Shown here piece after piece: positions 1 through 64,000 of a DNA stretch of 64,000 bases. Both the position numbers and the translations under genes were made by a program. The notes below the pieces were generated by a model, which was not told where the DNA came from, made no database searches, and saw only the letters and a program-made list of their open reading frames with translations. This stretch comes from Flavobacterium lipolyticum (lineage in GTDB: Bacteria; Bacteroidota; Bacteroidia; Flavobacteriales; Flavobacteriaceae): the NCBI RefSeq assembly GCF_020905335.1, contig NZ_JAJJMN010000001.1, positions 1,488,001-1,552,000 of the forward strand, given 5' to 3'. Position 1 is the stretch's first letter; every line of letters begins with the position of its first letter.

Positions 1-529
1 ATCCCCCAAATTTTTTACCTACGCGAAGGCCTGCAGGATTAACCTGAAAAGCAAAATCAGTAGTATTATCTTTAACGGCTGCTTTTCCCGTTTCTGCATT
101 GGTATAGTTGTCCACAATAACACCTGCAGCAGCGGAACCGTAAAAATCCAACCACTCTGTTTTTATGTAACTAAACGATATTGTTGGCATTGCCATAAAA
201 TAGCGATTGGTTCTCGTAGCAATAGGTTTGTAATTTTTGTCGCTTTGTTTGGTTTGTTCCTGTTGAAAAGCGACATCACCACCTACTCTTATTCGTTCAG
301 TGATCTGATATCGATATCCCAAACCAAAATTTCCGGAAGAGGTCGTCTCAGAATTTAATTTTTGCCCCAAAATTGCAGAAGATAATGCATTTGAAAAACC
401 ATCTGCAAAGGACACTGGTATACCATCGCTATAGGTTAGATTTATTTCATGCTTACTGATTTCTTGTGCTTTTACTACGGTTGTACCGAATGTTAAAAAA
501 ATTGCGCATACAATAATCGACTTTTTCAT
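1..529 (-). CDS. Outer-membrane beta-barrel protein, C-terminus cut by window edge
   Basis: The reading frame opens with ATG at 529 and runs off the left edge without a stop, so about 176 residues are visible. The protein begins MKKSIIVCAIFLTFGTTVVK, a clear signal peptide ending near AQE. What follows has the alternating hydrophobic and aromatic pattern of beta strands (for example FGLGYRYQITERIRVGGDV and RYFMAMPTISFSY), as in small eight-stranded outer-membrane barrels. It probably sits in the outer membrane; no ligand or function can be named. It diverges from the sigma factor gene at 669, with 139 bases between the two starts, so both promoters share that gap. The frame was found by translating the reverse strand directly, because no stop codon bounds it inside the window. 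Confidence 0.8.
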   Translation of the reverse strand, partial: MKKSIIVCAIFLTFGTTVVKAQEISKHEINLTYSDGIPVSFADGFSNALSSAILGQKLNSETTSSGNFGLGYRYQITERIRVGGDVAFQQEQTKQSDKNYKPIATRTNRYFMAMPTISFSYIKTEWLDFYGSAAAGVIVDNYTNAETGKAAVKDNTTDFAFQVNPAGLRVGKKFGG

Positions 530-668
530 CTGTTTTAATTACTTTATAGTTAATAAATTTAAATTTGTGGCAAGAATATCTTATACTGCCTTATTACTAA
601 TACGCTAAAAATTAAAATACCCCTATACGCTGCAATAAAATTTTAAAATACCACTACTTTTTTATGAT

Positions 669-1250
669 ATGAATGAGGACCTAAAGCATTTTAAACAATT
701 GTTCAGCGAGCTTTATCAGCCCTTATGCAATCATGCTTATAAATATCTTCAGGACAGGGACGAAAGCGAAGATGTAGTACAGGAACTGATGATTAAAATA
801 TGGGAAACCCGCAAGGATTTACTTTCTGAAAAGAGCCTCAAATATTACCTGTATATAGCTGTTAAGAACCGGTGTATATCCATTTTGAGAAAAAAAATCT
901 ATATGCTTGACATTGACGAAATGTCTACCGATATTGCCGAAGAAATTCCCGAAACGAAACCCTTACCAGATACGAACCAGCTTATAGAAGATGCATTTAA
1001 TGGAATTTCACCAAAATGTCTTGAAATTTTCAAACTGAGTCGTATTGAAAAATTAAGCTATAAACAAATTGCAGAGAAATTAGAAATATCCATAAAAACA
1101 GTAGAAAATCAGATGGGCAAAGCCATCCGACATATACGGGAGTTTGTCAAACAGCATCCCAACTTAATTCTTTTCTTTAAAATATGGTATTTTAGTTATT
1201 ATATAGTGGGGGTTTTAAAAGAATTTGTGTTTTATTTAAAAGAGGTATAA
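669..1250 (+). CDS. ECF RNA polymerase sigma factor, FecI-like
   Basis: At 193 residues it has the ECF size and layout. A region-2 segment (about residues 10-75) carries the DRDESEDVVQELMIKIWE core-binding and -10-recognition signature. A region-4 helix-turn-helix (about 105-160) contains LSYKQIAEKLEISIKTVENQ. The last 30 residues are unusually hydrophobic (ILFFKIWYFSYYIVGVL), a tail found on some Bacteroidota ECF factors whose role is not clear. The ATG at 669 is taken because region 2 starts directly after it. The FecR gene begins two bases after the stop, and an STN-containing TonB receptor follows. The family role is transcription of a receptor operon after a signal is relayed from the outer membrane through FecR. 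The inducing ligand is unknown. Confidence 0.93.
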   Translation: MNEDLKHFKQLFSELYQPLCNHAYKYLQDRDESEDVVQELMIKIWETRKDLLSEKSLKYYLYIAVKNRCISILRKKIYMLDIDEMSTDIAEEIPETKPLPDTNQLIEDAFNGISPKCLEIFKLSRIEKLSYKQIAEKLEISIKTVENQMGKAIRHIREFVKQHPNLILFFKIWYFSYYIVGVLKEFVFYLKEV

Positions 1251-1252
1251 CC

Positions 1253-2209
1253 ATGGACAACCAAGATATCAATGTATTATTAGCAAAGCATTTTTCAGGA
1301 GAAACTACACCTGAGGAAGAAGCTGTATTACTGAATTGGATAAAAAACAATCCTGATGAATATATCTCGCTTAAGATTTTTTTTGCAGAAAGTCAGCCAT
1401 TAGACTCTCCTCAGTTATTTGAAACCGCTAATGCCTGGAACCGTATAGCTCCAAATTTATCATCCACGAAGCCAACCGTATTTCAGTTGTACAAAAAATA
1501 CCTATACGCAACAGCCGTTGCAGCCGTTTTTATTTTAATAAGCACGTTCGCTTTCTTGTATGCAAATGCCGAGATAACCGTTCAAACCGCTAACGGACAG
1601 GTAAAAAGTATCGAATTGAGTGATGGTTCTTTAGTTACGCTGAATGATAACTCAAGTATTACTTATAGAAGATTCCTATGGAACAACCGTACTGTCAGCT
1701 TAAATGGGGAAGCTTTTTTTGAAGTAAAACACGACGAGAGCAAGCCTTTTTCTGTAAATACGAGCACACTAGCCGTAAAAGTTTTAGGAACCTCTTTTGT
1801 TGTAACAACAACAGAAAAGGAGAAATCGGTAGCAGTGATTACAGGAAAAGTTAAGGTTACCGCCACTCCTACTAACCAAACAGTGGTTTTGGAGAAAAAA
1901 CAGGCAGCTCATTATACCTCCAACAGATTAATTAAAAGTGACACAGCCGACAAAAACTTACTCTCCTGGAAAACAAAGTCTCTTTCTTTCGAAAATACTC
2001 CGCTTCAAAAAGCCTTTGAGGATATTGAAAATTGCTATCATATTAAAATACAGGTGGACGGAAAAATCTCTGATTCCTGTACTGTCACTACAAATTTCAA
2101 GAACGAATCCATAAAAGAAATATTGGAAGAATTCCGTTTATTGTTTGGGCTTAGTTATACCCAAAAAGGCAATACTGTTTGGGTGAAAAACATATCCTGT
2201 GAAAAGTAA
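1253..2209 (+). CDS. FecR-family anti-sigma factor
   Basis: 318 residues. The cytoplasmic N-terminal part (about 1-75) contains the GETTPEEEAVLLNWI segment typical of FecR proteins. A single membrane helix follows at about 83-105 (YATAVAAVFILISTFAFLYA). The periplasmic FecR domain (about 110-205) has the hallmark run NGQVKSIELSDGSLVTLNDN and later GEAFFEVKHDE and VLGTSFVV. The C-terminal 70 residues form the Bacteroidota-specific STN-like extension. In this family the protein holds the ECF sigma factor and releases or activates it when the receptor signals through the periplasm. It lies two bases after the sigma gene, and its last codons overlap the receptor start by 11 bases, so the three genes are very probably one transcript. 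Confidence 0.93.
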   Translation: MDNQDINVLLAKHFSGETTPEEEAVLLNWIKNNPDEYISLKIFFAESQPLDSPQLFETANAWNRIAPNLSSTKPTVFQLYKKYLYATAVAAVFILISTFAFLYANAEITVQTANGQVKSIELSDGSLVTLNDNSSITYRRFLWNNRTVSLNGEAFFEVKHDESKPFSVNTSTLAVKVLGTSFVVTTTEKEKSVAVITGKVKVTATPTNQTVVLEKKQAAHYTSNRLIKSDTADKNLLSWKTKSLSFENTPLQKAFEDIENCYHIKIQVDGKISDSCTVTTNFKNESIKEILEEFRLLFGLSYTQKGNTVWVKNISCEK

Positions 2210-4694
2210 TTCTTTCATAAATCACTGGTTAATCATTACATGCTATTCTGTACTTTTCTTTTGTGCCGGATCTGTACAAGCACAAAAAACAAGCTTGCTG
2301 AAAAAAAAGATCACTATTCAAATAGAAAATGATAGTATCGGAGCTTATATTTCCACCATTATAACACAAGGCGCAAATTTATCCCTAAGCAATAATAAAC
2401 TCAATCTTAGTAAAAAGATAAAGATCGACAAAGGAACTTATGAATTAGGGACACTGCTAAATCTTCTTTTTGCTTCAGAATCAGTAAAATTTCTGGAGAG
2501 AGATGATAAAATAATTATTTACACCGTTTTGCGGGCTCCTGCCCCATTTACTATTAGTGGTTTTGTTTATGCAGGCGATAGTAAAGAAGCGCTACCCTAC
2601 GCTACCGTACGGGTTTTAAACACAAACATTGCTGTTAATTGCAATGATTATGGCTACTATACACTAACATTACCCAAAAACAAGTACATCATAAATGCGA
2701 GTTATACCGGTTTTACTTCACAAACAGATACGATACTGGTAAACAAAACCATTAAAAAAAACTTCAATCTTACCATGGGACTATCCCTTGCTCCGGTTGA
2801 GGTTAAGTCATCCAAAAAACCTTTAAATGAGATTTCCAGCATAATCGATACGCAGCACGTTAACGCCCTTCCCCTTCTAATGGGGCAATCAGATCCGTTA
2901 AAACTTCTTACCTTAAAACCGGGCACCTACGGCACTTCTTTAAATGTAAGAGGAGGCTCAAGCGATCAGAATCTGGTTTTATTAGATGGTGTTCCTATTT
3001 ACAATTACAATCATTTTACGAGTTTGTTATCTATTTTCGATTCGCAGGCCATCAAACAAATAAGTTTTTACAAAGGCGGCTTTCCGGCTCGTTACGAAGG
3101 AAGGCTATCGTCGGTCATAGATGTTAAAACAAAAGATGGCGACATGCAGTCCTACCACGGGGCTGCTAATATTGGTTTACTAACGGGTTCTGCGATGATT
3201 GAAGGACCTATCATAAAAGACAAGATGTCCTTTATGATCAGCGCAAGAAGAAGCTGGATTGATGCTTTGACCAAAGCGATTTTTGATCAGGATATTAATT
3301 TTAAATACCGGATGTATGACGCCTATTTTAAAATTAACTATTTTATTAATTCCTCCAATCGATTGTACCTTGGCGCCTATACCGGCGGAGATCTTATTCG
3401 TGTAAATTTCTTTTCTTCCGAAGCACCTCAGCTTACCTGGACCAACAAGACACTTTCTTTGCGCTGGAACAGGGTGTACAGCCCCAGACTGTTTCAGAAT
3501 TCGGTTCTACTGCTAAGCAACTACAATAATCAGTTTGCCAATGCAGATGAGGATGGAACCAGAAAGTTTCGCATTACAGATATAGGTATAGAAAACAACC
3601 TGAATTATCACTGGTCGTCCTTCCTAAATAGCGCGATAGGCTTACGAATAAATATGACTAATTTTTCTAATAACACTATTGACCGTGATCAATTGATAAA
3701 GTCATTACACTTCAAAACCTATTGGGACAACGATATAACGCTGTCCGATAAAGTTCGAATAAAAGCGGGTCTTCATTATGCCACTTTTTTAACTAAAAAC
3801 AAGGTTTATAATTCTTTTCAGCCCCGTACCAGTTTGGTTTATAAATACAACACTTCTAATAGTCTTTTTGCCTCCTATGCCATAATGGAGCAATTCTATC
3901 ATCAAATTACCCAGAATACCTATGCCTTACCTTCAGATTTACGCATGCCAAGTACAGATCAGTTACCTCCGGAAAAGGCTTTTATCTATGAAGCAGGCTA
4001 TGAAAAAACTTTAAACAAAGGATATATCCGACTACAGTTTTACGAAAAAAAAGTATCCAATATTTTAATGTATCCACCCCTTTATGATGTTTCAGATCAG
4101 GACAAAACACAATCCCCACTAATCGGTTTTGGCAATTCAAGAGGCTTGGAACTTGAATTTTCCAGGCAGTTCAAAAAGTTTGATGTACAGGCCGCGTATA
4201 CCCTAAGCAAATCGACATTGCGATTCCCCACAATAAATAATGGTCAGACGTTTAATTCTCCAAACGATATAACCCATCAAATAAAAGGAGCTGTCATTTG
4301 GAATATTAATCAATCCTGGGTCCTATCCACTATGTTCAATTATAGTTCCGGTGTTTTAATCTCGGCACCAGATTCTTTTTCCTATAGCAATAAAAAAGAC
4401 TCGTACCCAGTAGATCCAAACCAAAGCAATGAAATATCAAGACCTAACAACTACCGTTTACCGAGAAATTACAATGTCGATGTTGGCGTCTCAAAAACAA
4501 AGAAAACGAAATCCGGCAACCAATCCAGATTGTATTTTGGAGTTAACAATCTCGTAGGACAATCTCCACCGTTTATCATTGAAACCAGCTTAAGTAATGG
4601 CACCTTTAATTTAGAACAGGTCAGAATGTTTAAATATTTTCCTTACGTTGGATATACTTATACTTTTGGAAAGGGTAAGGAAAAATTAAACTAA
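2199..4694 (+). CDS. TonB-dependent outer-membrane receptor with STN signalling domain
   Basis: 831 residues, starting at GTG 2199 inside the fecR stop region. No ATG precedes the signal peptide (hydrophobic stretch up to VQAQ), so the GTG is the sensible start and implies translational coupling. Domains in order: signal peptide (1-28); STN domain (about 33-108) that contacts FecR in transducing receptors; carboxypeptidase-regulatory-like beta-sandwich (about 116-195, with DSKEALPYATVRV); plug (about 205-315, containing GTSLNVRGGSSDQNLVLLDG); and an outer-membrane barrel to the C-terminus. There is no SusD partner. The barrel is shorter than that of SusC proteins (1050-1080 residues in this window). 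The receptor presumably takes up a ligand and reports its presence to the FecR/sigma pair. Ligand identity cannot be read from sequence. Confidence 0.9.
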   Translation: MKSNSFINHWLIITCYSVLFFCAGSVQAQKTSLLKKKITIQIENDSIGAYISTIITQGANLSLSNNKLNLSKKIKIDKGTYELGTLLNLLFASESVKFLERDDKIIIYTVLRAPAPFTISGFVYAGDSKEALPYATVRVLNTNIAVNCNDYGYYTLTLPKNKYIINASYTGFTSQTDTILVNKTIKKNFNLTMGLSLAPVEVKSSKKPLNEISSIIDTQHVNALPLLMGQSDPLKLLTLKPGTYGTSLNVRGGSSDQNLVLLDGVPIYNYNHFTSLLSIFDSQAIKQISFYKGGFPARYEGRLSSVIDVKTKDGDMQSYHGAANIGLLTGSAMIEGPIIKDKMSFMISARRSWIDALTKAIFDQDINFKYRMYDAYFKINYFINSSNRLYLGAYTGGDLIRVNFFSSEAPQLTWTNKTLSLRWNRVYSPRLFQNSVLLLSNYNNQFANADEDGTRKFRITDIGIENNLNYHWSSFLNSAIGLRINMTNFSNNTIDRDQLIKSLHFKTYWDNDITLSDKVRIKAGLHYATFLTKNKVYNSFQPRTSLVYKYNTSNSLFASYAIMEQFYHQITQNTYALPSDLRMPSTDQLPPEKAFIYEAGYEKTLNKGYIRLQFYEKKVSNILMYPPLYDVSDQDKTQSPLIGFGNSRGLELEFSRQFKKFDVQAAYTLSKSTLRFPTINNGQTFNSPNDITHQIKGAVIWNINQSWVLSTMFNYSSGVLISAPDSFSYSNKKDSYPVDPNQSNEISRPNNYRLPRNYNVDVGVSKTKKTKSGNQSRLYFGVNNLVGQSPPFIIETSLSNGTFNLEQVRMFKYFPYVGYTYTFGKGKEKLN

Positions 4695-4721
4695 TTCTCG
4701 GAATCTCTGAAAAACAAGGCA

Positions 4722-4750
4722 TAAAAAAACCGCTTCACTATATGAAACGG
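4722..4750 (-). terminator. Rho-independent terminator of the XRE gene
   Basis: Read on the minus strand, CCGTTTCA and TGAAGCGG form an 8-bp stem with one mismatch around a 5-base loop, followed by seven T. It lies 23 bases after the stop of the XRE gene. The plus-strand reading has no T tract, so it probably does not serve the receptor gene. Confidence 0.75.
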
Positions 4751-4772
4751 TCTCATCTAAATCGATCAAAGG

Positions 4773-5159
4773 TTATTTCCCTTTTTGCGCTTTTTCTAAG
4801 TATTCTACTTTTTCTTTTTCGGCCTGAAGCAAACGCTCATAAAGCTCTACTACTTTATCAAGAGGATTAAAAGCACAATGGTGATTTCCAAAATTATTAT
4901 TTGGACTATCATTAAAAGTATTAAAATAACTGATCATAGCTTCATCTGAAAAATTTTTAATTGCTTCAACAGTAACTCCTAAGGCATTGGCTACTGCCAA
5001 AAGCTTGTCATCATCAAGTGTTTCACTGTTTTCAATGTTCGAAACCGCCTGCTGGCTTGTGCCTAAAGCCTGCGCCAATGCTTCCTGTTTCATATCACGA
5101 AGTTCACGAATACGGCTGATCTTTCGCCCTATGTGATTTGGTTTTGTTAGTGTGCTCAT
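4773..5159 (-). CDS. XRE-family helix-turn-helix transcriptional regulator
   Basis: 128 residues. The N-terminal helix-turn-helix (about 13-70) is clear: IRELRDMKQEALAQALGTSQ then AVSNIENSETL, with the usual Q/S recognition pattern. The C-terminal 30 residues (LDKVVELYERLLQAEKEKVE) are predicted to be one long amphipathic helix, probably for dimerisation. A middle segment rich in Asn (SPNNNFGNHHC) links the two. It stands alone between convergent and same-strand neighbours and has its own terminator, so it is a single-gene unit. Its targets are unknown. Fusion of a helix-turn-helix to a coiled C-terminal tail is common in flavobacterial housekeeping regulators, so a phage repressor is less likely. 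Confidence 0.88.
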   Translation of the reverse strand: MSTLTKPNHIGRKISRIRELRDMKQEALAQALGTSQQAVSNIENSETLDDDKLLAVANALGVTVEAIKNFSDEAMISYFNTFNDSPNNNFGNHHCAFNPLDKVVELYERLLQAEKEKVEYLEKAQKGK

Positions 5160-5491
5160 AATTCAAAGATAATAATTAAGTTTTATAACCAACAACAGGT
5201 AAAAAACATATACAGTAATGTGTACTACCAGTGAAAAGTAATTTGTTGTTGTTTTATTCAACAAAAATATTCTTTTTCTTACAAATTAACTCACTGTTTA
5301 CTCTTTTTTTGATAGCAGCCCCCGAAATGAACCAATACATTTTCTCTACTTATAAACAAATAAACCGGACAGGTTTTAAAAACCTGTAGGATTTTGAATA
5401 TTGTTATTTGGAGATAATTTCCTTCCTTATCTGACATTATTGAACGTCATTCAAGTCATGTTCATGAACGCGACGTTCCGTCGGCAGAAGA
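5160..5491. other. 332-bp intergenic stretch with one palindrome
   Basis: No reading frame with a plausible start and coding pattern is visible. The only structure is a short palindrome at 5369-5387 (ACAGGTTTT and AAAACCTGT), which could act as a weak bidirectional terminator or be a copy of a short flavobacterial intergenic repeat. The AT-rich segment directly upstream of 5159 should hold the promoter of the XRE gene. Confidence 0.5.
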
Positions 5492-6076
5492 TCACTTATG
5501 AACAATGTCCCAGCTCTCTATTAAATAAGTATCTAATAATCCTTTTCTAGCTTTAGCCACGAATAAATAATCCTGATAACTTTTATTAATATAAATATCG
5601 GACATTATTTTTCGATGAGCATAAATAATAGACACTTCGCCTTTATAGCTATAATAAAAACAACTATTTTTCGAATAATCAGACAATCCTGTTATTTCAC
5701 ATTTAATAAGTTCTATTGCATTTCTTTTCGAATAATACCTATTATACAAATTAAAAGGAATTAAAACGATTCCACTTAAAAAGAAAGAAATAATTAAAAT
5801 TTTGAATATATATAAAAAAGTAAAAATTGCTTTATCAATCTTATCTCGTAAATCTTTAAAATCATTGATGGTTATCTGTAAATTTCTTACAACAATAACA
5901 ACCAATATTATCCAGAAAAGCGAATTAAACAAATAGTTCGGATACCCTATTGTTTTCTCTTCAGTTACAATGTAAATCCAAAATAAAACCAGGGCAATTG
6001 CAAACCTTAGCACTTCATAAGATTTACTTTTTTTACCTATTTTACTCTGCCCTTGTCTTCTTTTTCTACTCTTCAT
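5492..6076 (-). CDS. Hypothetical membrane protein
   Basis: 194 residues that I do not recognise. A basic N-terminus (KSRKRRQGQSKIGKKSK) is followed by two closely spaced membrane helices (about 25-42 and 48-65) and a third at about 95-115 (IFKILIISFFLSGIVLIPF). The C-terminal 75 residues are soluble and contain CEITGLSDYSKNSCFYYSYK, a small beta-rich segment also seen in other short Bacteroidota membrane proteins. It ends with a WDIVHK tail. It sits between the XRE regulator and a tRNA, all on the minus strand, with no clear functional partner. The real coding character is supported by the membrane pattern and by the lack of competing frames. Confidence 0.65.
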   Translation of the reverse strand: MKSRKRRQGQSKIGKKSKSYEVLRFAIALVLFWIYIVTEEKTIGYPNYLFNSLFWIILVVIVVRNLQITINDFKDLRDKIDKAIFTFLYIFKILIISFFLSGIVLIPFNLYNRYYSKRNAIELIKCEITGLSDYSKNSCFYYSYKGEVSIIYAHRKIMSDIYINKSYQDYLFVAKARKGLLDTYLIESWDIVHK

Positions 6077-6134
6077 TTATTAATTTTAACTACACCCTAC
6101 CGGTATCCTCCATACACAATCGATGTTTAAAAAC

Positions 6135-6162
6135 AAAAAAGCCTCTACATTGCTGTAAAGGC
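6135..6162 (-). terminator. Terminator after the tRNA
   Basis: On the minus strand GCCTTTACA and TGTAGAGGC pair with one mismatch around a 4-base loop and run into TTTTTT. It lies 11 bases beyond the 3' end of the tRNA and is well placed to end that transcript. Confidence 0.8.
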
Positions 6163-6173
6163 TTGAATTTCTG

Positions 6174-6247
6174 TGGTCCCACCTGGGCTCGAACCAGGGA
6201 CCACCTGATTATGAGTCAGGTGCTCTAACCAGCTGAGCTATAGGACC
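6174..6247 (-). tRNA. tRNA with CAT anticodon (elongator Met or Ile2)
   Basis: The minus strand folds as a complete cloverleaf of 74 bases. The acceptor stem is GGTCCTA with TGGGACC. A D arm is present (TAGCTCAGCTGGTTAGAGCA). The anticodon stem CCTGA/TCAGG has loop CTCATAA, giving anticodon CAT. The T arm contains GGTTCGAGCC. Discriminator A is present and the CCA tail is not encoded. The CAT anticodon is shared by elongator tRNA-Met and by tRNA-Ile2, whose C34 is modified to lysidine. I cannot decide between them by eye; the initiator type is unlikely because the first acceptor pair is a normal G-C pair. Confidence 0.93.
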
Positions 6248-6394
6248 GGTTTGAGGATGCAATATTACTACTATTTTTCATTCACTCCAAATATTTTGGG
6301 AGATGATTTGCATTTAATTTCAAACAACCCCTTGTGTTTCCTAAAACACAATTGATTTTCAACTGCTTATTTCGAATCCCAAAAAGAAAATTTT

Positions 6395-6799
6395 TTATTT
6401 AATTTCCTGACAAAGCTCGACCAAAACGCCATTTGTGTTCTTTGGATGTAAAAAAACCACTAATTTATTATCGGCTCCCTTTTTAGGAACGTCGTTAATC
6501 AGCACGAAACCTTCGTTTTTCAAACGGGCGATTTCGGCATGAATGTCTTCGACATCAAAAGCGATATGATGAATTCCTTCTCCCTTTTTCTCCAGAAACT
6601 TTGCAATAGGACTTTCGGGATTCGTCGCCACCAAAAGTTCAATCTTATTGGTTCCAGTTTGAAAGAACGAGGTTAAAACCCCTTCACTTTCTACCGACTC
6701 CATTTTATAGGACGGAACGCCCAGTAATTTTTCGAACAGCACATTGGCGTCCTCCATATTCTTCACGGCAATTCCGATATGCTCAATTTTATTTACCAT
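6395..6799 (-). CDS. mce: Methylmalonyl-CoA epimerase
   Basis: 134 residues, the usual length of this single-domain vicinal-oxygen-chelate protein. It interconverts (2R)- and (2S)-methylmalonyl-CoA in the cytoplasm, linking propionyl-CoA and succinyl-CoA. Family marks are IEHIGIAV at the start (metal His at residue 7), GIHHIAFDV near residue 75 (second metal His), and the C-terminal HPKNTNGVLVELCQ with the metal Glu. The ATG at 6799 gives the canonical N-terminus. Methylmalonyl-CoA mutase genes are not in the window. The adjacent gene at 6822-9179 is 22 bases upstream on the same strand, but nothing links the functions. Confidence 0.92.
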   Translation of the reverse strand: MVNKIEHIGIAVKNMEDANVLFEKLLGVPSYKMESVESEGVLTSFFQTGTNKIELLVATNPESPIAKFLEKKGEGIHHIAFDVEDIHAEIARLKNEGFVLINDVPKKGADNKLVVFLHPKNTNGVLVELCQEIK

Positions 6800-6821
6800 A
6801 ACCTCTAAATTTTAATTTCAA

Positions 6822-9179
6822 TTATTGATTTACATACGTATTAAAGTAACCGCATTCGGCAATAACATCCTGATAATACTTCGTATCCGAATAGTCTTTC
6901 TGCAGCGCTTTAAAACCGCTCCAGGCAATAAAATTAATCTTATCATCGTCGGCTTCCCACCAGTTTTTAAGGTTGTTGTACTTATTATTGTAATATTCGT
7001 TTCGTTCGCATTTGGCCAGCATATAAATACATTTTGCTTTTTGCTCTTTTGTTGTGGCCGCTTCCAACGCTTTTTGATAGTACATTTTAGGAAGATCACA
7101 ATTGGTTATCATTCGCTTCATCGAATCCCTGAAAGAATACGGACTTGAGCCGTAACCTATAATCGTGATTTCATAAAAAGTTCTTCCGTTTCCGAAATGG
7201 GTAATATTGTAAAAGGCATTACCCAACAACAAGCTATTCGTGTACACGTCTTCTTTTTGAGCCAGTTTACCCTGCATTTCCTTTATGGTTGTCAGGAAAT
7301 CCATAAAAGTATATTTTCTTTTCTGATACGCCGTGTGATCGCAGTCGTGACAGTCTTTTATATTTCCGTTAAACGGATTCCCCAAAAACTTGCTGTATTG
7401 AACCGAATCGGTTTGTTTCATGTACTCAATAGCTTCCGGTATTTTATTTTTAAAGGTTGCCTGAACCGCCTGAAAATTATTAATATCCTTCAATTTCAAA
7501 CTATAAATCCCTGCTCCGATACTTTCAATTTCAGATTTATTCGATTTAGACAAAAAAGCTTTCATGTCCAATAAAACTTTTTCATTGTCATAGAATGAAT
7601 TTCCATCGTTCCAATAACTGTAGCGCGATTCGCCATAAATTTCGGCCATTACCGGATTCCCCTTTTCTCTGTACAGCGTTGACAAATAACTTCTGCTCCA
7701 GGAAGAAGCATTCTGATAACGGAATTCCTGCCCTTTGTAATTCTTTGGAAGTTCAAAATACAACCAGTTTAAATCGGCGAGGATTGTTTTTTCGTTTTTA
7801 TCCGTAAGTTTATCAATTTTGCTCAAATTATTTACAAAACGAAGCAAACGCAATTGCATTCCTGCCAGTTCTGTTTTAGGAAGCGTTTTCACCGCCTTAT
7901 CAAAATTCTTATCTGCATTGGCATAATCTCCTTTTAACGTCTGCAAATACCCCAGAGACAAATCCCATAAGTAAGGTCGGTCTGTATTTCCAGCTGCCGA
8001 AATTTTAGCGATTAAATCCAATGTTTTTTGATCCACCTTCACCTGATTTTCGGTTTTGTTTTCAGCCACACTAAGTTTCTTCATAGGCTGATTTTCTCCT
8101 CCATCCTTCTGAAACGAATTGTTTATCGCTTCCTCTTGTCTGTTCACTAATCGTGTTGCCAGATAATTCAAATGTTCGCTTTTAGGATCTAATTCATAGA
8201 TCTTTTCAATGGACTTTTTTTCGTCTTTGTAATACCCACGAACAGCCCAAAGCGCTGCTTTTTCTTTATTATTTTTAGCCATCGTCAATGCTTTATTCCA
8301 GTCGGTTTCATTTTTTGGACTAAAACAATAAGCCGTAACGGTTCTCAATTCCGGGCATTTATCAAAAACCTGTGCGTACAAATAGTTTGAAGCTGCATAT
8401 TTATTTTGCTTGTGATTCACTCCTGCCACGTAGGAAAGTCCACGGTAATACAGCACATTTTTAGGAACCGATTTTTCTGTTTTATTAAAAAAATCAACGG
8501 CTTTTTGTTTGTTGTTGCTGTAAAAACGAGCTTTCATGGTCAAAAACCAATATCTGTTTTTCAGGAAAGGATCCGAAGTCGTATTGTACACATTCTCGAT
8601 AGACTGAATCATTTTGGCATCGTTGAACGTTTTGGCCACCACCGGATCGTAACTCCAATAATCTCTGTTGATAGAAACGGTTTCTATTTTTTGTGCCAGA
8701 TACAAAAACTCGACAAAGCTTTTCACTTTACCATCCTTCAGCGAAATCTTTTTCCCCCACTTCAAAGAGGATTTATTTTCCTTTTTGCTTTTATAATACA
8801 CATGAAGATCTTTGATCTCTTCCTTGTTTTTTATCGCACTTTTATTCTCCGAGTAATAATCCGGTTTTTCATCTCCAATTAAAAAATAATTAACGGTAGT
8901 GGTATCGATTTTCCCTTTAAGATAGGTTCCCCAATCGGACTTAATATCTTTATTGAAACGGGAATTGTGCTCGGTATCAAAACCAATTCCGTAGAAAATT
9001 CCACCCGACAGGAAAAGCGGTCTATACGAATTGTCTGCAAAAGTTTCGGGAGTAAAATTAGAACTGTACGATCCAAAATAATCCCAATCGCCATCTGCAC
9101 AGGCATAAATTACTCCGTATGCAAAAAGTAAAACCGCACTAGAAACAAGAAATAACTTGTTCAAAAATATTCTTTTCAT
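6822..9179 (-). CDS. Large exported protein, probably TPR-like, function unknown
   Basis: 785 residues that I cannot place in a named family. The N-terminus (RIFLNKLFLVSSAVLLFAYG then VIYACADGDWDYFG) is a signal peptide or anchor. The first 150 residues contain aromatic segments; from about residue 185 to the end the protein is helical with repeated short pairs resembling tetratricopeptide repeats (for example KNRYWFLTMKARFYSNNKQK and SLGYLQTLKGDYANADKNFD). A CHDCDH motif lies near residue 617 and could bind a metal. Its start overlaps the end of the upstream gene (9139-10143) by 41 bases, a strong sign that the two are co-translated and act together, probably at the cell envelope. Confidence 0.8.
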   Translation of the reverse strand: MKRIFLNKLFLVSSAVLLFAYGVIYACADGDWDYFGSYSSNFTPETFADNSYRPLFLSGGIFYGIGFDTEHNSRFNKDIKSDWGTYLKGKIDTTTVNYFLIGDEKPDYYSENKSAIKNKEEIKDLHVYYKSKKENKSSLKWGKKISLKDGKVKSFVEFLYLAQKIETVSINRDYWSYDPVVAKTFNDAKMIQSIENVYNTTSDPFLKNRYWFLTMKARFYSNNKQKAVDFFNKTEKSVPKNVLYYRGLSYVAGVNHKQNKYAASNYLYAQVFDKCPELRTVTAYCFSPKNETDWNKALTMAKNNKEKAALWAVRGYYKDEKKSIEKIYELDPKSEHLNYLATRLVNRQEEAINNSFQKDGGENQPMKKLSVAENKTENQVKVDQKTLDLIAKISAAGNTDRPYLWDLSLGYLQTLKGDYANADKNFDKAVKTLPKTELAGMQLRLLRFVNNLSKIDKLTDKNEKTILADLNWLYFELPKNYKGQEFRYQNASSWSRSYLSTLYREKGNPVMAEIYGESRYSYWNDGNSFYDNEKVLLDMKAFLSKSNKSEIESIGAGIYSLKLKDINNFQAVQATFKNKIPEAIEYMKQTDSVQYSKFLGNPFNGNIKDCHDCDHTAYQKRKYTFMDFLTTIKEMQGKLAQKEDVYTNSLLLGNAFYNITHFGNGRTFYEITIIGYGSSPYSFRDSMKRMITNCDLPKMYYQKALEAATTKEQKAKCIYMLAKCERNEYYNNKYNNLKNWWEADDDKINFIAWSGFKALQKDYSDTKYYQDVIAECGYFNTYVNQ

Positions 9180-10143
9180 AGTTTTTTAAATTGAATTCGT
9201 CTAAATCGTAAAATATAATTTCTTTGGGCTGCTGTGCGGTATTCTCGCTCAGTTCTTCCGCCATTTGTTTTAAATCTGCTGCCGAAATGGCCTCCATTTT
9301 TAAGAGGTCATTTTCTTCATAAAAAACGCCATTCTTATAATTGGATTTTTTTGCTTTAAAAAAGATTCCGCTTAGTTGTTGAAAATTGGGATCTTTTTTG
9401 AGTTCCGCTACATTCATTTTAGAACGTAAACCAATTACTTTTTGGTTTCGGATATGAATTCCCCACGAATATATCGGCAAGGCAAAATCAAGATGCATCG
9501 GATACTTTTTCAGGCTTTTTAAATAGCGTTCTGCAATTTTCTGATCGTATATCGAATTTAAGGAATCAGGAGCAATTGACCCCATGTTGTAGTACATCAA
9601 AACTCCGGAATCTACGTTCGGAATTTTAGTTTTCTTAAAATATTTCACCTGATGCAAGCGAATTGTTGCAGAGAGTTTTTTTCCGGAAAGCTTTTTAACA
9701 CTCTCCATAAATTTAAGATAGTTGTCTTTACTTTTAAGGGTCCAGTCGCAATCGATCTGAATTTCCTGAGATGTAATTTTGTTCTTCGTGCTGATTTCTT
9801 CAATCAAACGAACTGTTTTCTGTGCCAGATCCTCCACATCAAGAGAAGAAGACAACATCACTTTGTTTTGAATAAATACTACGGGTACAATTTCGAACTT
9901 GGTTACCGCATCCTGAAAACGAATCGGACTAAGCGGAATGGGCTGTTTGGTCTCGGGATGCTGCCCAATATCAAAATACCTAACATAAAGCTTCGTGACT
10001 TCATTGTCCTTCAAAGCAAGCTTCTCCGTTTCAGATAATTTCAGAATGGTTTTCCAGTAATAAAAAGCAACAACCGGCTTTTCATTCTTACTACAGGAAA
10101 TCAGAAAAAGAATCAGGAAACCAATAAAAAATCTTTTGATCAA
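9139..10143 (-). CDS. Lipoprotein with a TIM-barrel-like pattern, function unknown
   Basis: 334 residues. A lipobox is clear: RFFIGFLILFLISC with Cys at about residue 17, so the protein should be lipid-anchored. The body alternates short beta strands and helices: KPVVAFYYW, VTKLYVRYFDIG, EIVPVVFIQ, EIQIDCDWT, LSATIRLHQ, SGVLMYYNMG, HLDFALPIYSWG and GIFFKA. This resembles the strands of a TIM barrel such as those of glycoside hydrolases. The IDCDWT and LPIYSWG strand ends could hold acidic or aromatic active-site residues. That fold assignment is inference. It is the upstream member of an overlapping pair with the 785-residue protein at 6822-9179. Confidence 0.78.
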   Translation of the reverse strand: MIKRFFIGFLILFLISCSKNEKPVVAFYYWKTILKLSETEKLALKDNEVTKLYVRYFDIGQHPETKQPIPLSPIRFQDAVTKFEIVPVVFIQNKVMLSSSLDVEDLAQKTVRLIEEISTKNKITSQEIQIDCDWTLKSKDNYLKFMESVKKLSGKKLSATIRLHQVKYFKKTKIPNVDSGVLMYYNMGSIAPDSLNSIYDQKIAERYLKSLKKYPMHLDFALPIYSWGIHIRNQKVIGLRSKMNVAELKKDPNFQQLSGIFFKAKKSNYKNGVFYEENDLLKMEAISAADLKQMAEELSENTAQQPKEIIFYDLDEFNLKNYEKNIFEQVISCF

Positions 10144-10316
10144 AACTTAGGAGAAATTATATTTTAACCCAAAAGTAAGAAATTATATGCTGTTATAGTT
10201 TTGAAATTTAAAAAAAAGAACCGTCAGCGAAAGCTGTAAATCCTAATAAATGGCTAAAAAGTTTCAATTAAAGCAAATATAATTGTTATTTTGTGCAATC
10301 AAATTCAGAAACCGTT

Positions 10317-12011
10317 ATGTTGAAAAACAACTTTAGATATATTGCATTTTTACTGATCTTTTTTATGTTAAGCTGTGCCAAACGCGGCAGCATTACCGGC
10401 GGACTAAAAGACACACTGGCACCGGTATTGAAATACAGCTCGCCTAAAAATTTCAGCACTAATTTTAAAGGCAACGAAATTATTCTGGGATTTGACGAGT
10501 ATGTAAAACTTAAAAACCTCAACAAACAGCTTATTATTTCACCGCCAATGAAACATGAGCCATTGATTTTACCTACCACAGCGAGCAAAGTGATTACTAT
10601 TAAAATAAAGGACACTTTACAGCCTAACACTACCTACAGTTTTAACTTCGGACAAAGTATAGCAGACAACAACGAAGGAAACTCGATAAACCAATTCAAA
10701 TATGTCTTTTCAACAGGTTCTTCTATTGATTCGCTTTCGATAAGCGGACAAATTAAAGATGCTTATGAGAAAAATGTAGATAATTTTGTTTCGGTAATGC
10801 TTTATGAAGTAAACGACACCTATAAAGATTCCTTAATTTACAAGCAAAGCCCACGCTACATCACCAATACACTGGACAGTTTACGTACTTTCAAACTAGA
10901 AAATTTAAAGGCCGGAAAATACCTGCTGATGGCCCTGAAAGACAAAGGAAACAACAACAGATACAACCCTAAAGATGATAAAATCGGTTTTATCAAACAC
11001 TATATTACCGTTCCGAACGACACTGTTTTTGAATTGGAACTGTTTAAGGAGGTACTTCCATTTAAAGCTGTAAAACCTGTACAAGCCTCAGGAAACAGAC
11101 TGTACCTTCCTTATGAAGGCAAACAAAACTTTAAACTTTCGAAACCTAAAGTGGTCCTGAAACACGGGAACGAAACCATGGAAACCATTGTTACCGCATT
11201 TCCGAAAAAAGATTCCCTGCAAATTTGGTATAAACCCCTAAAAGCTAAAGCAGATTCTCTAGCAGTGGAGGTTAGTAAAGAAAAATACAACAAAAGATTT
11301 AGTGTAAAGATTAAAGACCAAAAGAAAGACACTTTAAACATAACCGCTGTTCAAAACGGGACCATCAATTTCCGTGATCGATTTACCTTAGAATCGGCTA
11401 CTCCGCTGGTAAAATTTGACAAATCCAAAATCAGACTGGTTAACAAAGATTCGACTGCTGTAGATTTTACGACAGAATACGATGAATTTGAGCAAAAACT
11501 CTATGTTGATTTCAAAAAAGAGCCTGTCGAAAAATACAGCATAACATTTTTCCCGGGCGCACTAACTGATTTTTACGAAAAATCCAATGACACTCTGGCC
11601 ATTAAACTAAGCACAAAAGAACCTGCCGATTATGGAAACCTGGTTCTGAACCTAAAAAATGTAAAACGTTTCCCCATTATTGTTGAAGCAACTAACGCAA
11701 AAGGGGATGTTGTATACGCCAGTGATTACTCTGAAGGCAAGACTAAAATGGAATTCAATTTATTAGTCCCTGATAAATTTACGATTCGAATAATCTACGA
11801 CGACAATAAGAACAGAATCTACGACTCCGGAGATTTCCTGAATAAAAAGTACGCTGAAGAAGTCTTTTATTACCAAACTGCTGTAGATGTCCGCACCAAT
11901 TGGGATGTCGATCAGGCTATTGATTTAAGCGTCCCGTTCAATCCTGAAGTAGAGAAAAAACAGGCAGAAAAAAAGAAAAAAGACGAGGAGAAAAAAAGGA
12001 AAGCCTTTTAA
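10317..12011 (+). CDS. Lipoprotein with bacterial Ig-like domain
   Basis: 564 residues from the ATG at 10317. An upstream GTG at 10293 would add eight residues, but the ATG puts the signal peptide and lipobox (LIFFMLSCAKRGS) in the normal position. After the anchor comes TGGLKDTLAPVLKYSSPKNF, the start of a bacterial Ig-like domain of the type found at the head of many flavobacterial lipoproteins (about 25-125, ending TYSFNFGQSIADNNEGN). The rest is beta-rich, with a second sandwich (about 140-210, with LKAGKYLLMALKDKG) and a highly charged C-terminal tail (EKKKKDEEKKRK). It probably acts at the cell surface or periplasm; ligands are unknown. A small membrane protein gene follows after 24 bases. 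Confidence 0.85.
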   Translation: MLKNNFRYIAFLLIFFMLSCAKRGSITGGLKDTLAPVLKYSSPKNFSTNFKGNEIILGFDEYVKLKNLNKQLIISPPMKHEPLILPTTASKVITIKIKDTLQPNTTYSFNFGQSIADNNEGNSINQFKYVFSTGSSIDSLSISGQIKDAYEKNVDNFVSVMLYEVNDTYKDSLIYKQSPRYITNTLDSLRTFKLENLKAGKYLLMALKDKGNNNRYNPKDDKIGFIKHYITVPNDTVFELELFKEVLPFKAVKPVQASGNRLYLPYEGKQNFKLSKPKVVLKHGNETMETIVTAFPKKDSLQIWYKPLKAKADSLAVEVSKEKYNKRFSVKIKDQKKDTLNITAVQNGTINFRDRFTLESATPLVKFDKSKIRLVNKDSTAVDFTTEYDEFEQKLYVDFKKEPVEKYSITFFPGALTDFYEKSNDTLAIKLSTKEPADYGNLVLNLKNVKRFPIIVEATNAKGDVVYASDYSEGKTKMEFNLLVPDKFTIRIIYDDNKNRIYDSGDFLNKKYAEEVFYYQTAVDVRTNWDVDQAIDLSVPFNPEVEKKQAEKKKKDEEKKRKAF

Positions 12012-12035
12012 ATTTTAATAGCTGAGCGCAGCGCT

Positions 12036-12479
12036 ATGGAAAACGATTGGATTGAAAAAGAAAACTGGTTCAAAAGAAACTGGAAATGGTTTTTACCTTC
12101 CGCCTTCCTATGTCTGTTTTTAATTGGATTTTTGGCCGCTTCAACCTCTCCCGAAGGCATCACCGATATCGCCAAAGCTTATTCAGACGAGCTGCTTTTT
12201 GAAAAAGCAATTGAAAAAGCGAATAAAAATCCAAGCATACTTGAAAATATCGGCACAATTGAACCCATCGACAAACTGGCTATTCTGGAAGGAAACGTTA
12301 GGTATTCCAACCATCATAATACCGTCAACTTATCGGTAAGAGTCAACGGAGCCAAAAGAAAGGGTAAATTAAACATTTCTGCCTTCAAAAAAGGAACAGT
12401 ATGGGCGTACCAAAAAATTACTGTCCGCGCCAAAAATCCTGAAACCGAAATTATCGTCTTAGAAGAACCTCAAAAATAA
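12036..12479 (+). CDS. Coa1-family membrane protein
   Basis: 147 residues with one N-terminal membrane helix (about 18-35, WFLPSAFLCLFLIGFLAAS) after a WIEKENWFKRNWKW lead. The soluble domain (about 50-147) contains the helix then strands seen in Tim21/Coa1-like proteins: EKAIEKANKNPSILENIG, then IEGNVRYSN-like strands (here ILEGNVRYSNHHN), then SVRVNGAKRKGKL and a final VWAYQKITVRAK. The family has been named for cytochrome c oxidase assembly factor Coa1, but the role of the bacterial members is not established. It lies 24 bases downstream of the Ig-like lipoprotein and converges on the omega-amidase gene. Confidence 0.7.
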   Translation: MENDWIEKENWFKRNWKWFLPSAFLCLFLIGFLAASTSPEGITDIAKAYSDELLFEKAIEKANKNPSILENIGTIEPIDKLAILEGNVRYSNHHNTVNLSVRVNGAKRKGKLNISAFKKGTVWAYQKITVRAKNPETEIIVLEEPQK

Positions 12480-12494
12480 GCTTTCGAATTAGAA

Positions 12495-13262
12495 TCAAAG
12501 ATCGATTCTAAACACATCTTTGTCGCTTAAAAAATCAAGTTTTTTTCGGGTTTCTAACATAGTGTTCTTATCCAGTTCCACCACAAAAACATCTTCGGTC
12601 TCCTGTGGTTCGAGAATATAATTTCCTAAAAAATCAACCGCTTGCGAATGCCCAATATGTTCAAAATTATTGGCATCCAGTCCTACTCTGTTCACCCCAA
12701 TTACATAACTTAGATTCTCGATCGCACGAGCCTTAAGCAAAGCATCCCAGGCGTTAGTTCTTACTTTAGGCCAGTTGGCGACATACAGTAGTAAATCGTA
12801 GTTCTCTACATTTCGGGCAAAAACGGGAAATCTCAAATCATAACAAACCTGCAGGCAAATCTTCCAATCCAAATAATTCACAATTACTTTTTCATCTCCT
12901 TTGGTATAAAACTGATCTTCTCCTGCTAGCGAAAACAAATGGCGTTTGTTGTAATATTGAATTTCACCTGACGGAAAAACAAATACCATTCGATTGTAAT
13001 ACTTCTCGTTCTCCACAATAACAAGACTTCCCACAATAGCTGCTTTTTTTTGTTTCGCCAAAGACTGTATCCAGGAGATCGTTTCTCCCTGCATTGTTTC
13101 GGCAACTGCGGCGGCATTCATGGTAAATCCCGTTGAAAACATCTCCGGCAGCACGATCAGATTAACGTCAGTATCGATTGTATTGATTTTGGATTCGAAT
13201 TGCTTTCTGTTCTCTGAAGCATTCTCCCAGTAAAGATTGGATTGTATAAGTGCGATTTTCAT
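12495..13262 (-). CDS. Omega-amidase, nitrilase superfamily (YafV type)
   Basis: 255 residues, the normal size for a single nitrilase-fold domain. The catalytic triad is visible: Glu40 in VLPEMFSTGF, Lys106 in YYNKRHLF and Cys140 in CLQVCYDLRFP. The YDLRFP context and the NKRHLFSLAGE segment fit the omega-amidase branch (YafV), which hydrolyses alpha-ketoglutaramate or alpha-ketosuccinamate, the products of glutamine or asparagine transamination, in the cytoplasm. Another amide as substrate cannot be excluded. The start at ATG 13262 places the first strand (KIALIQSNL) at the family position. The gene is a single unit converging on the Coa1-like gene, with 15 bases between the stops. Confidence 0.88.
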   Translation of the reverse strand: MKIALIQSNLYWENASENRKQFESKINTIDTDVNLIVLPEMFSTGFTMNAAAVAETMQGETISWIQSLAKQKKAAIVGSLVIVENEKYYNRMVFVFPSGEIQYYNKRHLFSLAGEDQFYTKGDEKVIVNYLDWKICLQVCYDLRFPVFARNVENYDLLLYVANWPKVRTNAWDALLKARAIENLSYVIGVNRVGLDANNFEHIGHSQAVDFLGNYILEPQETEDVFVVELDKNTMLETRKKLDFLSDKDVFRIDL

Positions 13263-13394
13263 ATGGTAAAAATACCTTTTTTTTAAACAAAAAGTCTAAA
13301 TAAGATTTGAGTTTCACAAACCCTCCTACAAAGAGCTACAAACCCAGTAAATATCGGATTTTTCAGAATAAAAAAACATTATCTGAAAAAATTA

Positions 13395-13431
13395 TGCAAA
13401 AATCTTGCACAATTTATGCGAAAATATTGCT
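13395..13431. promoter_or_regulatory. Double TGCA-N7-TGCA operator upstream of susC1
   Basis: Two copies of the same motif lie on the same face of the helix: TGCA-N7-TGCA at 13395-13409 and TGCG-N7-TGCT at 13417-13431, 22 bases apart start to start. The second copy ends 20 bases before the TAnnTTTG element, so a bound protein would cover the -33 region. The motif recurs upstream of susC2, the DeoR gene and the GH20 gene and is read here as the operator of that DeoR protein. Confidence 0.65.
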
Positions 13432-13451
13432 AACAATGAATATAATTTATA

Positions 13452-13459
13452 TATATTTG
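13452..13459 (+). promoter_or_regulatory. Bacteroidota-type -7 element for the susC1 operon
   Basis: TATATTTG matches the TAnnTTTG -7 consensus of the Bacteroidota primary sigma factor, with TTG-containing sequence 22 bases upstream. Transcription would start near 13466, giving a leader of about 320 bases before the susC1 start. That leader holds a hairpin at 13688-13712 (ATTCGT with ACGAAT) and a second at about 13723-13739 (TTTCAC with GTGAAA). Confidence 0.55.
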
Positions 13460-13501
13460 ACCGCTGATTAAAAAACACAACACCTTAAAAAACACTTAAT
13501 T

Positions 13502-13630
13502 ATGAAAAAACACCCCGTTTTAAAGGGCACACCGCCAACAATGATTCTTACAAATAGTCACGAATCATTTGCAATAAAAAAGCAAAACACTAAAATACCA
13601 CAAGCAGATTCCTTATTCTTTAAAGCGTAA
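13502..13630 (+). CDS. Possible short leader ORF in the susC1 5' region (42 codons)
   Basis: An ATG at 13502, about 36 bases after the predicted transcription start, opens a 42-codon frame beginning MKKHPVLKGT and ending SLFFKA. In the +1 frame the DNA stays open from 13578 to a stop at 13688 and would read LKRNTKATVKTTTVV near its end, so one coding region broken by a frameshift is possible. Neither peptide is familiar. There is no signal peptide or known motif, and the amino-acid bias could simply reflect AT-rich sequence. I list it because the region is otherwise an unexplained leader of 320 bases. Confidence 0.2.
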   Translation: MKKHPVLKGTPPTMILTNSHESFAIKKQNTKIPQADSLFFKA

Positions 13631-13788
13631 TACTAAAGCTACAGTAAAGACCACAACTGTAGTAAAAGCAACAGGATTCTATTTCTAATAATTCGTCTTC
13701 AGGAAACGAATTAAGAAACTCTTTCACCTCACCAGTGAAACAAAAAAACAATCAATCAATAAACCTCAACTAACTAAAAACCCAAAGA

Positions 13789-16700
13789 ATGAAACAAACT
13801 ATTTTATTATTTATGTTCTTTTTTGCGCTGCAGGTCACCCAGGCGCAAGTAAAAACCATCAAAGGAACAGTGACCGACACTAATGGCATCTCGATACCGG
13901 GAGCATCCATAAGCATAAAAGAAGAAAAAAGAGGTACTACAACCGATTTTGACGGTAAATTCTCTATCGACGTACAAGAAGGAAAAACACTGACGATCTC
14001 TTTTTTAGGATTAGAACCTCAAAATATTCTTGTAGGCAATTCTAACAACCTCAACATAAAACTAAAAGAAGCTGCAGCAACAGCCCTTTCCGGTGTGGTA
14101 GTTACTGCATTAGGCCTAAAAAGAGAAAGAAAGGAACTGGGCTATTCTTTTCAGGACGTAAAAGGAAAAGATTTGGCGGACAATCCCACAATAAGTGTTG
14201 CCCAATCTTTGTATGGAAAAGTGGCGGGTGTTAACATTTCTCAAACCACAGGAGGTATTGGAGGCAGTTCCAGAATTGTAATAAGAGGGAACCGATCTAT
14301 AAGCGGAGACAACCAGCCCCTTTATGTTGTAGACGGAGTTACCTTGGGAAACACCGGACTTGGAAGCATAACAGACAATAAATCGACCAGATACTCCGAA
14401 GGAAGAGACAATGGAGATGGATTGTCCAGTATAAATACAGATGACATTGAAAATATTTCTGTGCTAAAAGGAGGAGCTGCCAGTGCTCTTTACGGAGAAC
14501 GTGGCGCCAATGGTGTCATTGTTATTACTACCAAAAAAGGAAAAAGAAACTCTTTGAAAGTCGATTGGAACAGCACTACTACTTTTGACCAAATCAATTC
14601 AAGATACAAAGACTACCAAAAAGAATATGGCACAGGAACAAATGGAACACTGCCAAATACTGATGAAATCGCAAATGGACGAAATGCTACTACCAGCGCC
14701 TGGGGTCCACGATTCGGATCTCCCGGCAACACTTCAGTTCGAATCTTTGACGGATCCTACAAACCTTACGAATACATGAAAAACAACTTTAAAGATTTTT
14801 TCAGAACAGCCGTAACCGTAAACAACAGCATTAGTCTTTCAGGCGGTGGAGATAATACCACCTTCAGATTAAACTATTCCAATATTGATGCTACAGATAT
14901 CGTTCCTAAAACCGGTCTTAAACGAAATACATTCACATTAGGTGTCAATTCTCAAATCAAAAAACTGACATTAGATGCCAAATTCAATTACATTACAGAA
15001 AACACCAACAACAGACCCGCCCTTTCAGACGATGCCGGCAATCTTGGATTGACAGTAACCTCACTCGCACCAAACTTCAATCAAGCCTGGTTAAAAAATT
15101 ATGAAGATCCAAACGGCAACTACTATCAATGGAACTCCGACCCAAATAAATTAAATCCTTACTTTGTATTAGACGAAAACAAAAATGTAACCGAAAAACA
15201 CCGAATATTAGGGAATTTCAGCGCAACCTATGCCTTTACCGATTGGCTAAGCGCTACCGGAAGAGCAGGAATTGATCGATTTACATTTGAAAGTTCTGAT
15301 TTTGTCAACGAAGGAACCACCTGGACTGCAAGGCAGAATGGATCTTTAATCAACAGCAGTACAACCTTTCAGGAATACAACGCCGAAGCCTTATTAAATG
15401 CTCAGAAATCGTTCGGCGATTTTAATCTGTCAGTGGGCGTTGGTGCTAACCAAAGAAACACCCAAAGAATTGTTTCGGGGGTAGCTCTTTCGGACATGTT
15501 TTTTAATGGAGTAAACAAACAATCTAACTTTCTATCCTCAGTCTTAAGTCCGAAAACAAATGATGAAATATTAGTACGCTCTTTATACACCTACGTGAGA
15601 GCCAATTACAAAAACTATTTATTCCTTGATTTTACGGGACGTAACGACTGGAACTCAACTCTGGCCTCAGCCATAACCTCTCTTGATAATAATAACTATT
15701 CCTATTTTTATCCGTCTGTATCTTCCAGTTTTATTTTTACTGATGGATTGGACATTAAGAATGACGTGTTAACTTTTGGAAAGATCAGAGCCTCCTGGGC
15801 AACTACCGCAAAAGCACTGGAAGCTCCATACGCCACTTTATTAAATTACAACATACAAGCCAAACCTTTGTTAGGAAACCCTATCGGTTCGATTAACAAT
15901 AATATTATTCCAAACAACAACCTAAAACCAGAACTTACCACCAGCTACGAAGCCGGAATTGATTTAGGATTCTTTAAAAATCGCTTACAAGTTGATTTAT
16001 CGTATTACTACACCAGAACAAAAAATCAACTGATTGTATTAAACACCTCACAAGCTTCCGGTTTTGTTGGCGTTAATGCAAACGCGGGTACGGTTGAAAA
16101 CAAAGGTTTTGAAGCCTTAATAACCGCCGGAATTTTCAGAAAACCAGATGGCTTTAATTGGGACATCACCTTCAATTTTGCTAAAAATGACAACAAATTA
16201 ATCGAGCTAACAGACAAAACCGACCTACAAGTGATCTCGAATGCAAGATGGGCCGGAGCTCAAATTGTTGCAAAAGTCGGACAAAGTACTACAGAGATTT
16301 ACGGTAAAAAATTCCAAAGATCTCCTGATGGACAAATTCTTATAGGAGCAAACGGAAATCCTCTGTTGACATCAACTTTGGAAAGCTTTGGAAAAGCGGC
16401 ACCTGATTGGGTTGGAGGGGTTACCAATGAGTTCTCCTACAAAGGAATTAGTCTTAGAGCCAATCTTGACATGAAATTTGGAGGCAAACTATACTCCATG
16501 ACTAACGCTAACGCTGCTGCTGCAGGACTGTCCAGCAGAACTCTTGACGGAAGAGATGAATTTAATGCGTGGTTTGCGCAGCAGATCGCCTCCGGAAAAA
16601 CACCAGCAGATATCGCTAAATTACAACCTGGTGCGGGACTTATTGTAGACGGTGTAAATGAAGTTAGAGACACTAACGGTAATGTAACCGGATACAAAGA

Positions 16701-17025
16701 CAACACCACACCGGTGAATCCGCAAACTTACTGGAGAAGCTTATATGGAGACGATACCACACCGGAACCCTTTATTTATGATGCCTCTTATGTTAAACTA
16801 AGAGAACTCTCTATAGGTTATGATTTTCCAAAAAAATGGTTAAAAGGTACCGGGTTTGAAAGATTTAAATTCTCTGTTATTGCCCGAAATTTATGGACTA
16901 TTTACTCTAAAGTCCCAAACATTGATCCGGAATCAACTTACACAAGCGGTAATGGACAAGGTTTCGAATACGGCTCTTTACCTTACAGAAGGTCTTACGG
17001 CTTTAACCTACAATTATCATTCTAA
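13789..17025 (+). CDS. SusC/RagA-family TonB-linked outer-membrane transporter (first pair)
   Basis: 1078 residues. Signal peptide 1-19 (cleavage near VTQAQ). The carboxypeptidase-regulatory-like domain spans about 24-98 (IKGTVTDTNGISIPGASISI). The plug (about 105-255) carries the SusC signatures VVVTALGLKRERKELGYSFQ, IVIRGNRSISGDNQPLYVVD and LKGGAASALYGERGANGVI. The barrel runs to the C-terminal SYGFNLQLSF. SusC proteins import glycans or other large nutrients through the outer membrane with a SusD lid lipoprotein, which follows here after 18 bases. Two TGCA-N7-TGCA operators lie upstream. The cargo is not readable; the locus context (GH20, KDG pathway enzymes) suggests an N-acetylhexosamine-containing or related compound. 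Confidence 0.95.
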   Translation: MKQTILLFMFFFALQVTQAQVKTIKGTVTDTNGISIPGASISIKEEKRGTTTDFDGKFSIDVQEGKTLTISFLGLEPQNILVGNSNNLNIKLKEAAATALSGVVVTALGLKRERKELGYSFQDVKGKDLADNPTISVAQSLYGKVAGVNISQTTGGIGGSSRIVIRGNRSISGDNQPLYVVDGVTLGNTGLGSITDNKSTRYSEGRDNGDGLSSINTDDIENISVLKGGAASALYGERGANGVIVITTKKGKRNSLKVDWNSTTTFDQINSRYKDYQKEYGTGTNGTLPNTDEIANGRNATTSAWGPRFGSPGNTSVRIFDGSYKPYEYMKNNFKDFFRTAVTVNNSISLSGGGDNTTFRLNYSNIDATDIVPKTGLKRNTFTLGVNSQIKKLTLDAKFNYITENTNNRPALSDDAGNLGLTVTSLAPNFNQAWLKNYEDPNGNYYQWNSDPNKLNPYFVLDENKNVTEKHRILGNFSATYAFTDWLSATGRAGIDRFTFESSDFVNEGTTWTARQNGSLINSSTTFQEYNAEALLNAQKSFGDFNLSVGVGANQRNTQRIVSGVALSDMFFNGVNKQSNFLSSVLSPKTNDEILVRSLYTYVRANYKNYLFLDFTGRNDWNSTLASAITSLDNNNYSYFYPSVSSSFIFTDGLDIKNDVLTFGKIRASWATTAKALEAPYATLLNYNIQAKPLLGNPIGSINNNIIPNNNLKPELTTSYEAGIDLGFFKNRLQVDLSYYYTRTKNQLIVLNTSQASGFVGVNANAGTVENKGFEALITAGIFRKPDGFNWDITFNFAKNDNKLIELTDKTDLQVISNARWAGAQIVAKVGQSTTEIYGKKFQRSPDGQILIGANGNPLLTSTLESFGKAAPDWVGGVTNEFSYKGISLRANLDMKFGGKLYSMTNANAAAAGLSSRTLDGRDEFNAWFAQQIASGKTPADIAKLQPGAGLIVDGVNEVRDTNGNVTGYKDNTTPVNPQTYWRSLYGDDTTPEPFIYDASYVKLRELSIGYDFPKKWLKGTGFERFKFSVIARNLWTIYSKVPNIDPESTYTSGNGQGFEYGSLPYRRSYGFNLQLSF

Positions 17026-17043
17026 TCTTTTAACTGCATCGAA

Positions 17044-18546
17044 ATGAAAAAACATATATTACAACTAACAAAATATGCGCTAGGCTTGCTTCTAATGCTT
17101 ACCGTAACTAACTGTGCTGACGATGAACTTTTCAGAGAAACAAACACCAACCCTGAAGGCTTTCAAACCATTGAACCTTACACTCAGATAACCGGAATAC
17201 AAGCCGGTTTATCCGGTGGCTGGTTTGAGCAATGGAGAGCCAACCTTATATATGGAGAAGGTTTTATTCAACATCTTGGCGGATCATGGAGCGTCGCCAA
17301 CTATGGCTCTTTTTATATTTCTAACAGAGAATATCAAGACGCTCTTTGGTTTTCAAACTATGGAGGCGGAATCGTGCGAAACTTAACAGATGTTCTGGAA
17401 AGAACAAAAGGAAAACCAGAATACACCAACTTAAATGCTGTTGCAAAAACACTGAAAGTTATGGTATATCAACGCTTAACCGATTTGTATGGAGATGTTC
17501 CCTATTCTGAAGCAGGCTTTGGCGATTTGCAGAAAATTTTCTATCCGAAATACGACAGTCAGAAAGACATTTATACCGATTTTTTTAAAGTACTAGACGA
17601 AGCACAAAGTCAATTACAATCTGGAACTGATGCAATAAAAGGAGATCTCTTTTACGAAGGCAATGTCTCGAAGTGGAAAAAAATGATCAATTCCTTACGA
17701 TTACGCATTGCTATGAGAATTTCAAAAGTAGACCCGGCATTAGCGAAAGAACAAATCAAAAAAGCGGTTACCAATGGCATCTTTACAAGCAACGACGACA
17801 ACTGCTACATGAAACACGACTCCACCCTTCCGGAAACAGTTGGTGCTTTTAACAATGGAAACGGACTTTCTCAAGCCTTAAAGGGTTCCGGAGGCGTATA
17901 CGATCATCCTACCATCACAATATTAAATATCCTAAAAGATGATCCAAGAAAAAACATATGGTTCAGAGTAAATCCGAAAGGCGTTTACGAAGGCATTAAT
18001 CCGAATGATTACAGATGGGACCACAAACCTGATAGTGACGCTTTATCAACCATTCAACCTTATTTATACGAAAACAGTGCCCCATATCTGCATCTTACTT
18101 ATTCAGAAACACAATTACTTCTGGCAGAAGCTTCTTTCAGAGGACTCCACCCGGGCGACACAAAAGATTATTACAAAAAAGGAATCGAAGCCGGTATCAG
18201 ACAATGGGTTATTTTTAAAGACGCCAGCATTATCAACAACAATGCTATTACTTCTTTTCTTGCTACTAAAAGTCTTACCCCTGGAAAAGAATTGGAAGAA
18301 ATTGCCACACAACAATGGCTCACTTTATTCTTAAACGGAATGGAAGCTTATAGCAATTACAGAAGAACAAACTTCCCCGTGATGATAAAAATTACTCGTG
18401 CAGACTCTGAAACCCGAGGTATTATGCCTACAAGAATACCCTATCCGGTGGAAGAATCGACCAACAACCGAGAAAACTTTTTGGCCGCCAGTGCCAAATA
18501 CAACAACAACAGCTGGCTGGCTAAAGTTTGGTGGGATGTAGATTAA
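17044..18546 (+). CDS. SusD/RagB-family surface lipoprotein (first pair)
   Basis: 500 residues. Lipobox near residue 24 (LLLMLTVTNCADDELFRETN), so it is lipid-anchored and faces outward as in SusD. The SusD-like superfamily segments follow: NTNPEGFQTIEPYTQITGIQ near the mature start, KTLKVMVYQRLTDLYGDVPY (about 138-158) and the TPR-like LLLAEASFRG (about 358-367). The C-terminus has the usual TRIPYPVEES and WWDVD ending. It acts with the SusC protein 18 bases upstream as a lid that captures substrate. A terminator hairpin at 18591-18634 closes this two-gene unit. Confidence 0.94.
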   Translation: MKKHILQLTKYALGLLLMLTVTNCADDELFRETNTNPEGFQTIEPYTQITGIQAGLSGGWFEQWRANLIYGEGFIQHLGGSWSVANYGSFYISNREYQDALWFSNYGGGIVRNLTDVLERTKGKPEYTNLNAVAKTLKVMVYQRLTDLYGDVPYSEAGFGDLQKIFYPKYDSQKDIYTDFFKVLDEAQSQLQSGTDAIKGDLFYEGNVSKWKKMINSLRLRIAMRISKVDPALAKEQIKKAVTNGIFTSNDDNCYMKHDSTLPETVGAFNNGNGLSQALKGSGGVYDHPTITILNILKDDPRKNIWFRVNPKGVYEGINPNDYRWDHKPDSDALSTIQPYLYENSAPYLHLTYSETQLLLAEASFRGLHPGDTKDYYKKGIEAGIRQWVIFKDASIINNNAITSFLATKSLTPGKELEEIATQQWLTLFLNGMEAYSNYRRTNFPVMIKITRADSETRGIMPTRIPYPVEESTNNRENFLAASAKYNNNSWLAKVWWDVD

Positions 18547-18590
18547 ACCGCTAAACCCTAACCCAACACCACTCCTTTCATGTTGATCCT

Positions 18591-18634
18591 AATACCATTC
18601 GTAATTTATATTGAATTATGAATGGTATTTTTTT
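18591..18634 (+). terminator. Terminator after susD1
   Basis: AATACCATTC and GAATGGTATT form a long stem extended inward by AATT/AATT, followed by TTTTTT. It separates the first susCD unit from the second. The remainder of the 365-base gap (18547-18911) holds the operator pair and promoter of susC2; no gene is seen. Confidence 0.8.
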
Positions 18635-18806
18635 AGGCTTTTCCGATCAAAAACAAGCAAAATCACCCGTTCATACCCTTCTAAAAATACGAATTTTAAG
18701 ATTAAAACGAATTCTTTCCCTAAAAACTCATTCTGCAAAATTTTCTCAGAACACCTTTAGAAACCTCATTTCTTTTGGATTATAAAAACACTTCAGAAAA
18801 AAATAT

Positions 18807-18841
18807 TGCAAAAAAAATGCACTTTATGCAAAAAAAATGCA
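18807..18841. promoter_or_regulatory. Double TGCA-N7-TGCA operator upstream of susC2
   Basis: Two perfect copies: TGCA-N7-TGCA at 18807-18821 and again at 18827-18841, 20 bases apart start to start, both with an all-A spacer. The second copy ends 19 bases before the TATATTTG -7 element at 18861-18868, so it covers the -33 region just as at susC1. Confidence 0.7.
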
Positions 18842-18860
18842 AATGAATAAAAATTATCTA

Positions 18861-18868
18861 TATATTTG
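18861..18868 (+). promoter_or_regulatory. Bacteroidota-type -7 element for susC2
   Basis: TATATTTG fits the TAnnTTTG consensus and sits in the same sequence setting as at susC1 (TATATTTGA or TATATTTGAT, then CGC). Transcription would start near 18875. A six-codon ORF (18895-18915, MKTKVL) ends in TGA overlapping the susC2 ATG at 18912; coupling of the two is possible but unproven. Confidence 0.55.
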
Positions 18869-18911
18869 ATCGCCAATAAAAACCAAAATAAAACATGAAA
18901 ACCAAAGTATT

Positions 18912-21900
18912 ATGAAAGCAAAGCTAATTTCATTAGTATTTATTGGGGGAGTAATCTTCTCAGTAAATGCAAAAGAGACTGCAATTAAAACGCACCTCTT
19001 TGAACAAAAAAGCAGTCAGATTGAAATTTCGGGCCAGGTCATTGGTCAGGACGATGGAATGCCAATTGCCGGAGCTACTATTTATGCTAAAAGCAATTCG
19101 AAAACAGCTACTATAACCGATGAAACAGGAAAATTTAAACTAAATGTTCCGGAAAATGAAACTCACATCATCATTTCTTACATGGGCTATGGAACTTTAG
19201 AGTATAAACTAGATAAGGTCACAGATGTAGTAATAAGTTTAAAACCTGCCGAAAATGTACTGGAGCAGGTATTAGTAACCGCATTAGGGGTTAAAAAAAG
19301 TAACAAAGCAGTTGCCTATGCTGTTACCGAATTAAAAGGAACTGAATTCACCAAGGCAAAAGAAACCAATATCACAAACGCTTTAGTAGGTAAAATTGCC
19401 GGGGTAAACGTAAGCAGCTCTGCAACAGGCGCAAACGGATCAACCAGGGTGATCATTCGTGGAAATGGTTCCCTAAACGGAAACAACCAGCCCATGTATG
19501 TGGTAAACGACTTACCAATTGACAATACACAACTCAATCTGCCTGGAACCGGAAACGGAGCAGGCTCACCAAGAATGAACGTCGATAGAGGTGACGGTAC
19601 CTCAGTTATCAATCCCGATGACATTAAAAGCATCACGGTATTAAAAGGAGGAACTGCAGCTGCTCTTTATGGAGCAAATGCTGCCAATGGTGTAATTCTT
19701 ATTCAAACCAAAAGAGGAGGCGCACAAAAGGGTATCGGTGTAGAACTCAATTCCTCTTATACTTTTGAAACCCCGGCTGTGATCCCGGACTGGCAGTACG
19801 AGTACGGAGCCGGAGATGCAGGACAAAAACCATTAACGAAAGAAAAAGCTATAGAATTTGGTCGCTGGTCGTGGGGAGCAAAAATAGACGGAACTGATGT
19901 TATTCAATTTGACGGAGTAAAAAGACCTTATGTTGCTCAAAAAAACAACATCAAAAACTTCTACGAAACCGGAACAACATTTATCAATTCGATCGCACTT
20001 TCAGGAGGAAACGAAAAAGCCTCAGGACGTCTTTCCTTCTCTAATACAGACAACCAGTCTATTGTACCAAATTCTGATTTCAACCGTAAAAGTGTCAACA
20101 TTGCCAGCAATGTAAACTTAACCAATTGGTTAAAATTTGATGTAGTCGCACAATACAATATAGAGAAATCAAACAACAGAATTACGGTTTCCGATGCAGA
20201 AGCCAACCCGAACTGGGCCACCTATCTGCTTGCTAACACTGTAGACATTAGAAATCTTTCACCTGGTTATGACGAAAACGGTAAAGAAATAGCATGGAAT
20301 CCTGTTCCGGTTGCAACAAACCCTTACTTCACCATCAATAAAATCAAAAACAGGGACACTAAAAATCGTTTCCTTGGAATGTTAAACGTAAAATTAAACT
20401 TTACACCCGAACTATTTCTTCAGGGAAGAATTGGACAGGATTACACAGATTACGATTACTTTGGATACATTCCAAAGACAAGCTTAAACAATCCAATTGG
20501 ATACGCACAAGGTTCCCGCGTAAAGCTGTCAAACCTGAACTCAGAAGCTATACTAAACTATACCAAAAAGAACTTGTATAAAGATTTTTCTCTGAATGCA
20601 TTACTTGGAGTAAACTCCCGTACAACCTTACGCGATGAAGTAAGCCTTGAGGGCTCAAATTTTGTCCTTGATGATTTTTTCGCTCCAACCAATTTTACTA
20701 CTTTATCGTATACTTATCCTTATGGAAAAACAAAAACAAACTCTGTTTATGCTTCCGCAGATCTGGATTACAAAAATGTAATTTTCCTAAACGTTACAGG
20801 ACGTCAGGATTGGTTTTCAACCCTATCTAAAGAAAACAATAAAGTGTTCTACCCCTCCATAGGAACAAGTATCATTCTTTCTGATATTGTAAAAATGCCG
20901 GAGTGGATTTCATTTACAAAACTGAGATCTTCATGGGCCCAGGTTGGAGGTGCTACACCAGATCCATACGCCCTAAATCGATCGTATTCAATGGTTCAGG
21001 GAGGACACAAAAACCAACATGTACAAGTCCCTACAGGAACAAGAGTACCAAATCCTACATTAAGCCCCTTAACTTCAACAACCTTTGAAATTGGAACCGA
21101 TATGGGCTTCTTTAACAATCGTTTGAATGTTGACTTTGCCTGGTACAACCGTGCTACCACAAATGACATTGTGCAAACGACCATTTCAAATGCATCAGGT
21201 GCAAATACGGCTTTGCTAAACATTGGAAAAATGAGAAATAAAGGAGTCGAATTATTAATTAGCAGTAAAATCATAAACAATAGTAATTTCTCCTGGGACG
21301 CAAGTATCAACGGAGCCTATAACAAAAATACCGTTGAAGCACTTACAGATCAATTAAACTCGATTACGATGGCAATTTCTGTAAACGATTATGCCCTTAT
21401 TACGAGTGACGTAGGACGCCCTTACAGCACTATTAAAGGGTATAAACCGCTTAAAGATGCAAACGGAAATACTGTTTACAATGTAAGTGGCAATACCGCA
21501 ACCGTAGCAAGAGGTCCGCTTCAGGAGCTGGGACAGGGTGTTCATCCTTGGACAGCAGGACTTAATAATGAATTTAAATACAAAAACATATCTTTAAGCT
21601 TCCTGATCGACGGTAAATTTGGTGGTAGTTTATACTCCGGAACTGATTTATATGGAACCCGTATGGGATTAACCAAATTAACACTTGAAGGTCGTGAAAA
21701 CGGCTTACCAATTAAGGGTGTTGATACTAAAGGAAATCCGGTAGATATGGTAATTGCTCCTAAAGACCTTAGAAATTATTATGATGGTCTAAAAAACATT
21801 TCATCAGAATTTGTCTACGATGCAAGCTTTATAAAACTAAGACAAGTTATTATTGGATATCAATTCCCTATTGAAAAAATAAGCAGTTTATCAAAACTTC

Positions 21901-22067
21901 AAAGTATATCCATTTCTTTCATAGCAAGAAACTTATTCATTCTTTACAAAAAGACTCCAAACGTAGACCCGGAATCTGTATTTAGTGCCGGAAATGCTCA
22001 GGGTATAGAACAATTTGGAGTTCCGAGAACCAGAAGTTTCGGTTTAAATTTAAATGTTAAATTTTAA
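18912..22067 (+). CDS. SusC/RagA-family TonB-linked outer-membrane transporter (second pair)
   Basis: 1051 residues. Signal peptide about 1-20 (KLISLVFIGGVIFSVNA). The carboxypeptidase-regulatory-like domain follows at about 38-112 (ISGQVIGQDDGMPIAGATIY). The plug contains VLVTALGVKKSNKAVAYAVT, VIIRGNGSLNGNNQPMYVVN and LKGGTAAALYGANAANGVIL; the barrel ends SFGLNLNVKF. It is a paralogue of the SusC at 13789-17025 and shares its operator type, but the plug and barrel differ clearly, so the two probably take different or differently sized substrates. The SusD partner starts 35 bases after the stop. Confidence 0.95.
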   Translation: MKAKLISLVFIGGVIFSVNAKETAIKTHLFEQKSSQIEISGQVIGQDDGMPIAGATIYAKSNSKTATITDETGKFKLNVPENETHIIISYMGYGTLEYKLDKVTDVVISLKPAENVLEQVLVTALGVKKSNKAVAYAVTELKGTEFTKAKETNITNALVGKIAGVNVSSSATGANGSTRVIIRGNGSLNGNNQPMYVVNDLPIDNTQLNLPGTGNGAGSPRMNVDRGDGTSVINPDDIKSITVLKGGTAAALYGANAANGVILIQTKRGGAQKGIGVELNSSYTFETPAVIPDWQYEYGAGDAGQKPLTKEKAIEFGRWSWGAKIDGTDVIQFDGVKRPYVAQKNNIKNFYETGTTFINSIALSGGNEKASGRLSFSNTDNQSIVPNSDFNRKSVNIASNVNLTNWLKFDVVAQYNIEKSNNRITVSDAEANPNWATYLLANTVDIRNLSPGYDENGKEIAWNPVPVATNPYFTINKIKNRDTKNRFLGMLNVKLNFTPELFLQGRIGQDYTDYDYFGYIPKTSLNNPIGYAQGSRVKLSNLNSEAILNYTKKNLYKDFSLNALLGVNSRTTLRDEVSLEGSNFVLDDFFAPTNFTTLSYTYPYGKTKTNSVYASADLDYKNVIFLNVTGRQDWFSTLSKENNKVFYPSIGTSIILSDIVKMPEWISFTKLRSSWAQVGGATPDPYALNRSYSMVQGGHKNQHVQVPTGTRVPNPTLSPLTSTTFEIGTDMGFFNNRLNVDFAWYNRATTNDIVQTTISNASGANTALLNIGKMRNKGVELLISSKIINNSNFSWDASINGAYNKNTVEALTDQLNSITMAISVNDYALITSDVGRPYSTIKGYKPLKDANGNTVYNVSGNTATVARGPLQELGQGVHPWTAGLNNEFKYKNISLSFLIDGKFGGSLYSGTDLYGTRMGLTKLTLEGRENGLPIKGVDTKGNPVDMVIAPKDLRNYYDGLKNISSEFVYDASFIKLRQVIIGYQFPIEKISSLSKLQSISISFIARNLFILYKKTPNVDPESVFSAGNAQGIEQFGVPRTRSFGLNLNVKF

Positions 22068-22101
22068 ACACCCCCTATCCCTAATTTTTAAACTAAAAGA
22101 C

Positions 22102-23634
22102 ATGAAAAAGATAACCCTATTATACATTTCAGGCATACTGTTGGGTTGCATGACAGCGTGCACCAAAGATTTTGAAGAAATTAACACTAATCCCAATGCC
22201 GTTGAAAAACCAAATCCTAATTTTATTTTCAGCAGAGCTCAAATTGACGGCCTAGCTAATAATTATTTTTTCACTAACATGCTTGAATGTGGCGGAATGC
22301 TGCAACATTATGCTACTTACAAAGAAGTCTCCGGAGTGGGTGATAAATACTTAGATGGAGAAAAATACTATTCCGGTTACTTTAATCAGGCATACCCAAC
22401 AGCATTAAATGAAACTGAAATCGTAATTAATGCCGTAAAAGATACGCCGAACGACAGCAACAAACTTAATATCGCCCGAATCTGGAAAGTTTTTTTATAT
22501 CATAAAATTACAGATTTGTACGGAAGTATTCCCTACTCTCAAGCAGTACAGGCATACACTACAAATCTACTTCTTCCAAAATATGACTCGCAGGAATTCA
22601 TCTATAAAGATTTATTAAAAGAGCTTGATGAAGCTGCGACTGCACTGGATCCAGCGAAACCGAGTTTCGGTACTGCTGATTTTATCTATAACGGAAATGT
22701 TGCCAAATGGAAGAAATTCTCTTACTCCCTAATGCTTCGCTTAGGCTTGCGTTTAACTAAAGTGGATCCCGCTTTATCAAAAACCTGGGTTACCAAAGCC
22801 ATTGCAGGCGGAGTAATCGTTAATGGAGCAGACAATGCCATCATGAACTATACCGACGGCCCAAATAACTTCAACAGAAACCCCGTTGCTTTTGACTCAA
22901 GAACCGGAGATTATGCAAGCGGATCATACGGTCAAGCTAATACTGAGGGAGGCAAACTAGCCAAAACTTTCATTGACTTATTAAAAACTACCGCTGACCC
23001 GCGAATCAGTGTTTACGCCGGAGTTTGGCAAGGAACTATACAAAATACTAACCCGGCCGTGCAGAAAGGTTTCCCAAATGGAACCACAACAGCATTAGCA
23101 CCATTAGAGCAAGCCACTTATTCTGAGCCAAATCAAAATACCATTTTAAGATTCGATGCTCCGCTGGTATTAATAAGCAATGCCGAAACTAATTTATATC
23201 TGGCCGAAGCTGCTGCAAGAGGATGGTACACCGCCGAAACTGATAAGGACTTATATGAAAAAGGAGTGAAAGCATCTTTCCTAAATATGGGAATTTATGG
23301 AACATCCTACGCCATTACAGATGCAACTCCTTATTTAACGGCTAATCCTTATAACGCAACAGGGACTTTTGAAGCCAAAATGAATCAAATTCATACCCAG
23401 GTTTATGTAGCTTTATTTGTGGACGAACAGGAAATTTATGCCAATTGGAGAAGAACCGGATACCCTGTTTTAACTCCCGTAAATTTCCCTGGAAATGTAA
23501 CAAATGGCACAATACCAAGGCGTCTTAGATATCCAACCAGTGAATATTCAGTAAATACAACTAACTTAGCAGAAGCGGTTAAACAACAAGGACCTGATAC
23601 TTTTACTACAAGAATCTGGTGGGATAAACAATAA
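22102..23634 (+). CDS. SusD/RagB-family surface lipoprotein (second pair)
   Basis: 510 residues from the ATG at 22102; an in-frame ATG at 22054 overlaps susC2 and would put 16 residues ahead of the signal peptide, so the later start is preferred. The signal peptide KKITLLYISGILLGCMTAC ends in a lipobox Cys. SusD segments are clear: FEEINTNPNAVEKPNPNFIF, KVFLYHKITDLYGSIPYSQA, and LYLAEAAARGWY in the TPR region. The RRLRYPTSEYSVN segment near the C-terminus is typical. It belongs to the SusCD/RagAB superfamily and partners the transporter just upstream. A palindromic repeat element follows at 23658 before the permease gene. Confidence 0.94.
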   Translation: MKKITLLYISGILLGCMTACTKDFEEINTNPNAVEKPNPNFIFSRAQIDGLANNYFFTNMLECGGMLQHYATYKEVSGVGDKYLDGEKYYSGYFNQAYPTALNETEIVINAVKDTPNDSNKLNIARIWKVFLYHKITDLYGSIPYSQAVQAYTTNLLLPKYDSQEFIYKDLLKELDEAATALDPAKPSFGTADFIYNGNVAKWKKFSYSLMLRLGLRLTKVDPALSKTWVTKAIAGGVIVNGADNAIMNYTDGPNNFNRNPVAFDSRTGDYASGSYGQANTEGGKLAKTFIDLLKTTADPRISVYAGVWQGTIQNTNPAVQKGFPNGTTTALAPLEQATYSEPNQNTILRFDAPLVLISNAETNLYLAEAAARGWYTAETDKDLYEKGVKASFLNMGIYGTSYAITDATPYLTANPYNATGTFEAKMNQIHTQVYVALFVDEQEIYANWRRTGYPVLTPVNFPGNVTNGTIPRRLRYPTSEYSVNTTNLAEAVKQQGPDTFTTRIWWDKQ

Positions 23635-23657
23635 AAATCCATTGCTATAATTAATTT

Positions 23658-23805
23658 AAACACATAGAGACATAGATCCTGTAATCCTAAAAAGATGTTT
23701 CACTTGCATTAATACGCATCCCGATGCATCGGGACTATGTTTTAAAAGCTAACTTTTTTTTGTTATTCTTTTATTAAGTAAAAAAATCTATGTTGCTATG
23801 TGTTT
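23658..23805. repeat. Palindromic intergenic repeat element, copy 1
   Basis: Terminal inverted repeats of about 25 bases bound the element: AAACACATAGAGACATAGAT at the left and ATCTATGTTGCTATGTGTTT at the right. An inner segment (TTTCACTTGCATTAATAC) is the reverse complement of a segment in the copies at 25776 and 26119, so this copy is inverted relative to them. It carries no gene and behaves like a short dispersed element of REP or MITE type. It lies inside the presumed operon and could fold in the mRNA between susD2 and the permease gene. Confidence 0.7.
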
Positions 23806-23856
23806 AATCAATTTTATACGAATTACACTCTGCGGAGTTACTAATACAACAGATAA

Positions 23857-25176
23857 ATGAGCATTTTAATTCTTACGGCATGCATTGCGTTTCTAATCGT
23901 CCAGATCGCCTGGTTTAAAATCAATCCGTTTATTGCCTTTATCATAACAGCTTTACTAGCAGGTCTTTTTTTAGGCCTGCCAATAAATACTTTATCACAA
24001 ACTGTACAAAAAGGTTTGGGCGAAATGTTAGGATCTATTACGCTGATTATTGTTTTCGGAACCTGTATTGGTAAACTTACCGTTTCATCAGGCGCCGCCA
24101 ATGTTATTGCCAAAACGGTTATGGGATGGACGGGTAAAAAATACGTTCGCCTTGGCTTAATGATTACCGGATTTATTGTTGGGATACCTCTATTTTATAG
24201 TGTTGGTTTTGTTTTGTTAGTACCCTTAATCTTCTCAGTAGCCCATCAATTTAAGCTGTCAAAAGTATATCTGGGTATTCCAATGCTGGCGTCGCTTTCA
24301 GTAGCACACGGTTTCTTACCCCCACATCCGTCTCCAATGGCTTTAAGCAGTATTTTTAATGCCGATCTTGGACTCGTTTTAGTTTATGGAATTATCATCG
24401 CCATACCAACCATTTTTATTGCAGGTCTATTGTTTTCGAATTTACTCAAAAACATCAAAACCGAATCGGATCACGAAATCTTAAACGTTGAAGAAGTTGC
24501 AAACGAAGGCAAACTTCCAAGCTTTTCATTGAGTCTGTTCTCTGCTTTATTTCCGGTTTTTGGATTAACAGTGACTTCGATAGCACCTATGATTTCTAAA
24601 AATGAAACTCTGGCTGATATCTGCAAAACAATTGGAGAACCAAGCATGATTATGCTGATCTCTTTACTGATCTGTACTTACACTTTAGGCATCAGAATGA
24701 ACCGCAGCATTACCTCAGTAATGGAGGACTATGCCGTTGCGATCAAAGATGTTGCCTTAATCGTTTTAATTGTTGGAGGGGCCGGCGGTCTGAAAGAAGT
24801 CATGATTGTAAGCGGTGTAAACGAAACCATCGTTACAGCTTTAACACAAATCAACATTCATCCTTATTTATTGGCATGGATGATGGCAGCGATCATTCGT
24901 GTTTGCGTAGGTTCAGCAACAGCGGCCGGACTAATGACCGCCACGGTTCTATTGCCTTTATTGCAAACTGCCGGACTTGACCCTAACCTATTAGTACTGT
25001 CTGTTGGAGCAGGAAGTTTAATGTGCTCTCACGTAAACGACCCAAGCTTTTGGATGTTCAAAGAATATTTTAACATCAGCCTGAAAGATACTTTCAAATC
25101 ATGGACCGTTATGGAATCCTTAGTATCCGTTTTAGGAATCATTTTCATTTTTATTTTAAACACTATAATACATTAA
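23857..25176 (+). CDS. GntP-family (gluconate:proton symporter type) permease
   Basis: 439 residues, the usual length of GntP transporters, with about 12 predicted membrane helices. Family marks are the N-terminal FKINPFIAFIITALLAGLFL, the GKLTVSSGAANVIAKTVMGW segment (about 70-90), HGFLPPHPSPMAL (about 150-165) and the C-terminal VGAGSLMCSHVNDPSFWMFK (about 388-407). GntP proteins take up gluconate or other sugar acids, or D-serine (DsdX branch), across the inner membrane. Here it sits four bases ahead of a RidA gene and upstream of a kinase/aldolase/PLP-enzyme set. A sugar acid, amino-sugar acid or beta-hydroxy amino acid is therefore the likely cargo. The exact substrate is inference. Confidence 0.92.
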   Translation: MSILILTACIAFLIVQIAWFKINPFIAFIITALLAGLFLGLPINTLSQTVQKGLGEMLGSITLIIVFGTCIGKLTVSSGAANVIAKTVMGWTGKKYVRLGLMITGFIVGIPLFYSVGFVLLVPLIFSVAHQFKLSKVYLGIPMLASLSVAHGFLPPHPSPMALSSIFNADLGLVLVYGIIIAIPTIFIAGLLFSNLLKNIKTESDHEILNVEEVANEGKLPSFSLSLFSALFPVFGLTVTSIAPMISKNETLADICKTIGEPSMIMLISLLICTYTLGIRMNRSITSVMEDYAVAIKDVALIVLIVGGAGGLKEVMIVSGVNETIVTALTQINIHPYLLAWMMAAIIRVCVGSATAAGLMTATVLLPLLQTAGLDPNLLVLSVGAGSLMCSHVNDPSFWMFKEYFNISLKDTFKSWTVMESLVSVLGIIFIFILNTIIH

Positions 25177-25180
25177 TATC

Positions 25181-25648
25181 ATGAATTTATTACCACAAGA
25201 AAAATTTGAAACCCTTGGATTGTCCCTTCCTCCGGCGCCTCAGCCTCTAGGAATATACAAGCCCTATTTAGTTGATGGTAAATATTTATACCTTTCAGGT
25301 CACGGGCCTGTAAGAGACGACAAATCCTTAATCATTGGCCGAATTGGTGATGACATGGACATCGAAGAAGGAAAATTAGCCGCAAGGCAAGTCGGATTAA
25401 CCATGCTTTCTACAATTGTAACCAATTTTGGAAGCCTGAACAAAGTAAAAAAAGTTATAAAAGTACTCGGAATGGTAAACTGCAATGGCGAGTTCTTAAG
25501 ACATCCATACGTTATAAACGGCTGCAGTGAATTATTTGCCGAAGTATGGGGACCCGAAAACGGAATTGGAGTACGAAGCGCCGTAGGAATGGGCTCTTTA
25601 CCGGACAATATTCCCGTTGAAGTAGAAGCCGTTTTCGAATTATATTAA
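25181..25648 (+). CDS. RidA-family enamine/imine deaminase
   Basis: 155 residues, a little longer than the 130-residue core. The N-terminal half has KYLYLSGHGPVRDD, the strand and turn bordering the RidA pocket. The C-terminal GIGVRSAVGMGSLPDNIPVE contains the conserved Arg that binds the substrate carboxylate and the Gly-rich strand. RidA proteins hydrolyse reactive 2-aminoacrylate-type enamines and imines released by PLP-dependent dehydratases. Such an enzyme is encoded three genes downstream at 28015. The gene starts four bases after the permease stop, so the two are co-translated. The last 19 codons are repeated, slightly diverged, in the tandem duplication that follows. Confidence 0.9.
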   Translation: MNLLPQEKFETLGLSLPPAPQPLGIYKPYLVDGKYLYLSGHGPVRDDKSLIIGRIGDDMDIEEGKLAARQVGLTMLSTIVTNFGSLNKVKKVIKVLGMVNCNGEFLRHPYVINGCSELFAEVWGPENGIGVRSAVGMGSLPDNIPVEVEAVFELY

Positions 25649-26268
25649 AAAGTTATGTCACAGATTTTAATGATTAAATTGATTTTTTTGTTTGCAACGA
25701 ATTTCACGAATTAGCACGAATTAATTTTTCACGTACTGATTTGCGAAAATTAGTGAAATTCGTGGCGAAAGAATTAAACACATAGAAACATAGATTTTTT
25801 TACTTCATTGAGAATAACAAAAAAACTCGTTTTCGCACATAGCTGTGTGTATTAATGCAAGTGAAACGCCTATTACAAGGTTTCAAAAACTATGCTCCTA
25901 TGTGTTAAAAAAATAATCGCTAAGTCTATGTATGGGATCTTTACCGGAAAATATTCCTGTTGAAGTAGAAGCCGTTTTCGAATTATATTAAAAAGTTATG
26001 TCACAGATTTTAATGATTAAATTGATTTTTTTGTTTGCAACGAATTTCACGAATTAGCACGAATTAATTTTTCACGCACTGATTTGCGAAAATTAGTGAA
26101 ATTCGTGGCGAAAGAATTAAACACATAGAAACATAGATTTTTTTACTTCATTGAGAATAACAAAAAAACTCGTTTTCGCACATAGCTGTGTGTATTAATG
26201 CAAGTGAAACGCCTATTACAAGGTTTCAAAAACTATGCTTCTATGTGTTAAAAAAATAATCGCTAAGT
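25588..26268. repeat. 338-bp tandem duplication that includes the ridA 3' end
   Basis: Positions 25588-25925 and 25931-26268 match almost base for base at a constant offset of 343. Each unit holds the last 19 ridA codons, an inverted repeat built on CGAATTTCAC (about 25695-25765 in unit 1) and one palindromic repeat element (25776-25906 and 26119-26249). The non-coding parts differ at very few places (for example ACGTACT against ACGCACT). The coding part carries synonymous changes and one Asp-to-Glu change. The region explains most of the 674-base gap between ridA and the kinase gene; no intact gene lies in it. Confidence 0.93.
25932..25991 (+). pseudogene. Duplicated 3' fragment of ridA
   Basis: Twenty codons including the stop reproduce the end of the RidA protein (MGSLPENIPVEVEAVFELY), with Asp changed to Glu and several synonymous changes against 25589-25648. 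It has no upstream part and cannot make a folded protein. It is a by-product of the tandem duplication. Confidence 0.85.
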
Positions 26269-26322
26269 TTATAAATCAATATAATTCCGACAACTATCGG
26301 GAGTGGCAAAAAAACAAAAAAC

Positions 26323-27354
26323 ATGAATACAAATACCTCACAAACAAAAATCGCAACTTTCGGTGAATTATTACTCCGGATGAATGTTGCCAACGGAAAT
26401 CGATTTACACAGGCCAACGAAATAAAAGTTTACGTGGGTGGTGCCGAAGCAAATGTTTGTGTTTTACTTTCCCAACTTGGGATACCCACCGATTACATTA
26501 CCCGATTACCTCAAAATGACTTAGCACAATTGGCTGTAAACGAACTTCAGAAATACAAAGTAAACACCTCGAAATGTGTTTATGGCGGAGACCGTTTAGG
26601 TTTATACTTTGTCGAGGCCGGAAATCAGATCCGACAATCGCAAGTCATTTACGACCGAAGCAATTCGTCCTTTGCGACCATACAAAAAGATCAGATTAAC
26701 TGGGATTTAGCTTTGGCCGATGTGACCCATTTTCATTGGTCCGGAATAAGTCCGGGAGTTTCGCATGAAGCCTCTCTGGTCTGTAAAGAAGCCATTCTCG
26801 CGGCACATCAAAAAGGACTACCTATTTCTTCTGACTTTAACTATCGCTCCAAATTATGGCAATACGGAAAACATCCGTCAGAAGTCATGCCTGATTTACT
26901 TCAATACAGCACCATTACGGTTGCCGATTTAGATGCGATTGAAATTTATTTCGGAATCAAAACTGACGCACGAGAATCTGATGCCGACCGTTTTCAAAAA
27001 ACATACGAATTGTTAAAAGTAAAAATGCCTTTTCTGCAAACACTCGCCATGAGTTTCAGAAAGTCTGACGGACCGGCGCATTTATACAAAGGGTTATTGC
27101 TTCATGAAGGCAATTTCTATCAAACACCCGAACACAAAATACAGGTCGTAACAGACCAAATAGGTTCCGGAGATGCCTTCAACGCAGGATTATTATACGG
27201 ACTGACTCATAAATTATCCGGTCAGGATTGCATCGAGTGGGCAACTGCCTGCGGCGTCATCAAACAAAGTATTCACGGAGATTTTGCCATAAGCACTCCT
27301 GACGAAGTAAATCATTTTATTAAAAATGGCTCAAGTAACAGAATTAACAGATAA
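26323..27354 (+). CDS. kdgK: PfkB-family sugar kinase, probably 2-keto-3-deoxygluconate kinase
   Basis: 343 residues. The ribokinase fold is clear: GGAEANVCVLLSQLG (about 39-53) near the sugar site, DFNYRSKLW (171-179), which is the motif of KDG kinases, and the anion-hole/catalytic motif DQIGSGDAFNAG with Asp284 as the base. The family phosphorylates 2-keto-3-deoxy-D-gluconate with ATP to KDPG in the cytoplasm. The next gene, nine bases downstream, is a KDPG-aldolase-type enzyme, which supports that substrate strongly. KDG from alginate or uronate breakdown would use the same enzyme; the source of KDG here is open. Confidence 0.9.
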   Translation: MNTNTSQTKIATFGELLLRMNVANGNRFTQANEIKVYVGGAEANVCVLLSQLGIPTDYITRLPQNDLAQLAVNELQKYKVNTSKCVYGGDRLGLYFVEAGNQIRQSQVIYDRSNSSFATIQKDQINWDLALADVTHFHWSGISPGVSHEASLVCKEAILAAHQKGLPISSDFNYRSKLWQYGKHPSEVMPDLLQYSTITVADLDAIEIYFGIKTDARESDADRFQKTYELLKVKMPFLQTLAMSFRKSDGPAHLYKGLLLHEGNFYQTPEHKIQVVTDQIGSGDAFNAGLLYGLTHKLSGQDCIEWATACGVIKQSIHGDFAISTPDEVNHFIKNGSSNRINR

Positions 27355-27363
27355 AACAAAAAC

Positions 27364-28011
27364 ATGTACAGCATATTAAAAACGCAAGGTGTACTTCCGT
27401 TAGTGACACAAATCAACATTGAAACAGCCCAAATAGTCTTGCAATCGGCGGCTGATGCTGGCATAAAAATTATCGAGTTTGCCGCTCGTGCAACTGATGC
27501 TAAAGAAGTTTTTAGCCAAATGATCCATTTTAAAAAAGCAAATAATTTAGAGGTTAAGATAGCCGTGGGATCTATATTAAGCGTTCAGGATGCCGAAACC
27601 TTTCATCAGTTAGGAGCAGATTGCATTGTTTGTCCACATACCGATCCGGAAATTGGGAACTATTGTTTCAAAAACAACATTTACTGGATTCCCGGAGCCG
27701 CGACCTTAAATGAAATACTTCATGCCAATAAATTAGGTGCTGAAATTGTAAAACTTTTTCCGGCCGATAAAATTGGTGGTCCCGGATATGTAAAAGCCAT
27801 CAGAGCCCCTTTCCCAAACTTAAAAATAATGCCAACCGGCGGAGTAACCTTAGAAGAAAGCAACCTGAAATCCTGGTTCAAATCAGGAGTGGTTTGCGTT
27901 GGAATTGGTTCTAATTTATTTACTAAAGAAATGATGCTTGATTTAAGTTATGAGCAGTCACTTAAGGCTTTTCAGAATTTAATTGAAGTTGTCAAAAAAA
28001 CAAGAAACTAA
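27364..28011 (+). CDS. eda: KDPG/KHG-type aldolase
   Basis: 215 residues, class I aldolase of the Eda type. The Schiff-base lysine is Lys130 in AEIVKLFPADKIGGPGYVKA, and the catalytic Glu38 lies in IKIIEFAARA (most relatives have EVTLR or EITFR at this place). The phosphate-binding end is MPTGGVTLEE and CVGIGSNLF. It splits 2-keto-3-deoxy-6-phosphogluconate to pyruvate and glyceraldehyde 3-phosphate; the family may also act on 4-hydroxy-2-oxoglutarate. It lies nine bases after the kinase and three bases before the PLP enzyme, a tight operon. EFAAR instead of EVTLR marks a divergent subgroup. Confidence 0.9.
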   Translation: MYSILKTQGVLPLVTQINIETAQIVLQSAADAGIKIIEFAARATDAKEVFSQMIHFKKANNLEVKIAVGSILSVQDAETFHQLGADCIVCPHTDPEIGNYCFKNNIYWIPGAATLNEILHANKLGAEIVKLFPADKIGGPGYVKAIRAPFPNLKIMPTGGVTLEESNLKSWFKSGVVCVGIGSNLFTKEMMLDLSYEQSLKAFQNLIEVVKKTRN

Positions 28012-28014
28012 GTT

Positions 28015-29130
28015 ATGCAAAACAATTGGTGGAAAATTAGCTCCGAAATCCGTGTAGACACCCCATTTTTGGCCGTTTACGAAGATCGCATTCAGACCAA
28101 CATTGAACGTTTGATAGAATCTGTGAACGGTGATACTCAAAAATTAAGACCACACATCAAAACCCATAAAATTGGGGAGATTCTGGACTTGTTTAAAACC
28201 TATAATATCAACAAAGTTAAATGCGCCACAATTGCCGAAGCAGAACTTGCTGCCATACACGAAATTGAAGACGTACTTCTCGCCTATCAGCCTGTAGGCA
28301 ATAAAAAAGAGCGATGGATTTCCTTACTTAAAAAATATCCTGCTACCGCTTTTTCGACCATTGTTGACAATTACGAATCGGCAAAAGCACTGGATATCGC
28401 GGCACATAAAAACAACCTAAAACTTACCCTTTACCTGGATCTGAACTCCGGAATGAACAGAACCGGAATTTCAATTTCTAAAAACTGGGAAGCCCTGATT
28501 GATGAAATCATCAAACTAAAAAATATTCATTTTGCAGGTATTCACCTGTATGATGGTCATCTGAAAGGAGATGTTGAACATCGAAATTCGGTTGCCTCAA
28601 ATATCTTCTTTAGCATCAACGAAGAAATTGAAAGTATACAGAAAAAACTGGGTTATGAATTAAAAATTGTAGCAGGAGGATCTAACACCTTTCCTTTTTA
28701 TGCCACGCAGAAAAATGTAGAATGCAGTCCGGGAACTTTTGTCTTCTGGGATTCCAACTATCAAATTAACTTACCGGAGCAACATTTCGAACCCGCTTTA
28801 GCAATCGTTGGAACCATCATCTCAAAACCAACCGATACTACTTTTTGTATCGACATTGGGTACAAAGCGGTCGCTTCTGAAAATCCTATCGATAAAAGAC
28901 TGGTCATTTTAAATGACAACGACCTGATCCCAATTTCACATTCTGAAGAGCATCTGGTCATCGAAAATCGAGGTAAAAACAACTATGCGATTGGTGATAC
29001 TATTTATGCGCAGCCCTACCACGTTTGCCCCACTTGCGCATTGTACGATTCCGTTCAGGTAGTCAATAGCGAACAGCAGATTTGTGATCAGTGGCTTGTG
29101 GTTGCGAGAAATCGGAAAATTAATATCTAG
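28015..29130 (+). CDS. D-threonine aldolase / D-serine dehydratase-like PLP enzyme
   Basis: 371 residues with the fold-type III layout. The alanine-racemase-like barrel carries the PLP lysine, Lys49, in the signature RPHIKTHK. The C-terminal D-serine-dehydratase-like domain ends with the metal site PYHVCPTC (His and Cys ligands of the Zn or Mn ion). LYLDLNSGMNRTGI and FAGIHLYDGH are other family marks. Members cleave or dehydrate beta-hydroxy D-amino acids (D-threonine aldolase, D-serine dehydratase, D-threo-3-hydroxyaspartate dehydratase). With a RidA, KDG kinase and KDPG aldolase in the same operon, dehydration of D-glucosaminate to KDG plus ammonia is an attractive reaction. This is inference; plain D-serine or D-threonine use is the main alternative. 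Confidence 0.88.
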   Translation: MQNNWWKISSEIRVDTPFLAVYEDRIQTNIERLIESVNGDTQKLRPHIKTHKIGEILDLFKTYNINKVKCATIAEAELAAIHEIEDVLLAYQPVGNKKERWISLLKKYPATAFSTIVDNYESAKALDIAAHKNNLKLTLYLDLNSGMNRTGISISKNWEALIDEIIKLKNIHFAGIHLYDGHLKGDVEHRNSVASNIFFSINEEIESIQKKLGYELKIVAGGSNTFPFYATQKNVECSPGTFVFWDSNYQINLPEQHFEPALAIVGTIISKPTDTTFCIDIGYKAVASENPIDKRLVILNDNDLIPISHSEEHLVIENRGKNNYAIGDTIYAQPYHVCPTCALYDSVQVVNSEQQICDQWLVVARNRKINI

Positions 29131-29284
29131 TGAAGAGGTATAGAGTCAAGAAGATAGAATCAAGAAAATAGAATCAAGAAGAAAGAGAATAGAACCAAGA
29201 GAATAGAGAAAAGAAAAAAGACCATAGACCTTGTAGAAAACCTCAGAACCTTAGAACCTCAGAACCTTAGAACCTTAAAATACT
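29131..29284. repeat. Low-complexity intergenic repeats
   Basis: Two simple repeat families fill the 154-base gap: purine-rich copies of GAATCAAGAA or GAATAGA, then four copies of the CCTCAGAA/CCTTAGAA type. No gene is visible. Such word repeats are frequent between flavobacterial genes and probably grow by slippage. Confidence 0.7.
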
Positions 29285-30355
29285 ATGTTTATAATAGATG
29301 CCCATTTAGACCTTAGCATGAATGCGATGGAATGGAACAGAGACCTACGAAACGATGTTGCCACCTTACGCCATTTAGAAAAAGGTATGACAGACAAACC
29401 CGATCGCGAACGTGCCACTGTTTCTTTTCCTGATTTGCGAAAAGGAAATATTGGAATTGTGGTCGCCACTCAAATTGCACGATTTGTAAAACCCGACAGT
29501 CTTATTCCCGGCTGGAACTCTCCTGAGCAGGCATGGGCACAAACACAAGGGCAGCTCGTCTGGTACAAAGCCATGGAAGAAGCCGGAGAAATAACTCCTA
29601 TTACAGACAAAAAATCGCTACTGAAACAGATTGATTTATGGAATGACGGAACCCCAAATGATAAAAAACCGATTGGTTATATTTTAAGTCTAGAAGGTGC
29701 CGATTCTATTATCGATATTTCTTACTTGCAAAAAGCACATCAATACGGATTACGCGCTATCGGACCCGCACATTACGGTCCTGGCCGATACGCAAACGGA
29801 ACAGATGCCACCGGAAAAATGCAGCAAAACGGACTTGATTTACTCAAAGAAATGGAACGTCTGAACATTATTCTGGATGCCACTCATTTGTGTGATGATG
29901 CTTTCTGGCAGGCATTAGACCACTACAACGGACCGGTCTGGGCAAGCCACAACAATTGCCGAAGTCTGGTAGATCACAACCGTCAATACAGCGACGAAAT
30001 GATCAAAGCTTTGATTTCACGAGGAGCCGTTATAGGAGGAGCTTTAGACGCCTGGATGCTGGTTCCGAATTGGGAAAGAGGAGTTTCAACCCCACAGGGA
30101 ACTAACTGCAATCTTGAAACTGTTTTCAGACACATGGATCACATCTGTCAATTGGCCGGAAATGCCAATCATATAGGAGTAGGTTCTGATCTTGATGGTG
30201 CTTTTGGTACAGAGCAATCTCCGTACGATTTAAACACTATTGCCGATTTGCAGAAACTAGTTCTGATCTTTAAAAATCATGGCTATTCAGATGAAGATTT
30301 AAATAAAATTTTTCATCAAAACTGGATCAACTTTTTACTAAAAAACTGGGATTAA
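29285..30355 (+). CDS. Membrane-dipeptidase-family (peptidase M19) zinc hydrolase
   Basis: 356 residues without a signal peptide, so probably cytoplasmic. The binuclear metal site of the M19/renal dipeptidase family is visible: DAHLDL at the N-terminus (His and Asp ligands), bridging Glu in LSLEGADS, His in ILDATHLCDD, His in WASHNNCRS, and the catalytic Asp in VGSDLDG. These enzymes cleave dipeptides, often with a D-residue in second place, and belong to the amidohydrolase superfamily, where related members remove acyl groups. In this operon it might release an amino-sugar acid or D-amino acid from an N-acylated or peptidyl form. That is inference. Its stop overlaps the convergent DeoR stop by four bases. 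Confidence 0.9.
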   Translation: MFIIDAHLDLSMNAMEWNRDLRNDVATLRHLEKGMTDKPDRERATVSFPDLRKGNIGIVVATQIARFVKPDSLIPGWNSPEQAWAQTQGQLVWYKAMEEAGEITPITDKKSLLKQIDLWNDGTPNDKKPIGYILSLEGADSIIDISYLQKAHQYGLRAIGPAHYGPGRYANGTDATGKMQQNGLDLLKEMERLNIILDATHLCDDAFWQALDHYNGPVWASHNNCRSLVDHNRQYSDEMIKALISRGAVIGGALDAWMLVPNWERGVSTPQGTNCNLETVFRHMDHICQLAGNANHIGVGSDLDGAFGTEQSPYDLNTIADLQKLVLIFKNHGYSDEDLNKIFHQNWINFLLKNWD

Positions 30356-31128
30356 ACAAAAACTAAACTGGGAACTGCCTTCTTATACGACTGTAGTTTT
30401 TCGTGATCGGGATCTACTTCCGTCACCACGTAATCAACCTCGGATAAGTTGGCAATTTTCATTTTTAGAACTGTATCCAGTTTTTCAGAAATCGTAAGAA
30501 TGGCTGTTTTTTCAGAAGCCTGAATCATCGCTTTTTTGACCTGAACTGTTTCCCAGTCCGAATCTGAAAAGCCGCCTTCGATGTCTAAGGCATTGGTTCC
30601 TAATATTAACAAATCGACTTTAATATTTGCCAGCTGATTGTAAACATCACCGCTCACACACATTTGGCTGTACGACGAAATGCTGCCGCCAATCATGATA
30701 ATTTTAACATTGGGTTTGTCCAGAAGTTCAACCGCCGATAAAACGGTAACGGTAAAAATCGTCAGGTTTAAAGTGTCAGGAATCAATCGGATAAACTCTC
30801 TGATGGTTGTTCCGCCACCAAGTAATAAAACCATACCATCACGAAGTAAACCTAAAGTTTTCTGTGCAATGGTTTGTTTTGCTTCTCCTGCATAAGTTTG
30901 ATTGGAAGAAGAATGGTGATAGGCTTTTGTCATCGCACCACCTTTTACTTTAATCAATAAGGACTCTGATTCAAGTTCATTAATATCTCGTCTCACAGTA
31001 TCTTCTGAAACAAATAATTTAGCCGAAAGGGTTTCAAAACTTACACGAGTGTGCAGGTTAATCTCTTTTAAAATAAGATTTTTACGTTCTTCCTTGGTGT
31101 AATTAACCACTTCATTATCATTATTCAT
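30352..31128 (-). CDS. DeoR-family transcriptional regulator
   Basis: 258 residues. The N-terminal winged helix (about 12-68) contains the family signature VSFETLSAKLFVSEDTVRRD followed by INELESESLL and KGGA. The C-terminal DeoR sensor domain (about 85-240) has LLGGGTTIREF, FTVTVLSAVELL and ILGTNALDIEGGFSD, which bind a phosphorylated sugar in characterised members. It converges on the dipeptidase gene and diverges from the GH20 gene. A TGCA-N7-TGCG copy of the shared operator lies in its own promoter, suggesting autoregulation. A keto-deoxy sugar phosphate such as KDPG is a reasonable inducer, as the pathway makes it; this is inference. Confidence 0.93.
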   Translation of the reverse strand: MNNDNEVVNYTKEERKNLILKEINLHTRVSFETLSAKLFVSEDTVRRDINELESESLLIKVKGGAMTKAYHHSSSNQTYAGEAKQTIAQKTLGLLRDGMVLLLGGGTTIREFIRLIPDTLNLTIFTVTVLSAVELLDKPNVKIIMIGGSISSYSQMCVSGDVYNQLANIKVDLLILGTNALDIEGGFSDSDWETVQVKKAMIQASEKTAILTISEKLDTVLKMKIANLSEVDYVVTEVDPDHEKLQSYKKAVPSLVFV

Positions 31129-31166
31129 GCATGTTCAATTTTAGTAAAGCAAATGTAAACAATTAA

Positions 31167-31181
31167 TGCAATATTATTGCG
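31167..31181. promoter_or_regulatory. Operator in the DeoR promoter
   Basis: TGCA-N7-TGCG on the plus strand. On the minus strand a TACATTTG -7 element follows at 31157-31150, so the operator sits directly upstream of it and would block RNA polymerase. The distance to the DeoR start (31128) leaves a short leader of about 15-20 bases. Confidence 0.6.
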
Positions 31182-31251
31182 AAACAAATTAGAATACAGT
31201 GTAATAATAACGTTAATTCATCTATTATAAAGACTTTTAAATACAAATAGC

Positions 31252-31272
31252 ATTTGCAAAAAAAATGCAAAT
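31252..31272. promoter_or_regulatory. Operator upstream of the GH20 gene
   Basis: The best inverted repeat of the set: ATTTGCA-N7-TGCAAAT with an all-A spacer. A TACATTTG -7 element follows at 31287-31294, 15 bases downstream, placing the operator over the promoter spacer. The GH20 start is 24 bases beyond. Confidence 0.7.
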
Positions 31273-31317
31273 CACCCAACAAACCTTACATTTGTTTAAC
31301 AAACCAAAAAAGTAATC

Positions 31318-33621
31318 ATGCAAAAAAATATTTTTATTCTTTTACTATTTTGTTATTCTTTTGGAAGTGCCCAGACTTCCTTAAATAATAATTCGATCAT
31401 TCCGGCTCCTAATTTCTACAAAGCCACCGGAGACAGTATTCGTTTAAATGGGCAAATTAAAGTGCTTTTTGAGAAAAATAAATTCAGTGTTAAAGAACAA
31501 AAAACAGCAAAGCTGTTGGAGTCTGCTATAAATGCTAACACCTCAAAGAAAAAAAGCACTATCGATGTTTTATTCCTAACACAAAATCCTGCTTCCTCTC
31601 TAAAAAAAGAAGGATATAAAATTGCAATCACTCCTAAAAAAATAACCGTTACCGGAAGTGAAGAAGGATTGTTTTATGCAGTTCAGAGTTTATTGCAAAT
31701 GCTTCCGAACAAACCTAAAAGTCAGGAAATAAAACTTCCTTGTGTGACGATAGAGGATGAACCGAGATACGATTACCGAGGCCTGCATTTAGACGTTTGC
31801 CGTCACTTTTTTTCTGTTGATGTTATAAAAGATTTTATCGCTCAGATGTCCAGTTATAAATTAAATAATTTCCATTGGCATTTAACGGACGATCAGGGCT
31901 GGAGAATTGAAATCAAAAAATACCCGAAGCTAACCGAAGTAGGCTCGAAAAGAGCCCAGACTCTCGTAGGAAATAAGTTCGAGAGATTCCCTTATTTTTT
32001 TGACGGAAATCCTTACGGAGGCTTTTATACTCAGGAAGAAATCAAGGACGTGGTAAAATTTGCTGAAGAACATTATGTCAATGTGATCCCCGAAATCGAA
32101 ATGCCAGGACATGCCACTGCAGCCGTTACCGCTTATCCAAATTTATCCTGTTTTCCGGATCGCCCTTATAAAGTTATTGAATACTGGGGAGTGTTTGAAG
32201 ATATCTTCTGTGCCGGAAAAGAAGAAACCTTTACTTTTCTGGAAGATGTCTTAACTGAAGTCATGGCGTTATTCCCTAGCAAATACATTCACATTGGTGG
32301 TGACGAATGCCCAAAAGCCAGATGGAAAGAATGTCCAAACTGTCAAAAAAAGATCAAAGAATTAGGATTGAAAAACGAACACGAATTACAAACTTATCTT
32401 ACCACCAGAATCGAAAAATTCCTAAACAACAATGGAAGACAAATTCTCGGTTGGGACGAAATGCTCGAAGGCGGCCTGACTCCAAATGCAGCAGTAATGT
32501 CCTGGCGCGGAGAATCGGGCGGAATTGCCGCAGCCAAACAAAAGCATTTTGTCATCATGAATCCCGAGCACATTTTGTATCTGGATTACAATCAGGCGTA
32601 TTCTCCAAATGAACCTTTAACGGTGGGAAGATTAGTCACAGTCGAAAAAATGTACAACTACAACCCGACTCCAGTTGACAGTTTAACGATTGACGAACAA
32701 AAATACATCATGGGCGTACAGTCCAATCTGTGGTCGGAATATTTAACGAGTCCGGCCAAACTAAATTATCAGCTTTATCCCCGAATGTTTGCTTTAGCAG
32801 AGATAGCCTGGACAGCCCCACAAAATAAAAATTACCATAATTTTGTTCTGAATCGCATGCCGCATCATTTAGAAAAACTGGAACTACAGAAAAGATTATA
32901 CAAAGTACCAACACCGTTTGGAGCAAACGAAACCGCTTTAATCACTTCAAAATATACCCTGGATCTAAAACCAACCATCAAAAACGGACAAATTTTCTAT
33001 ACCATCGACGGCTATAATCCGGATGAAACGGCAGAACTTTATACCAAACCTGTCGCGATACACGTTCCAAAAGGAGAATTCAGAACCGTAAAAACCGTTC
33101 AGATTAGCCCAAGCGGAAGAAAAAGTTCAATCAACAAAATTATACTCCGAAATCCTGATTTAAAACCTGCATTAGCTGTAAAACCAACCAAACAAGGTTT
33201 GAAATACGAGTATTTTGTCGGAACCTTATTTCAGCAGGTTCAGGATTTAGAATTAGTAAAACCAGTGAATTCGGGAATTTTTGAAGGCACCATAAGCAGC
33301 GAAAAATGGAAAACGAAAAAAGAGCGCTATATTGGCTTAAAATTCGACGGATATATCTACATTCCGGAAACTGCAAATTATACCTTTTCAACGCTCTCAG
33401 ACGACGGATCGAAGCTTTTTATTGACAATGAACTGATCGTGAATAACGATGGAATACATTGGCTCAACGAAGCCTACGGAGTCGTGAAACTCGAAAAAGG
33501 TTTCCACAAATTCAATATCAGTTATTTTGACCAGATTGGCGGAACTACTTTAAATTGTTTTATCCAACCCGAAGGAAAAGAAAAACAGGAAATCAGCGCT
33601 TCGCAATTCTATTTCGAGTAA
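31318..33621 (+). CDS. GH20 beta-N-acetylhexosaminidase with PA14 domain
   Basis: 767 residues. Signal peptide 1-19 (FILLLFCYSFGSAQ). An N-terminal GH20b domain (about 25-140) precedes the GH20 barrel (about 150-500), with LNNFHWHLTDDQGWR (184-198) and the catalytic pair Asp329-Glu330 in YIHIGGDECPK. A chitobiase-type C-terminal sandwich (about 545-615, FYTIDGYNPDETAELYTKPV) follows. A PA14 domain closes the protein (about 625-760, ending in the YFDQIGGTTLNCFIQ region). The enzyme removes terminal beta-linked GlcNAc or GalNAc in the periplasm or at the surface. The PA14 domain may bind glycan. It is transcribed away from the DeoR gene and shares its operator, so it is probably part of the same regulon. 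Confidence 0.94.
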   Translation: MQKNIFILLLFCYSFGSAQTSLNNNSIIPAPNFYKATGDSIRLNGQIKVLFEKNKFSVKEQKTAKLLESAINANTSKKKSTIDVLFLTQNPASSLKKEGYKIAITPKKITVTGSEEGLFYAVQSLLQMLPNKPKSQEIKLPCVTIEDEPRYDYRGLHLDVCRHFFSVDVIKDFIAQMSSYKLNNFHWHLTDDQGWRIEIKKYPKLTEVGSKRAQTLVGNKFERFPYFFDGNPYGGFYTQEEIKDVVKFAEEHYVNVIPEIEMPGHATAAVTAYPNLSCFPDRPYKVIEYWGVFEDIFCAGKEETFTFLEDVLTEVMALFPSKYIHIGGDECPKARWKECPNCQKKIKELGLKNEHELQTYLTTRIEKFLNNNGRQILGWDEMLEGGLTPNAAVMSWRGESGGIAAAKQKHFVIMNPEHILYLDYNQAYSPNEPLTVGRLVTVEKMYNYNPTPVDSLTIDEQKYIMGVQSNLWSEYLTSPAKLNYQLYPRMFALAEIAWTAPQNKNYHNFVLNRMPHHLEKLELQKRLYKVPTPFGANETALITSKYTLDLKPTIKNGQIFYTIDGYNPDETAELYTKPVAIHVPKGEFRTVKTVQISPSGRKSSINKIILRNPDLKPALAVKPTKQGLKYEYFVGTLFQQVQDLELVKPVNSGIFEGTISSEKWKTKKERYIGLKFDGYIYIPETANYTFSTLSDDGSKLFIDNELIVNNDGIHWLNEAYGVVKLEKGFHKFNISYFDQIGGTTLNCFIQPEGKEKQEISASQFYFE

Positions 33622-33693
33622 AAGCACAAAAGTGATAACCCAAAATAACAACTCCTTTGATGGAACAAAAATTCGTAAAAAAGCAACAGTAAA

Positions 33694-33799
33694 ACCCCAA
33701 CGGGGTACTCTATTTATAAAACTTCAACAAGACCTATAAAAAAAGCTCCAGAGGAGCGATATCTATTTACAATCTAACACCTATCGCTCCTCTCGAGCT
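33694..33799. repeat. Two short inverted repeats of flavobacterial intergenic type
   Basis: ACCCCAACGGGGT (33694-33706) is a small hairpin. AGCTCCAGAGGAGCGATA and TATCGCTCCTCTCGAGCT (33744-33799) form a long imperfect stem of REP character. Both motifs are familiar as repeated intergenic sequences in flavobacteria. No gene is visible in the gap from 33622 to 33868. Confidence 0.6.
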
Positions 33800-33804
33800 A
33801 ACAA

Positions 33805-33843
33805 AAAAAAAAAGCATCCGCCATAAAGGCGGATGCTTTTTTA
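33805..33843. terminator. Bidirectional terminator between GH20 and sdhB
   Basis: GCATCCGCC and GGCGGATGC form a perfect 9-bp GC-rich stem around a 5-base loop, flanked by an A tract on the left and a T tract on the right. It can stop both the GH20 transcript and the oppositely oriented sdh transcript. Confidence 0.9.
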
Positions 33844-33868
33844 TATAACTAAAAAGATACGTTTTAAA

Positions 33869-34615
33869 TTATCCTTTCAAGCTTGCTGCTAAATACTCAC
33901 GGTTCATACGTGCGATATTTTCAAGAGAGATTCCTTTAGGACATTCTACCTCACAAGCTCCGGTATTTGTACAGTTACCAAAACCTTCTGCATCCATTTG
34001 GTGAACCATATTTAAAACACGGTCAACTGCTTCAACTTTACCTTGCGGTAATAAAGCGTATTGAGATACTTTTGCAGAAACGAACAACATTGCTGATGAG
34101 TTTTTACAAGTTGCCACACAAGCTCCACAACCAATACAAGCTGCAGCATCAAAAGATTTATCTGCATCGTCTTTGTTGATTGGAATTGTATTTGCATCAA
34201 TTGTATTACCTGAAGTATTTACAGAGATAAATCCTCCTGCATGTTGAATTCTGTCAAAAGAACTTCTATCAACTACTAAATCTTTAATTACAGGGAAAGC
34301 TTTTGCTCTAAATGGCTCGATAAAAATCGTATCACCATCTTTGAACATACGCATGTGCAATTGACAAGTAGTAACTCCTCTGTCTGGTCCATGCGCTTCT
34401 CCGTTGATAAACAAAGAACACATTCCGCAAATTCCTTCGCGACAATCGTGGTCAAATGCTACCGGTTCGTCTCCTTTATTGATCAATTGTTCGTTAAGAA
34501 CGTCAAGCATTTCAAGGAAAGACATATCCGGTTCAATTCCGTCAATAGGATATTCTACAATCCCTCCTTTATCTTGGGCGTTTTTCTGACGCCATATTTT
34601 TAATGTAAGTTTCAT
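33869..34615 (-). CDS. sdhB: Succinate dehydrogenase iron-sulfur subunit
   Basis: 248 residues. All three cluster motifs are present: the [2Fe-2S] cluster with Cys58, Cys63, Cys66 ([10 protein letters not shown]) and Cys84; then [11 protein letters not shown] for the [4Fe-4S] cluster; and [15 protein letters not shown] for the third cluster. It passes electrons from the flavoprotein to the quinone-reducing membrane subunit on the cytoplasmic face of the inner membrane. It is the last gene of sdhC-sdhA-sdhB, the gene order of the Bacteroidota five-module-type enzymes with a single diheme cytochrome b. The start at ATG 34615 gives a normal N-terminus ([10 protein letters not shown]). Confidence 0.95.
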
Positions 34616-34713
34616 TTTCTATAAGTTTAAAAGTCTTAAAGTCTAAAGTCATAAAGTCAAAAATCGAAAGCTTAATACTTTAAGACTTTGGACTTAGGAC
34701 TTTGGACTAAACC
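34616..34713. repeat. AAAGTC word repeat between sdhA and sdhB
   Basis: The 98-base gap contains AAGTCTAAAGTC-type words on its left and GACTTTGG/GGACTTTGGACT words on its right, so the two halves can pair as a large hairpin in the sdh mRNA. It lies inside the operon, between the sdhA stop and the sdhB start, and might affect the sdhA to sdhB ratio. Confidence 0.6.
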
Positions 34714-36714
34714 CTATTTATAACTACGTTGTACTAATTTGATGTTTTCGTAAACCAGAGGTTCTTTGTGTAATACTGCGTCACTTGGTTTTCCTTTGTA
34801 TTCCCAAGCTGCAACGTATGCAAAGTTCTCATCATCACGAAGTGCTTCACCTTCTTCTGTTTGATACTCTTCACGGAAGTGACCTCCACAAGATTCGTTA
34901 CGGTGTAAAGCATCTTTTGCGAACAACTCTCCCAATTCTAAGAAATCAGCAACACGAGTTGCTTTTTCTAATTCCTGGTTAAATTCGTTAGCACTTCCAG
35001 GTACTTTTACGTCTTTATAAAACTCTTCACGTAAAGCGGCAATTTCTTCGATAGCTTCGGCTAAACCTTTAGCATTACGAGCCATACCTACTTTATCCCA
35101 CATGATTTTCCCTAATTTCTTATGGAAATAATCTACAGAATGAGTTCCTTTATTATTGATAAATTTCTCGATTTGATCTTTTACTCCTTTTTCTGCTTCT
35201 ACGAATTCTGGTAAATCTGTAGAGATAGGTCCCATTTTAATATCCGGAGCCAAATAATCCCCGATAGTATAAGGTAATACGAAATAACCATCTGCTAAAC
35301 CTTGCATTAAGGCAGAAGCTCCAAGTCTGTTTGCTCCGTGATCAGAGAAGTTAGACTCTCCGATTGAGAAACATCCCGGAATGGTAGTCATTAAGTTATA
35401 ATCAACCCAGGTACCACCCATAGTGTAGTGAACCGCAGGGTAAATCATCATTGGCGTCACATAAGGATCTTCGTCAACAATTTTTAAGTACATCTGGAAT
35501 AAGTTTCCGTACTTACTTTTTACGATATCCGTTCCTAACTTAGTTACTAAAGCACTGTCATTTTCATTCAATCCTTTTACGTGAGCAGCCTCAGCACCGT
35601 AACGTTTAATAGCAGCAGCGAAATCTAAATAAACCGCTTCTCCTGTTTTGTTCACACCAAAACCGGCATCACATCTTTCTTTTGCAGCACGAGACGCAAC
35701 GTCACGAGGTACTAAGTTACCAAAAGCAGGATATCTTCTTTCTAAGAAATAATCTCTTTCGTCTTCAGATAAATCAGTTGCTTTTTTCTTTCCTTCACGA
35801 ATTGCTTTCGCATCTTCTAATTTTGCAGGAACCCAAATACGACCGTCATTACGTAATGATTCAGACATCAAAGTCAATTTTGACTGGTGATCTCCTGAAA
35901 CCGGAATACAAGTTGGGTGAATTTGTGTGTAACAAGGATTCGCGAAAAACGCTCCTTTTTTATGTATTTTCCAAGCTGCTGTTGCGTTACTTCCCATAGC
36001 ATTAGTTGAAAGGAAAAACACGTTTCCGTATCCTCCTGAACCTACTACTACCGCATGAGCAGAGTGTCTTTCAATTTCTCCTGTGATAAGGTTACGAGCG
36101 ATAATACCTCTCGCTTTTCCGTCAACAATTACAATGTCAAGCATTTCGTGACGGTTGTACATTTTTACTTTTCCACGACCAATCTGACGGTTCATTGCAG
36201 AATAAGCTCCTAACAATAATTGTTGTCCGGTTTGTCCTTGTGCGTAAAAAGTACGGGAAACCAAAGTTCCTCCAAAAGAACGGTTATCCAATAATCCACC
36301 ATATTCACGAGCCAATGGTACCCCTTGAGCCACACACTGGTCGATAATATTAGCCGAAACTTCAGCCAAACGGTGAACGTTTGCCTCACGTGCACGGTAG
36401 TCACCTCCTTTTACAGTATCATAAAATAATCTGTAAACAGAGTCACCGTCACCTTTATAATTTTTTGCAGCATTGATCCCCCCTTGTGCAGCAATAGAGT
36501 GCGCACGACGTGGTGAATCCTGAAAACAGAAAGCTTTTACGTTATATCCTAACTCAGCCAAAGTAGCCGCAGCAGAACCTCCAGCCAAACCTGTTCCAAC
36601 TATAATAATATCTAAATTACGTTTGTTAGCAGGGTTTACTAAATTAATATGATCTTTATAATTTGTCCATTTGTCCGATATTGGACCATTTGGAATTTTT
36701 GAATCTAATGCCAT
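34714..36714 (-). CDS. sdhA: Succinate dehydrogenase flavoprotein subunit
   Basis: 666 residues. The FAD-binding Rossmann motif [20 protein letters not shown] is at 37-56, and the His for covalent FAD attachment is His72 in [15 protein letters not shown]. The substrate-site segments [26 protein letters not shown] and [18 protein letters not shown] are present. It oxidises succinate to fumarate in the citric-acid cycle on the cytoplasmic side of the membrane. The long form (666 residues against about 590 in E. coli) is typical of the Bacteroidota/epsilon type with SdhC of the diheme b class. It starts 11 bases after the sdhC stop. Confidence 0.96.
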
Positions 36715-36725
36715 TATAATTGATA

Positions 36726-37391
36726 TTAATTATTGAAATGATGAAATAATGCGATGATAACGAAAAGTGCCGGTACTACAACCGCAAATCCATAACCAAC
36801 TTTACTTAAGAATCGAGAATACTTATTGTGCATCCCAACAGATTGAAGAGATGAACTGAATCCGTGCCAAAGGTGAAATCCTAATAACACAAATGAGATA
36901 CAATAAATACCTGTGCGGATTGGGTCATGAAACTTATGCACTAGCTCTCCATAATATCTTGTCGCGTCCGGTGCTGTACCTGCAATATATTTGTAAGTAA
37001 CTTCAGGAAACCAAAAATCATAGAAATGCAATCCTAAGAAAGCCAAAATAACTAAGCCTGAGATAATCATGTTTCTCGAAGTCCATGAAGCATTAGCAGC
37101 TCCGTTGTATTTTGCATAAGCAATTGGTCTTGCTGCGCTATTTTGAGCAGTCAATACAAATCCCATTACGAAATGGAAAATTACTCCGATTGCCAAAACA
37201 GGTTGCATTACATATTGAATCAGCGGATTGTATCCCATAAAGTGAGAAGCTTCGTTAAAAACATCTTCACTAATAATAGAAATAAAATTTAAGGAAACAT
37301 GCAGCGCTAAAAACGTGATTAAGAATATTCCCGAAAGGGCCATAGCCACTTTCTTTAAGATGGAAGCATTCAATAGTGCAGATTGTGCCAT
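36726..37391 (-). CDS. sdhC: Succinate dehydrogenase cytochrome b subunit
   Basis: 221 residues from the ATG at 37391. A TTG at 37427 in the same frame would add 12 residues, but the N-terminus [20 protein letters not shown] matches the family, so the ATG is preferred. Five membrane helices are visible (about 18-35, 57-80, 105-125, 152-172, 195-217 in approximate terms). Histidines suited to heme binding occur in [29 protein letters not shown] and [10 protein letters not shown]. It anchors SdhA/SdhB in the inner membrane and reduces menaquinone, as usual for a single-chain diheme subunit. It is the first gene of the operon. Confidence 0.92.
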
Positions 37392-37706
37392 AAGTGTTAA
37401 AGTAGTTTGTTTTAAAAAATTAGACAAAAATAAAGCAATTAGACATGAACTACAACCATTTCGTTGTTATTTATAATGATTTTAAAGAGCTTTCGGTGAT
37501 ATTATTGCAAATTATTTAAAAACAATAAAATAGAAATTTTTCGCAAGTGATTTTAACGAATTCCTAGTTTTTATATAATTACCAAATTGTTATTTTTCAC
37601 CCCTTTTTGCTCTGTTTTCCTCAAAAGTAAAGCGAGCCCGAATTTTATTGAATGAAAACAAGGGAATTTTAAGAGCATAATTTTACCTTTATCGGCTTCA
37701 AAAAAA
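37392..37706. other. 315-bp divergent intergenic region (sdhC / HMG-CoA synthase)
   Basis: The region separates two divergent promoters and holds no convincing gene. It is AT-rich with several TTTG and TTTTTA words that could be promoter elements, but none stands out enough to call. Confidence 0.45.
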
Positions 37707-39074
37707 ATGACAATGAAAACAGGAATTGACGCTATTTCTTTTGATGTAGCCAACATACATTTACCTATAAAAACTTTGGCGACTGCCAGAAATATCGAAC
37801 CCGAAAAATTAGAAAAAGGCCTTGGACTAATTCAAATGACTTTACCTGATGTTCATCAGGATCCAGTAGTTTTTGGAGCAAATGCTTTAACGAAACTTAT
37901 TCTGGATCACAACATCAACCTAAACGAAATTAGCAGGATCTATGTTGGAACTGAAAGTGGTATTGACAGCTCTAAACCAATCAGTTCGTTCTTAATTAGT
38001 TTGATAGAGCAAAAATTTGGCGAAGATACTTTGGCGGAATGTGATGTAGTCGATTTTACTTTTGCCTGTATCGGTGGTGTCGACGCTTTGCAAAATTGTA
38101 TTGACTTTGTAAAATTGAATCCAGCCAAAAAAGCAATTGTCGTAACAACCGATTTTGCCAAATACGATTTAAACTCCACCGGAGAATATACCCAGGGTGC
38201 CGGAGCAGTTGCAATGTTAGTGACTTCTAACCCCAGAATTATCGCTTTTGACGAAAATTGGGCAACCAGCACAAAAGGAGTTTTTGACTTCTTTAAACCG
38301 TACCGAAGCATTTCAAAAGAAGCAATTACACAAAATACCAACAACGATCTTTGGTTTGATAATTTAGAAGCCGAAATAGAAATCCATAAAGACCAACCGG
38401 TTTTCGACGGTCAGTATTCCAACCAATGTTATATGGATCGTACCCGTAATGCTTATTTCTCCTTCAAGAAACTAAAAAATACTACGAAAACTTTATACAC
38501 TACCTGGAACAGCATCATCATGCACCTTCCCTATTCGTTTCAAGGACGACGCATGTTATCTGAAATTTACGCTTTAGACAGTGCCGAAAAGATCATTTCA
38601 GAAAACATTGAACCGGCAGATTATCAGGCTAAAATTAAGGAAGTCGCAAAATCTGAAGAATATAGAAATTTTGTAACCGAGAAATTACAACCTGCTGAAT
38701 TGGCTTCGTCTTTAATTGGTAATCTTTATACAGGATCTATTTTCATGGGATTGTTATCGACTTTGGCTCATTATTATGATACCAATAAAGAAATCGCCGG
38801 AACCCAATTTGGATTCTTAGCTTACGGAAGCGGATCGAAATCGAAAGTTTTTGAAGGTACAATTCAGCCGGAATGGAAAGCTGCACTGGCAAACGTGAAG
38901 CTTTTTGAAAATTTGAAGGAAAGTAAAGAAATTGATTTCAACACTTACGAAAGCCTTCACAAAAAAGAACAAAAACAAAGCGTCAGAACTCCAAAAAATG
39001 AATGGATTTTAGACCGAATTGAAAAAGAGATCCCTGTTTTGATTGGGGCGAGATATTATAAGTGGGTTGATTAA
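37707..39074 (+). CDS. mvaS: Hydroxymethylglutaryl-CoA synthase
   Basis: 455 residues, close to the eukaryotic-type HMG-CoA synthase length. The catalytic Cys is Cys121 in VDFTFACIGGVDALQ; the general base Glu83 lies in YVGTESGIDSSKP. Other marks are YTQGAGAVAMLV (about 175-186), HLPYSFQGRRM (about 272-282, with the conserved His) and FGFLAYGSGSKSKVFEG near the C-terminus. The enzyme condenses acetyl-CoA with acetoacetyl-CoA in the mevalonate route to isoprenoids or in leucine-linked metabolism. A second ATG six bases downstream (37713) is possible. A terminator follows at 39091. Confidence 0.93.
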   Translation: MTMKTGIDAISFDVANIHLPIKTLATARNIEPEKLEKGLGLIQMTLPDVHQDPVVFGANALTKLILDHNINLNEISRIYVGTESGIDSSKPISSFLISLIEQKFGEDTLAECDVVDFTFACIGGVDALQNCIDFVKLNPAKKAIVVTTDFAKYDLNSTGEYTQGAGAVAMLVTSNPRIIAFDENWATSTKGVFDFFKPYRSISKEAITQNTNNDLWFDNLEAEIEIHKDQPVFDGQYSNQCYMDRTRNAYFSFKKLKNTTKTLYTTWNSIIMHLPYSFQGRRMLSEIYALDSAEKIISENIEPADYQAKIKEVAKSEEYRNFVTEKLQPAELASSLIGNLYTGSIFMGLLSTLAHYYDTNKEIAGTQFGFLAYGSGSKSKVFEGTIQPEWKAALANVKLFENLKESKEIDFNTYESLHKKEQKQSVRTPKNEWILDRIEKEIPVLIGARYYKWVD

Positions 39075-39090
39075 GAAATTCTAATAAATA

Positions 39091-39123
39091 GAAAACCGAG
39101 GCAAATTGCTTCGGTTTTTTTTT
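39091..39123 (+). terminator. Terminator after mvaS
   Basis: AAAACCGAGGC and GCTTCGGTTTT form a stem with one mismatch around a short loop, followed by a T tract (TTTTTTTTT). It begins 17 bases after the stop codon. Confidence 0.85.
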
Positions 39124-39141
39124 AAACTTAACTTTTAGATG

Positions 39142-39269
39142 TAACCGCAAAGAGCGCTAAGATTTACGCAATGTTCGCTAAGTTTTGTGCGACCTATAAA
39201 CACAAAGCTTTGCGAACATTGCGTTTTTAAGACATTAAACAGACAAAATCTTTGCGCTCTTTGCGGTTA
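39142..39269. repeat. Palindromic intergenic element (128 bp)
   Basis: TAACCGCAAAGAGCGC at the left end is the exact reverse complement of GCGCTCTTTGCGGTTA at the right end. An inner pair (ACGCAATGTTCGC and GCGAACATTGCGT) is also complementary. The element has no gene and should fold into a nearly full-length hairpin. It is of the same general class as the other palindromic elements in this window but differs in sequence. Confidence 0.75.
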
Positions 39270-39278
39270 AACAACAAA

Positions 39279-39458
39279 TCAATCCTTCTTATGTTGTTCC
39301 GTATAGTTTTGATTTCCTTTAAGAGCTTCGTCATGCACATTCATTCCGTGTGACATTCCGAGCATGAAAGCAGTTAGTATTACTATTAATTTTCTTTTTA
39401 TCCAATGAAGTGGTCGCTTAGATTGCTCTAAACGTGTTTTATTATTTTGTTTATACAT
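39279..39458 (-). CDS. Small single-helix protein, 59 residues
   Basis: An ATG at 39458 opens a 59-codon frame: a basic N-terminus (MYKQNNKTRLEQSKRPLHWI), one hydrophobic segment (KLIVILTAFMLGM, about 23-35) and a polar C-terminus ending QHKKD. The pattern is that of a signal peptide or a single-span membrane microprotein, with Met- and His-rich flanks (GMSHGMNVHDE) that could bind copper or another metal. No family is known to me. The neighbouring gene at 39537-39908 is on the same strand 79 bases upstream, so they may be co-transcribed. Confidence 0.5.
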   Translation of the reverse strand: MYKQNNKTRLEQSKRPLHWIKRKLIVILTAFMLGMSHGMNVHDEALKGNQNYTEQHKKD

Positions 39459-39536
39459 TTTGAAAATGATAAATGATTAGACATTATTTTACCATCGTAT
39501 GCATTGAAGCGCATCAAAACTTAAGAGAGAATCCCT

Positions 39537-39908
39537 TTAAGCTATGTATAAACTTGTTTTAAAATTTGCAGAGTTAACGGTTTCATTTACAAAAACAGAC
39601 TGCTTTATAAACGAACTTACTTTTTGAAAAAGAAATAGTTGAAGATTTAGAGCTCCCCTGATTTGAAGACTAAAAACATCTCTTAAATCGAGATACTTTA
39701 AAACAACCGAAAACAGCGTCCTTACCCGTGAAGCAGATGGAATAAATTTATATAAACGAGAATTAGAAAAATCTAACTCAGCTCTCAGAATTACAAACGA
39801 AGATTGATAATAATCTGCCGATTTTGAGGGAGAAACTAAAACACCATCATTCACAATCACGACAAAAGCCAGAAAGAGCGAAAGCAGGTATTTTGTATAG
39901 TTTTTCAA
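39537..39908 (-). CDS. Hypothetical exported protein
   Basis: 123 residues with an N-terminal signal peptide or anchor (YTKYLLSLFLAFVVIVNDG) and then an Arg-, Ser- and Phe-rich segment without a familiar motif. Conserved domains are not recognisable. The coding character is moderate. It lies 15 bases downstream of a GNAT gene on the same strand, which suggests one transcript but not a shared function. Confidence 0.5.
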   Translation of the reverse strand: MKNYTKYLLSLFLAFVVIVNDGVLVSPSKSADYYQSSFVILRAELDFSNSRLYKFIPSASRVRTLFSVVLKYLDLRDVFSLQIRGALNLQLFLFQKVSSFIKQSVFVNETVNSANFKTSLYIA

Positions 39909-39923
39909 TTTTAATTTGATTTA

Positions 39924-40379
39924 TTATAATTTCATTTTCATAATGGGCATAAACCTGTCTTTTATCGAAGTTTCGAATGCTCCGATTTTTACAAACCCCA
40001 TTTTTAAGTAGAAACCTTCAGCATTTGGTTCTGAATCGAGTTGAATGGTCTGAATTCCAGCCTCTTTCATTCGGTTTAAAAAATCGAGAAACAGGTATTT
40101 TCCAAAACCTTTTCCTATATATTCAGGCAAGATAAATAAATTATCCATTTTTACATTCTTTTCATCTTCAAAAAGATAAGAATAATAACCAATTATTACC
40201 TTGTCCTTTACCAATTTGAATACATCATGTTCTCTTATATAATCTGGAGAAATAGTAAGATTCACCTCCCACTTTTGAATTTGTTCTGCTGAATATCCCC
40301 AATAAGCTTTTGACTTTTTGGTTATTTGTGTTAGAATTTCGCTATCGGTTGTATTTGCTTTTTCTATCCTCATTTTCAC
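39924..40379 (-). CDS. GNAT-family N-acetyltransferase
   Basis: 151 residues, single GNAT domain. The acetyl-CoA pyrophosphate loop is in LPEYIGKGFGKYLFLDFLNR (about 94-113), a Q/RxxGxG/A type motif, and the following strand and helix read IQTIQLDSEPNAEGFYLKMG. The C-terminal FYLKMGFVKIG is the standard motif B. The substrate cannot be told from sequence; the family acetylates amines of small molecules, antibiotics or proteins. It is upstream of two small exported proteins. Confidence 0.85.
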   Translation of the reverse strand: MKMRIEKANTTDSEILTQITKKSKAYWGYSAEQIQKWEVNLTISPDYIREHDVFKLVKDKVIIGYYSYLFEDEKNVKMDNLFILPEYIGKGFGKYLFLDFLNRMKEAGIQTIQLDSEPNAEGFYLKMGFVKIGAFETSIKDRFMPIMKMKL

Positions 40380-40449
40380 ACAAGATGAAAGCGAAGATAT
40401 GAATTAAAACAGAAGTTCTAATCTACCTGAAAACTCTTTCCCAATTGCC

Positions 40450-41010
40450 TTATACTCCATTTGTTTCCGGATTTTCTTTTCTATAAAGAAGCAAACCTAA
40501 TCCTAAAACAAAAACCAAACAACTCAAAAGCATCAAAACGCCATTTTTCAAAGCAAAAAATGAAAATCCCACAGCAGCCGAACCAACAATTACCATCAAA
40601 GATTTTACGGTTTCCGTTTTTATAAAAGTAAATGCATGAATCGCCAAACCAACAAAAAGCAAAGAGGGCCCAACAATCACAAAAGGATAAAGAATAGATG
40701 GTGTATCACTAATCTGCTTGCCCAATGCCTCTCTGGCGAGATCGTTATTCCCGAAACTCCACATCATAAAATCAATCGTGCAAAGGCCAATGTGGGCAAT
40801 AACACCAAAAGTGGTTAATACTGATGCAATCAAATTTAGCTTGCTTTTCGGAAACACATCATTAAATGACAACAACAAACAGGCTCCAACTAAATTAAAC
40901 CAATGCGCAAAATCGATTGGTTTTTGAAAGTTTGGCAGAATCTTAGAAAAGAAGAGATAACTGATCAAAAAAAATAGCAATCCAAGCAGGCAAATGTGTT
41001 TTGTTTTCAT
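40450..41010 (-). CDS. Hypothetical multi-pass membrane protein
   Basis: 186 residues with about six hydrophobic segments: 5-22 (HICLLGLLFFLISYLFFSKI), 37-50, 60-80, 108-128, 135-152 and 160-180. A polar loop (MWSFGNNDLAREALGKQIS) lies between helices 3 and 4. I do not recognise a family. It lies downstream of the LytTR regulator at 41112 on the same strand, 101 bases apart, so co-regulation is possible. Confidence 0.65.
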   Translation of the reverse strand: MKTKHICLLGLLFFLISYLFFSKILPNFQKPIDFAHWFNLVGACLLLSFNDVFPKSKLNLIASVLTTFGVIAHIGLCTIDFMMWSFGNNDLAREALGKQISDTPSILYPFVIVGPSLLFVGLAIHAFTFIKTETVKSLMVIVGSAAVGFSFFALKNGVLMLLSCLVFVLGLGLLLYRKENPETNGV

Positions 41011-41111
41011 AATTTATTTTTAAAATTGATGAAGCAAAACTATTTTTTAAAATCCGCTCAAACCCCATTTTTATTGGCTTTGGTACAAAACGTACTGTTT
41101 TAGGTACGAAA

Positions 41112-41852
41112 TTACAAAGTCAAAAGACTTGCTTTATAATTTTTGGATACCGGAAGTTCTATTTGAGTAAGAAGGATCGTATTTGAATTCCTCCAGGATT
41201 TAAAATGCAATGGATTTATTAAATGCGAACGATGAATTTGAAGCAAAAAATCAAAATCTTCCTCTACTTTTTTGAGTGAAGACCGAATCAATTTTGTCCG
41301 AAGCTGATTGTTTTCCAAATAAAAGATCTCGACATAATTTTGTGCATTCGAAACACAAACCAAATCTGCTTTTTTAATTTTTAAAACATCTAATTTGTTT
41401 TCTCCTTTAACAATCAAAAAATCCTCTTTTATCGGAATCAGTTTAAGCAAATAACGTCTTGCCAAAACAATTACAGGAGTTAAAATCAGGGTGACTTTGA
41501 TAAAAATAATCGAGAAAAATGCTGTAAAATCATATCCTCCGTTTAAAATAGGGCTTTTATAATAGGTGTAAGTTCCAAAAAGATAAATCAAATAAAAGAA
41601 AACTATACTTGCGATTTCTAAACTAACATTCCATTTGGATATCTTCTTGTAAATACTCTTTTGAATAAATCCGACAATTGAATAACATAAAAATGCCAAA
41701 ACACTAAAGCCTAAACTAATTAAAAGCCATGACTTAAAATTGATCGTTCCGTCGTCAAATGGTCTAATGATGAAAGCAAAAACAAATAGCCAAACACTAA
41801 TTAGTGCACCAACGATCAAATGATGTTTTATGGACGTATTTAATTGCTTCAT
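41112..41852 (-). CDS. Membrane-anchored LytTR DNA-binding regulator
   Basis: 246 residues from the ATG at 41852; a TTG five codons upstream (41867) is less likely. Four membrane helices occupy the N-terminal half (about 11-32, 43-63, 79-98 and 114-135). The LytTR DNA-binding domain fills the C-terminal half (about 145-246): DLVCVSNAQNYVEIFYLENN, then SSLKKVEEDFDFLLQIHRSH and the family motif LINPLHFKSW. It lacks a receiver domain, so it would sense through the membrane segment. LytTR proteins often control bacteriocin or quorum genes. Here a double-glycine-leader peptide gene diverges from it 185 bases away. Confidence 0.85.
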   Translation of the reverse strand: MKQLNTSIKHHLIVGALISVWLFVFAFIIRPFDDGTINFKSWLLISLGFSVLAFLCYSIVGFIQKSIYKKISKWNVSLEIASIVFFYLIYLFGTYTYYKSPILNGGYDFTAFFSIIFIKVTLILTPVIVLARRYLLKLIPIKEDFLIVKGENKLDVLKIKKADLVCVSNAQNYVEIFYLENNQLRTKLIRSSLKKVEEDFDFLLQIHRSHLINPLHFKSWRNSNTILLTQIELPVSKNYKASLLTL

Positions 41853-42036
41853 TTTTTCTTTAGACAAATTATTAATTTACAATATTAAACTTTTACCCAA
41901 CTTCCATCAAGTAAAAATCACTCCGAATCAAAAACTTTCTTTTGTAAGTATTTATTTAAAAATAATTTATATTTTTATCAAAGTGGCATCCGAAAAACTT
42001 ATAGAGTAGGAAAATCAAAAAAACAAAAAACCATTT

Positions 42037-42228
42037 ATGAAAAATTTCGAAAAATTAACCAAAGAAGAATTAAAATCAATTAATGCCGGTGGTACCAGTA
42101 CTATAGAATGTGTACCATATCCGATGTGTAACGGCGAAGAAATCTATCCTTCTATCGGACAAAACAGATGTGGTTGGATTTTATACAAAACAGCAGTTGG
42201 CAGTATCTGTATGGAATACTCACATTAA
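42037..42228 (+). CDS. Double-glycine-leader secreted peptide, bacteriocin-like
   Basis: 63 residues. The leader MKNFEKLTKEELKSINAGG matches the Gly-Gly leader pattern cut by C39-peptidase ABC transporters (LxxEELxxIxGG type). Cleavage after Gly19 would release a 44-residue peptide with four cysteines (Cys25, Cys31, Cys45, Cys58), enough for two disulfide bonds, and an overall low positive charge. It has its own strong terminator at 42253. No C39 transporter is in the window, so export would need one elsewhere. It may be a bacteriocin, a pheromone or a secreted effector. The Bacteroidota have many such peptides of unknown role. Confidence 0.75.
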   Translation: MKNFEKLTKEELKSINAGGTSTIECVPYPMCNGEEIYPSIGQNRCGWILYKTAVGSICMEYSH

Positions 42229-42252
42229 TGACAACATAATTACCCATTTATT

Positions 42253-42284
42253 AAAACTGCTGCCTACAAAACAGCAGTTTTTTT
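42253..42284 (+). terminator. Terminator of the GG-leader peptide gene
   Basis: AAAACTGCTG and CAGCAGTTTT form a perfect 10-bp stem with a 9-base loop, followed by TTTT. It lies 24 bases after the stop, which supports an independent, highly expressed small transcript. Confidence 0.85.
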
Positions 42285-42312
42285 ATGTTGAATCTTCCCA
42301 TCGCTGCAAAGT

Positions 42313-42750
42313 TTACTTATAAATCGTAAACTTATTATGACTTAAAGTAAACCCAAGATTCTCGTAAATGGCAACATTCTCTACTCGTCTTTTATTGGTG
42401 GTCACTTCAATACTTTTTAAATTGTTCCGATCGGCATACTGCAAAACCTCATTTATTAATAACCTGCCAACCCCTTGCCCGCGATGTTTCTGGTGAATAA
42501 AGAACTCCTGAATCTCCCCCACCAATCCACAATGATGCAAAAGATTTTGGGTATGAAAACTAATAAAACCTAAATCTTCCGTTTCGTTTTCGGCAATTAC
42601 ATAGAGATTTTTCAGGTTCGAAATATTCTCACTGAAGATCGTTTCGAAAATTTCAAAATCTAAAACTTCATTTTCGAGTTCGCAAATTGCTTTGTAAACA
42701 AAATCTAAATCCTGTTTTTCTACTTTTCTGATTTTAACTTTTGATTCCAT
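42313..42750 (-). CDS. GNAT-family N-acetyltransferase
   Basis: 145 residues, one GNAT domain. The acetyl-CoA loop is HQKHRGQGVGRLLINEVLQY (about 88-107), an excellent RGxGxG/A motif, preceded by GEIQEFFIH (strand 4) and followed by LKSIEVTTNK and a NVAIYENLGF motif B. It begins six bases after the stop of the next gene upstream (42757-43368), so the two are co-transcribed. The substrate is not readable. Confidence 0.9.
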   Translation of the reverse strand: MESKVKIRKVEKQDLDFVYKAICELENEVLDFEIFETIFSENISNLKNLYVIAENETEDLGFISFHTQNLLHHCGLVGEIQEFFIHQKHRGQGVGRLLINEVLQYADRNNLKSIEVTTNKRRVENVAIYENLGFTLSHNKFTIYK

Positions 42751-42756
42751 AGTCTT

Positions 42757-43368
42757 CTATAAATTACCATAAACCACAATATATTCAGCATAAACTAATT
42801 TATCGTTTAGCCAATTTATTGTTTCCAATAAAAAAGCACCCTCCTTTTCATTTTCATTTTCTAAAAGTTTTATTTTTTCAACAATCAATCTAATCGTTTT
42901 ATGGTCAAAAAAATTATGACCCGTTTTATCAAATTCATCTTCAATTACATCATTCCACGGATTTCGCAAGGGGAAAACAGATTGAAACTCTTTCAAAAAA
43001 AGATCAAAATCTTCTGTTGGAATAAAAGCATCATTTCGCTTAGCAGTTTTATAGAATTCCCCTTTTCCATTTTCGGGCCATAAAACAAAGCCTATTTTAG
43101 AATCTGTTGCTTTTCCTGTTGTTATGATAATTGGTTTTTGATTAATTCTTTCGACTGTTTTTACAACATCGTAATTACATAACTCATAATTCTCTTTTGC
43201 AACATCATAATCACACTCTGTTTTTATACTTATTATCTTGATATTATCATTATGAAATTCCTGCTCACACAATTCAATGTCATCATTATTTTTTTTAAGA
43301 AGTCTAATAGCCTGGCTTAATGGAATTGAAATTTTATTTCTTAATATTCTTAGTTTTTCATTGTCCAT
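42757..43368 (-). CDS. Hypothetical protein with two UBA/EF-Ts-like helical motifs
   Basis: 203 residues. Residues 4-40 (KLRILRNKISIPLSQAIRLL, then KKNNDDIELCEQEF) closely follow the UBA-like three-helix motif at the N-terminus of elongation factor Ts, where LRxKTGxxxxxCKKAL and xxGDxEKA recur. A second copy seems to follow at about 45-80 (ISIKTECDYDVAKENYELCN, then YDVVKTVERI). The C-terminal half is a separate alpha/beta segment (KIGFVLWPENGKGEFYKTA) that I do not recognise. In EF-Ts the motif contacts EF-Tu, so binding to a translation factor or ribosome is conceivable. That is inference from motif shape only. Confidence 0.6.
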   Translation of the reverse strand: MDNEKLRILRNKISIPLSQAIRLLKKNNDDIELCEQEFHNDNIKIISIKTECDYDVAKENYELCNYDVVKTVERINQKPIIITTGKATDSKIGFVLWPENGKGEFYKTAKRNDAFIPTEDFDLFLKEFQSVFPLRNPWNDVIEDEFDKTGHNFFDHKTIRLIVEKIKLLENENEKEGAFLLETINWLNDKLVYAEYIVVYGNL

Positions 43369-43411
43369 AATTTAAATCTAATCTCTTGAATTCTTTTCTC
43401 CAGTTTTATAA

Positions 43412-43789
43412 TTAGCTAATATCACTCAATTTTAAAATCTTATTATCTAAAAATTCAAAAACAGATTTCCCCTTCAAGTTTAATTCTTCTCCCGCTTTCA
43501 TTCCGTTAGGAAAATCCATCGCCAAAACAGCATGGTAATCAATTTCGATCTCTGTTTTAGACTCAAAATGATTCAATACAGTAATTACTTGTGATCTGGC
43601 GGAAAAGTAGGCTTTTGCATTTTCGGCTTGTTCTTTAAATTCATTTAGTCCGTTTAAAGTCATATTTACTTCACCGTTCTGAATGTTTTCAAAAACAATA
43701 TCCCGACTAAAGTCAGCTGTCATTTTATCAATATCGAATTGATTGTAACCTTCAACGTAATTCTTAATTATTCTTTCTCTATCAATCAT
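43412..43789 (-). CDS. SnoaL-like / NTF2-fold protein
   Basis: 125 residues, the size of a single NTF2-like cone. The pattern is typical of the SnoaL group: an N-terminal helix (IIKNYVEGYNQFDIDKM), a strand with FSRDIVFEN, a helix LNEFKEQAENAKAYF, then long beta strands (RSQVITVLNHFESKTEIEID, then LKGKSVFEFLDNKILKLSD). Such proteins are enzymes (isomerases, hydrolases) or binding proteins. The pocket residues are not diagnostic here. It stands between two hypothetical genes on the same strand. Confidence 0.72.
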   Translation of the reverse strand: MIDRERIIKNYVEGYNQFDIDKMTADFSRDIVFENIQNGEVNMTLNGLNEFKEQAENAKAYFSARSQVITVLNHFESKTEIEIDYHAVLAMDFPNGMKAGEELNLKGKSVFEFLDNKILKLSDIS

Positions 43790-43828
43790 AATCTGTTTTA
43801 TTTTATATTTAAAGCCTGATTAAAGAAA

Positions 43829-45175
43829 TTAGTTTAATCCAAGACGCCCGAATTTAACCTTATATTTTTGAACATAGCTATCCCATTTCTGTTTATTTTC
43901 TCCACTATTATAAAGAGATGCCGCATAATCAACAACTTCTTTACTAAAGTGATTCCCAAAAATAGCGTCAAGATGCTGTATTCCGGAATCAATTACACTT
44001 TTTAAAATGGATAATTTATCCTTTTCGCTTTCTTTACAAACCTTGTCGAGCCATAAACCTTTGCCGATTTTTACATATGCTGCAAGTAGACTATCGGTGA
44101 TCAATTCAGCAGGAACATCATTAATGTTCGGTTCGTGTTTGCCTTTTTTAAAAGTCGTTATAATTAATTCTTCCGAGTAAAAACGCTCCGGAATCAATGA
44201 AACCAATGTTCCGCTCTCAGCCGCTTTCCAGCAAAGTTCTTCGGTTATAAATGGATCGGGAATTACCTGAAGCGCAAAACCATCTTTACTCACTAATTTC
44301 TCGCAAATTTCAGACGTAATAAAATCTTCTTCCACAAACGGTAATGCATGATGGGTTATATTTAATGCCATCTCACACAATGCTGCTGTTTTAAACTCGA
44401 GCGGAACTATTTTTAAATCTCTGTAATTGGACGAAACTCTCTTTTGCCAGTATTCCTGATTTTTTGGCAACGGATTACTTTCTTTTAAAACCAACTCCCC
44501 TTCCTCCAACTCTCTTTTCAGTTCTTCAAAAGTGGTTATTAGAGAATTATTAAGATGTTTTCGCAATTCGGCTGAAATAACTTCTTCGTCAGTTTCCTCA
44601 TCATATTCCGATTCATTTTCAGGATCCATGTCGTCTGTTTTATCATTATAGTAGAACAAATTGTTATTACGGCTTAAGAATGTGGTATAATGATCTTCGA
44701 CTATAAAAACCGGAGCTTCAATACAGCCCGAACATTTAAAATTACCGTGATTATAGGAAGTCATTACTACTTCTTTCGCAGTAACGTTGCCTTCAATTTC
44801 GACATACGAACCTCCCAACAACATGCTTTGACAACTCACATTTCCTTTAATAAAAACATAAGGTCCGTAATCGCCGTCGGCATTTATAATCGTTCCGTTT
44901 ACAGAAAGATTTCCATTTATTAGGACTCCTTCAATTCTAAGATCTTCCATTTCTTTTAAGGGAAGATTTAATAGACCGGCAAGCCATTTTTTCTCTTTAT
45001 CTTCATAAAGATCCAAGTAAAAGTTTCCTTCAAAATTTACACTTTCGGATGCAACCAAAAAAAAATCCTCCTCTTCCCATTCCTCAAAATAATCGAAACC
45101 TTCCCGATCGATTAAAAATAGATATTGCGATTTGACTTCTTTGATTGTTATTAATTTGAAACTTGGGTGATGCAT
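43829..45175 (-). CDS. Hypothetical protein with beta-helix-like N-terminal part
   Basis: 448 residues from the ATG at 45175; a TTG at 45217 would add 14 residues of low quality. The region from about 85 to 170 repeats the pattern GxLxVxGxIxN: LINGNLSVNGTIINADGDYG, FIKGNVSCQSMLLGGSYVEI and EGNVTAKEVVMTS. This resembles bactofilin-like or beta-helical polymer-forming domains. The acidic linker (about 185-205) is rich in Asp and Glu. The C-terminal part (about 265-420) has repeats of the type FITxELCxKAAxxG and LVSLIPERFYSEELI, seen in small-repeat proteins with a role in protein contacts. No named function is known to me. Confidence 0.62.
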   Translation of the reverse strand: MHHPSFKLITIKEVKSQYLFLIDREGFDYFEEWEEEDFFLVASESVNFEGNFYLDLYEDKEKKWLAGLLNLPLKEMEDLRIEGVLINGNLSVNGTIINADGDYGPYVFIKGNVSCQSMLLGGSYVEIEGNVTAKEVVMTSYNHGNFKCSGCIEAPVFIVEDHYTTFLSRNNNLFYYNDKTDDMDPENESEYDEETDEEVISAELRKHLNNSLITTFEELKRELEEGELVLKESNPLPKNQEYWQKRVSSNYRDLKIVPLEFKTAALCEMALNITHHALPFVEEDFITSEICEKLVSKDGFALQVIPDPFITEELCWKAAESGTLVSLIPERFYSEELIITTFKKGKHEPNINDVPAELITDSLLAAYVKIGKGLWLDKVCKESEKDKLSILKSVIDSGIQHLDAIFGNHFSKEVVDYAASLYNSGENKQKWDSYVQKYKVKFGRLGLN

Positions 45176-45348
45176 TTTATGTTTTATTGGGCTGTTACTT
45201 GTACATAGATTATACAATATTACGCAATATTGTCCTTTCGACGAAGTAGATCACAGTCGGGATTCGACAAAGATTGGCGAATTACTGTGTAGATTTTCTA
45301 ATGTGATTTACTTCGTCTGTTCGCTCTCGCTCGAATCTCCTTCGTCGA
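45176..45348. other. Intergenic, palindromic-repeat fragments
   Basis: No gene is visible. The segment holds copies of the flavobacterial words TTTCGACGAAG and CTTCGTCGAGATGACAAG in opposite directions (about 45236-45355), which can pair as a large stem and are typical of dispersed palindromic repeats. It leads directly into the tandem array. Confidence 0.5.
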
Positions 45349-46006
45349 GATGACAAGATTAGTGGTTAATACTTACTGTAAAAAGAAAAAATCTGCAGAA
45401 TCTGCGAAATCTACGTGAAACAAAACCGCCAATCTTTGTCGAGTTACGAGTGTGATTCTTCTTTCCTCAGAATGACAAGATTGTGGTTACTTTGCGTTGA
45501 TCCTTCGACTTCGCTCAGGAAAACAAGATTGTGGTTAAGACCAACTGTAAAAAAGAAAAAATCTGCAGAATCTGCGAAATCTGCGTGAAACAAAACCGCC
45601 AATCTTTGTCGAGTTACTAGTGTGATTCTTCGTTCCTCAGAATGACAAGATTGTGGTTACTTTGCGTTGATCCTTCGACTTCGCTCAGGAAGACAAGATT
45701 GTGGTTAAGACCAACTGTAAAAAAGAAAAAATCTGCAGAATCTGCGAAATCTGCGTGAAACAAAACCGCCAATCTTTGTCGAGTTACGAGTGTGATTCTT
45801 CTTTCCTCAGAATGACAAGATTGTGGTTACTTTGCGTTGATCCTTCAACTTCGCTCAGGAAGACAAGATTGTGGTTAAGACCAACTGCAAAAAAGAAAAA
45901 ATCTGCAGAATCTGCGAAATCTGCGTGAAACAAAACCGCCAATCTTTGTCGAGTTACTAGTGTGATTCTTCGTTCCTCAGAATGACAAGATTGTGGTTAC
46001 TTTGCG
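45349..46006. repeat. 170-bp tandem repeat array, about four copies
   Basis: The segment starting ATCTGCAGAATCTGCGAAAT recurs at 45391, 45561, 45731 and 45901, exactly 170 bases apart. Copies alternate between two variants: GAGTTACGAG with CTTCTTTCCTCAG in copies 1 and 3, GAGTTACTAG with CTTCGTTCCTCAG in copies 2 and 4, so the real unit is a 340-base dimer. The last copy breaks off at 46006. The array contains frames with no signal or conserved protein, and no gene is called. The flanks (46007-46090) carry further copies of the TTCGCTCAGG word. Confidence 0.9.
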
Positions 46007-46179
46007 ACTTTGCGAGAAAAAACTAGCGTGCTTTGCGTAAACCTTAACGCCCTTCGCGGTGATCCTTTGACTTCGCTCAGGAAAACACAAAACAAATAAT
46101 AAAACTTTAAGAAATCAATTTCATGCTGTTTGCTGAAAAAACGTAATTTTGAAATTCGAAGTTCAAAAACCGAATTATC
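46007..46179. other. Upstream region of the aminopeptidase gene
   Basis: Contains remnants of the repeat words (TTTGACTTCGCTCAGGAAAA at about 46067-46086), then AT-rich sequence that must hold the promoter of the aminopeptidase P gene at 46180. No other gene is seen. Confidence 0.4.
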
Positions 46180-47472
46180 ATGAAATATCACCAAATAAAC
46201 AGCGCTCTTTTTGTAAAAAACCGCAAAAAATTCACGGCAGAAATGAAACCTAATTCAGTTGCCGTTTTTAATTCTAATGACATTTACCCGGTTAGTGCCG
46301 ACAGTACTTTGCCGTTTGCACAACACAGAGATATTTTTTATCTGAGTGGTGTAGATCAGGAAGAAAGTATTTTGCTTTTGTTTCCGGATGCACCTTATGA
46401 GCATCAAAAAGAAATTCTTTTCCTAAAAGAAACCAGCGAACATATCGCCATTTGGGAAGGTGAAAAACTGACTAAAGAACGTGCTTTTCAGGTTTCAGGA
46501 ATCAGAACAGTGTATTGGTTACAGGATTTTCATAAGATTTTGAACGAAATGATGACGTATGCCGATACGATGTACATCAACACCAACGAACATTACCGCG
46601 CTACAGTGGAGACAGAAACCCGTGAAGCCCGATTCGTAAAATGGTGGAAAGAACATTATCCGGCACACAATGTAGCCAAAAGCAACCCGATTTTACAACG
46701 TCTTCGTTCTGTAAAAGAAAGCGAAGAACTTGATTTGATTCAGCAGGCTTGTGATATTACCGAAAAAGGTTTCCGTAGATTATTATCATTTGTAAAACCA
46801 AATGTTACCGAATACGAAATTGAAGCGGAATTGATTCACGAATTTATTCGTAACCGCTCTAAAGGTTTTGCTTATACTCCAATTATTGCTTCGGGAAATA
46901 ATGCGAATGTTTTACATTATATCGAAAACAACCAACAATGTAAAGAAGGGGATTTAATTTTACTGGATGTTGCTGCCGAATACGCCAACTACTCAAGCGA
47001 TTTATCCCGTACAATTCCAGTTTCGGGAAGGTATAACGAAAGACAAAAAGCAGTTTACAATGCTGTTTTAAGAGTAAAAAACGAAGCTACAAAAATGCTG
47101 ACTCCGGGAACACTTTGGAAACAATACCATGTAGAAGTAGGGAAAGTGATGACCTCTGAATTATTAGGTTTAGGTTTGATCGACAAAGCCGATGTTCAGA
47201 ACGAAAATCCGGAATGGCCCGCCTACAAAAAATATTTTATGCACGGAACGTCTCACCACATGGGTCTGGACACGCACGATTACGGATTACTTCACGAGCC
47301 AATGAAAGCCAATATGGTTTTTACCGTTGAACCGGGAATTTATATTCCGGCAGAAGGATTCGGAATTCGTTTAGAAGACAACGTGGTGATTCAGGAAAAA
47401 GGAGAGCCATTTAACCTAATGCGCAACATTCCTATTGAAGCTGACGAGATTGAAAGCTTGATGAATGAATAA
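46180..47472 (+). CDS. pepP: Xaa-Pro aminopeptidase P (M24B)
   Basis: 430 residues, the bacterial aminopeptidase P size. The N-terminal creatinase-like domain (about 5-130) is followed by the pita-bread catalytic domain (about 165-430). The five metal ligands can be placed: Asp in LLDVAAEYANYSSDLSRTIP (two Asp), His in HGTSHHMGLDTHD, Glu in FTVEPGIYIP and Glu in GFGIRLEDNVVI. It removes an N-terminal residue when Pro is in position two, probably in the cytoplasm (no signal peptide). It is followed by a terminator at 47477-47512. Confidence 0.95.
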   Translation: MKYHQINSALFVKNRKKFTAEMKPNSVAVFNSNDIYPVSADSTLPFAQHRDIFYLSGVDQEESILLLFPDAPYEHQKEILFLKETSEHIAIWEGEKLTKERAFQVSGIRTVYWLQDFHKILNEMMTYADTMYINTNEHYRATVETETREARFVKWWKEHYPAHNVAKSNPILQRLRSVKESEELDLIQQACDITEKGFRRLLSFVKPNVTEYEIEAELIHEFIRNRSKGFAYTPIIASGNNANVLHYIENNQQCKEGDLILLDVAAEYANYSSDLSRTIPVSGRYNERQKAVYNAVLRVKNEATKMLTPGTLWKQYHVEVGKVMTSELLGLGLIDKADVQNENPEWPAYKKYFMHGTSHHMGLDTHDYGLLHEPMKANMVFTVEPGIYIPAEGFGIRLEDNVVIQEKGEPFNLMRNIPIEADEIESLMNE

Positions 47473-47476
47473 ATAG

Positions 47477-47512
47477 AAAAAAGCCCTTAATAAATTTATT
47501 AAGGGCTTTTTC
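47477..47512. terminator. Terminator between pepP and ferritin
   Basis: AAGCCCTTAATAAA and TTTATTAAGGGCTT form a perfect long stem flanked by A and T tracts, so it can work in both directions for the convergent pepP and ferritin genes. Confidence 0.9.
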
Positions 47513-47527
47513 AATTTTATATATCAA

Positions 47528-48049
47528 TTACTCTCCGATTTTTGCGATTTGCACATCCAACTGGAATTTTCCGGCAGCTTCGCTTTCATCAATCAACTCA
47601 AAAAGCTCTAAAGCTCTTCTTGCGTTTTTCTCTTCTTCTCTCTGCTCAGCAACATACCACATCATAAAATCTTCTGTAGCATAGTCATTTTCAGCTCTAC
47701 ATTTTGCAATTACTTTATTCACTGCTTGTGTAACTGCAATTTCATTCTGCAAAGCAATTTCAAATACTTCTCTCAAAGAAGCAAATTCCTGCTGCACTTC
47801 CGGAACAGACGGCGTAACGGCAATCCCTCCCATATCTGTAATATATTTGAAAACTTTTAGGAAATGCTCTCTCTCTTCCTCGGCTTGTTTGTACAAATAA
47901 GATGCTGTATTAGCATAACCATTTCTATCTAACCATGCTGCCATAGCTAAATATTTGTTAGAAGCGTCACTTTCTAATTTTGCTTGTAAGTTTAATATAT
48001 TTTCTACACTTTCAACTAATGAAGTACGTGTTCTTAATAAATCTTTCAT
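47528..48049 (-). CDS. ftnA: Ferritin (bacterial FtnA type)
   Basis: 173 residues forming one four-helix ferritin subunit. Metal-site residues appear as Glu in AKLESDASNKYLAMAAWL, the KQAEEEREHF motif (ExxH type) and ALQNEIAVTQAVNKV, followed by the ADYATED-like segment (here AENDYATEDFMMWYVAEQRE). No heme-binding Met of bacterioferritins is obvious at the usual place, so the FtnA class is preferred. It stores iron in the cytoplasm. The C-terminus (KFQLDVQIAKIGE) is the short tail of the family. The promoter is in the 90-base gap upstream. Confidence 0.94.
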   Translation of the reverse strand: MKDLLRTRTSLVESVENILNLQAKLESDASNKYLAMAAWLDRNGYANTASYLYKQAEEEREHFLKVFKYITDMGGIAVTPSVPEVQQEFASLREVFEIALQNEIAVTQAVNKVIAKCRAENDYATEDFMMWYVAEQREEEKNARRALELFELIDESEAAGKFQLDVQIAKIGE

Positions 48050-48138
48050 ATCCTCTAATTTTTATATGTGTAAAATTACAAAAATTAAAGAAGGCACCTC
48101 TAACTGCTCGAAAATTTGGATTTGATCTAAGTAAGAAT

Positions 48139-48495
48139 CTAAATAAGCTCTACGTTTACAATATTACAAAGCATAGAATGTAAAGTGAGGGTAAATTTAG
48201 TTCCGTTTAATAAATCTCTTAACTGCACTATTTCACAGATAGTAAGATTTCTGGAAAAATTTCTTTTGGTGGTTTCAATCAATTGTGCGTCTGACCGATC
48301 AGATAAGTCATAAAGCATATTAAGAATATCAACGCTATTGACCTTTCTTTGAAAAATCAAAAAATCATGAATTTTGTAACTTGACACTGTATCAACAAAA
48401 TTGATGATTATACTATTGGTCAAATCACATTGATAACTATATCCTTTTTCGGTTTCAAATAATACTTTGGTGGTCAAATCACTAACTAACGCCAT
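48139..48495 (-). CDS. Hypothetical protein
   Basis: 118 residues, soluble and without a family that I recognise. The N-terminal half is beta-rich (VSDLTTKVLFETEKGYSYQC), the rest helical (IHDFLIFQRKVNSVDILNML, then RNLTICEIVQLRDLLNGTKF). Its compact size and balanced composition suggest a real gene. It stands alone between the ferritin and the AIM24-like gene. Confidence 0.6.
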   Translation of the reverse strand: MALVSDLTTKVLFETEKGYSYQCDLTNSIIINFVDTVSSYKIHDFLIFQRKVNSVDILNMLYDLSDRSDAQLIETTKRNFSRNLTICEIVQLRDLLNGTKFTLTLHSMLCNIVNVELI

Positions 48496-48675
48496 TCTGA
48501 TAAAATATAATAACGTTGCAAAAATATAGAATTTAAAGCAATAAAAAACATAATTAAGACTAATTTAAAATAACAAAATCATTTAATGCTCTTAAAAACA
48601 GCGGTAACTGACTAAAGAATGTAACATTCTACGGCATTATTAGTCTAATTTTAAAAACAAATAAATTAAGAAATT

Positions 48676-49479
48676 ATGCAAGCACACGAAATAGATTATC
48701 AGATTTTTGGGGAAGAAATGCAATATGTTGAAATAGAACTGGACCCGCAGGAAATTGTAATTGCCGAAGCTGGCAGTTTCATGATGATGGAAAACAACAT
48801 CCAGATGGAAACTATATTTGGAGACGGTTCTCAACAACAAGGATCAGGTTTGTTTGACAAACTTTTAAGCGCAGGAAAAAGAGTTCTTACCGGCGAAAGC
48901 TTATTTATGACAGCATTTTTAAACCAAGGCAATAGCAAAAGCAAAGTTTCATTTGCGTCGCCCTATCCTGGAAAAATCCTTCCAATTGATTTAACAGAAT
49001 TTCAAGGCAAATTTATCTGCCAAAAAAGCTCGTTTTTATGTGCTGCTAAAGGTGTTTCTGTCGGAATAGAATTTTCTCAGAAACTTGGACGTGGTTTATT
49101 TGGCGGTGAAGGCTTTATTATGCAAAAAATCGAAGGAGATGGAATGGCATTTGTACATTCGGGCGGAACAATGGCTAAAAAAGTATTGGGACCAGGCGAA
49201 GTCCTAAAAGTAGATACGGGATGCATCATTGGTTTTACTAAAGATGTAGCTTATGATATTGAATTTATTGGCGGAATTAAGAATTCTATTTTTGGTGGCG
49301 AAGGATTATTTTATGCCACTTTAAAAGGTCCCGGAACAGTTTATATACAATCGTTGCCTTTCTCGAGACTGGCTGACCGCATTATTGCATCGGCACCAAA
49401 ATCTGGCGGAAACAGCCGTGACGAAGGAAGCCTGCTAGGCGGATTAGGAAATCTTTTAGATGGTGATAACCGATTTTAA
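48676..49479 (+). CDS. AIM24-family (TIGR00266-like) protein
   Basis: 267 residues, the size of the family. It is an all-beta protein with a Gly-rich repeated pattern: VEIELDPQEIVIAEAGSFMM, then FASPYPGKILPIDLTEFQGK, FQGKFICQKSSFLCA, GRGLFGGEGFIMQKIEGDG and FGGEGLFYATLKGPGTVYIQ. These are the hallmarks of TIGR00266/AIM24 proteins. The biochemical role is not settled; eukaryotic AIM24 helps mitochondrial inner-membrane organisation. A hydrolase gene follows after 167 bases. No signal peptide is present, so it is probably cytoplasmic. Confidence 0.9.
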   Translation: MQAHEIDYQIFGEEMQYVEIELDPQEIVIAEAGSFMMMENNIQMETIFGDGSQQQGSGLFDKLLSAGKRVLTGESLFMTAFLNQGNSKSKVSFASPYPGKILPIDLTEFQGKFICQKSSFLCAAKGVSVGIEFSQKLGRGLFGGEGFIMQKIEGDGMAFVHSGGTMAKKVLGPGEVLKVDTGCIIGFTKDVAYDIEFIGGIKNSIFGGEGLFYATLKGPGTVYIQSLPFSRLADRIIASAPKSGGNSRDEGSLLGGLGNLLDGDNRF

Positions 49480-49646
49480 TTTGTAATGGCTTTCAGAAAT
49501 GGAAGCCATTTTTAATTCGTTCACAAACCGTATTTTGCTATAAATAAATTTATTCCAGTTTTAAAGATTTCCCAATTAAATCAAGACATCTCGATATTTT
49601 ACTTCAGCTTTCTTAACTTTGTGCCTGACAACAAAAAAAGTTCATT

Positions 49647-50423
49647 TTGAAAACGCTTTTATACAAAAATACCAAAATATCATACTCAGATTCGGGAACT
49701 GGAAATGCAATTGTATTCCTTCACGGCTTTCTGGAAAACAAAAAAATGTGGAAAGACTATGTTGATTTTTTCTCTGAAAAATATCGTGTCATTACAATCG
49801 ACTTATTAGGACACGGCGAATCGGATTCTTTGGGATATGTGCATACGATGGAAGACAATGCCAATGCCGTTCAGGAAGTGCTGAATCATTTAAAGATTGA
49901 AAAAGCTACCGTTGTAGGACATTCAATGGGAGGTTATGTTGGTTTGGCTTTCGCCGAATTGTTTCCAAAAAACATTCAGAAACTGGTTTTACTCAACTCT
50001 ACTTCAAGGGAGGATAGCCCAGAGAGAAAACTTAACCGAACACGAGCTATCAAAGCAGTCAAACAGAATTACGCAACCTTTGTGAGTCTGGCTATTGGTA
50101 ATTTGTTCAGTGAGAACAACCGAATCCGATTAACCGACGAAATCGAAAAAGTAAAAACGCAGGCACTCCAAACACCTTTACAGGGAATTATAGCTTCACT
50201 TGAAGGAATGAAAGTCAGAAAAGACAGGGAAACACTTTTACAACAAAACCTTTTTCCCGTTTTATTAATTTTAGGAAAAAAAGATCCTGTTCTGGATTAC
50301 GAAGATTCCCGTACTCAGATAGATGATACTACAGCAGAACTCATTTCTTTCGAAGACGGACATATGAGTCATATCGAAAACAAAGAGGAATTAAAAACCG
50401 TTTTGTCTCAATTTTTCTCTTAG
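49647..50423 (+). CDS. Alpha/beta-hydrolase
   Basis: 258 residues, starting at a TTG (49647). No in-frame ATG precedes the first strand, and TTG lies directly before the conserved beginning KTLLYKNTKISYSDSG, so the TTG is the real start. The nucleophile is Ser93 in VVGHSMGGYVG, the oxyanion part is FLHGFLEN, and the catalytic His lies in FEDGHMSHIENKE. The acid is probably the Asp in ILGKKDPVLDYED. The lid region (about 130-190) is short and helical. Substrate is unknown; an esterase or a C-C hydrolase are possible. A terminator follows at 50446. Confidence 0.88.
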   Translation: MKTLLYKNTKISYSDSGTGNAIVFLHGFLENKKMWKDYVDFFSEKYRVITIDLLGHGESDSLGYVHTMEDNANAVQEVLNHLKIEKATVVGHSMGGYVGLAFAELFPKNIQKLVLLNSTSREDSPERKLNRTRAIKAVKQNYATFVSLAIGNLFSENNRIRLTDEIEKVKTQALQTPLQGIIASLEGMKVRKDRETLLQQNLFPVLLILGKKDPVLDYEDSRTQIDDTTAELISFEDGHMSHIENKEELKTVLSQFFS

Positions 50424-50445
50424 ATCACGGCCTTCAACATAAAAA

Positions 50446-50482
50446 AAGACCGTTTCGAAAAATTATCGAAACAGCCTTTTCT
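50446..50482 (+). terminator. Terminator after the alpha/beta-hydrolase gene
   Basis: GTTTCGA and TCGAAAC form a 7-bp stem around a 7-base loop, followed by a T-rich tail (TTTTCTTCTTTTT). It is 22 bases beyond the stop codon. Confidence 0.75.
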
Positions 50483-50786
50483 TCTTTTTGTTGGGGGCAA
50501 AAATTTATACTTTTTTAAAAATTTCTTTTTAAAAATTTCGGCAAAGTTATTCCTTTTATGCACTAATCCTAAGCCCTTGAATCACTTTTATTTATAGTTT
50601 ATACTTTGATGGTTTATTGGGTGAAATTTGTAGACAAATTCATCAAAAAGAAATACACTCCTTAAAAATTATAACATTTTACTTCATAAAATTCATTTAA
50701 AAAAAGTCCATTTTAAATATAATTTCAGAAATGAAATCACTTTTTCATCAGGAAAACATCAAAGTTGATATTCTGAATAAAAACGA
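50483..50786. other. Gene-free intergenic stretch
   Basis: About 300 AT-rich bases between two convergent genes. Only short runs of A and T and the two words TTAAAAATT and TTTTTAAAAA are visible. I see no gene, hairpin or repeat worth calling. Confidence 0.5.
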
Positions 50787-53552
50787 TTAATCCATTTTCT
50801 CTTCAAAAGGAATTGTCCGGTCAAAAATCTCTTTTAACAGTAATACGATTTCCTCTAAATACTTACTCAAAATTTCTTTTGAAACTGTAGTAGTACTCTC
50901 TTTATCCTCTTTGAATGTGAAAGGCAAAAAACCTGATTTAAGATTTTTAAAAGAAATTATACCCGCTTCGATGGGGATTTCTTTCGCTTTGGTTTCAAAC
51001 ATAAAGGCATAAGCCAAAACCTGAATAATTTTATCATTTTTAAGCTCCTGAGTCAATCCGTTCCATGATTTCAGGATAACATTTGTCTTTTCAACTTTTC
51101 CTGTCTTATAATCAATAATTCGGATTTTCCCGTTGTGTAATTCAATACGATCCACATTACCTCTAATTAAAACAGGAAACGGCAAATCCGGATGATTTAA
51201 TTCACGTTCAAAAGTTTCCTCCAAAGCTATGATCTGAACCGCATCTCCATTTTTAAGAGATTCTAATTCCATTTTCAAAAAATTAGAGACATTTCGCTTC
51301 GCTACTTCAAAGGCCAAAAGATTACGTCCTTTTTTTATCTCACCTTCTTTATAAACCAATTTAAACTGATTTAAAACTTCAGCATCCAATAATTTGAAAC
51401 AATTTTCGAGATCTGTTTCCGAGATGAACTTACCTATAAAGGGCTCATAAAGTGTTTTTAACGTTTCGTGAATGATAGTTCCAAGAGTATTCAGCGCGAT
51501 ATTCTCCTCAACCTCTTCCACTTCCCTAATTCGAAGTATTTTTTGAAAATAAAAATCTATCGGATTTCGGATGTAACTCGTCAAAGCCGAAGGAGAAAAA
51601 CCAGCAAGTGCAATTTCTTTTAAACGATCCATCACAGCATCGGATTTAGGAACCACCATAGGCTGATAAGCCGTTGTGGGCAAAACAGGATTATAGATAT
51701 CAAACGTTAAGTTGTGTTTCTTTTGTTTCTCTACCTCCAATTGTGTGATAAAACGACTACGTTCTCCTGCATCCAATCCATCATTTTCAGTATTATAAAT
51801 CAAATAGATATTTTGGGCTCTTTGCAGTAAATGGTAAAAGTGATAGGTATAAATGGCATCCTTCTCTTTAAAAGTAGGCAATCCCAGTTCGTTTTTGACA
51901 TCATAGGGAATAAATGAATTCTGAGATTTTCCAGCCGGGAACTTTCCTTCATTCATCGATGTCACAATTACAGTATCAAAATCAAGTACACGACTTTCCA
52001 AAACCCCCATAATTTGCAGTCCACGTAAAGGCTCTCCTTCAAACGAAACTTCAGCCACATCAATAATCTGTTTATAGATCGCATGCAAAGTATCTATATT
52101 ATCAATGTGATTGTGTTTTGTGTAATAATTAATTAGCTTATTAATTACTTTAAAGACAGCATAAACAAAAGCTTTGGCAATTTTTTCCTCCTCATTATCA
52201 TTGCTGAAATTTCCTTTTATCAAAAGTAAAAGAGCCGAAACATTTTCAAGAACAGCAATCGATCCATTCTCCCACTTTTGAAAAAGCAGATCAAACAATG
52301 GCGTTGGACTCAAATTGAGTTCTAAAACCCGATTATGCGTAATAAAAGTGTAATTATTCTCCTTGATAATCCGAACCAAGTTACTGGCATTGGCATAAGG
52401 TTCAACCAATGGATGTGTAAGAATATCAAGTATATCTTTATAATAAAAGACATAACTTTCTCCTTTACGCGAAAGCGCATTGGTATGCATTCTAAACAAT
52501 TTCGCGATTAATATCTGCGATGGGTTGTTCTTTCCCGAATAACCCATTGTAATATTCAAACTTCCAACCGAAGAAGGCAGGGAATATAAAACCGGCATCA
52601 GTAGATTCTCCTCACCCAGCACAATAGCCACTTTATCTAAAGCAGTAGTTGGGTTTTCTGTGATCATATTCTCGACAATACTACCCGCTAGTTTTGCCTG
52701 ACCAATTGTTTTAGGCGTCCCTATGATCTGAATGTTTTTAGACTGTGAAAAATCATCTACAATCCATTCAAACGGATGAGCCTTATAATGTTTCCAATTT
52801 TCTTTAAAACGTCTCACAAAAAGTCCCGCATCATGATAAGGATCATTTAAGAAAGTCTGATCAACATCCCAATAAATCCTAGCCTGATCTAAGGCCAAAA
52901 GATGCTGAACAATTTTTTCTTCAGCTGCGTTCAAAGCATTAAATCCTGCAAAAATGAAACTACGATTTGAAACGGTATTCGAAAAGTGATTGAGATTGTT
53001 TACGGCTTCCCGATAAATCAATCCCTGGTATCCAATTGATTTATTCAGTAAGTGATTGTATAGCGAATCATAATACAATGGAAGAAGTTTCCAGAAATCA
53101 ATATAATTCTCTAAAAGTTTGGTTTTGTTCTCGACTTCAATCCCCCATTTTTTGATGTCTTCAATATCACTTAAATACGACAAGACATGCGAAGGATCTA
53201 ACAGATAGCGATCGATTTCATTAAAATCCTGCAGAAGTGTTTTTGCCCAATTGGCAAATAATTCAAAAGACTGTTGATGTTGTTTCTCTGTTACGGAAAG
53301 ATACACATCATAGAATTCAAACAAAAGCTCAATTGAATCAACTGATCGGATCGAGGCTACGTCCTGCACAAAATCTTCAATACTAATAATTTCAGGCGAA
53401 AGTATTGTTTTCTTCGTCTCATTTTTCAGGGCCTCGATTAAAAAAACTTTTGCTCTTTTATTAGGCAGAATAATAGTTGTTTCAGCAAGTTTATCTGAAT
53501 ATTCCTGAATTATAACGGTCGCTATTTTCCCGAGAAAAGAAGTATTTATCAT
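50787..53552 (-). CDS. AddB-like helicase-nuclease subunit (PD-(D/E)XK family)
   Basis: 921 residues from the ATG at 53552; the longer TTG-initiated frame (from 53579) would run into the upstream terminator. The N-terminal part follows the inactivated helicase layout of AddB proteins (TIILPNKRAKVFLIEAL), and the C-terminal part holds a RecB-type nuclease: LIRGNVDRIELHNGKIRIID, YKTGK with the active-site Asp and Lys, and SPSALTSYIRNPIDFYFQKI in front. The four Cys of the iron-sulfur cluster of Firmicute AddB are not visible. With the AddA-like protein at 56468 it should form a complex that processes DNA double-strand breaks for RecA loading. The two are separated by OmpA and Kbl. Confidence 0.88.
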   Translation of the reverse strand: MINTSFLGKIATVIIQEYSDKLAETTIILPNKRAKVFLIEALKNETKKTILSPEIISIEDFVQDVASIRSVDSIELLFEFYDVYLSVTEKQHQQSFELFANWAKTLLQDFNEIDRYLLDPSHVLSYLSDIEDIKKWGIEVENKTKLLENYIDFWKLLPLYYDSLYNHLLNKSIGYQGLIYREAVNNLNHFSNTVSNRSFIFAGFNALNAAEEKIVQHLLALDQARIYWDVDQTFLNDPYHDAGLFVRRFKENWKHYKAHPFEWIVDDFSQSKNIQIIGTPKTIGQAKLAGSIVENMITENPTTALDKVAIVLGEENLLMPVLYSLPSSVGSLNITMGYSGKNNPSQILIAKLFRMHTNALSRKGESYVFYYKDILDILTHPLVEPYANASNLVRIIKENNYTFITHNRVLELNLSPTPLFDLLFQKWENGSIAVLENVSALLLLIKGNFSNDNEEEKIAKAFVYAVFKVINKLINYYTKHNHIDNIDTLHAIYKQIIDVAEVSFEGEPLRGLQIMGVLESRVLDFDTVIVTSMNEGKFPAGKSQNSFIPYDVKNELGLPTFKEKDAIYTYHFYHLLQRAQNIYLIYNTENDGLDAGERSRFITQLEVEKQKKHNLTFDIYNPVLPTTAYQPMVVPKSDAVMDRLKEIALAGFSPSALTSYIRNPIDFYFQKILRIREVEEVEENIALNTLGTIIHETLKTLYEPFIGKFISETDLENCFKLLDAEVLNQFKLVYKEGEIKKGRNLLAFEVAKRNVSNFLKMELESLKNGDAVQIIALEETFERELNHPDLPFPVLIRGNVDRIELHNGKIRIIDYKTGKVEKTNVILKSWNGLTQELKNDKIIQVLAYAFMFETKAKEIPIEAGIISFKNLKSGFLPFTFKEDKESTTTVSKEILSKYLEEIVLLLKEIFDRTIPFEEKMD

Positions 53553-53563
53553 TTGATAAAAAT

Positions 53564-53590
53564 AAAAAAAGCCATTCAATTAAGAATGGC
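53564..53590 (-). terminator. Terminator of the OmpA gene
   Basis: On the minus strand GCCATTC and GAATGGC form a 7-bp stem around TTAATT, followed by TTTTTTTATTTTT. It lies just upstream of the AddB-like start, so the two genes are separate transcripts. Confidence 0.85.
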
Positions 53591-53615
53591 TTTTAGTATT
53601 TATTTAGACAGTAAA

Positions 53616-55079
53616 TTAGATTTTACCTTGGTATTTAGAACCAATGTGTTTAATTTCTGTTCTTCTGTTTTGTGCTTTACCTGCAGCAGTTTTGTTGCTT
53701 GCAACTGGTTGAGAAGATCCGAATCCTTTAGACTCTAAGTTCTCAGCATTTACACCTCTTTCGATTAATGCATTTTTCACAGCGTCAGCTCTTTCTTGAG
53801 AAAGTTTGTCGTTGATTTTTGCAGAACCTGTACTATCTGTGTGTCCTTCGATAGAGAATTTCGCGTTTGGATAGTTTTTAAGGATTTCTTTAATTGCATC
53901 TAATCTAGCTGGAGTTTCTTTGTCACCAGTTTTGAAAGTAGCTTTTCCTGAGTTAAAGTAAACCGCTCTAGCTTGAACTTTAAGATCTTCTAAAGCTTCA
54001 GTAGTTACTTCAGGACAACCTCTGTTAGAAGCAGGACCGTAAACTGTAGGACAATCGTCATCTTTATCAGCTACACCGTCTTTGTCAGCGTCTAAGAAAG
54101 GACAACCACCATTTTCTCTAGGACCAGCAACTGTAGGACATTTGTCATCTTTGTCAGCGATACCATCACCGTCAGTATCAGGACAACCTTTTAAAGCAGC
54201 TAAACCAGCAACATCTGGACAAGCGTCATCTTTGTCAGCAATTCCGTCTCCGTCAGTATCAGGACATCCGTTTAATGCAGCTAAACCAAATACATCTGGA
54301 CAAGCGTCAGAAGCGTCAACGATTCCGTCTCCATCAGTATCAGGACATCCGTTGAATTGTTTTAAACCAGCAACATCTGGACAAGCATCATCTTTATCGT
54401 AGATTCCGTCTCCGTCAGTATCTTTACCTCCGAATTTGAAAACTAGACCTGCAGTGTGTTGAAAGTGAGATGGAGCATCTGGAACACCAGCTTTGTCTGT
54501 TCTATCACCACTAACTGACCATTTGTATCTTGTAGCAAGCTCAAGACCAATAGCATCAGTAAACCAGAAAGTAACACCAGCACCTGGGTTAACAGTTCCG
54601 TAGCTGCTATCTCCGAAGAAAGTATAACCTCCACCAACAGATAACGAAGGATCGATTACTTTAGATTTGATTAATTCCTGGAAGCTATATTTAATAGTAG
54701 CATCAATTCCGTAATACATCAAGTCACCAGGATTAGTTACTACGTTACCTCTACTATCATGCCCTACAGCAGATGGACTGAAAGTAACATACTTATCAAT
54801 CTTGTTCACAGATCCTTGTAAACCAACAGAGAAACCGCTACCTACATATCTATTTACACCAATGTAAGATAGAGAAGGAAGAATATTCCAGTTGTCTTTT
54901 ACAGCGAATGGCTGAGAAAAATGTTGATCGAAGAAACCACTTCCTGACCCAGAACTTGTTCTAGTATCAACGGCATTAACTCCAAAAGAGATAGCCCATG
55001 GATTGTTGCTGTCTTGTGCGTGAGAACTTAAACCCATCACCATCATCACAGCAACTAAAAGTTTGTTAAGATGTTTCAT
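53616..55079 (-). CDS. OmpA-family protein with thrombospondin type 3 repeats
   Basis: 487 residues. Signal peptide 1-21 (cleavage near SSHAQDS). An outer-membrane beta-barrel follows (about 25-218). Then come about five calcium-binding thrombospondin type 3 repeats (219-360), each of the form DTDGDGIxDKDDxCPDVxG with a closing NGCP. The C-terminal OmpA domain (about 370-480) has the peptidoglycan-binding motif [35 protein letters not shown] and NRRTEI. The protein links the outer membrane to the cell wall; the rigid Asp-rich repeats span the gap. It is one of the abundant OmpA-like proteins of flavobacteria. Confidence 0.95.
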
Positions 55080-55193
55080 ACTTAATTTTTTTTAATTACA
55101 ATTTAGTTAATTACAAGCAAAAGTAACACCAAAATTTTTAAATACAAAATGAAATGTTAAAAAAAACCTACAAAAATTCGACCAAAGTGGGAA

Positions 55194-56387
55194 TTATATA
55201 ACTTTTAACATTTGTCCGACAACTGTAAAAGCGTCTATAGCCCTGTCTAAGTGCTCTTTTGTATGCGCGGCCGATAATTGCACTCTAATCCTCGCTTTTT
55301 CTTTAGGTACTACAGGGAAGAAGAATCCGATTACATAAATGCCTTGTTTCAATAATTCATTTGCCATAGTCTGCGACAATTTCGCATCATATAACATGAC
55401 CGGAACGATAGCCGAATCTCCATCAATGATATCAAAACCGGCTTTTTTCATTCCTGCTTTAAAGTAATTGGTATTCCATTCTAATTTATCTCTTAAAGTA
55501 GTATCCTTTTCTAACAATTCAAATACCTTAATAGAAGCCCCAACAATAGCCGGTGCTAGTGAGTTTGAGAATAAATACGGTCTTGAACGCTGACGCAATA
55601 ACTCAATAATTTCTTTTTTGGCAGTAGTATAACCTCCCATTGCCCCACCTAAAGCTTTACCAAGGGTTCCGGTAATAATATCAACTCTTCCCATAACTCC
55701 TTTTGCTTCGAGAGTTCCTTTTCCGGTTGCTCCGATAAATCCTGCAGCATGGCACTCGTCTACCATCACCATAGCATCGTACTTATCTGCCAGGTCACAA
55801 ATTTTATCAAGGGGTGCTACAAGGCCGTCCATTGAGAAAACTCCATCAGTAACAATTAATTTGAAACGCGCACCAGCTTCATTTGCTTTAATTAATTGCT
55901 GCTCCAAATCTTCCATATTACTGTTCTCATAACGGTAACGCGCTGCTTTACACAAACGAACTCCGTCAATAATAGACGCATGATTCAGACTGTCTGAAAT
56001 AATAGCATCATTTTCTCCTAACAAAGGTTCGAAAACACCACCATTGGCATCAAAAGCCGCGGCATAAAGAATAGTATCTTCTGTCCCATAAAAATCTGCA
56101 ATCTTCTTCTCTAAAGTTTTATGAATATCCTGTGTTCCGCAAATAAAACGTACTGATGACATCCCAAAACCATGTGAATCCATTGCGTCTTTTGCCGCTT
56201 GTACCACTTCAGGATGTGATGAAAGTCCTAAATAATTGTTGGCACAAAAATTTAAAACTTTTTCTCCTGTGGAAATCGTTATCTCAGCATCTTGTGCTGA
56301 AGTTATAATGCGTTCTTTTTTGAAAATTCCGTTTTCTTCAATTGTTTGCAACTCATTTTGCAAATGTTCTTTTATTTTACCGTACAT
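55194..56387 (-). CDS. kbl: Glycine C-acetyltransferase (2-amino-3-ketobutyrate CoA ligase)
   Basis: 397 residues, fold-type I alpha-oxoamine synthase. The PLP lysine is in [17 protein letters not shown] (near residue 244), with the preceding motif [19 protein letters not shown] and the glycine-rich [19 protein letters not shown] at the N-terminus. It cleaves 2-amino-3-ketobutyrate with CoA to glycine and acetyl-CoA in threonine breakdown. The partner threonine dehydrogenase is not in the window. The neighbouring gene order is AddA-like, kbl, ompA, AddB-like, all on the minus strand. Confidence 0.95.
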
Positions 56388-56467
56388 TTCTATTTATTTA
56401 AAACGTTAAAAATTAACAACTTAAGACAAAAACACCTAGTCAAACCTTTAACATCTGATTAATTTTT

Positions 56468-59400
56468 TCACAAATTTACTACATCGATTTCTGATCCGAT
56501 GTATACCAACGCTTTTTTTAACACTTTATAACCTAAATCCTCTATAGCCTCCTCATACTCCTGAATTTGTCTTGTATATTTTGAATTGATCACTCCTGTT
56601 TTATAATCCAACAAATAAGCTTCTTTATTTGAAGTAAGAACAATACGATCGGGTTTTAAAATCCTGCCTTCTTTCTGAACAATTGTCTGTTCGTTCAAAA
56701 TAGTTGCATTTCCATCGAAACAAATACTCAGCTCCGGATGATTCACAATTTCCTGAAGTGTCTTTGAAACCATATCGACCTGATCGTTTGTAATAAGTCC
56801 ATTTTCAATTCCTTTTGTAATTGCCAGATCCACATCCGACCGATCTTTAACAAAAGCCAGAATTTCGTGAACTATATTACCATAAGCGATTGCCTCCTGC
56901 TGATGCGTTCCCCACATTAAAGCCTCTCGTTGTGCAATCTTGATGTTTTTCGGATTTAAAACTTCCGAAACAACAGGAATCGTCTTCACCAAATCAACTG
57001 ATTTTACAGCATTCGAAAGCCTACTCTTATTGCCAAACTCATACTCTGATCGTTCAGCATCATAAACCCCTTTATGCATTAAATACCGAATAAAAAAAGA
57101 AGCCATATTATTAGGCAATTCACCATCTTTCCTTTCTTTCATCCCTTGCGATATCACATACAATTGCTCTTCAGCACGTGTTAAAGCAACATACAAAACA
57201 TTTATATTATCCAGCAGTTCTTCCTGTTTCTTCAAGTTAAAAACTGCCGAAGCACTCTCACCGAAACCTTCAACCGCACTACTATTATCGATCAAAGCTT
57301 TTGGAACATCTAAATTTACATCTTCGGTGTCGAGCCATAATTTATCCTTTGGTTTTCGATTGTAGTCTTCTTCTGCAAATGGCATAATGACAACCGGAAA
57401 TTCCAATCCTTTTGATTTATGAATCGTCATGATCCGAACAGCATTGTTTCCTTCAGGAGACGGAATGCTAAATTTCTCCGCATTTTTATCCCAATAACTT
57501 AAAAAATCAGCTATACCAGCCTGATTTCTCATGTCCCGCTCTAAAACAATATCCAAAAAGAACTGAACATAGGCATTTCCTTCATTAGGAAGAATAAATT
57601 TTGCAATTATAATTTCAACCGCCTCATACAAGGATTTTTTACGAACATCTTCGAAAGAAAGCGAGACATCAAAAGTTAAAAGCCATTTTTCAAAATCACC
57701 TTCCTTTTTTTGAGACATCCCTAAAGCAATAAAGTCATGAATTGGCAGCTGAACTTCTTTATTGGATCCCAAAAAATGAAGAAAATTTGCTTTCGACTCT
57801 AAATCAGCACTGTTGTTTAAATATTTCAGCAAGTAAACAATCAAACGCACCTCTGTTGCATTTTGAATCATTAGGGTTTCAGATGATAAAAGCGGAATAT
57901 TCTGCTCCGTTAAATAGTTCGCAATAGCAATTCCCTGATCTCTTTTTCGGGTTAAGATTACAATATCCTTGTATTCAAAACCTTCCCGAACCACTTTTTG
58001 AATGGTATTTAAAGTCGCCAAAACATACAGATCCGATTTCTCGACCACTTCTTCTTCGTCTGCATAATCTGACTTCTCGATTAGAGGAAGAAAAGCAATA
58101 TTAACATAGCCTCCCTTCTTTGAATTTATGTTCTGAAAACTATGATTTTCATACAAATCTTTGTAATCTTCATTGGTAAACTCTGCCGAAATTAATTTAA
58201 AAAAATCGTTATTAAATTCAATTACCTCACTATAACTGCGGTAATTTGTATCTAAATGCTTAACCTCTTTTTTATGGTTAAAAAAAGCATTTTCTTCTTT
58301 TCCTAATTCTATAAACTGTTCTGCTTTTCCCCCTCTCCATCGGTAAATAGATTGTTTCGGATCTCCCACTATCATCAGCGTCCCTTTGTTTCCAAAATCA
58401 TCTTCTCCGGAAAGGGAATTATGAATCAGCGGAATCAGATTCTGCCATTGCATCTCGGAGGTATCCTGAAATTCATCGATAAAAAAATGGCGGTATTTCT
58501 CTCCCAAACGCTCATAAATAAACGGTGCAGGCTGATTCTGAATTTCACGGTGAATAATAGCGTTGAATTCAGAAATAGACAGTACATTTTGCTCTGATTG
58601 AATTTTAGCCAATTCATTACTAACCGTATTCAACAGCGACAATGGCGTAATATTTTTCAGAAAGGCTTTATAGAAATCTCTTTTTTCGAAATTCTTATAG
58701 ATTTTCACCAGAATATGAAGCAGTTCAGGGATTATATTTTCAATTAACGCACGGTCTTTTGCGGTTTTATTGATTGCTATATCATCAAATTCGTGAAAAG
58801 TTTTATTTCGTGGATTAAATTTCCCGTCGCGAATACTTTCTAAATGGTTTGGAAAAGTACCGCGAGAGAATGACTTCAAATCGATTCCGTTTTTATCGAT
58901 TAAAGCTAATGCCTCAATCGCAAAATTTTCATTTTCAGATTCGAGTTCTTTACACAAAGCGAGCATTTTTTTCTTGATCTCAATAAACTCTTCAATAGAT
59001 TTATCCTGAAAATGAGAAATTTCATTCCGATTGTTTTCATTCAGAACGAGCCTACCCGTTTCTAAGATTTCCCGGGAAACATCCCAACTTTTATCATCGT
59101 CGGTTTTTTCCATCGTGAAATCAACCAACAGCTTAGTCAATGTTTCGTCCTGACCGGCCTGTGCAATTATAGCGTCAACGGCCTCAACCAGTAAGTTCTC
59201 TGTATCCAAAGTGACTTCAAAGGTCATTGGCAGATTAAGATCATGTGCAAAAGCACGAATCACTTTATGTGTAAATTTATCAATGGTAGAAATATCAAAA
59301 GCAGCATAATTATGAATTAAGTGCTTGATAATATTTTGAGATTTTGTTTTAATCTTAATAACCGAAAGTCCGGTATCCCGAGACAAATCCTCCATCAAAT

Positions 59401-59626
59401 CGTTTGCTTTTGCGGAAGGCTCATCTTTTGCAAACTCAGACAAACTTCCAACAATACGGCTTTTCATTTCATGAACTGCTTTATTGGTGAATGTAATGGC
59501 CAGAATGTTGCGATAAGCATCGTTCCTTGGAGAAGAAAGAATAATTTTAAGGTACTCTTTTACCAAAGTATAGGTCTTTCCGGAGCCTGCAGATGCATCA
59601 TAGATAGAGAAAGACGGACTTTGCAT
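56468..59626 (-). CDS. AddA-like UvrD helicase with C-terminal nuclease
   Basis: 1052 residues. The UvrD-type motor is complete: Walker A DASAGSGKTYTLVKEYL (about 10-26), motif II DEFQDTSEMQWQNL, motif III GDPKQSIYRWRGG, motif V MTIHKSKGLEFPVVIMP and VLYVALTRAEEQLYV for motif VI. A RecB-family nuclease follows: ILKPDRIVLTSNKEAYLLDY then KTG with the active-site Asp and Lys. It has the AddA architecture (helicase plus nuclease). With the AddB-like protein at 50787 it would resect DNA ends. The start at 59626 puts the Walker A at the usual place. Confidence 0.93.
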   Translation of the reverse strand: MQSPSFSIYDASAGSGKTYTLVKEYLKIILSSPRNDAYRNILAITFTNKAVHEMKSRIVGSLSEFAKDEPSAKANDLMEDLSRDTGLSVIKIKTKSQNIIKHLIHNYAAFDISTIDKFTHKVIRAFAHDLNLPMTFEVTLDTENLLVEAVDAIIAQAGQDETLTKLLVDFTMEKTDDDKSWDVSREILETGRLVLNENNRNEISHFQDKSIEEFIEIKKKMLALCKELESENENFAIEALALIDKNGIDLKSFSRGTFPNHLESIRDGKFNPRNKTFHEFDDIAINKTAKDRALIENIIPELLHILVKIYKNFEKRDFYKAFLKNITPLSLLNTVSNELAKIQSEQNVLSISEFNAIIHREIQNQPAPFIYERLGEKYRHFFIDEFQDTSEMQWQNLIPLIHNSLSGEDDFGNKGTLMIVGDPKQSIYRWRGGKAEQFIELGKEENAFFNHKKEVKHLDTNYRSYSEVIEFNNDFFKLISAEFTNEDYKDLYENHSFQNINSKKGGYVNIAFLPLIEKSDYADEEEVVEKSDLYVLATLNTIQKVVREGFEYKDIVILTRKRDQGIAIANYLTEQNIPLLSSETLMIQNATEVRLIVYLLKYLNNSADLESKANFLHFLGSNKEVQLPIHDFIALGMSQKKEGDFEKWLLTFDVSLSFEDVRKKSLYEAVEIIIAKFILPNEGNAYVQFFLDIVLERDMRNQAGIADFLSYWDKNAEKFSIPSPEGNNAVRIMTIHKSKGLEFPVVIMPFAEEDYNRKPKDKLWLDTEDVNLDVPKALIDNSSAVEGFGESASAVFNLKKQEELLDNINVLYVALTRAEEQLYVISQGMKERKDGELPNNMASFFIRYLMHKGVYDAERSEYEFGNKSRLSNAVKSVDLVKTIPVVSEVLNPKNIKIAQREALMWGTHQQEAIAYGNIVHEILAFVKDRSDVDLAITKGIENGLITNDQVDMVSKTLQEIVNHPELSICFDGNATILNEQTIVQKEGRILKPDRIVLTSNKEAYLLDYKTGVINSKYTRQIQEYEEAIEDLGYKVLKKALVYIGSEIDVVNL

Positions 59627-59772
59627 AAGTTTGGTTTTTCGTAGGGTAAAAATAACACATTAATTTTAAACAGGCTCTAAATCCCAATAATGTAAAATTC
59701 CAATACCTGATGCATTTAATACATACAGTTATTGGAATTTGGAAATTAAATATTTTAGACTTTTTACAAAAA

Positions 59773-60372
59773 TTATGCTGTTTTAGGAAATGCTCTTTTA
59801 TTAAAAACCAGCAATATCCCCACTCCTGTAGAAATTGCCACATCGGCAACATTAAAGATCGCATTAAAAAAAGAAACCTCTTCACCTCCCCATAAAGGAA
59901 ACCAGGCAGGTAAAGTACCTCTCCAGATCGGAAAGTAAAACATGTCTACAACCAAACCATGAAACCATGTTCCATAAGGTTCCGGCGAGAAAAGCGTTGC
60001 TAAATTACTATCACTGGCATCAAAAATAACCCCGTAGAATACTGAATCGATTATATTTCCGGCAGCTCCTGCAAAAATCAAAGCAATGGCAACAATTAAA
60101 TAATTAGAATAACGCTTCTTAACCGAATCGGCTAACCAGTATCCAATTCCGAATACAGCAAAAATCCTGAAAACAGTCAAAATCAATTTACCATATTCTC
60201 CGGGAATTTTAGTTCCCCAGGCCATTCCCTCATTTTCAATAAAATGAATTCTAAACCAGTCAAAAACTTCCACTTCATCTCCTAGTACAAAGTTTGTTTT
60301 TACATAGATTTTTGAAAGCTGATCAACAATTAAAACTAAGAATATAAGCAAATACGCTTTTCGTAATGACAT
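59773..60372 (-). CDS. lspA: Lipoprotein signal peptidase
   Basis: 199 residues, membrane-embedded aspartyl protease that removes the signal peptide from prolipoproteins. The two catalytic aspartates are Asp109 in AGNIIDSVF and Asp177 in FNVADVAISTG; the conserved DQLSKIYVK and HFIENEGMAWG segments are also present. Four membrane helices match the family. An insertion of about 40 residues between helices 3 and 4 (about 115-165, DASDSNLATLFSPEPYGTWF) is common in Bacteroidota members. The genes ileS and dksA, often upstream neighbours of lspA in this phylum, lie about 1.5 kb away, separated by three small genes. Confidence 0.95.
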   Translation of the reverse strand: MSLRKAYLLIFLVLIVDQLSKIYVKTNFVLGDEVEVFDWFRIHFIENEGMAWGTKIPGEYGKLILTVFRIFAVFGIGYWLADSVKKRYSNYLIVAIALIFAGAAGNIIDSVFYGVIFDASDSNLATLFSPEPYGTWFHGLVVDMFYFPIWRGTLPAWFPLWGGEEVSFFNAIFNVADVAISTGVGILLVFNKRAFPKTA

Positions 60373-60410
60373 TTTATTAAATTTTGATGCGGCAAAAATA
60401 ACAATTTAAT

Positions 60411-60437
60411 CAAAAAAAACGCTCCCAATGGAGCGTT
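60411..60437 (-). terminator. Terminator upstream of lspA
   Basis: On the minus strand ACGCTCC and GGAGCGT form a 7-bp GC-rich stem around ATTG, followed by eight T. It ends the transcript of the small gene at 60498-60713 and leaves lspA with its own promoter. Confidence 0.85.
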
Positions 60438-60497
60438 AATTGTTTTTTGAGGACAAACGAGCAGGTATTACATCAATTCATCACCTATATAGAGAAT

Positions 60498-60713
60498 TTA
60501 TTTTCTCACATTGGACTGCGCTGACTTTTTGGGAGGATCAGCGAAGAATTCTGAAATCGACTTAAAGAGCCCTTTCCCTTCTTTTCCTGCTGCTGCGTTC
60601 TTAGCCTCAGCTTTCTTGACCTGAGTTTTAAACTGAATACGAATCCTTTCAAATTCTTTCATTCTGTGCTCTACATCAGAGCTTACCTCTTTAAATTTCA
60701 ACACTTTAGCCAT
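60498..60713 (-). CDS. Small charged hypothetical protein
   Basis: 71 residues from the ATG at 60713 (MAKVLKFKEVSSDVEHRMKE); an in-frame ATG at 60752 would add 13 uncharacteristic residues. The protein is helical and strongly basic (KKAEAKNAAAGKEGKGLF), ending in SAQSNVRK. It resembles small nucleic-acid or ribosome-associated proteins in composition, but I recognise no family. It has a terminator at 60411. Confidence 0.65.
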   Translation of the reverse strand: MAKVLKFKEVSSDVEHRMKEFERIRIQFKTQVKKAEAKNAAAGKEGKGLFKSISEFFADPPKKSAQSNVRK

Positions 60714-60892
60714 TTTACAAGATTTTAATGTTAAATAAATAAAATTATTCATGATTTGGTATTACAATGATACATAATTTAATTTATATTTGTTAATAAA
60801 AATTAACACTTGTTTAGATTAAAAGATCATATTTACCCTTTATACGGCATTAAAACGAAAAGAATTTAACAACTTTCTTAAATCCTACAAAT

Positions 60893-61249
60893 ATGAATGA
60901 AATCACAACTACTCTAAACGATTTTCTGCTTCATACCAAATCTTCCGCAGCATTAATTATCAATGGAAAAGGAAAACTAATCACATCACTTCACTTAGAC
61001 TATGCAGACAGTATTGCCGCAATGAGCTCTGCCATAGTATCGATGAGCGACAAATTATTATTAGATCTTGAAAAAGGCTCCTTAAAACAACTCTTTTTAA
61101 AAACCACTGAAGGAGTTATTATCGGAAACAAAATAAGCGGCACAAATTTCATTATTACATTTTCAAAAGACGGAAGCAATCTGGGGTTATTATTACGATC
61201 GACCGAGGAAACTGCTGCTGAGTTAAGCAAAAATTCACTGTTAAAATAA
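60893..61249 (+). CDS. Roadblock/LC7-like protein, first of two
   Basis: 118 residues, the size of a roadblock/LC7 domain. The N-terminal helix is followed by SAALIINGKGKLITSLHLDY, the strand-turn-strand of MglB-like proteins, then a long helix (SIAAMSSAIVSMSDKLLLDL) and the strands LFLKTTEGVIIGNKI and FIITFSKDGSNLG. Such proteins regulate small GTPases in bacteria, as MglB does with MglA. No GTPase gene is in the window. It is 32 bases ahead of a second protein of the same kind and has its own terminator after the pair. Confidence 0.72.
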   Translation: MNEITTTLNDFLLHTKSSAALIINGKGKLITSLHLDYADSIAAMSSAIVSMSDKLLLDLEKGSLKQLFLKTTEGVIIGNKISGTNFIITFSKDGSNLGLLLRSTEETAAELSKNSLLK

Positions 61250-61281
61250 CATATTTCTATTAACACCAAACCCCGAAAACT

Positions 61282-61662
61282 ATGAGTAATGACTTTTTAA
61301 ACGTTTTTTTGAATGAAATGAAAACTAACGTAAACGGCTTTATTGCAGTAGCTGTAACAGAAATCGAATCAGGATTAAGCTTTGGAAACCTGACAATAGA
61401 TCCGGCATTTGACCCTGAACTTGCAGCAGCATACAACCTAGAAGTTGTTAAAGCAAAATTAAGCGCCGTAAAAGCTTTAAATTTAAATCAGGAAATCGAA
61501 GACATTTTGATTACACTTTCGAATCAAATTCACATCATCGACATTTCTCCCAACAAAAAATTCATGATCTATCTTGCCGCTGACTCTACTAAAGCAAATT
61601 TAGGAATGACAAGAGCTGTTTTAAGAAAACACAAATTAGAACTGGAAAAAAATCTGGCTTAA
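61282..61662 (+). CDS. Roadblock/LC7-like protein, second of two
   Basis: 126 residues. It shows the same order of secondary structure as the preceding gene but differs in sequence: a strand with NGFIAVAVTEIESGLSFGNL, then a helix (ELAAAYNLEVVKAKLSAVKA), then ILITLSNQIHIIDI and FMIYLAADSTKANLGMTRAV. The N-terminal half is typical of bacterial roadblock proteins that form homo- or heterodimers. The pair may form one dimer. The start at ATG 61282 is the only sensible one. Confidence 0.68.
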   Translation: MSNDFLNVFLNEMKTNVNGFIAVAVTEIESGLSFGNLTIDPAFDPELAAAYNLEVVKAKLSAVKALNLNQEIEDILITLSNQIHIIDISPNKKFMIYLAADSTKANLGMTRAVLRKHKLELEKNLA

Positions 61663-61679
61663 TCTCAAGCCAACTTTTT

Positions 61680-61720
61680 AATTAGAACTGTCTTCCAAAC
61701 TGGCAGTTCTAATTATTTTT
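61680..61720 (+). terminator. Terminator after the roadblock pair
   Basis: AATTAGAACTG and CAGTTCTAATT form an 11-bp stem around a loop of about 9 bases, followed by ATTTTTT. It ends the roadblock transcript on the plus strand. Confidence 0.85.
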
Positions 61721-61865
61721 TACTCCTTATAGTCTCCAAAAACTATCGTTTGAAAAATTCTTACAAAAAATAAGCAACATTATTTTACTACATTTAGCCT
61801 TTTGTAATTCAATTCTTTATTTATCACTCCGTTACTCCTTAAACAAAACCGTTAAAACATTAAAC

Positions 61866-61893
61866 AAAAAAAACGCCCCTAATTAAGGAGCGT
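61866..61893 (-). terminator. Terminator of the DksA/TraR-like gene
   Basis: On the minus strand ACGCTCCT and AGGGGCGT pair with one mismatch around a TAATT loop, followed by TTTTTTTT. It ends the ileS-dksA transcript before the roadblock genes of the opposite strand. Confidence 0.8.
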
Positions 61894-61921
61894 CTATTTT
61901 ATGAAGTATTAAAATTGAAAA

Positions 61922-62302
61922 TTATCTCTGCAAGTTTTTAGCTTCGATACTCATTGTAGCATGAGGAACGATTTTAAGCCTTTCTTTGCTGATTAATTTA
62001 CCTGTTACTTTGCAAATACCATAGGTTTTATTTTCAACACGGAATAATGCGTTTTTCAGATCGCGTATAAACTTTTCCTGTCTGATCGCCAACTGTGAGT
62101 TTGCTTCTTTAGACATTGTTTCGCTTCCTTCTTCAAATGCTTTAAAAGTTGGAGAAGTATCATCTGTTCCGTTATTCAAATCGTTCATATAAGCACTCTT
62201 AATTAAATCCAGATCAGCTTGTGCTTTTTGTATTTTGCTTTGAATTATTTCTTTGAACTCTGCTAAATCAGCATCAGAGTATCTTGTAATTTCATCTATC
62301 AT
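61922..62302 (-). CDS. TraR/DksA-family transcription regulator
   Basis: 126 residues. The coiled-coil part (about 8-70) has EFKEIIQSKIQKAQADLDLI, and the C-terminal globular part has LRVENKTYGICKVTGKLISK and VPHATMSIEAK. DksA proteins bind the RNA polymerase secondary channel and tune rRNA and amino-acid promoters with ppGpp. Of the four zinc cysteines, only the first remains (in YGICK); the others are replaced by Thr, Ser and Ala. A zinc-free fold is therefore expected, as in other Bacteroidota members. The gene starts six bases after the ileS stop, so the two are co-transcribed. Confidence 0.9.
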   Translation of the reverse strand: MIDEITRYSDADLAEFKEIIQSKIQKAQADLDLIKSAYMNDLNNGTDDTSPTFKAFEEGSETMSKEANSQLAIRQEKFIRDLKNALFRVENKTYGICKVTGKLISKERLKIVPHATMSIEAKNLQR

Positions 62303-62308
62303 CTTATA

Positions 62309-64000
62309 TTATTTTGAAATTAATATCATTGTTTTAATGTCATCAAATTCAATTTCTGTGCCGTTTTCTAAAGCGTCAACAAAAACCAAATCATCAGTCA
62401 ATGTCTCAGACTTAATATAGTCTTCATTTTTTAGAATTGCCTCTTCTAAAAGGCCACTTCTTTTTATTTGAACTTTAATTTTATCGGTAACTTCAAATCC
62501 TGAATCTTTACGAATATTTTGAATTCTGTTTACCAATTCTCTCGCGATTCCTTCGTTTTTCAATTCTTCAGAAATTGTAATATCAAGTGCAACCGTAATT
62601 CCATTTGAATTTGCAACCAGCCAGCCTTCGATATCCTGAGATGTTATTTCGACATCTTCTAATGATAAAGTTACGGTATTTCCTGCAATTACAATATCCA
62701 ATGCTCCCTGCTTGTCCAATTGATTGATCTGACCTGCAGAAAAAGACTGTATCTCTTTGGAAATCAACCCCATATCCTTACCGAAACGTGGCCCAAGAGC
62801 TTTAAAATTAGGCTTAATCTGTTTCACCAAAATACCTGAATCATCGTCTAAAAGCACAATTTCTTTAACGTTAACTTCTGCTTTTACAAGTTCAGAAATC
62901 GCTTCAATTTCAGCCCTCTGATTCTCGTCAAGTACCGGAATCATTACCTTTTGCAAAGGTTGACGTACTTTAATCATTTCCTTTTTACGCAGTGACAAAA
63001 CCAAAGACGATATAGTTTGCGCCTTCTGCATTTTGCTTTCTAACGTTTTATTAACAAAGTTTTCGACAAATTTCGGGAACTCTGCCAAGTGAACACTGGC
63101 AAATTGCTCTGTTTGCGTCGAACCTGTTAGATCGCGGTATAATTTATCCATGAAAAAAGGAGCGATCGGAGCACTTAATTTACTTATCGTTAATAAACAA
63201 GTGTAAAGCGTTTGATAGGCTGCGATTTTATCATGGGCGTATTCTCCTTTCCAGAAACGACGACGACACAAACGAACGTACCAGTTGCTCAGGTTTTCCT
63301 GAACGAAGTCAGAAATAGCCCTTGCTGCTTTCGTAGGCTCATAATCTTCATAACATTCGTCAACAAATTTTATTAAGCTATGCAATTCAGACATGATCCA
63401 CTGATCGATTTCCGGTCTTTCGTTTAACGGAATTTCAGCTTCTGCATATTTAAACCCATCAATATTGGCATATAACGAGAAGAATGAATACGTATTATAC
63501 AGCGTTCCGAAGAATTTACGGCGAACCTCAGCAATTCCTTCAATATCAAACTTTAAGTTATCCCATGGATTTGCATTAGAGATCATGTACCAACGTGTGG
63601 CATCAGGACCGTACTCCTTAATGGTTTCAAAAGGATCTGTTGCATTTCCTAAACGTTTCGACATTTTTTGTCCGTTTTTATCCAGAACCAAACCATTCGA
63701 AACGACATTTTTGTACGCAATTTTATCAAAAACTAAAGTTCCGATTGCATGCAGTGTATAAAACCATCCACGAGTCTGATCGACACCTTCTGCGATGAAA
63801 TTCGCAGGGAAATCTTTATTCTCATCGATTTTATCTTTATTTTCAAAAGGGTAATGCCATTGTGCATAAGGCATCGCTCCCGAATCAAACCAAACGTCAA
63901 TTAAATCGCTTTCACGTTTCATTGGCTGGCCTGAAGCTGAAACCAAAGTAATTCCGTCGACTACATTTTTATGCAGGTCAACTAAATCATAATTTGATTC
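62309..64000 (-). CDS. ileS: Isoleucyl-tRNA synthetase, C-terminal part (runs off the window)
   Basis: About 563 residues of the 3' part are visible and the frame continues past the right edge, so the N-terminal half lies outside. The class I motif KMSKR is at GQKMSKRLGNATDPFE, preceded by the Rossmann-fold end NGLVLDKN and the ESDLIDVWFDSGAMPYAQWH segment of IleS. The anticodon-binding helical domain is at LSNWYVRLCRRRFW. The C-terminal domain continues with a long tail typical of the IleS2 type. It attaches isoleucine to tRNA-Ile in the cytoplasm. It is transcribed with the DksA-like gene, six bases apart. Confidence 0.95.
   Translation of the reverse strand, partial: ESNYDLVDLHKNVVDGITLVSASGQPMKRESDLIDVWFDSGAMPYAQWHYPFENKDKIDENKDFPANFIAEGVDQTRGWFYTLHAIGTLVFDKIAYKNVVSNGLVLDKNGQKMSKRLGNATDPFETIKEYGPDATRWYMISNANPWDNLKFDIEGIAEVRRKFFGTLYNTYSFFSLYANIDGFKYAEAEIPLNERPEIDQWIMSELHSLIKFVDECYEDYEPTKAARAISDFVQENLSNWYVRLCRRRFWKGEYAHDKIAAYQTLYTCLLTISKLSAPIAPFFMDKLYRDLTGSTQTEQFASVHLAEFPKFVENFVNKTLESKMQKAQTISSLVLSLRKKEMIKVRQPLQKVMIPVLDENQRAEIEAISELVKAEVNVKEIVLLDDDSGILVKQIKPNFKALGPRFGKDMGLISKEIQSFSAGQINQLDKQGALDIVIAGNTVTLSLEDVEITSQDIEGWLVANSNGITVALDITISEELKNEGIARELVNRIQNIRKDSGFEVTDKIKVQIKRSGLLEEAILKNEDYIKSETLTDDLVFVDALENGTEIEFDDIKTMILISK

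What the first reader, a model, noticed from the sequence alone, without database searches (positions are those of the whole stretch)
13395..31272. A shared TGCA-N7-TGCA operator defines a local DeoR regulon
Six copies of one motif occur at four promoters: two copies upstream of susC1 (13395-13409 and 13417-13431), two upstream of susC2 (18807-18821 and 18827-18841), one in the DeoR promoter (31167-31181) and one upstream of the GH20 gene (31252-31272). The spacing of exactly seven bases is kept in all six. The best copy is ATTTGCA-N7-TGCAAAT. Each sits 12-20 bases from a TAnnTTTG -7 element, as expected for a repressor. I saw no further copies when reading the other promoters in the window. 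The two-copy promoters have centre spacings of 22 and 20 bases, about two helical turns, which suggests cooperative binding. This gives a concrete prediction for the regulator and the operon boundaries of the locus.
Basis: partly seen in the sequence, partly recalled or inferred. Interest (0 to 1): 0.72.

Follow-up and report, generated by a model that had tools for sequence, protein, structure and literature searches.

The report
DeoR amino-sugar regulon and its operators
In Flavobacterium, a repeated DNA site beside a regulator gene looks like that regulator's docking site, and the same site also stands before amino-sugar genes elsewhere in the genome, which suggests one switch for two ways of using chitin sugars.

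Summary
The six sites are there, but only four carry TGCA in both arms. Comparative data support a DeoR operator, TTTGCA-N7-TGCAAA with an A/T core. A pair about two helical turns apart precedes susC2 in 13 of 13 loci (both copies intact in 11) and gntP in 8 of 8 loci without SusCD. The deoR- and GH20-proximal sites are kept in 50 and 52 of 54 named loci with DeoR at least 86% identical, but in 1 of 26 below that. A tandem pattern occurs in 20 of 150 genus genomes, all among the 30 holding this deoR.

"Local" is wrong. A matrix trained only on susC2/gntP sites finds strong sites before nagP-nagB or nagB in 26 of 28 deoR+ promoters and 0 of 14 deoR- promoters, and tandem sites before a GH18 gene in 18 of 27 deoR+ and 0 of 3 deoR-. 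The cluster's gene families resemble the ong oxidised-chitin pathway (PMC9537276), so one regulator probably joins oxidative and hydrolytic amino-sugar use. At nagP/nagB the sites cover the predicted start, favouring repression. Binding, sign and effector are inferred. Ordinary kind of system; a well-supported new regulon.

The parts
13393..13411 (.). susC1 distal operator, TATGCAAAAATCTTGCACA
   Evidence: matrix 15.1, rank 6; weak alone
13415..13433 (.). susC1 proximal operator, TATGCGAAAATATTGCTAA (degenerate arms)
   Evidence: matrix 14.2, rank 8; weak alone
13452..13459 (+). -7 element TATATTTG of susC1
   Evidence: read
13568..13586 (.). candidate extra site in susC1 leader, TTTGCAATAAAAAAGCAAA
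   Evidence: matrix 15.2, rank 5; within the null
13789..18546 (+). susC1 (13789-17025) and susD1 (17044-18546); not found in the other 29 orthologous regions examined
18805..18823 (.). susC2 distal operator, ATTGCAAAAAAAATGCACT
   Evidence: matrix 19.5, rank 3; conserved
18825..18843 (.). susC2 proximal operator, TATGCAAAAAAAATGCAAA
   Evidence: matrix 20.1, rank 2; conserved
18861..18868 (+). -7 element TATATTTG of susC2
   Evidence: read; conserved
18912..23634 (+). susC2 (18912-22067) and susD2 (22054-23634)
23857..30355 (+). GntP permease, RidA-like, KDG-kinase-like, KDPG-aldolase-like, fold-type III PLP enzyme (OngC-like), M19 dipeptidase-like
30352..31128 (-). DeoR-family regulator (HTH_DeoR plus DeoRC)
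31150..31157 (-). -7 element TACATTTG of deoR
   Evidence: read
31165..31183 (.). deoR operator, AATGCAATATTATTGCGAA
   Evidence: matrix 17.7, rank 4; conserved
31253..31271 (.). GH20 operator, TTTGCAAAAAAAATGCAAA
   Evidence: matrix 21.5, rank 1; conserved
31287..31294 (+). -7 element TACATTTG of GH20
   Evidence: read
31318..33621 (+). GH20 beta-hexosaminidase-like protein with PA14 domain

Best explanation
The motif is the operator of the DeoR-family protein encoded at 30352-31128. A dimer recognises the palindrome TTTGCA-N7-TGCAAA (arms 11 bp apart, A/T-rich core in either orientation), and at the main promoters two dimers bind side by side on one face of the helix. The regulon takes in the ong-like cluster (susC1, susC2, deoR, GH20) and, outside the window, the hydrolytic GlcNAc genes nagP-nagB and a GH18 gene. 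Most likely the protein represses these genes and itself until an amino-sugar phosphate (GlcNAc-6-P or GlcN-6-P the best guess) is bound by its DeoRC domain. Shown by computation: the sites, their conservation, their co-distribution with deoR. Inferred: physical binding, sign of regulation, effector.
For: Tandem sites before susC2 in 13 of 13 and before gntP in 8 of 8 loci, so the operator stays while the first gene changes. Tandem pattern in 20 of 150 genus genomes, all within the 30 with deoR, 24 places, 0 in the reversed control. Matrix trained on susC2/gntP sites and tested on nagP/nagB promoters: 26 of 28 deoR+ at 15 or more, 24 of them as pairs 21 bp apart; 0 of 14 deoR-, best 8.5; 400 shuffles reach 14.7. 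GH18: 18 of 27 deoR+ with tandem sites, 0 of 3 deoR-. Site next to deoR itself in 50 of 54 and next to GH20 in 52 of 54 close named orthologs. Core read toward GH20 A-rich in 28, T-rich in 25. Spacings 20, 21, 22 and, by eye, 30. In Elizabethkingia occulta, another genus with this cluster, a 21-bp pair precedes susC. deoR homologs of other genera lie beside nagB and murQ in 4 of 5. nagP/nagB sites cover the predicted start.
Against: deoR+ genomes are related, so the co-distribution may be one event; no tree-aware test was made. G060 and G117 have deoR but no nagB site; 9 of 27 deoR+ genomes lack GH18 sites; the DeoR clade below 86% identity lacks sites at deoR and GH20 (25 of 26), E. occulta included. 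A DeoR paralog (33%) has similar TTGCAA half-sites before its own gene, so cross-binding or a different binder is possible. susC2, GH20 and GH18 site positions would also suit an activator. No binding or expression data.
Confidence: 0.75

Rival explanations
1. Same protein and operator, but dual action: it activates susC, GH20 and perhaps GH18 from sites near -40/-60 or further upstream, and represses nagP-nagB and itself from sites over the promoter.
For: Predicted centres near -39/-59 (susC2), -40/-62 (susC1), -37 (GH20) and, if TATATTTA is the -7, about -72/-93 (GH18), against -29 (deoR) and the start site (nagP/nagB) (-7 box at -12 to -5 from PMC9723704, passages).
Against: The near sites at susC and GH20 also overlap the expected -33 region, so repression explains them too; start sites are predicted, not mapped.
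Confidence: 0.25
2. Another regulator with a similar half-site, such as a DeoR paralog, binds some or all of these sites.
For: The paralog at C1:495482 has dense TTGCAA half-sites before its own gene and a similar recognition helix (VSEDTIRRDVKEL).
Against: The sites are at the deoR locus itself and in its own promoter, and follow this deoR among genomes. The distribution of the paralog against the sites was not tested.
Confidence: 0.12
3. The A-tracts are chiefly curved promoter DNA (an upstream element for RNA polymerase), not a protein operator.
For: A-rich cores, phased at about two turns.
Against: TGC and GCA arms are conserved, cores flip between A and T and some are mixed, and sites lie downstream of the -7 at nagP/nagB.
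Confidence: 0.04
4. A purely local regulon as first proposed, the distant nagP/nagB and GH18 sites being bound by something else or unused.
For: The strict single-site pattern occurs in the own genome only inside this window, and the own-genome nagP pair is weaker in its 21-bp register (28.3 against up to 41.7).
Against: 26 of 28 against 0 of 14 nagP/nagB promoters, and conserved tandem sites at GH18.
Confidence: 0.06

Closest known systems
DeoR/GlpR-family sugar regulators (models GlpR_Halo, AgaR, SrlR, UlaR and others)
   Same: HTH_DeoR plus DeoRC domains above Pfam cut-offs; gene beside sugar catabolism genes; palindromic site in its own promoter
   Different: No NCBIfam equivalog cut-off is reached (best GlpR_Halo 132 against 300 bits); the operator sequence was not matched to any described one in the papers found
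ong cluster for GlcNAc1A in Pseudoalteromonas prydzensis (PMC9537276: abstract, sections 8, 13, 17 and passages seen)
   Same: By family: TonB-dependent uptake, beta-hexosaminidase, KDG kinase, RidA, fold-type III PLP deaminase-like protein
   Different: DeoR instead of RpiR-family OngR, GntP instead of a sodium solute symporter, SusCD pairs, M19 protein where OngB (D-aminoacylase-like) would be, aldolase included; no AA10 LPMO in the genome. The paper reports complete clusters in Gammaproteobacteria and one Betaproteobacterium
NagC of Escherichia coli (recalled, no call)
   Same: One regulator over several amino-sugar operons with paired operators
   Different: ROK family and a different operator; comparison from memory only
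NanR, ROK family, Bacteroides thetaiotaomicron (PMC3878776, passages seen)
   Same: Predicted regulator of sialic acid and N-acetylglucosamine use in Bacteroidota
   Different: Different protein family
CusS/CusR of the F. johnsoniae chitin utilization locus (PMC5127042, passages seen)
   Same: Regulation of chitin use in the same genus
   Different: Two-component system needed for growth on chitin; a different locus and regulator

Membership tests
DeoR/GlpR-family transcriptional regulator | N-terminal DeoR-type HTH | tested here: met
   PF08220 49 bits, cut-off 21
DeoR/GlpR-family transcriptional regulator | C-terminal DeoRC sensor domain | tested here: met
   PF00455 127.4 bits, cut-off 31.8
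DeoR/GlpR-family transcriptional regulator | Binds a palindromic operator near its targets | tested here: inconclusive
   Conserved palindromes at the predicted targets; binding not testable here
DeoR/GlpR-family transcriptional regulator | Responds to a phosphorylated sugar | not testable with these tools
   Inferred from nagB and murQ neighbours
Any named DeoR equivalog (AgaR, GlpR, UlaR, SrlR and others) | Score above the NCBIfam equivalog cut-off | tested here: not met
   None of the 11 models matched reaches its cut-off
ong cluster (GlcNAc1A catabolism) | KDG kinase, RidA, fold-type III PLP deaminase and beta-hexosaminidase together | tested here: met
   Families only; substrates not tested
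ong cluster (GlcNAc1A catabolism) | OngB, D-aminoacylase-like deacetylase, in the cluster | tested here: not met
   Cluster has an M19 protein instead; 11 PF07969 stretches lie elsewhere in the genome and were not examined for OngB
ong cluster (GlcNAc1A catabolism) | RpiR-family OngR in the cluster | tested here: not met
   The only regulator among the scanned cluster proteins is DeoR
ong cluster (GlcNAc1A catabolism) | AA10 LPMO in the genome | tested here: not met
   PF03067: 0 matches in the own genome (the control rang in 1 of 14 genomes)

The most novel reading that the evidence does not exclude
A DeoR regulon of one Flavobacterium clade couples oxidative (GlcNAc1A/glucosaminate-type) and hydrolytic (GlcNAc) amino-sugar catabolism through one operator, using helically phased tandem sites that block the start site at nagP/nagB and may activate from upstream at susC and GH18. 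The cluster would be an ong-like pathway in Bacteroidota with its own regulator and an M19 protein as deacetylase.
Probability: 0.35. Interest if true: 0.65.

Novelty: new member of a known kind. Interest (0 to 1): 0.5.

Why it matters
It gives a defined operator, a regulator and a short target list that can be tested at once in laboratory flavobacteria, and it links the oxidative and hydrolytic branches of amino-sugar use. It would also explain why deoR persists between a nitrilase gene and sdhB in genomes that lost the cluster (for example G088 and G109): nagP-nagB is still a target. Paper searches listed nothing that describes this regulon; that covers only the held open-licence library and listings.

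Tried and rejected
Exact TGCA-N7-TGCA as the definition: rejected, 52 copies in the genome and two of the six sites missed. A three-mismatch scan of the own genome gave 483 matches against 367 in the control, and its listing lacked a known own-genome site, so it served only for leads. The site 13568-13586 as a seventh operator: not above the null. Sites of 14.8 to 22.2 near roadblock-domain genes in the second clade: left out for lack of a functional link. Strict single-site hits in deoR- genomes exist (111 of 150 genomes have at least one; G051 and G139 looked at), so a single site is no proof. Structure: no solved relative of DeoR at E<=1e-5, no model made. The first deoR-upstream alignment used unoriented loci and was redone. 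One search stopped with a script error and was redone. Earlier working notes gave 19 of 27 for GH18; the recount is 18.

Full report
OBSERVATION. The six places exist. Both arms read TGCA at four; 13417 reads TGCG-N7-TGCT and 31167 reads TGCA-N7-TGCG. Seven bases separate the arms in all six. TAnnTTTG elements stand at 13452, 18861 and 31287 on the + strand and at 31157-31150 on the - strand, 20, 19, 17 and 9 bases from the near site. The own genome has 52 exact copies of the loose motif against 22 for the pattern read backwards, so the motif as written does not define a regulon; the stricter TTGCAWWWWWWWTGCA occurs at three sites of the own genome, all in this window.

STATISTICS IN THE WINDOW. 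A symmetrised matrix from 26 distinct susC2/gntP-promoter sites of other genomes ranks GH20, both susC2 sites and deoR first to fourth of the 64 kb. The susC1 sites rank 6 and 8 and are within the null. Ten positions exceed 12 bits against a null mean of 2.2.

CONTEXT. The cluster encodes two SusCD pairs, a GntP permease, RidA-like, KDG-kinase-like and KDPG-aldolase-like proteins, a PLP enzyme related to D-threonine aldolase, D-3-hydroxyaspartate aldolase and D-serine dehydratase, an M19 dipeptidase-like protein, DeoR and GH20. By family this resembles the ong cluster for GlcNAc1A (PMC9537276; sections 8, 13, 17 and passages seen), which its authors report from Gammaproteobacteria and one Betaproteobacterium. 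It differs in regulator, inner-membrane transporter and presumed deacetylase. The genome has no AA10 LPMO match, so oxidised fragments would come from other organisms, or the substrate is another one.

ORTHOLOGS. Among 150 genus genomes, own included, 30 hold this deoR at 78% identity or more; all other matches are at 40% or less. Gene maps of the 30 regions (28.5-52 kb each) show 13 with SusCD2 and the full set, 8 without SusCD, kinase and aldolase, and 9 with deoR alone or with GH20 whole or in remnant. susC1-susD1 is in none of the other 29 regions; elsewhere in those genomes it was not sought. The susC1 and susC2 promoters align well above 1000 shuffles (94 against a maximum of 59; without the operators 48 against 39), so the susC1 sites were probably copied with the promoter. 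The nearest named genomes are Flavobacterium (F. tructae and Flavobacterium sp. UGB4466, DeoR 100% identical).

OPERATOR CONSERVATION. The tandem pair is recognisable before susC2 in 13 of 13 loci and before gntP in 8 of 8 loci without SusCD. Both copies have intact TGC-N9-GC arms in 11 of 13 and 8 of 8; G004 keeps one and G117 neither in full. Spacing is 20 bp in 17 of those 19 and 21 in two; G004 has 21, and G117 about 30 by eye. In the 80 best named loci kept of 120 relatives (nearly all Flavobacterium, one Elizabethkingia occulta; overlapping in species with the unnamed set) the deoR-proximal site is present in 50 of 54 and the GH20-proximal one in 52 of 54 when DeoR is at least 86% identical, each in 1 of 26 below (threshold 12 bits). 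The two are 88 bp apart in 39 of 50, range 85-90. The GH20-site core is A-rich in 28 and T-rich in 25 of 53, which suits a symmetric protein site. The HTH helix reads VSEDT[VI]RRDINEL in all 30 orthologs.

BEYOND THE LOCUS. The tandem pattern is in 20 of 150 genomes, all deoR+, with none in the reversed control. Of its 24 places, 19 are at the cluster (susC2 or gntP) and 5 before nagB. The matrix trained on susC2/gntP sites alone was then applied to 350 bp before nagP-nagB or nagB. Of 28 primary deoR+ promoters 26 score 15 or more, 24 of them as pairs 21 bp apart; G060 and G117 do not, nor do second nagB copies of G000 and G008. Two deoR+ genomes (G004, G066) had no intact primary nagB and were not tested. 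Of 14 deoR- promoters from 11 genomes none exceeds 8.5; a fifteenth (G031) had no upstream DNA, and fragmentary G094 was not fetched. Shuffles of 350 bp (400, single-base) reach 14.7 for one site and 6.7 for a pair. The deoR+ genomes are related, so these are not independent trials. For the GH18 gene 18 of 27 deoR+ promoters have tandem sites summing to 19 or more (16 have a best site of 14 or more), 9 do not, and 0 of 3 deoR- do; three further hits beyond the locus limit were not examined. In the own genome these sites are C1:284929-284968 (GH18) and C1:3719608-3719626 and 3719640-3719658 (nagP, NagP-like by NF046060 below its cut-off).

OTHER GENERA. Eight of 397 family genomes match at E<=1e-60, five of them from other genera, at 44-47% identity. 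In four of the five, deoR lies divergent from a nagB and next to a murQ, confirmed by NCBIfam. None shows this operator; repeats of TGCTGTTTT stand upstream of several. In Elizabethkingia occulta (DeoR 79%, most of the cluster) a pair 21 bp apart stands just before TACATTTG and susC, with a third site 412 bp further upstream; the search pattern had 16 hits in that genome against 1 in the control, 3 of the 16 being these. Its deoR promoter has no site.

MECHANISM. With the -7 box at -12 to -5 (PMC9723704, passages), sites are centred near -39 and -59 (susC2), -40 and -62 (susC1), -37 (GH20), -29 (deoR), and lie from about -3 (nagB; second-clade nagP) or +4 (own nagP) downstream. Repression fits all of these. 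Activation cannot well explain nagP/nagB or deoR, but is possible at susC, GH20 and GH18. The effector is a guess from the nagB and murQ neighbours.

VERDICT. A real operator and regulon, ordinary in kind and wider than proposed, with a physiologically interesting span. Binding, sign and effector are untested.

Noticed in passing
window 25584-25883 and 25927-26226: A 300-bp direct repeat, 98% identical, spacing 343, spanning the 3' end of the RidA-like gene and the gap before the kinase gene.
   Followed up: partly
window 23660-23810 and 25780-26260: Stretches of the ACACATAGAAACATAG...CTATGTGTT type, partly inverted repeats, in the gaps of the cluster; perhaps a dispersed repeat.
   Followed up: no
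window 13382-13433: Four overlapping matrix hits 11 bp apart before susC1 (13382, 13393, 13404, 13415), a run of half-sites rather than two separate palindromes.
   Followed up: no
L383 (Elizabethkingia occulta), L388-L390: A close relative of the Flavobacterium cluster and deoR in another genus, with tandem sites before susC and one far upstream site; possibly transferred, not tested.
   Followed up: partly
L196:6321 and the G063, G088, G083, G057 regions: A single motif-like site, 14.8 to 22.2 bits, near small roadblock-domain-like genes in the second deoR clade.
   Followed up: partly
L189:7370-7500: A DeoR paralog (33% identical) with many TTGCAA half-sites before its own gene; possible cross-talk.
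   Followed up: no
L270, L271, L272, L274: nagB-deoR-murQ neighbourhoods in other Flavobacteriaceae with TGCTGTTTT repeats upstream, perhaps another amino-sugar operator.
   Followed up: partly
L190:1248-7744: Another DeoR paralog of the own genome beside a SusCD-like pair and MurQ, so perhaps a MurNAc regulator.
   Followed up: no
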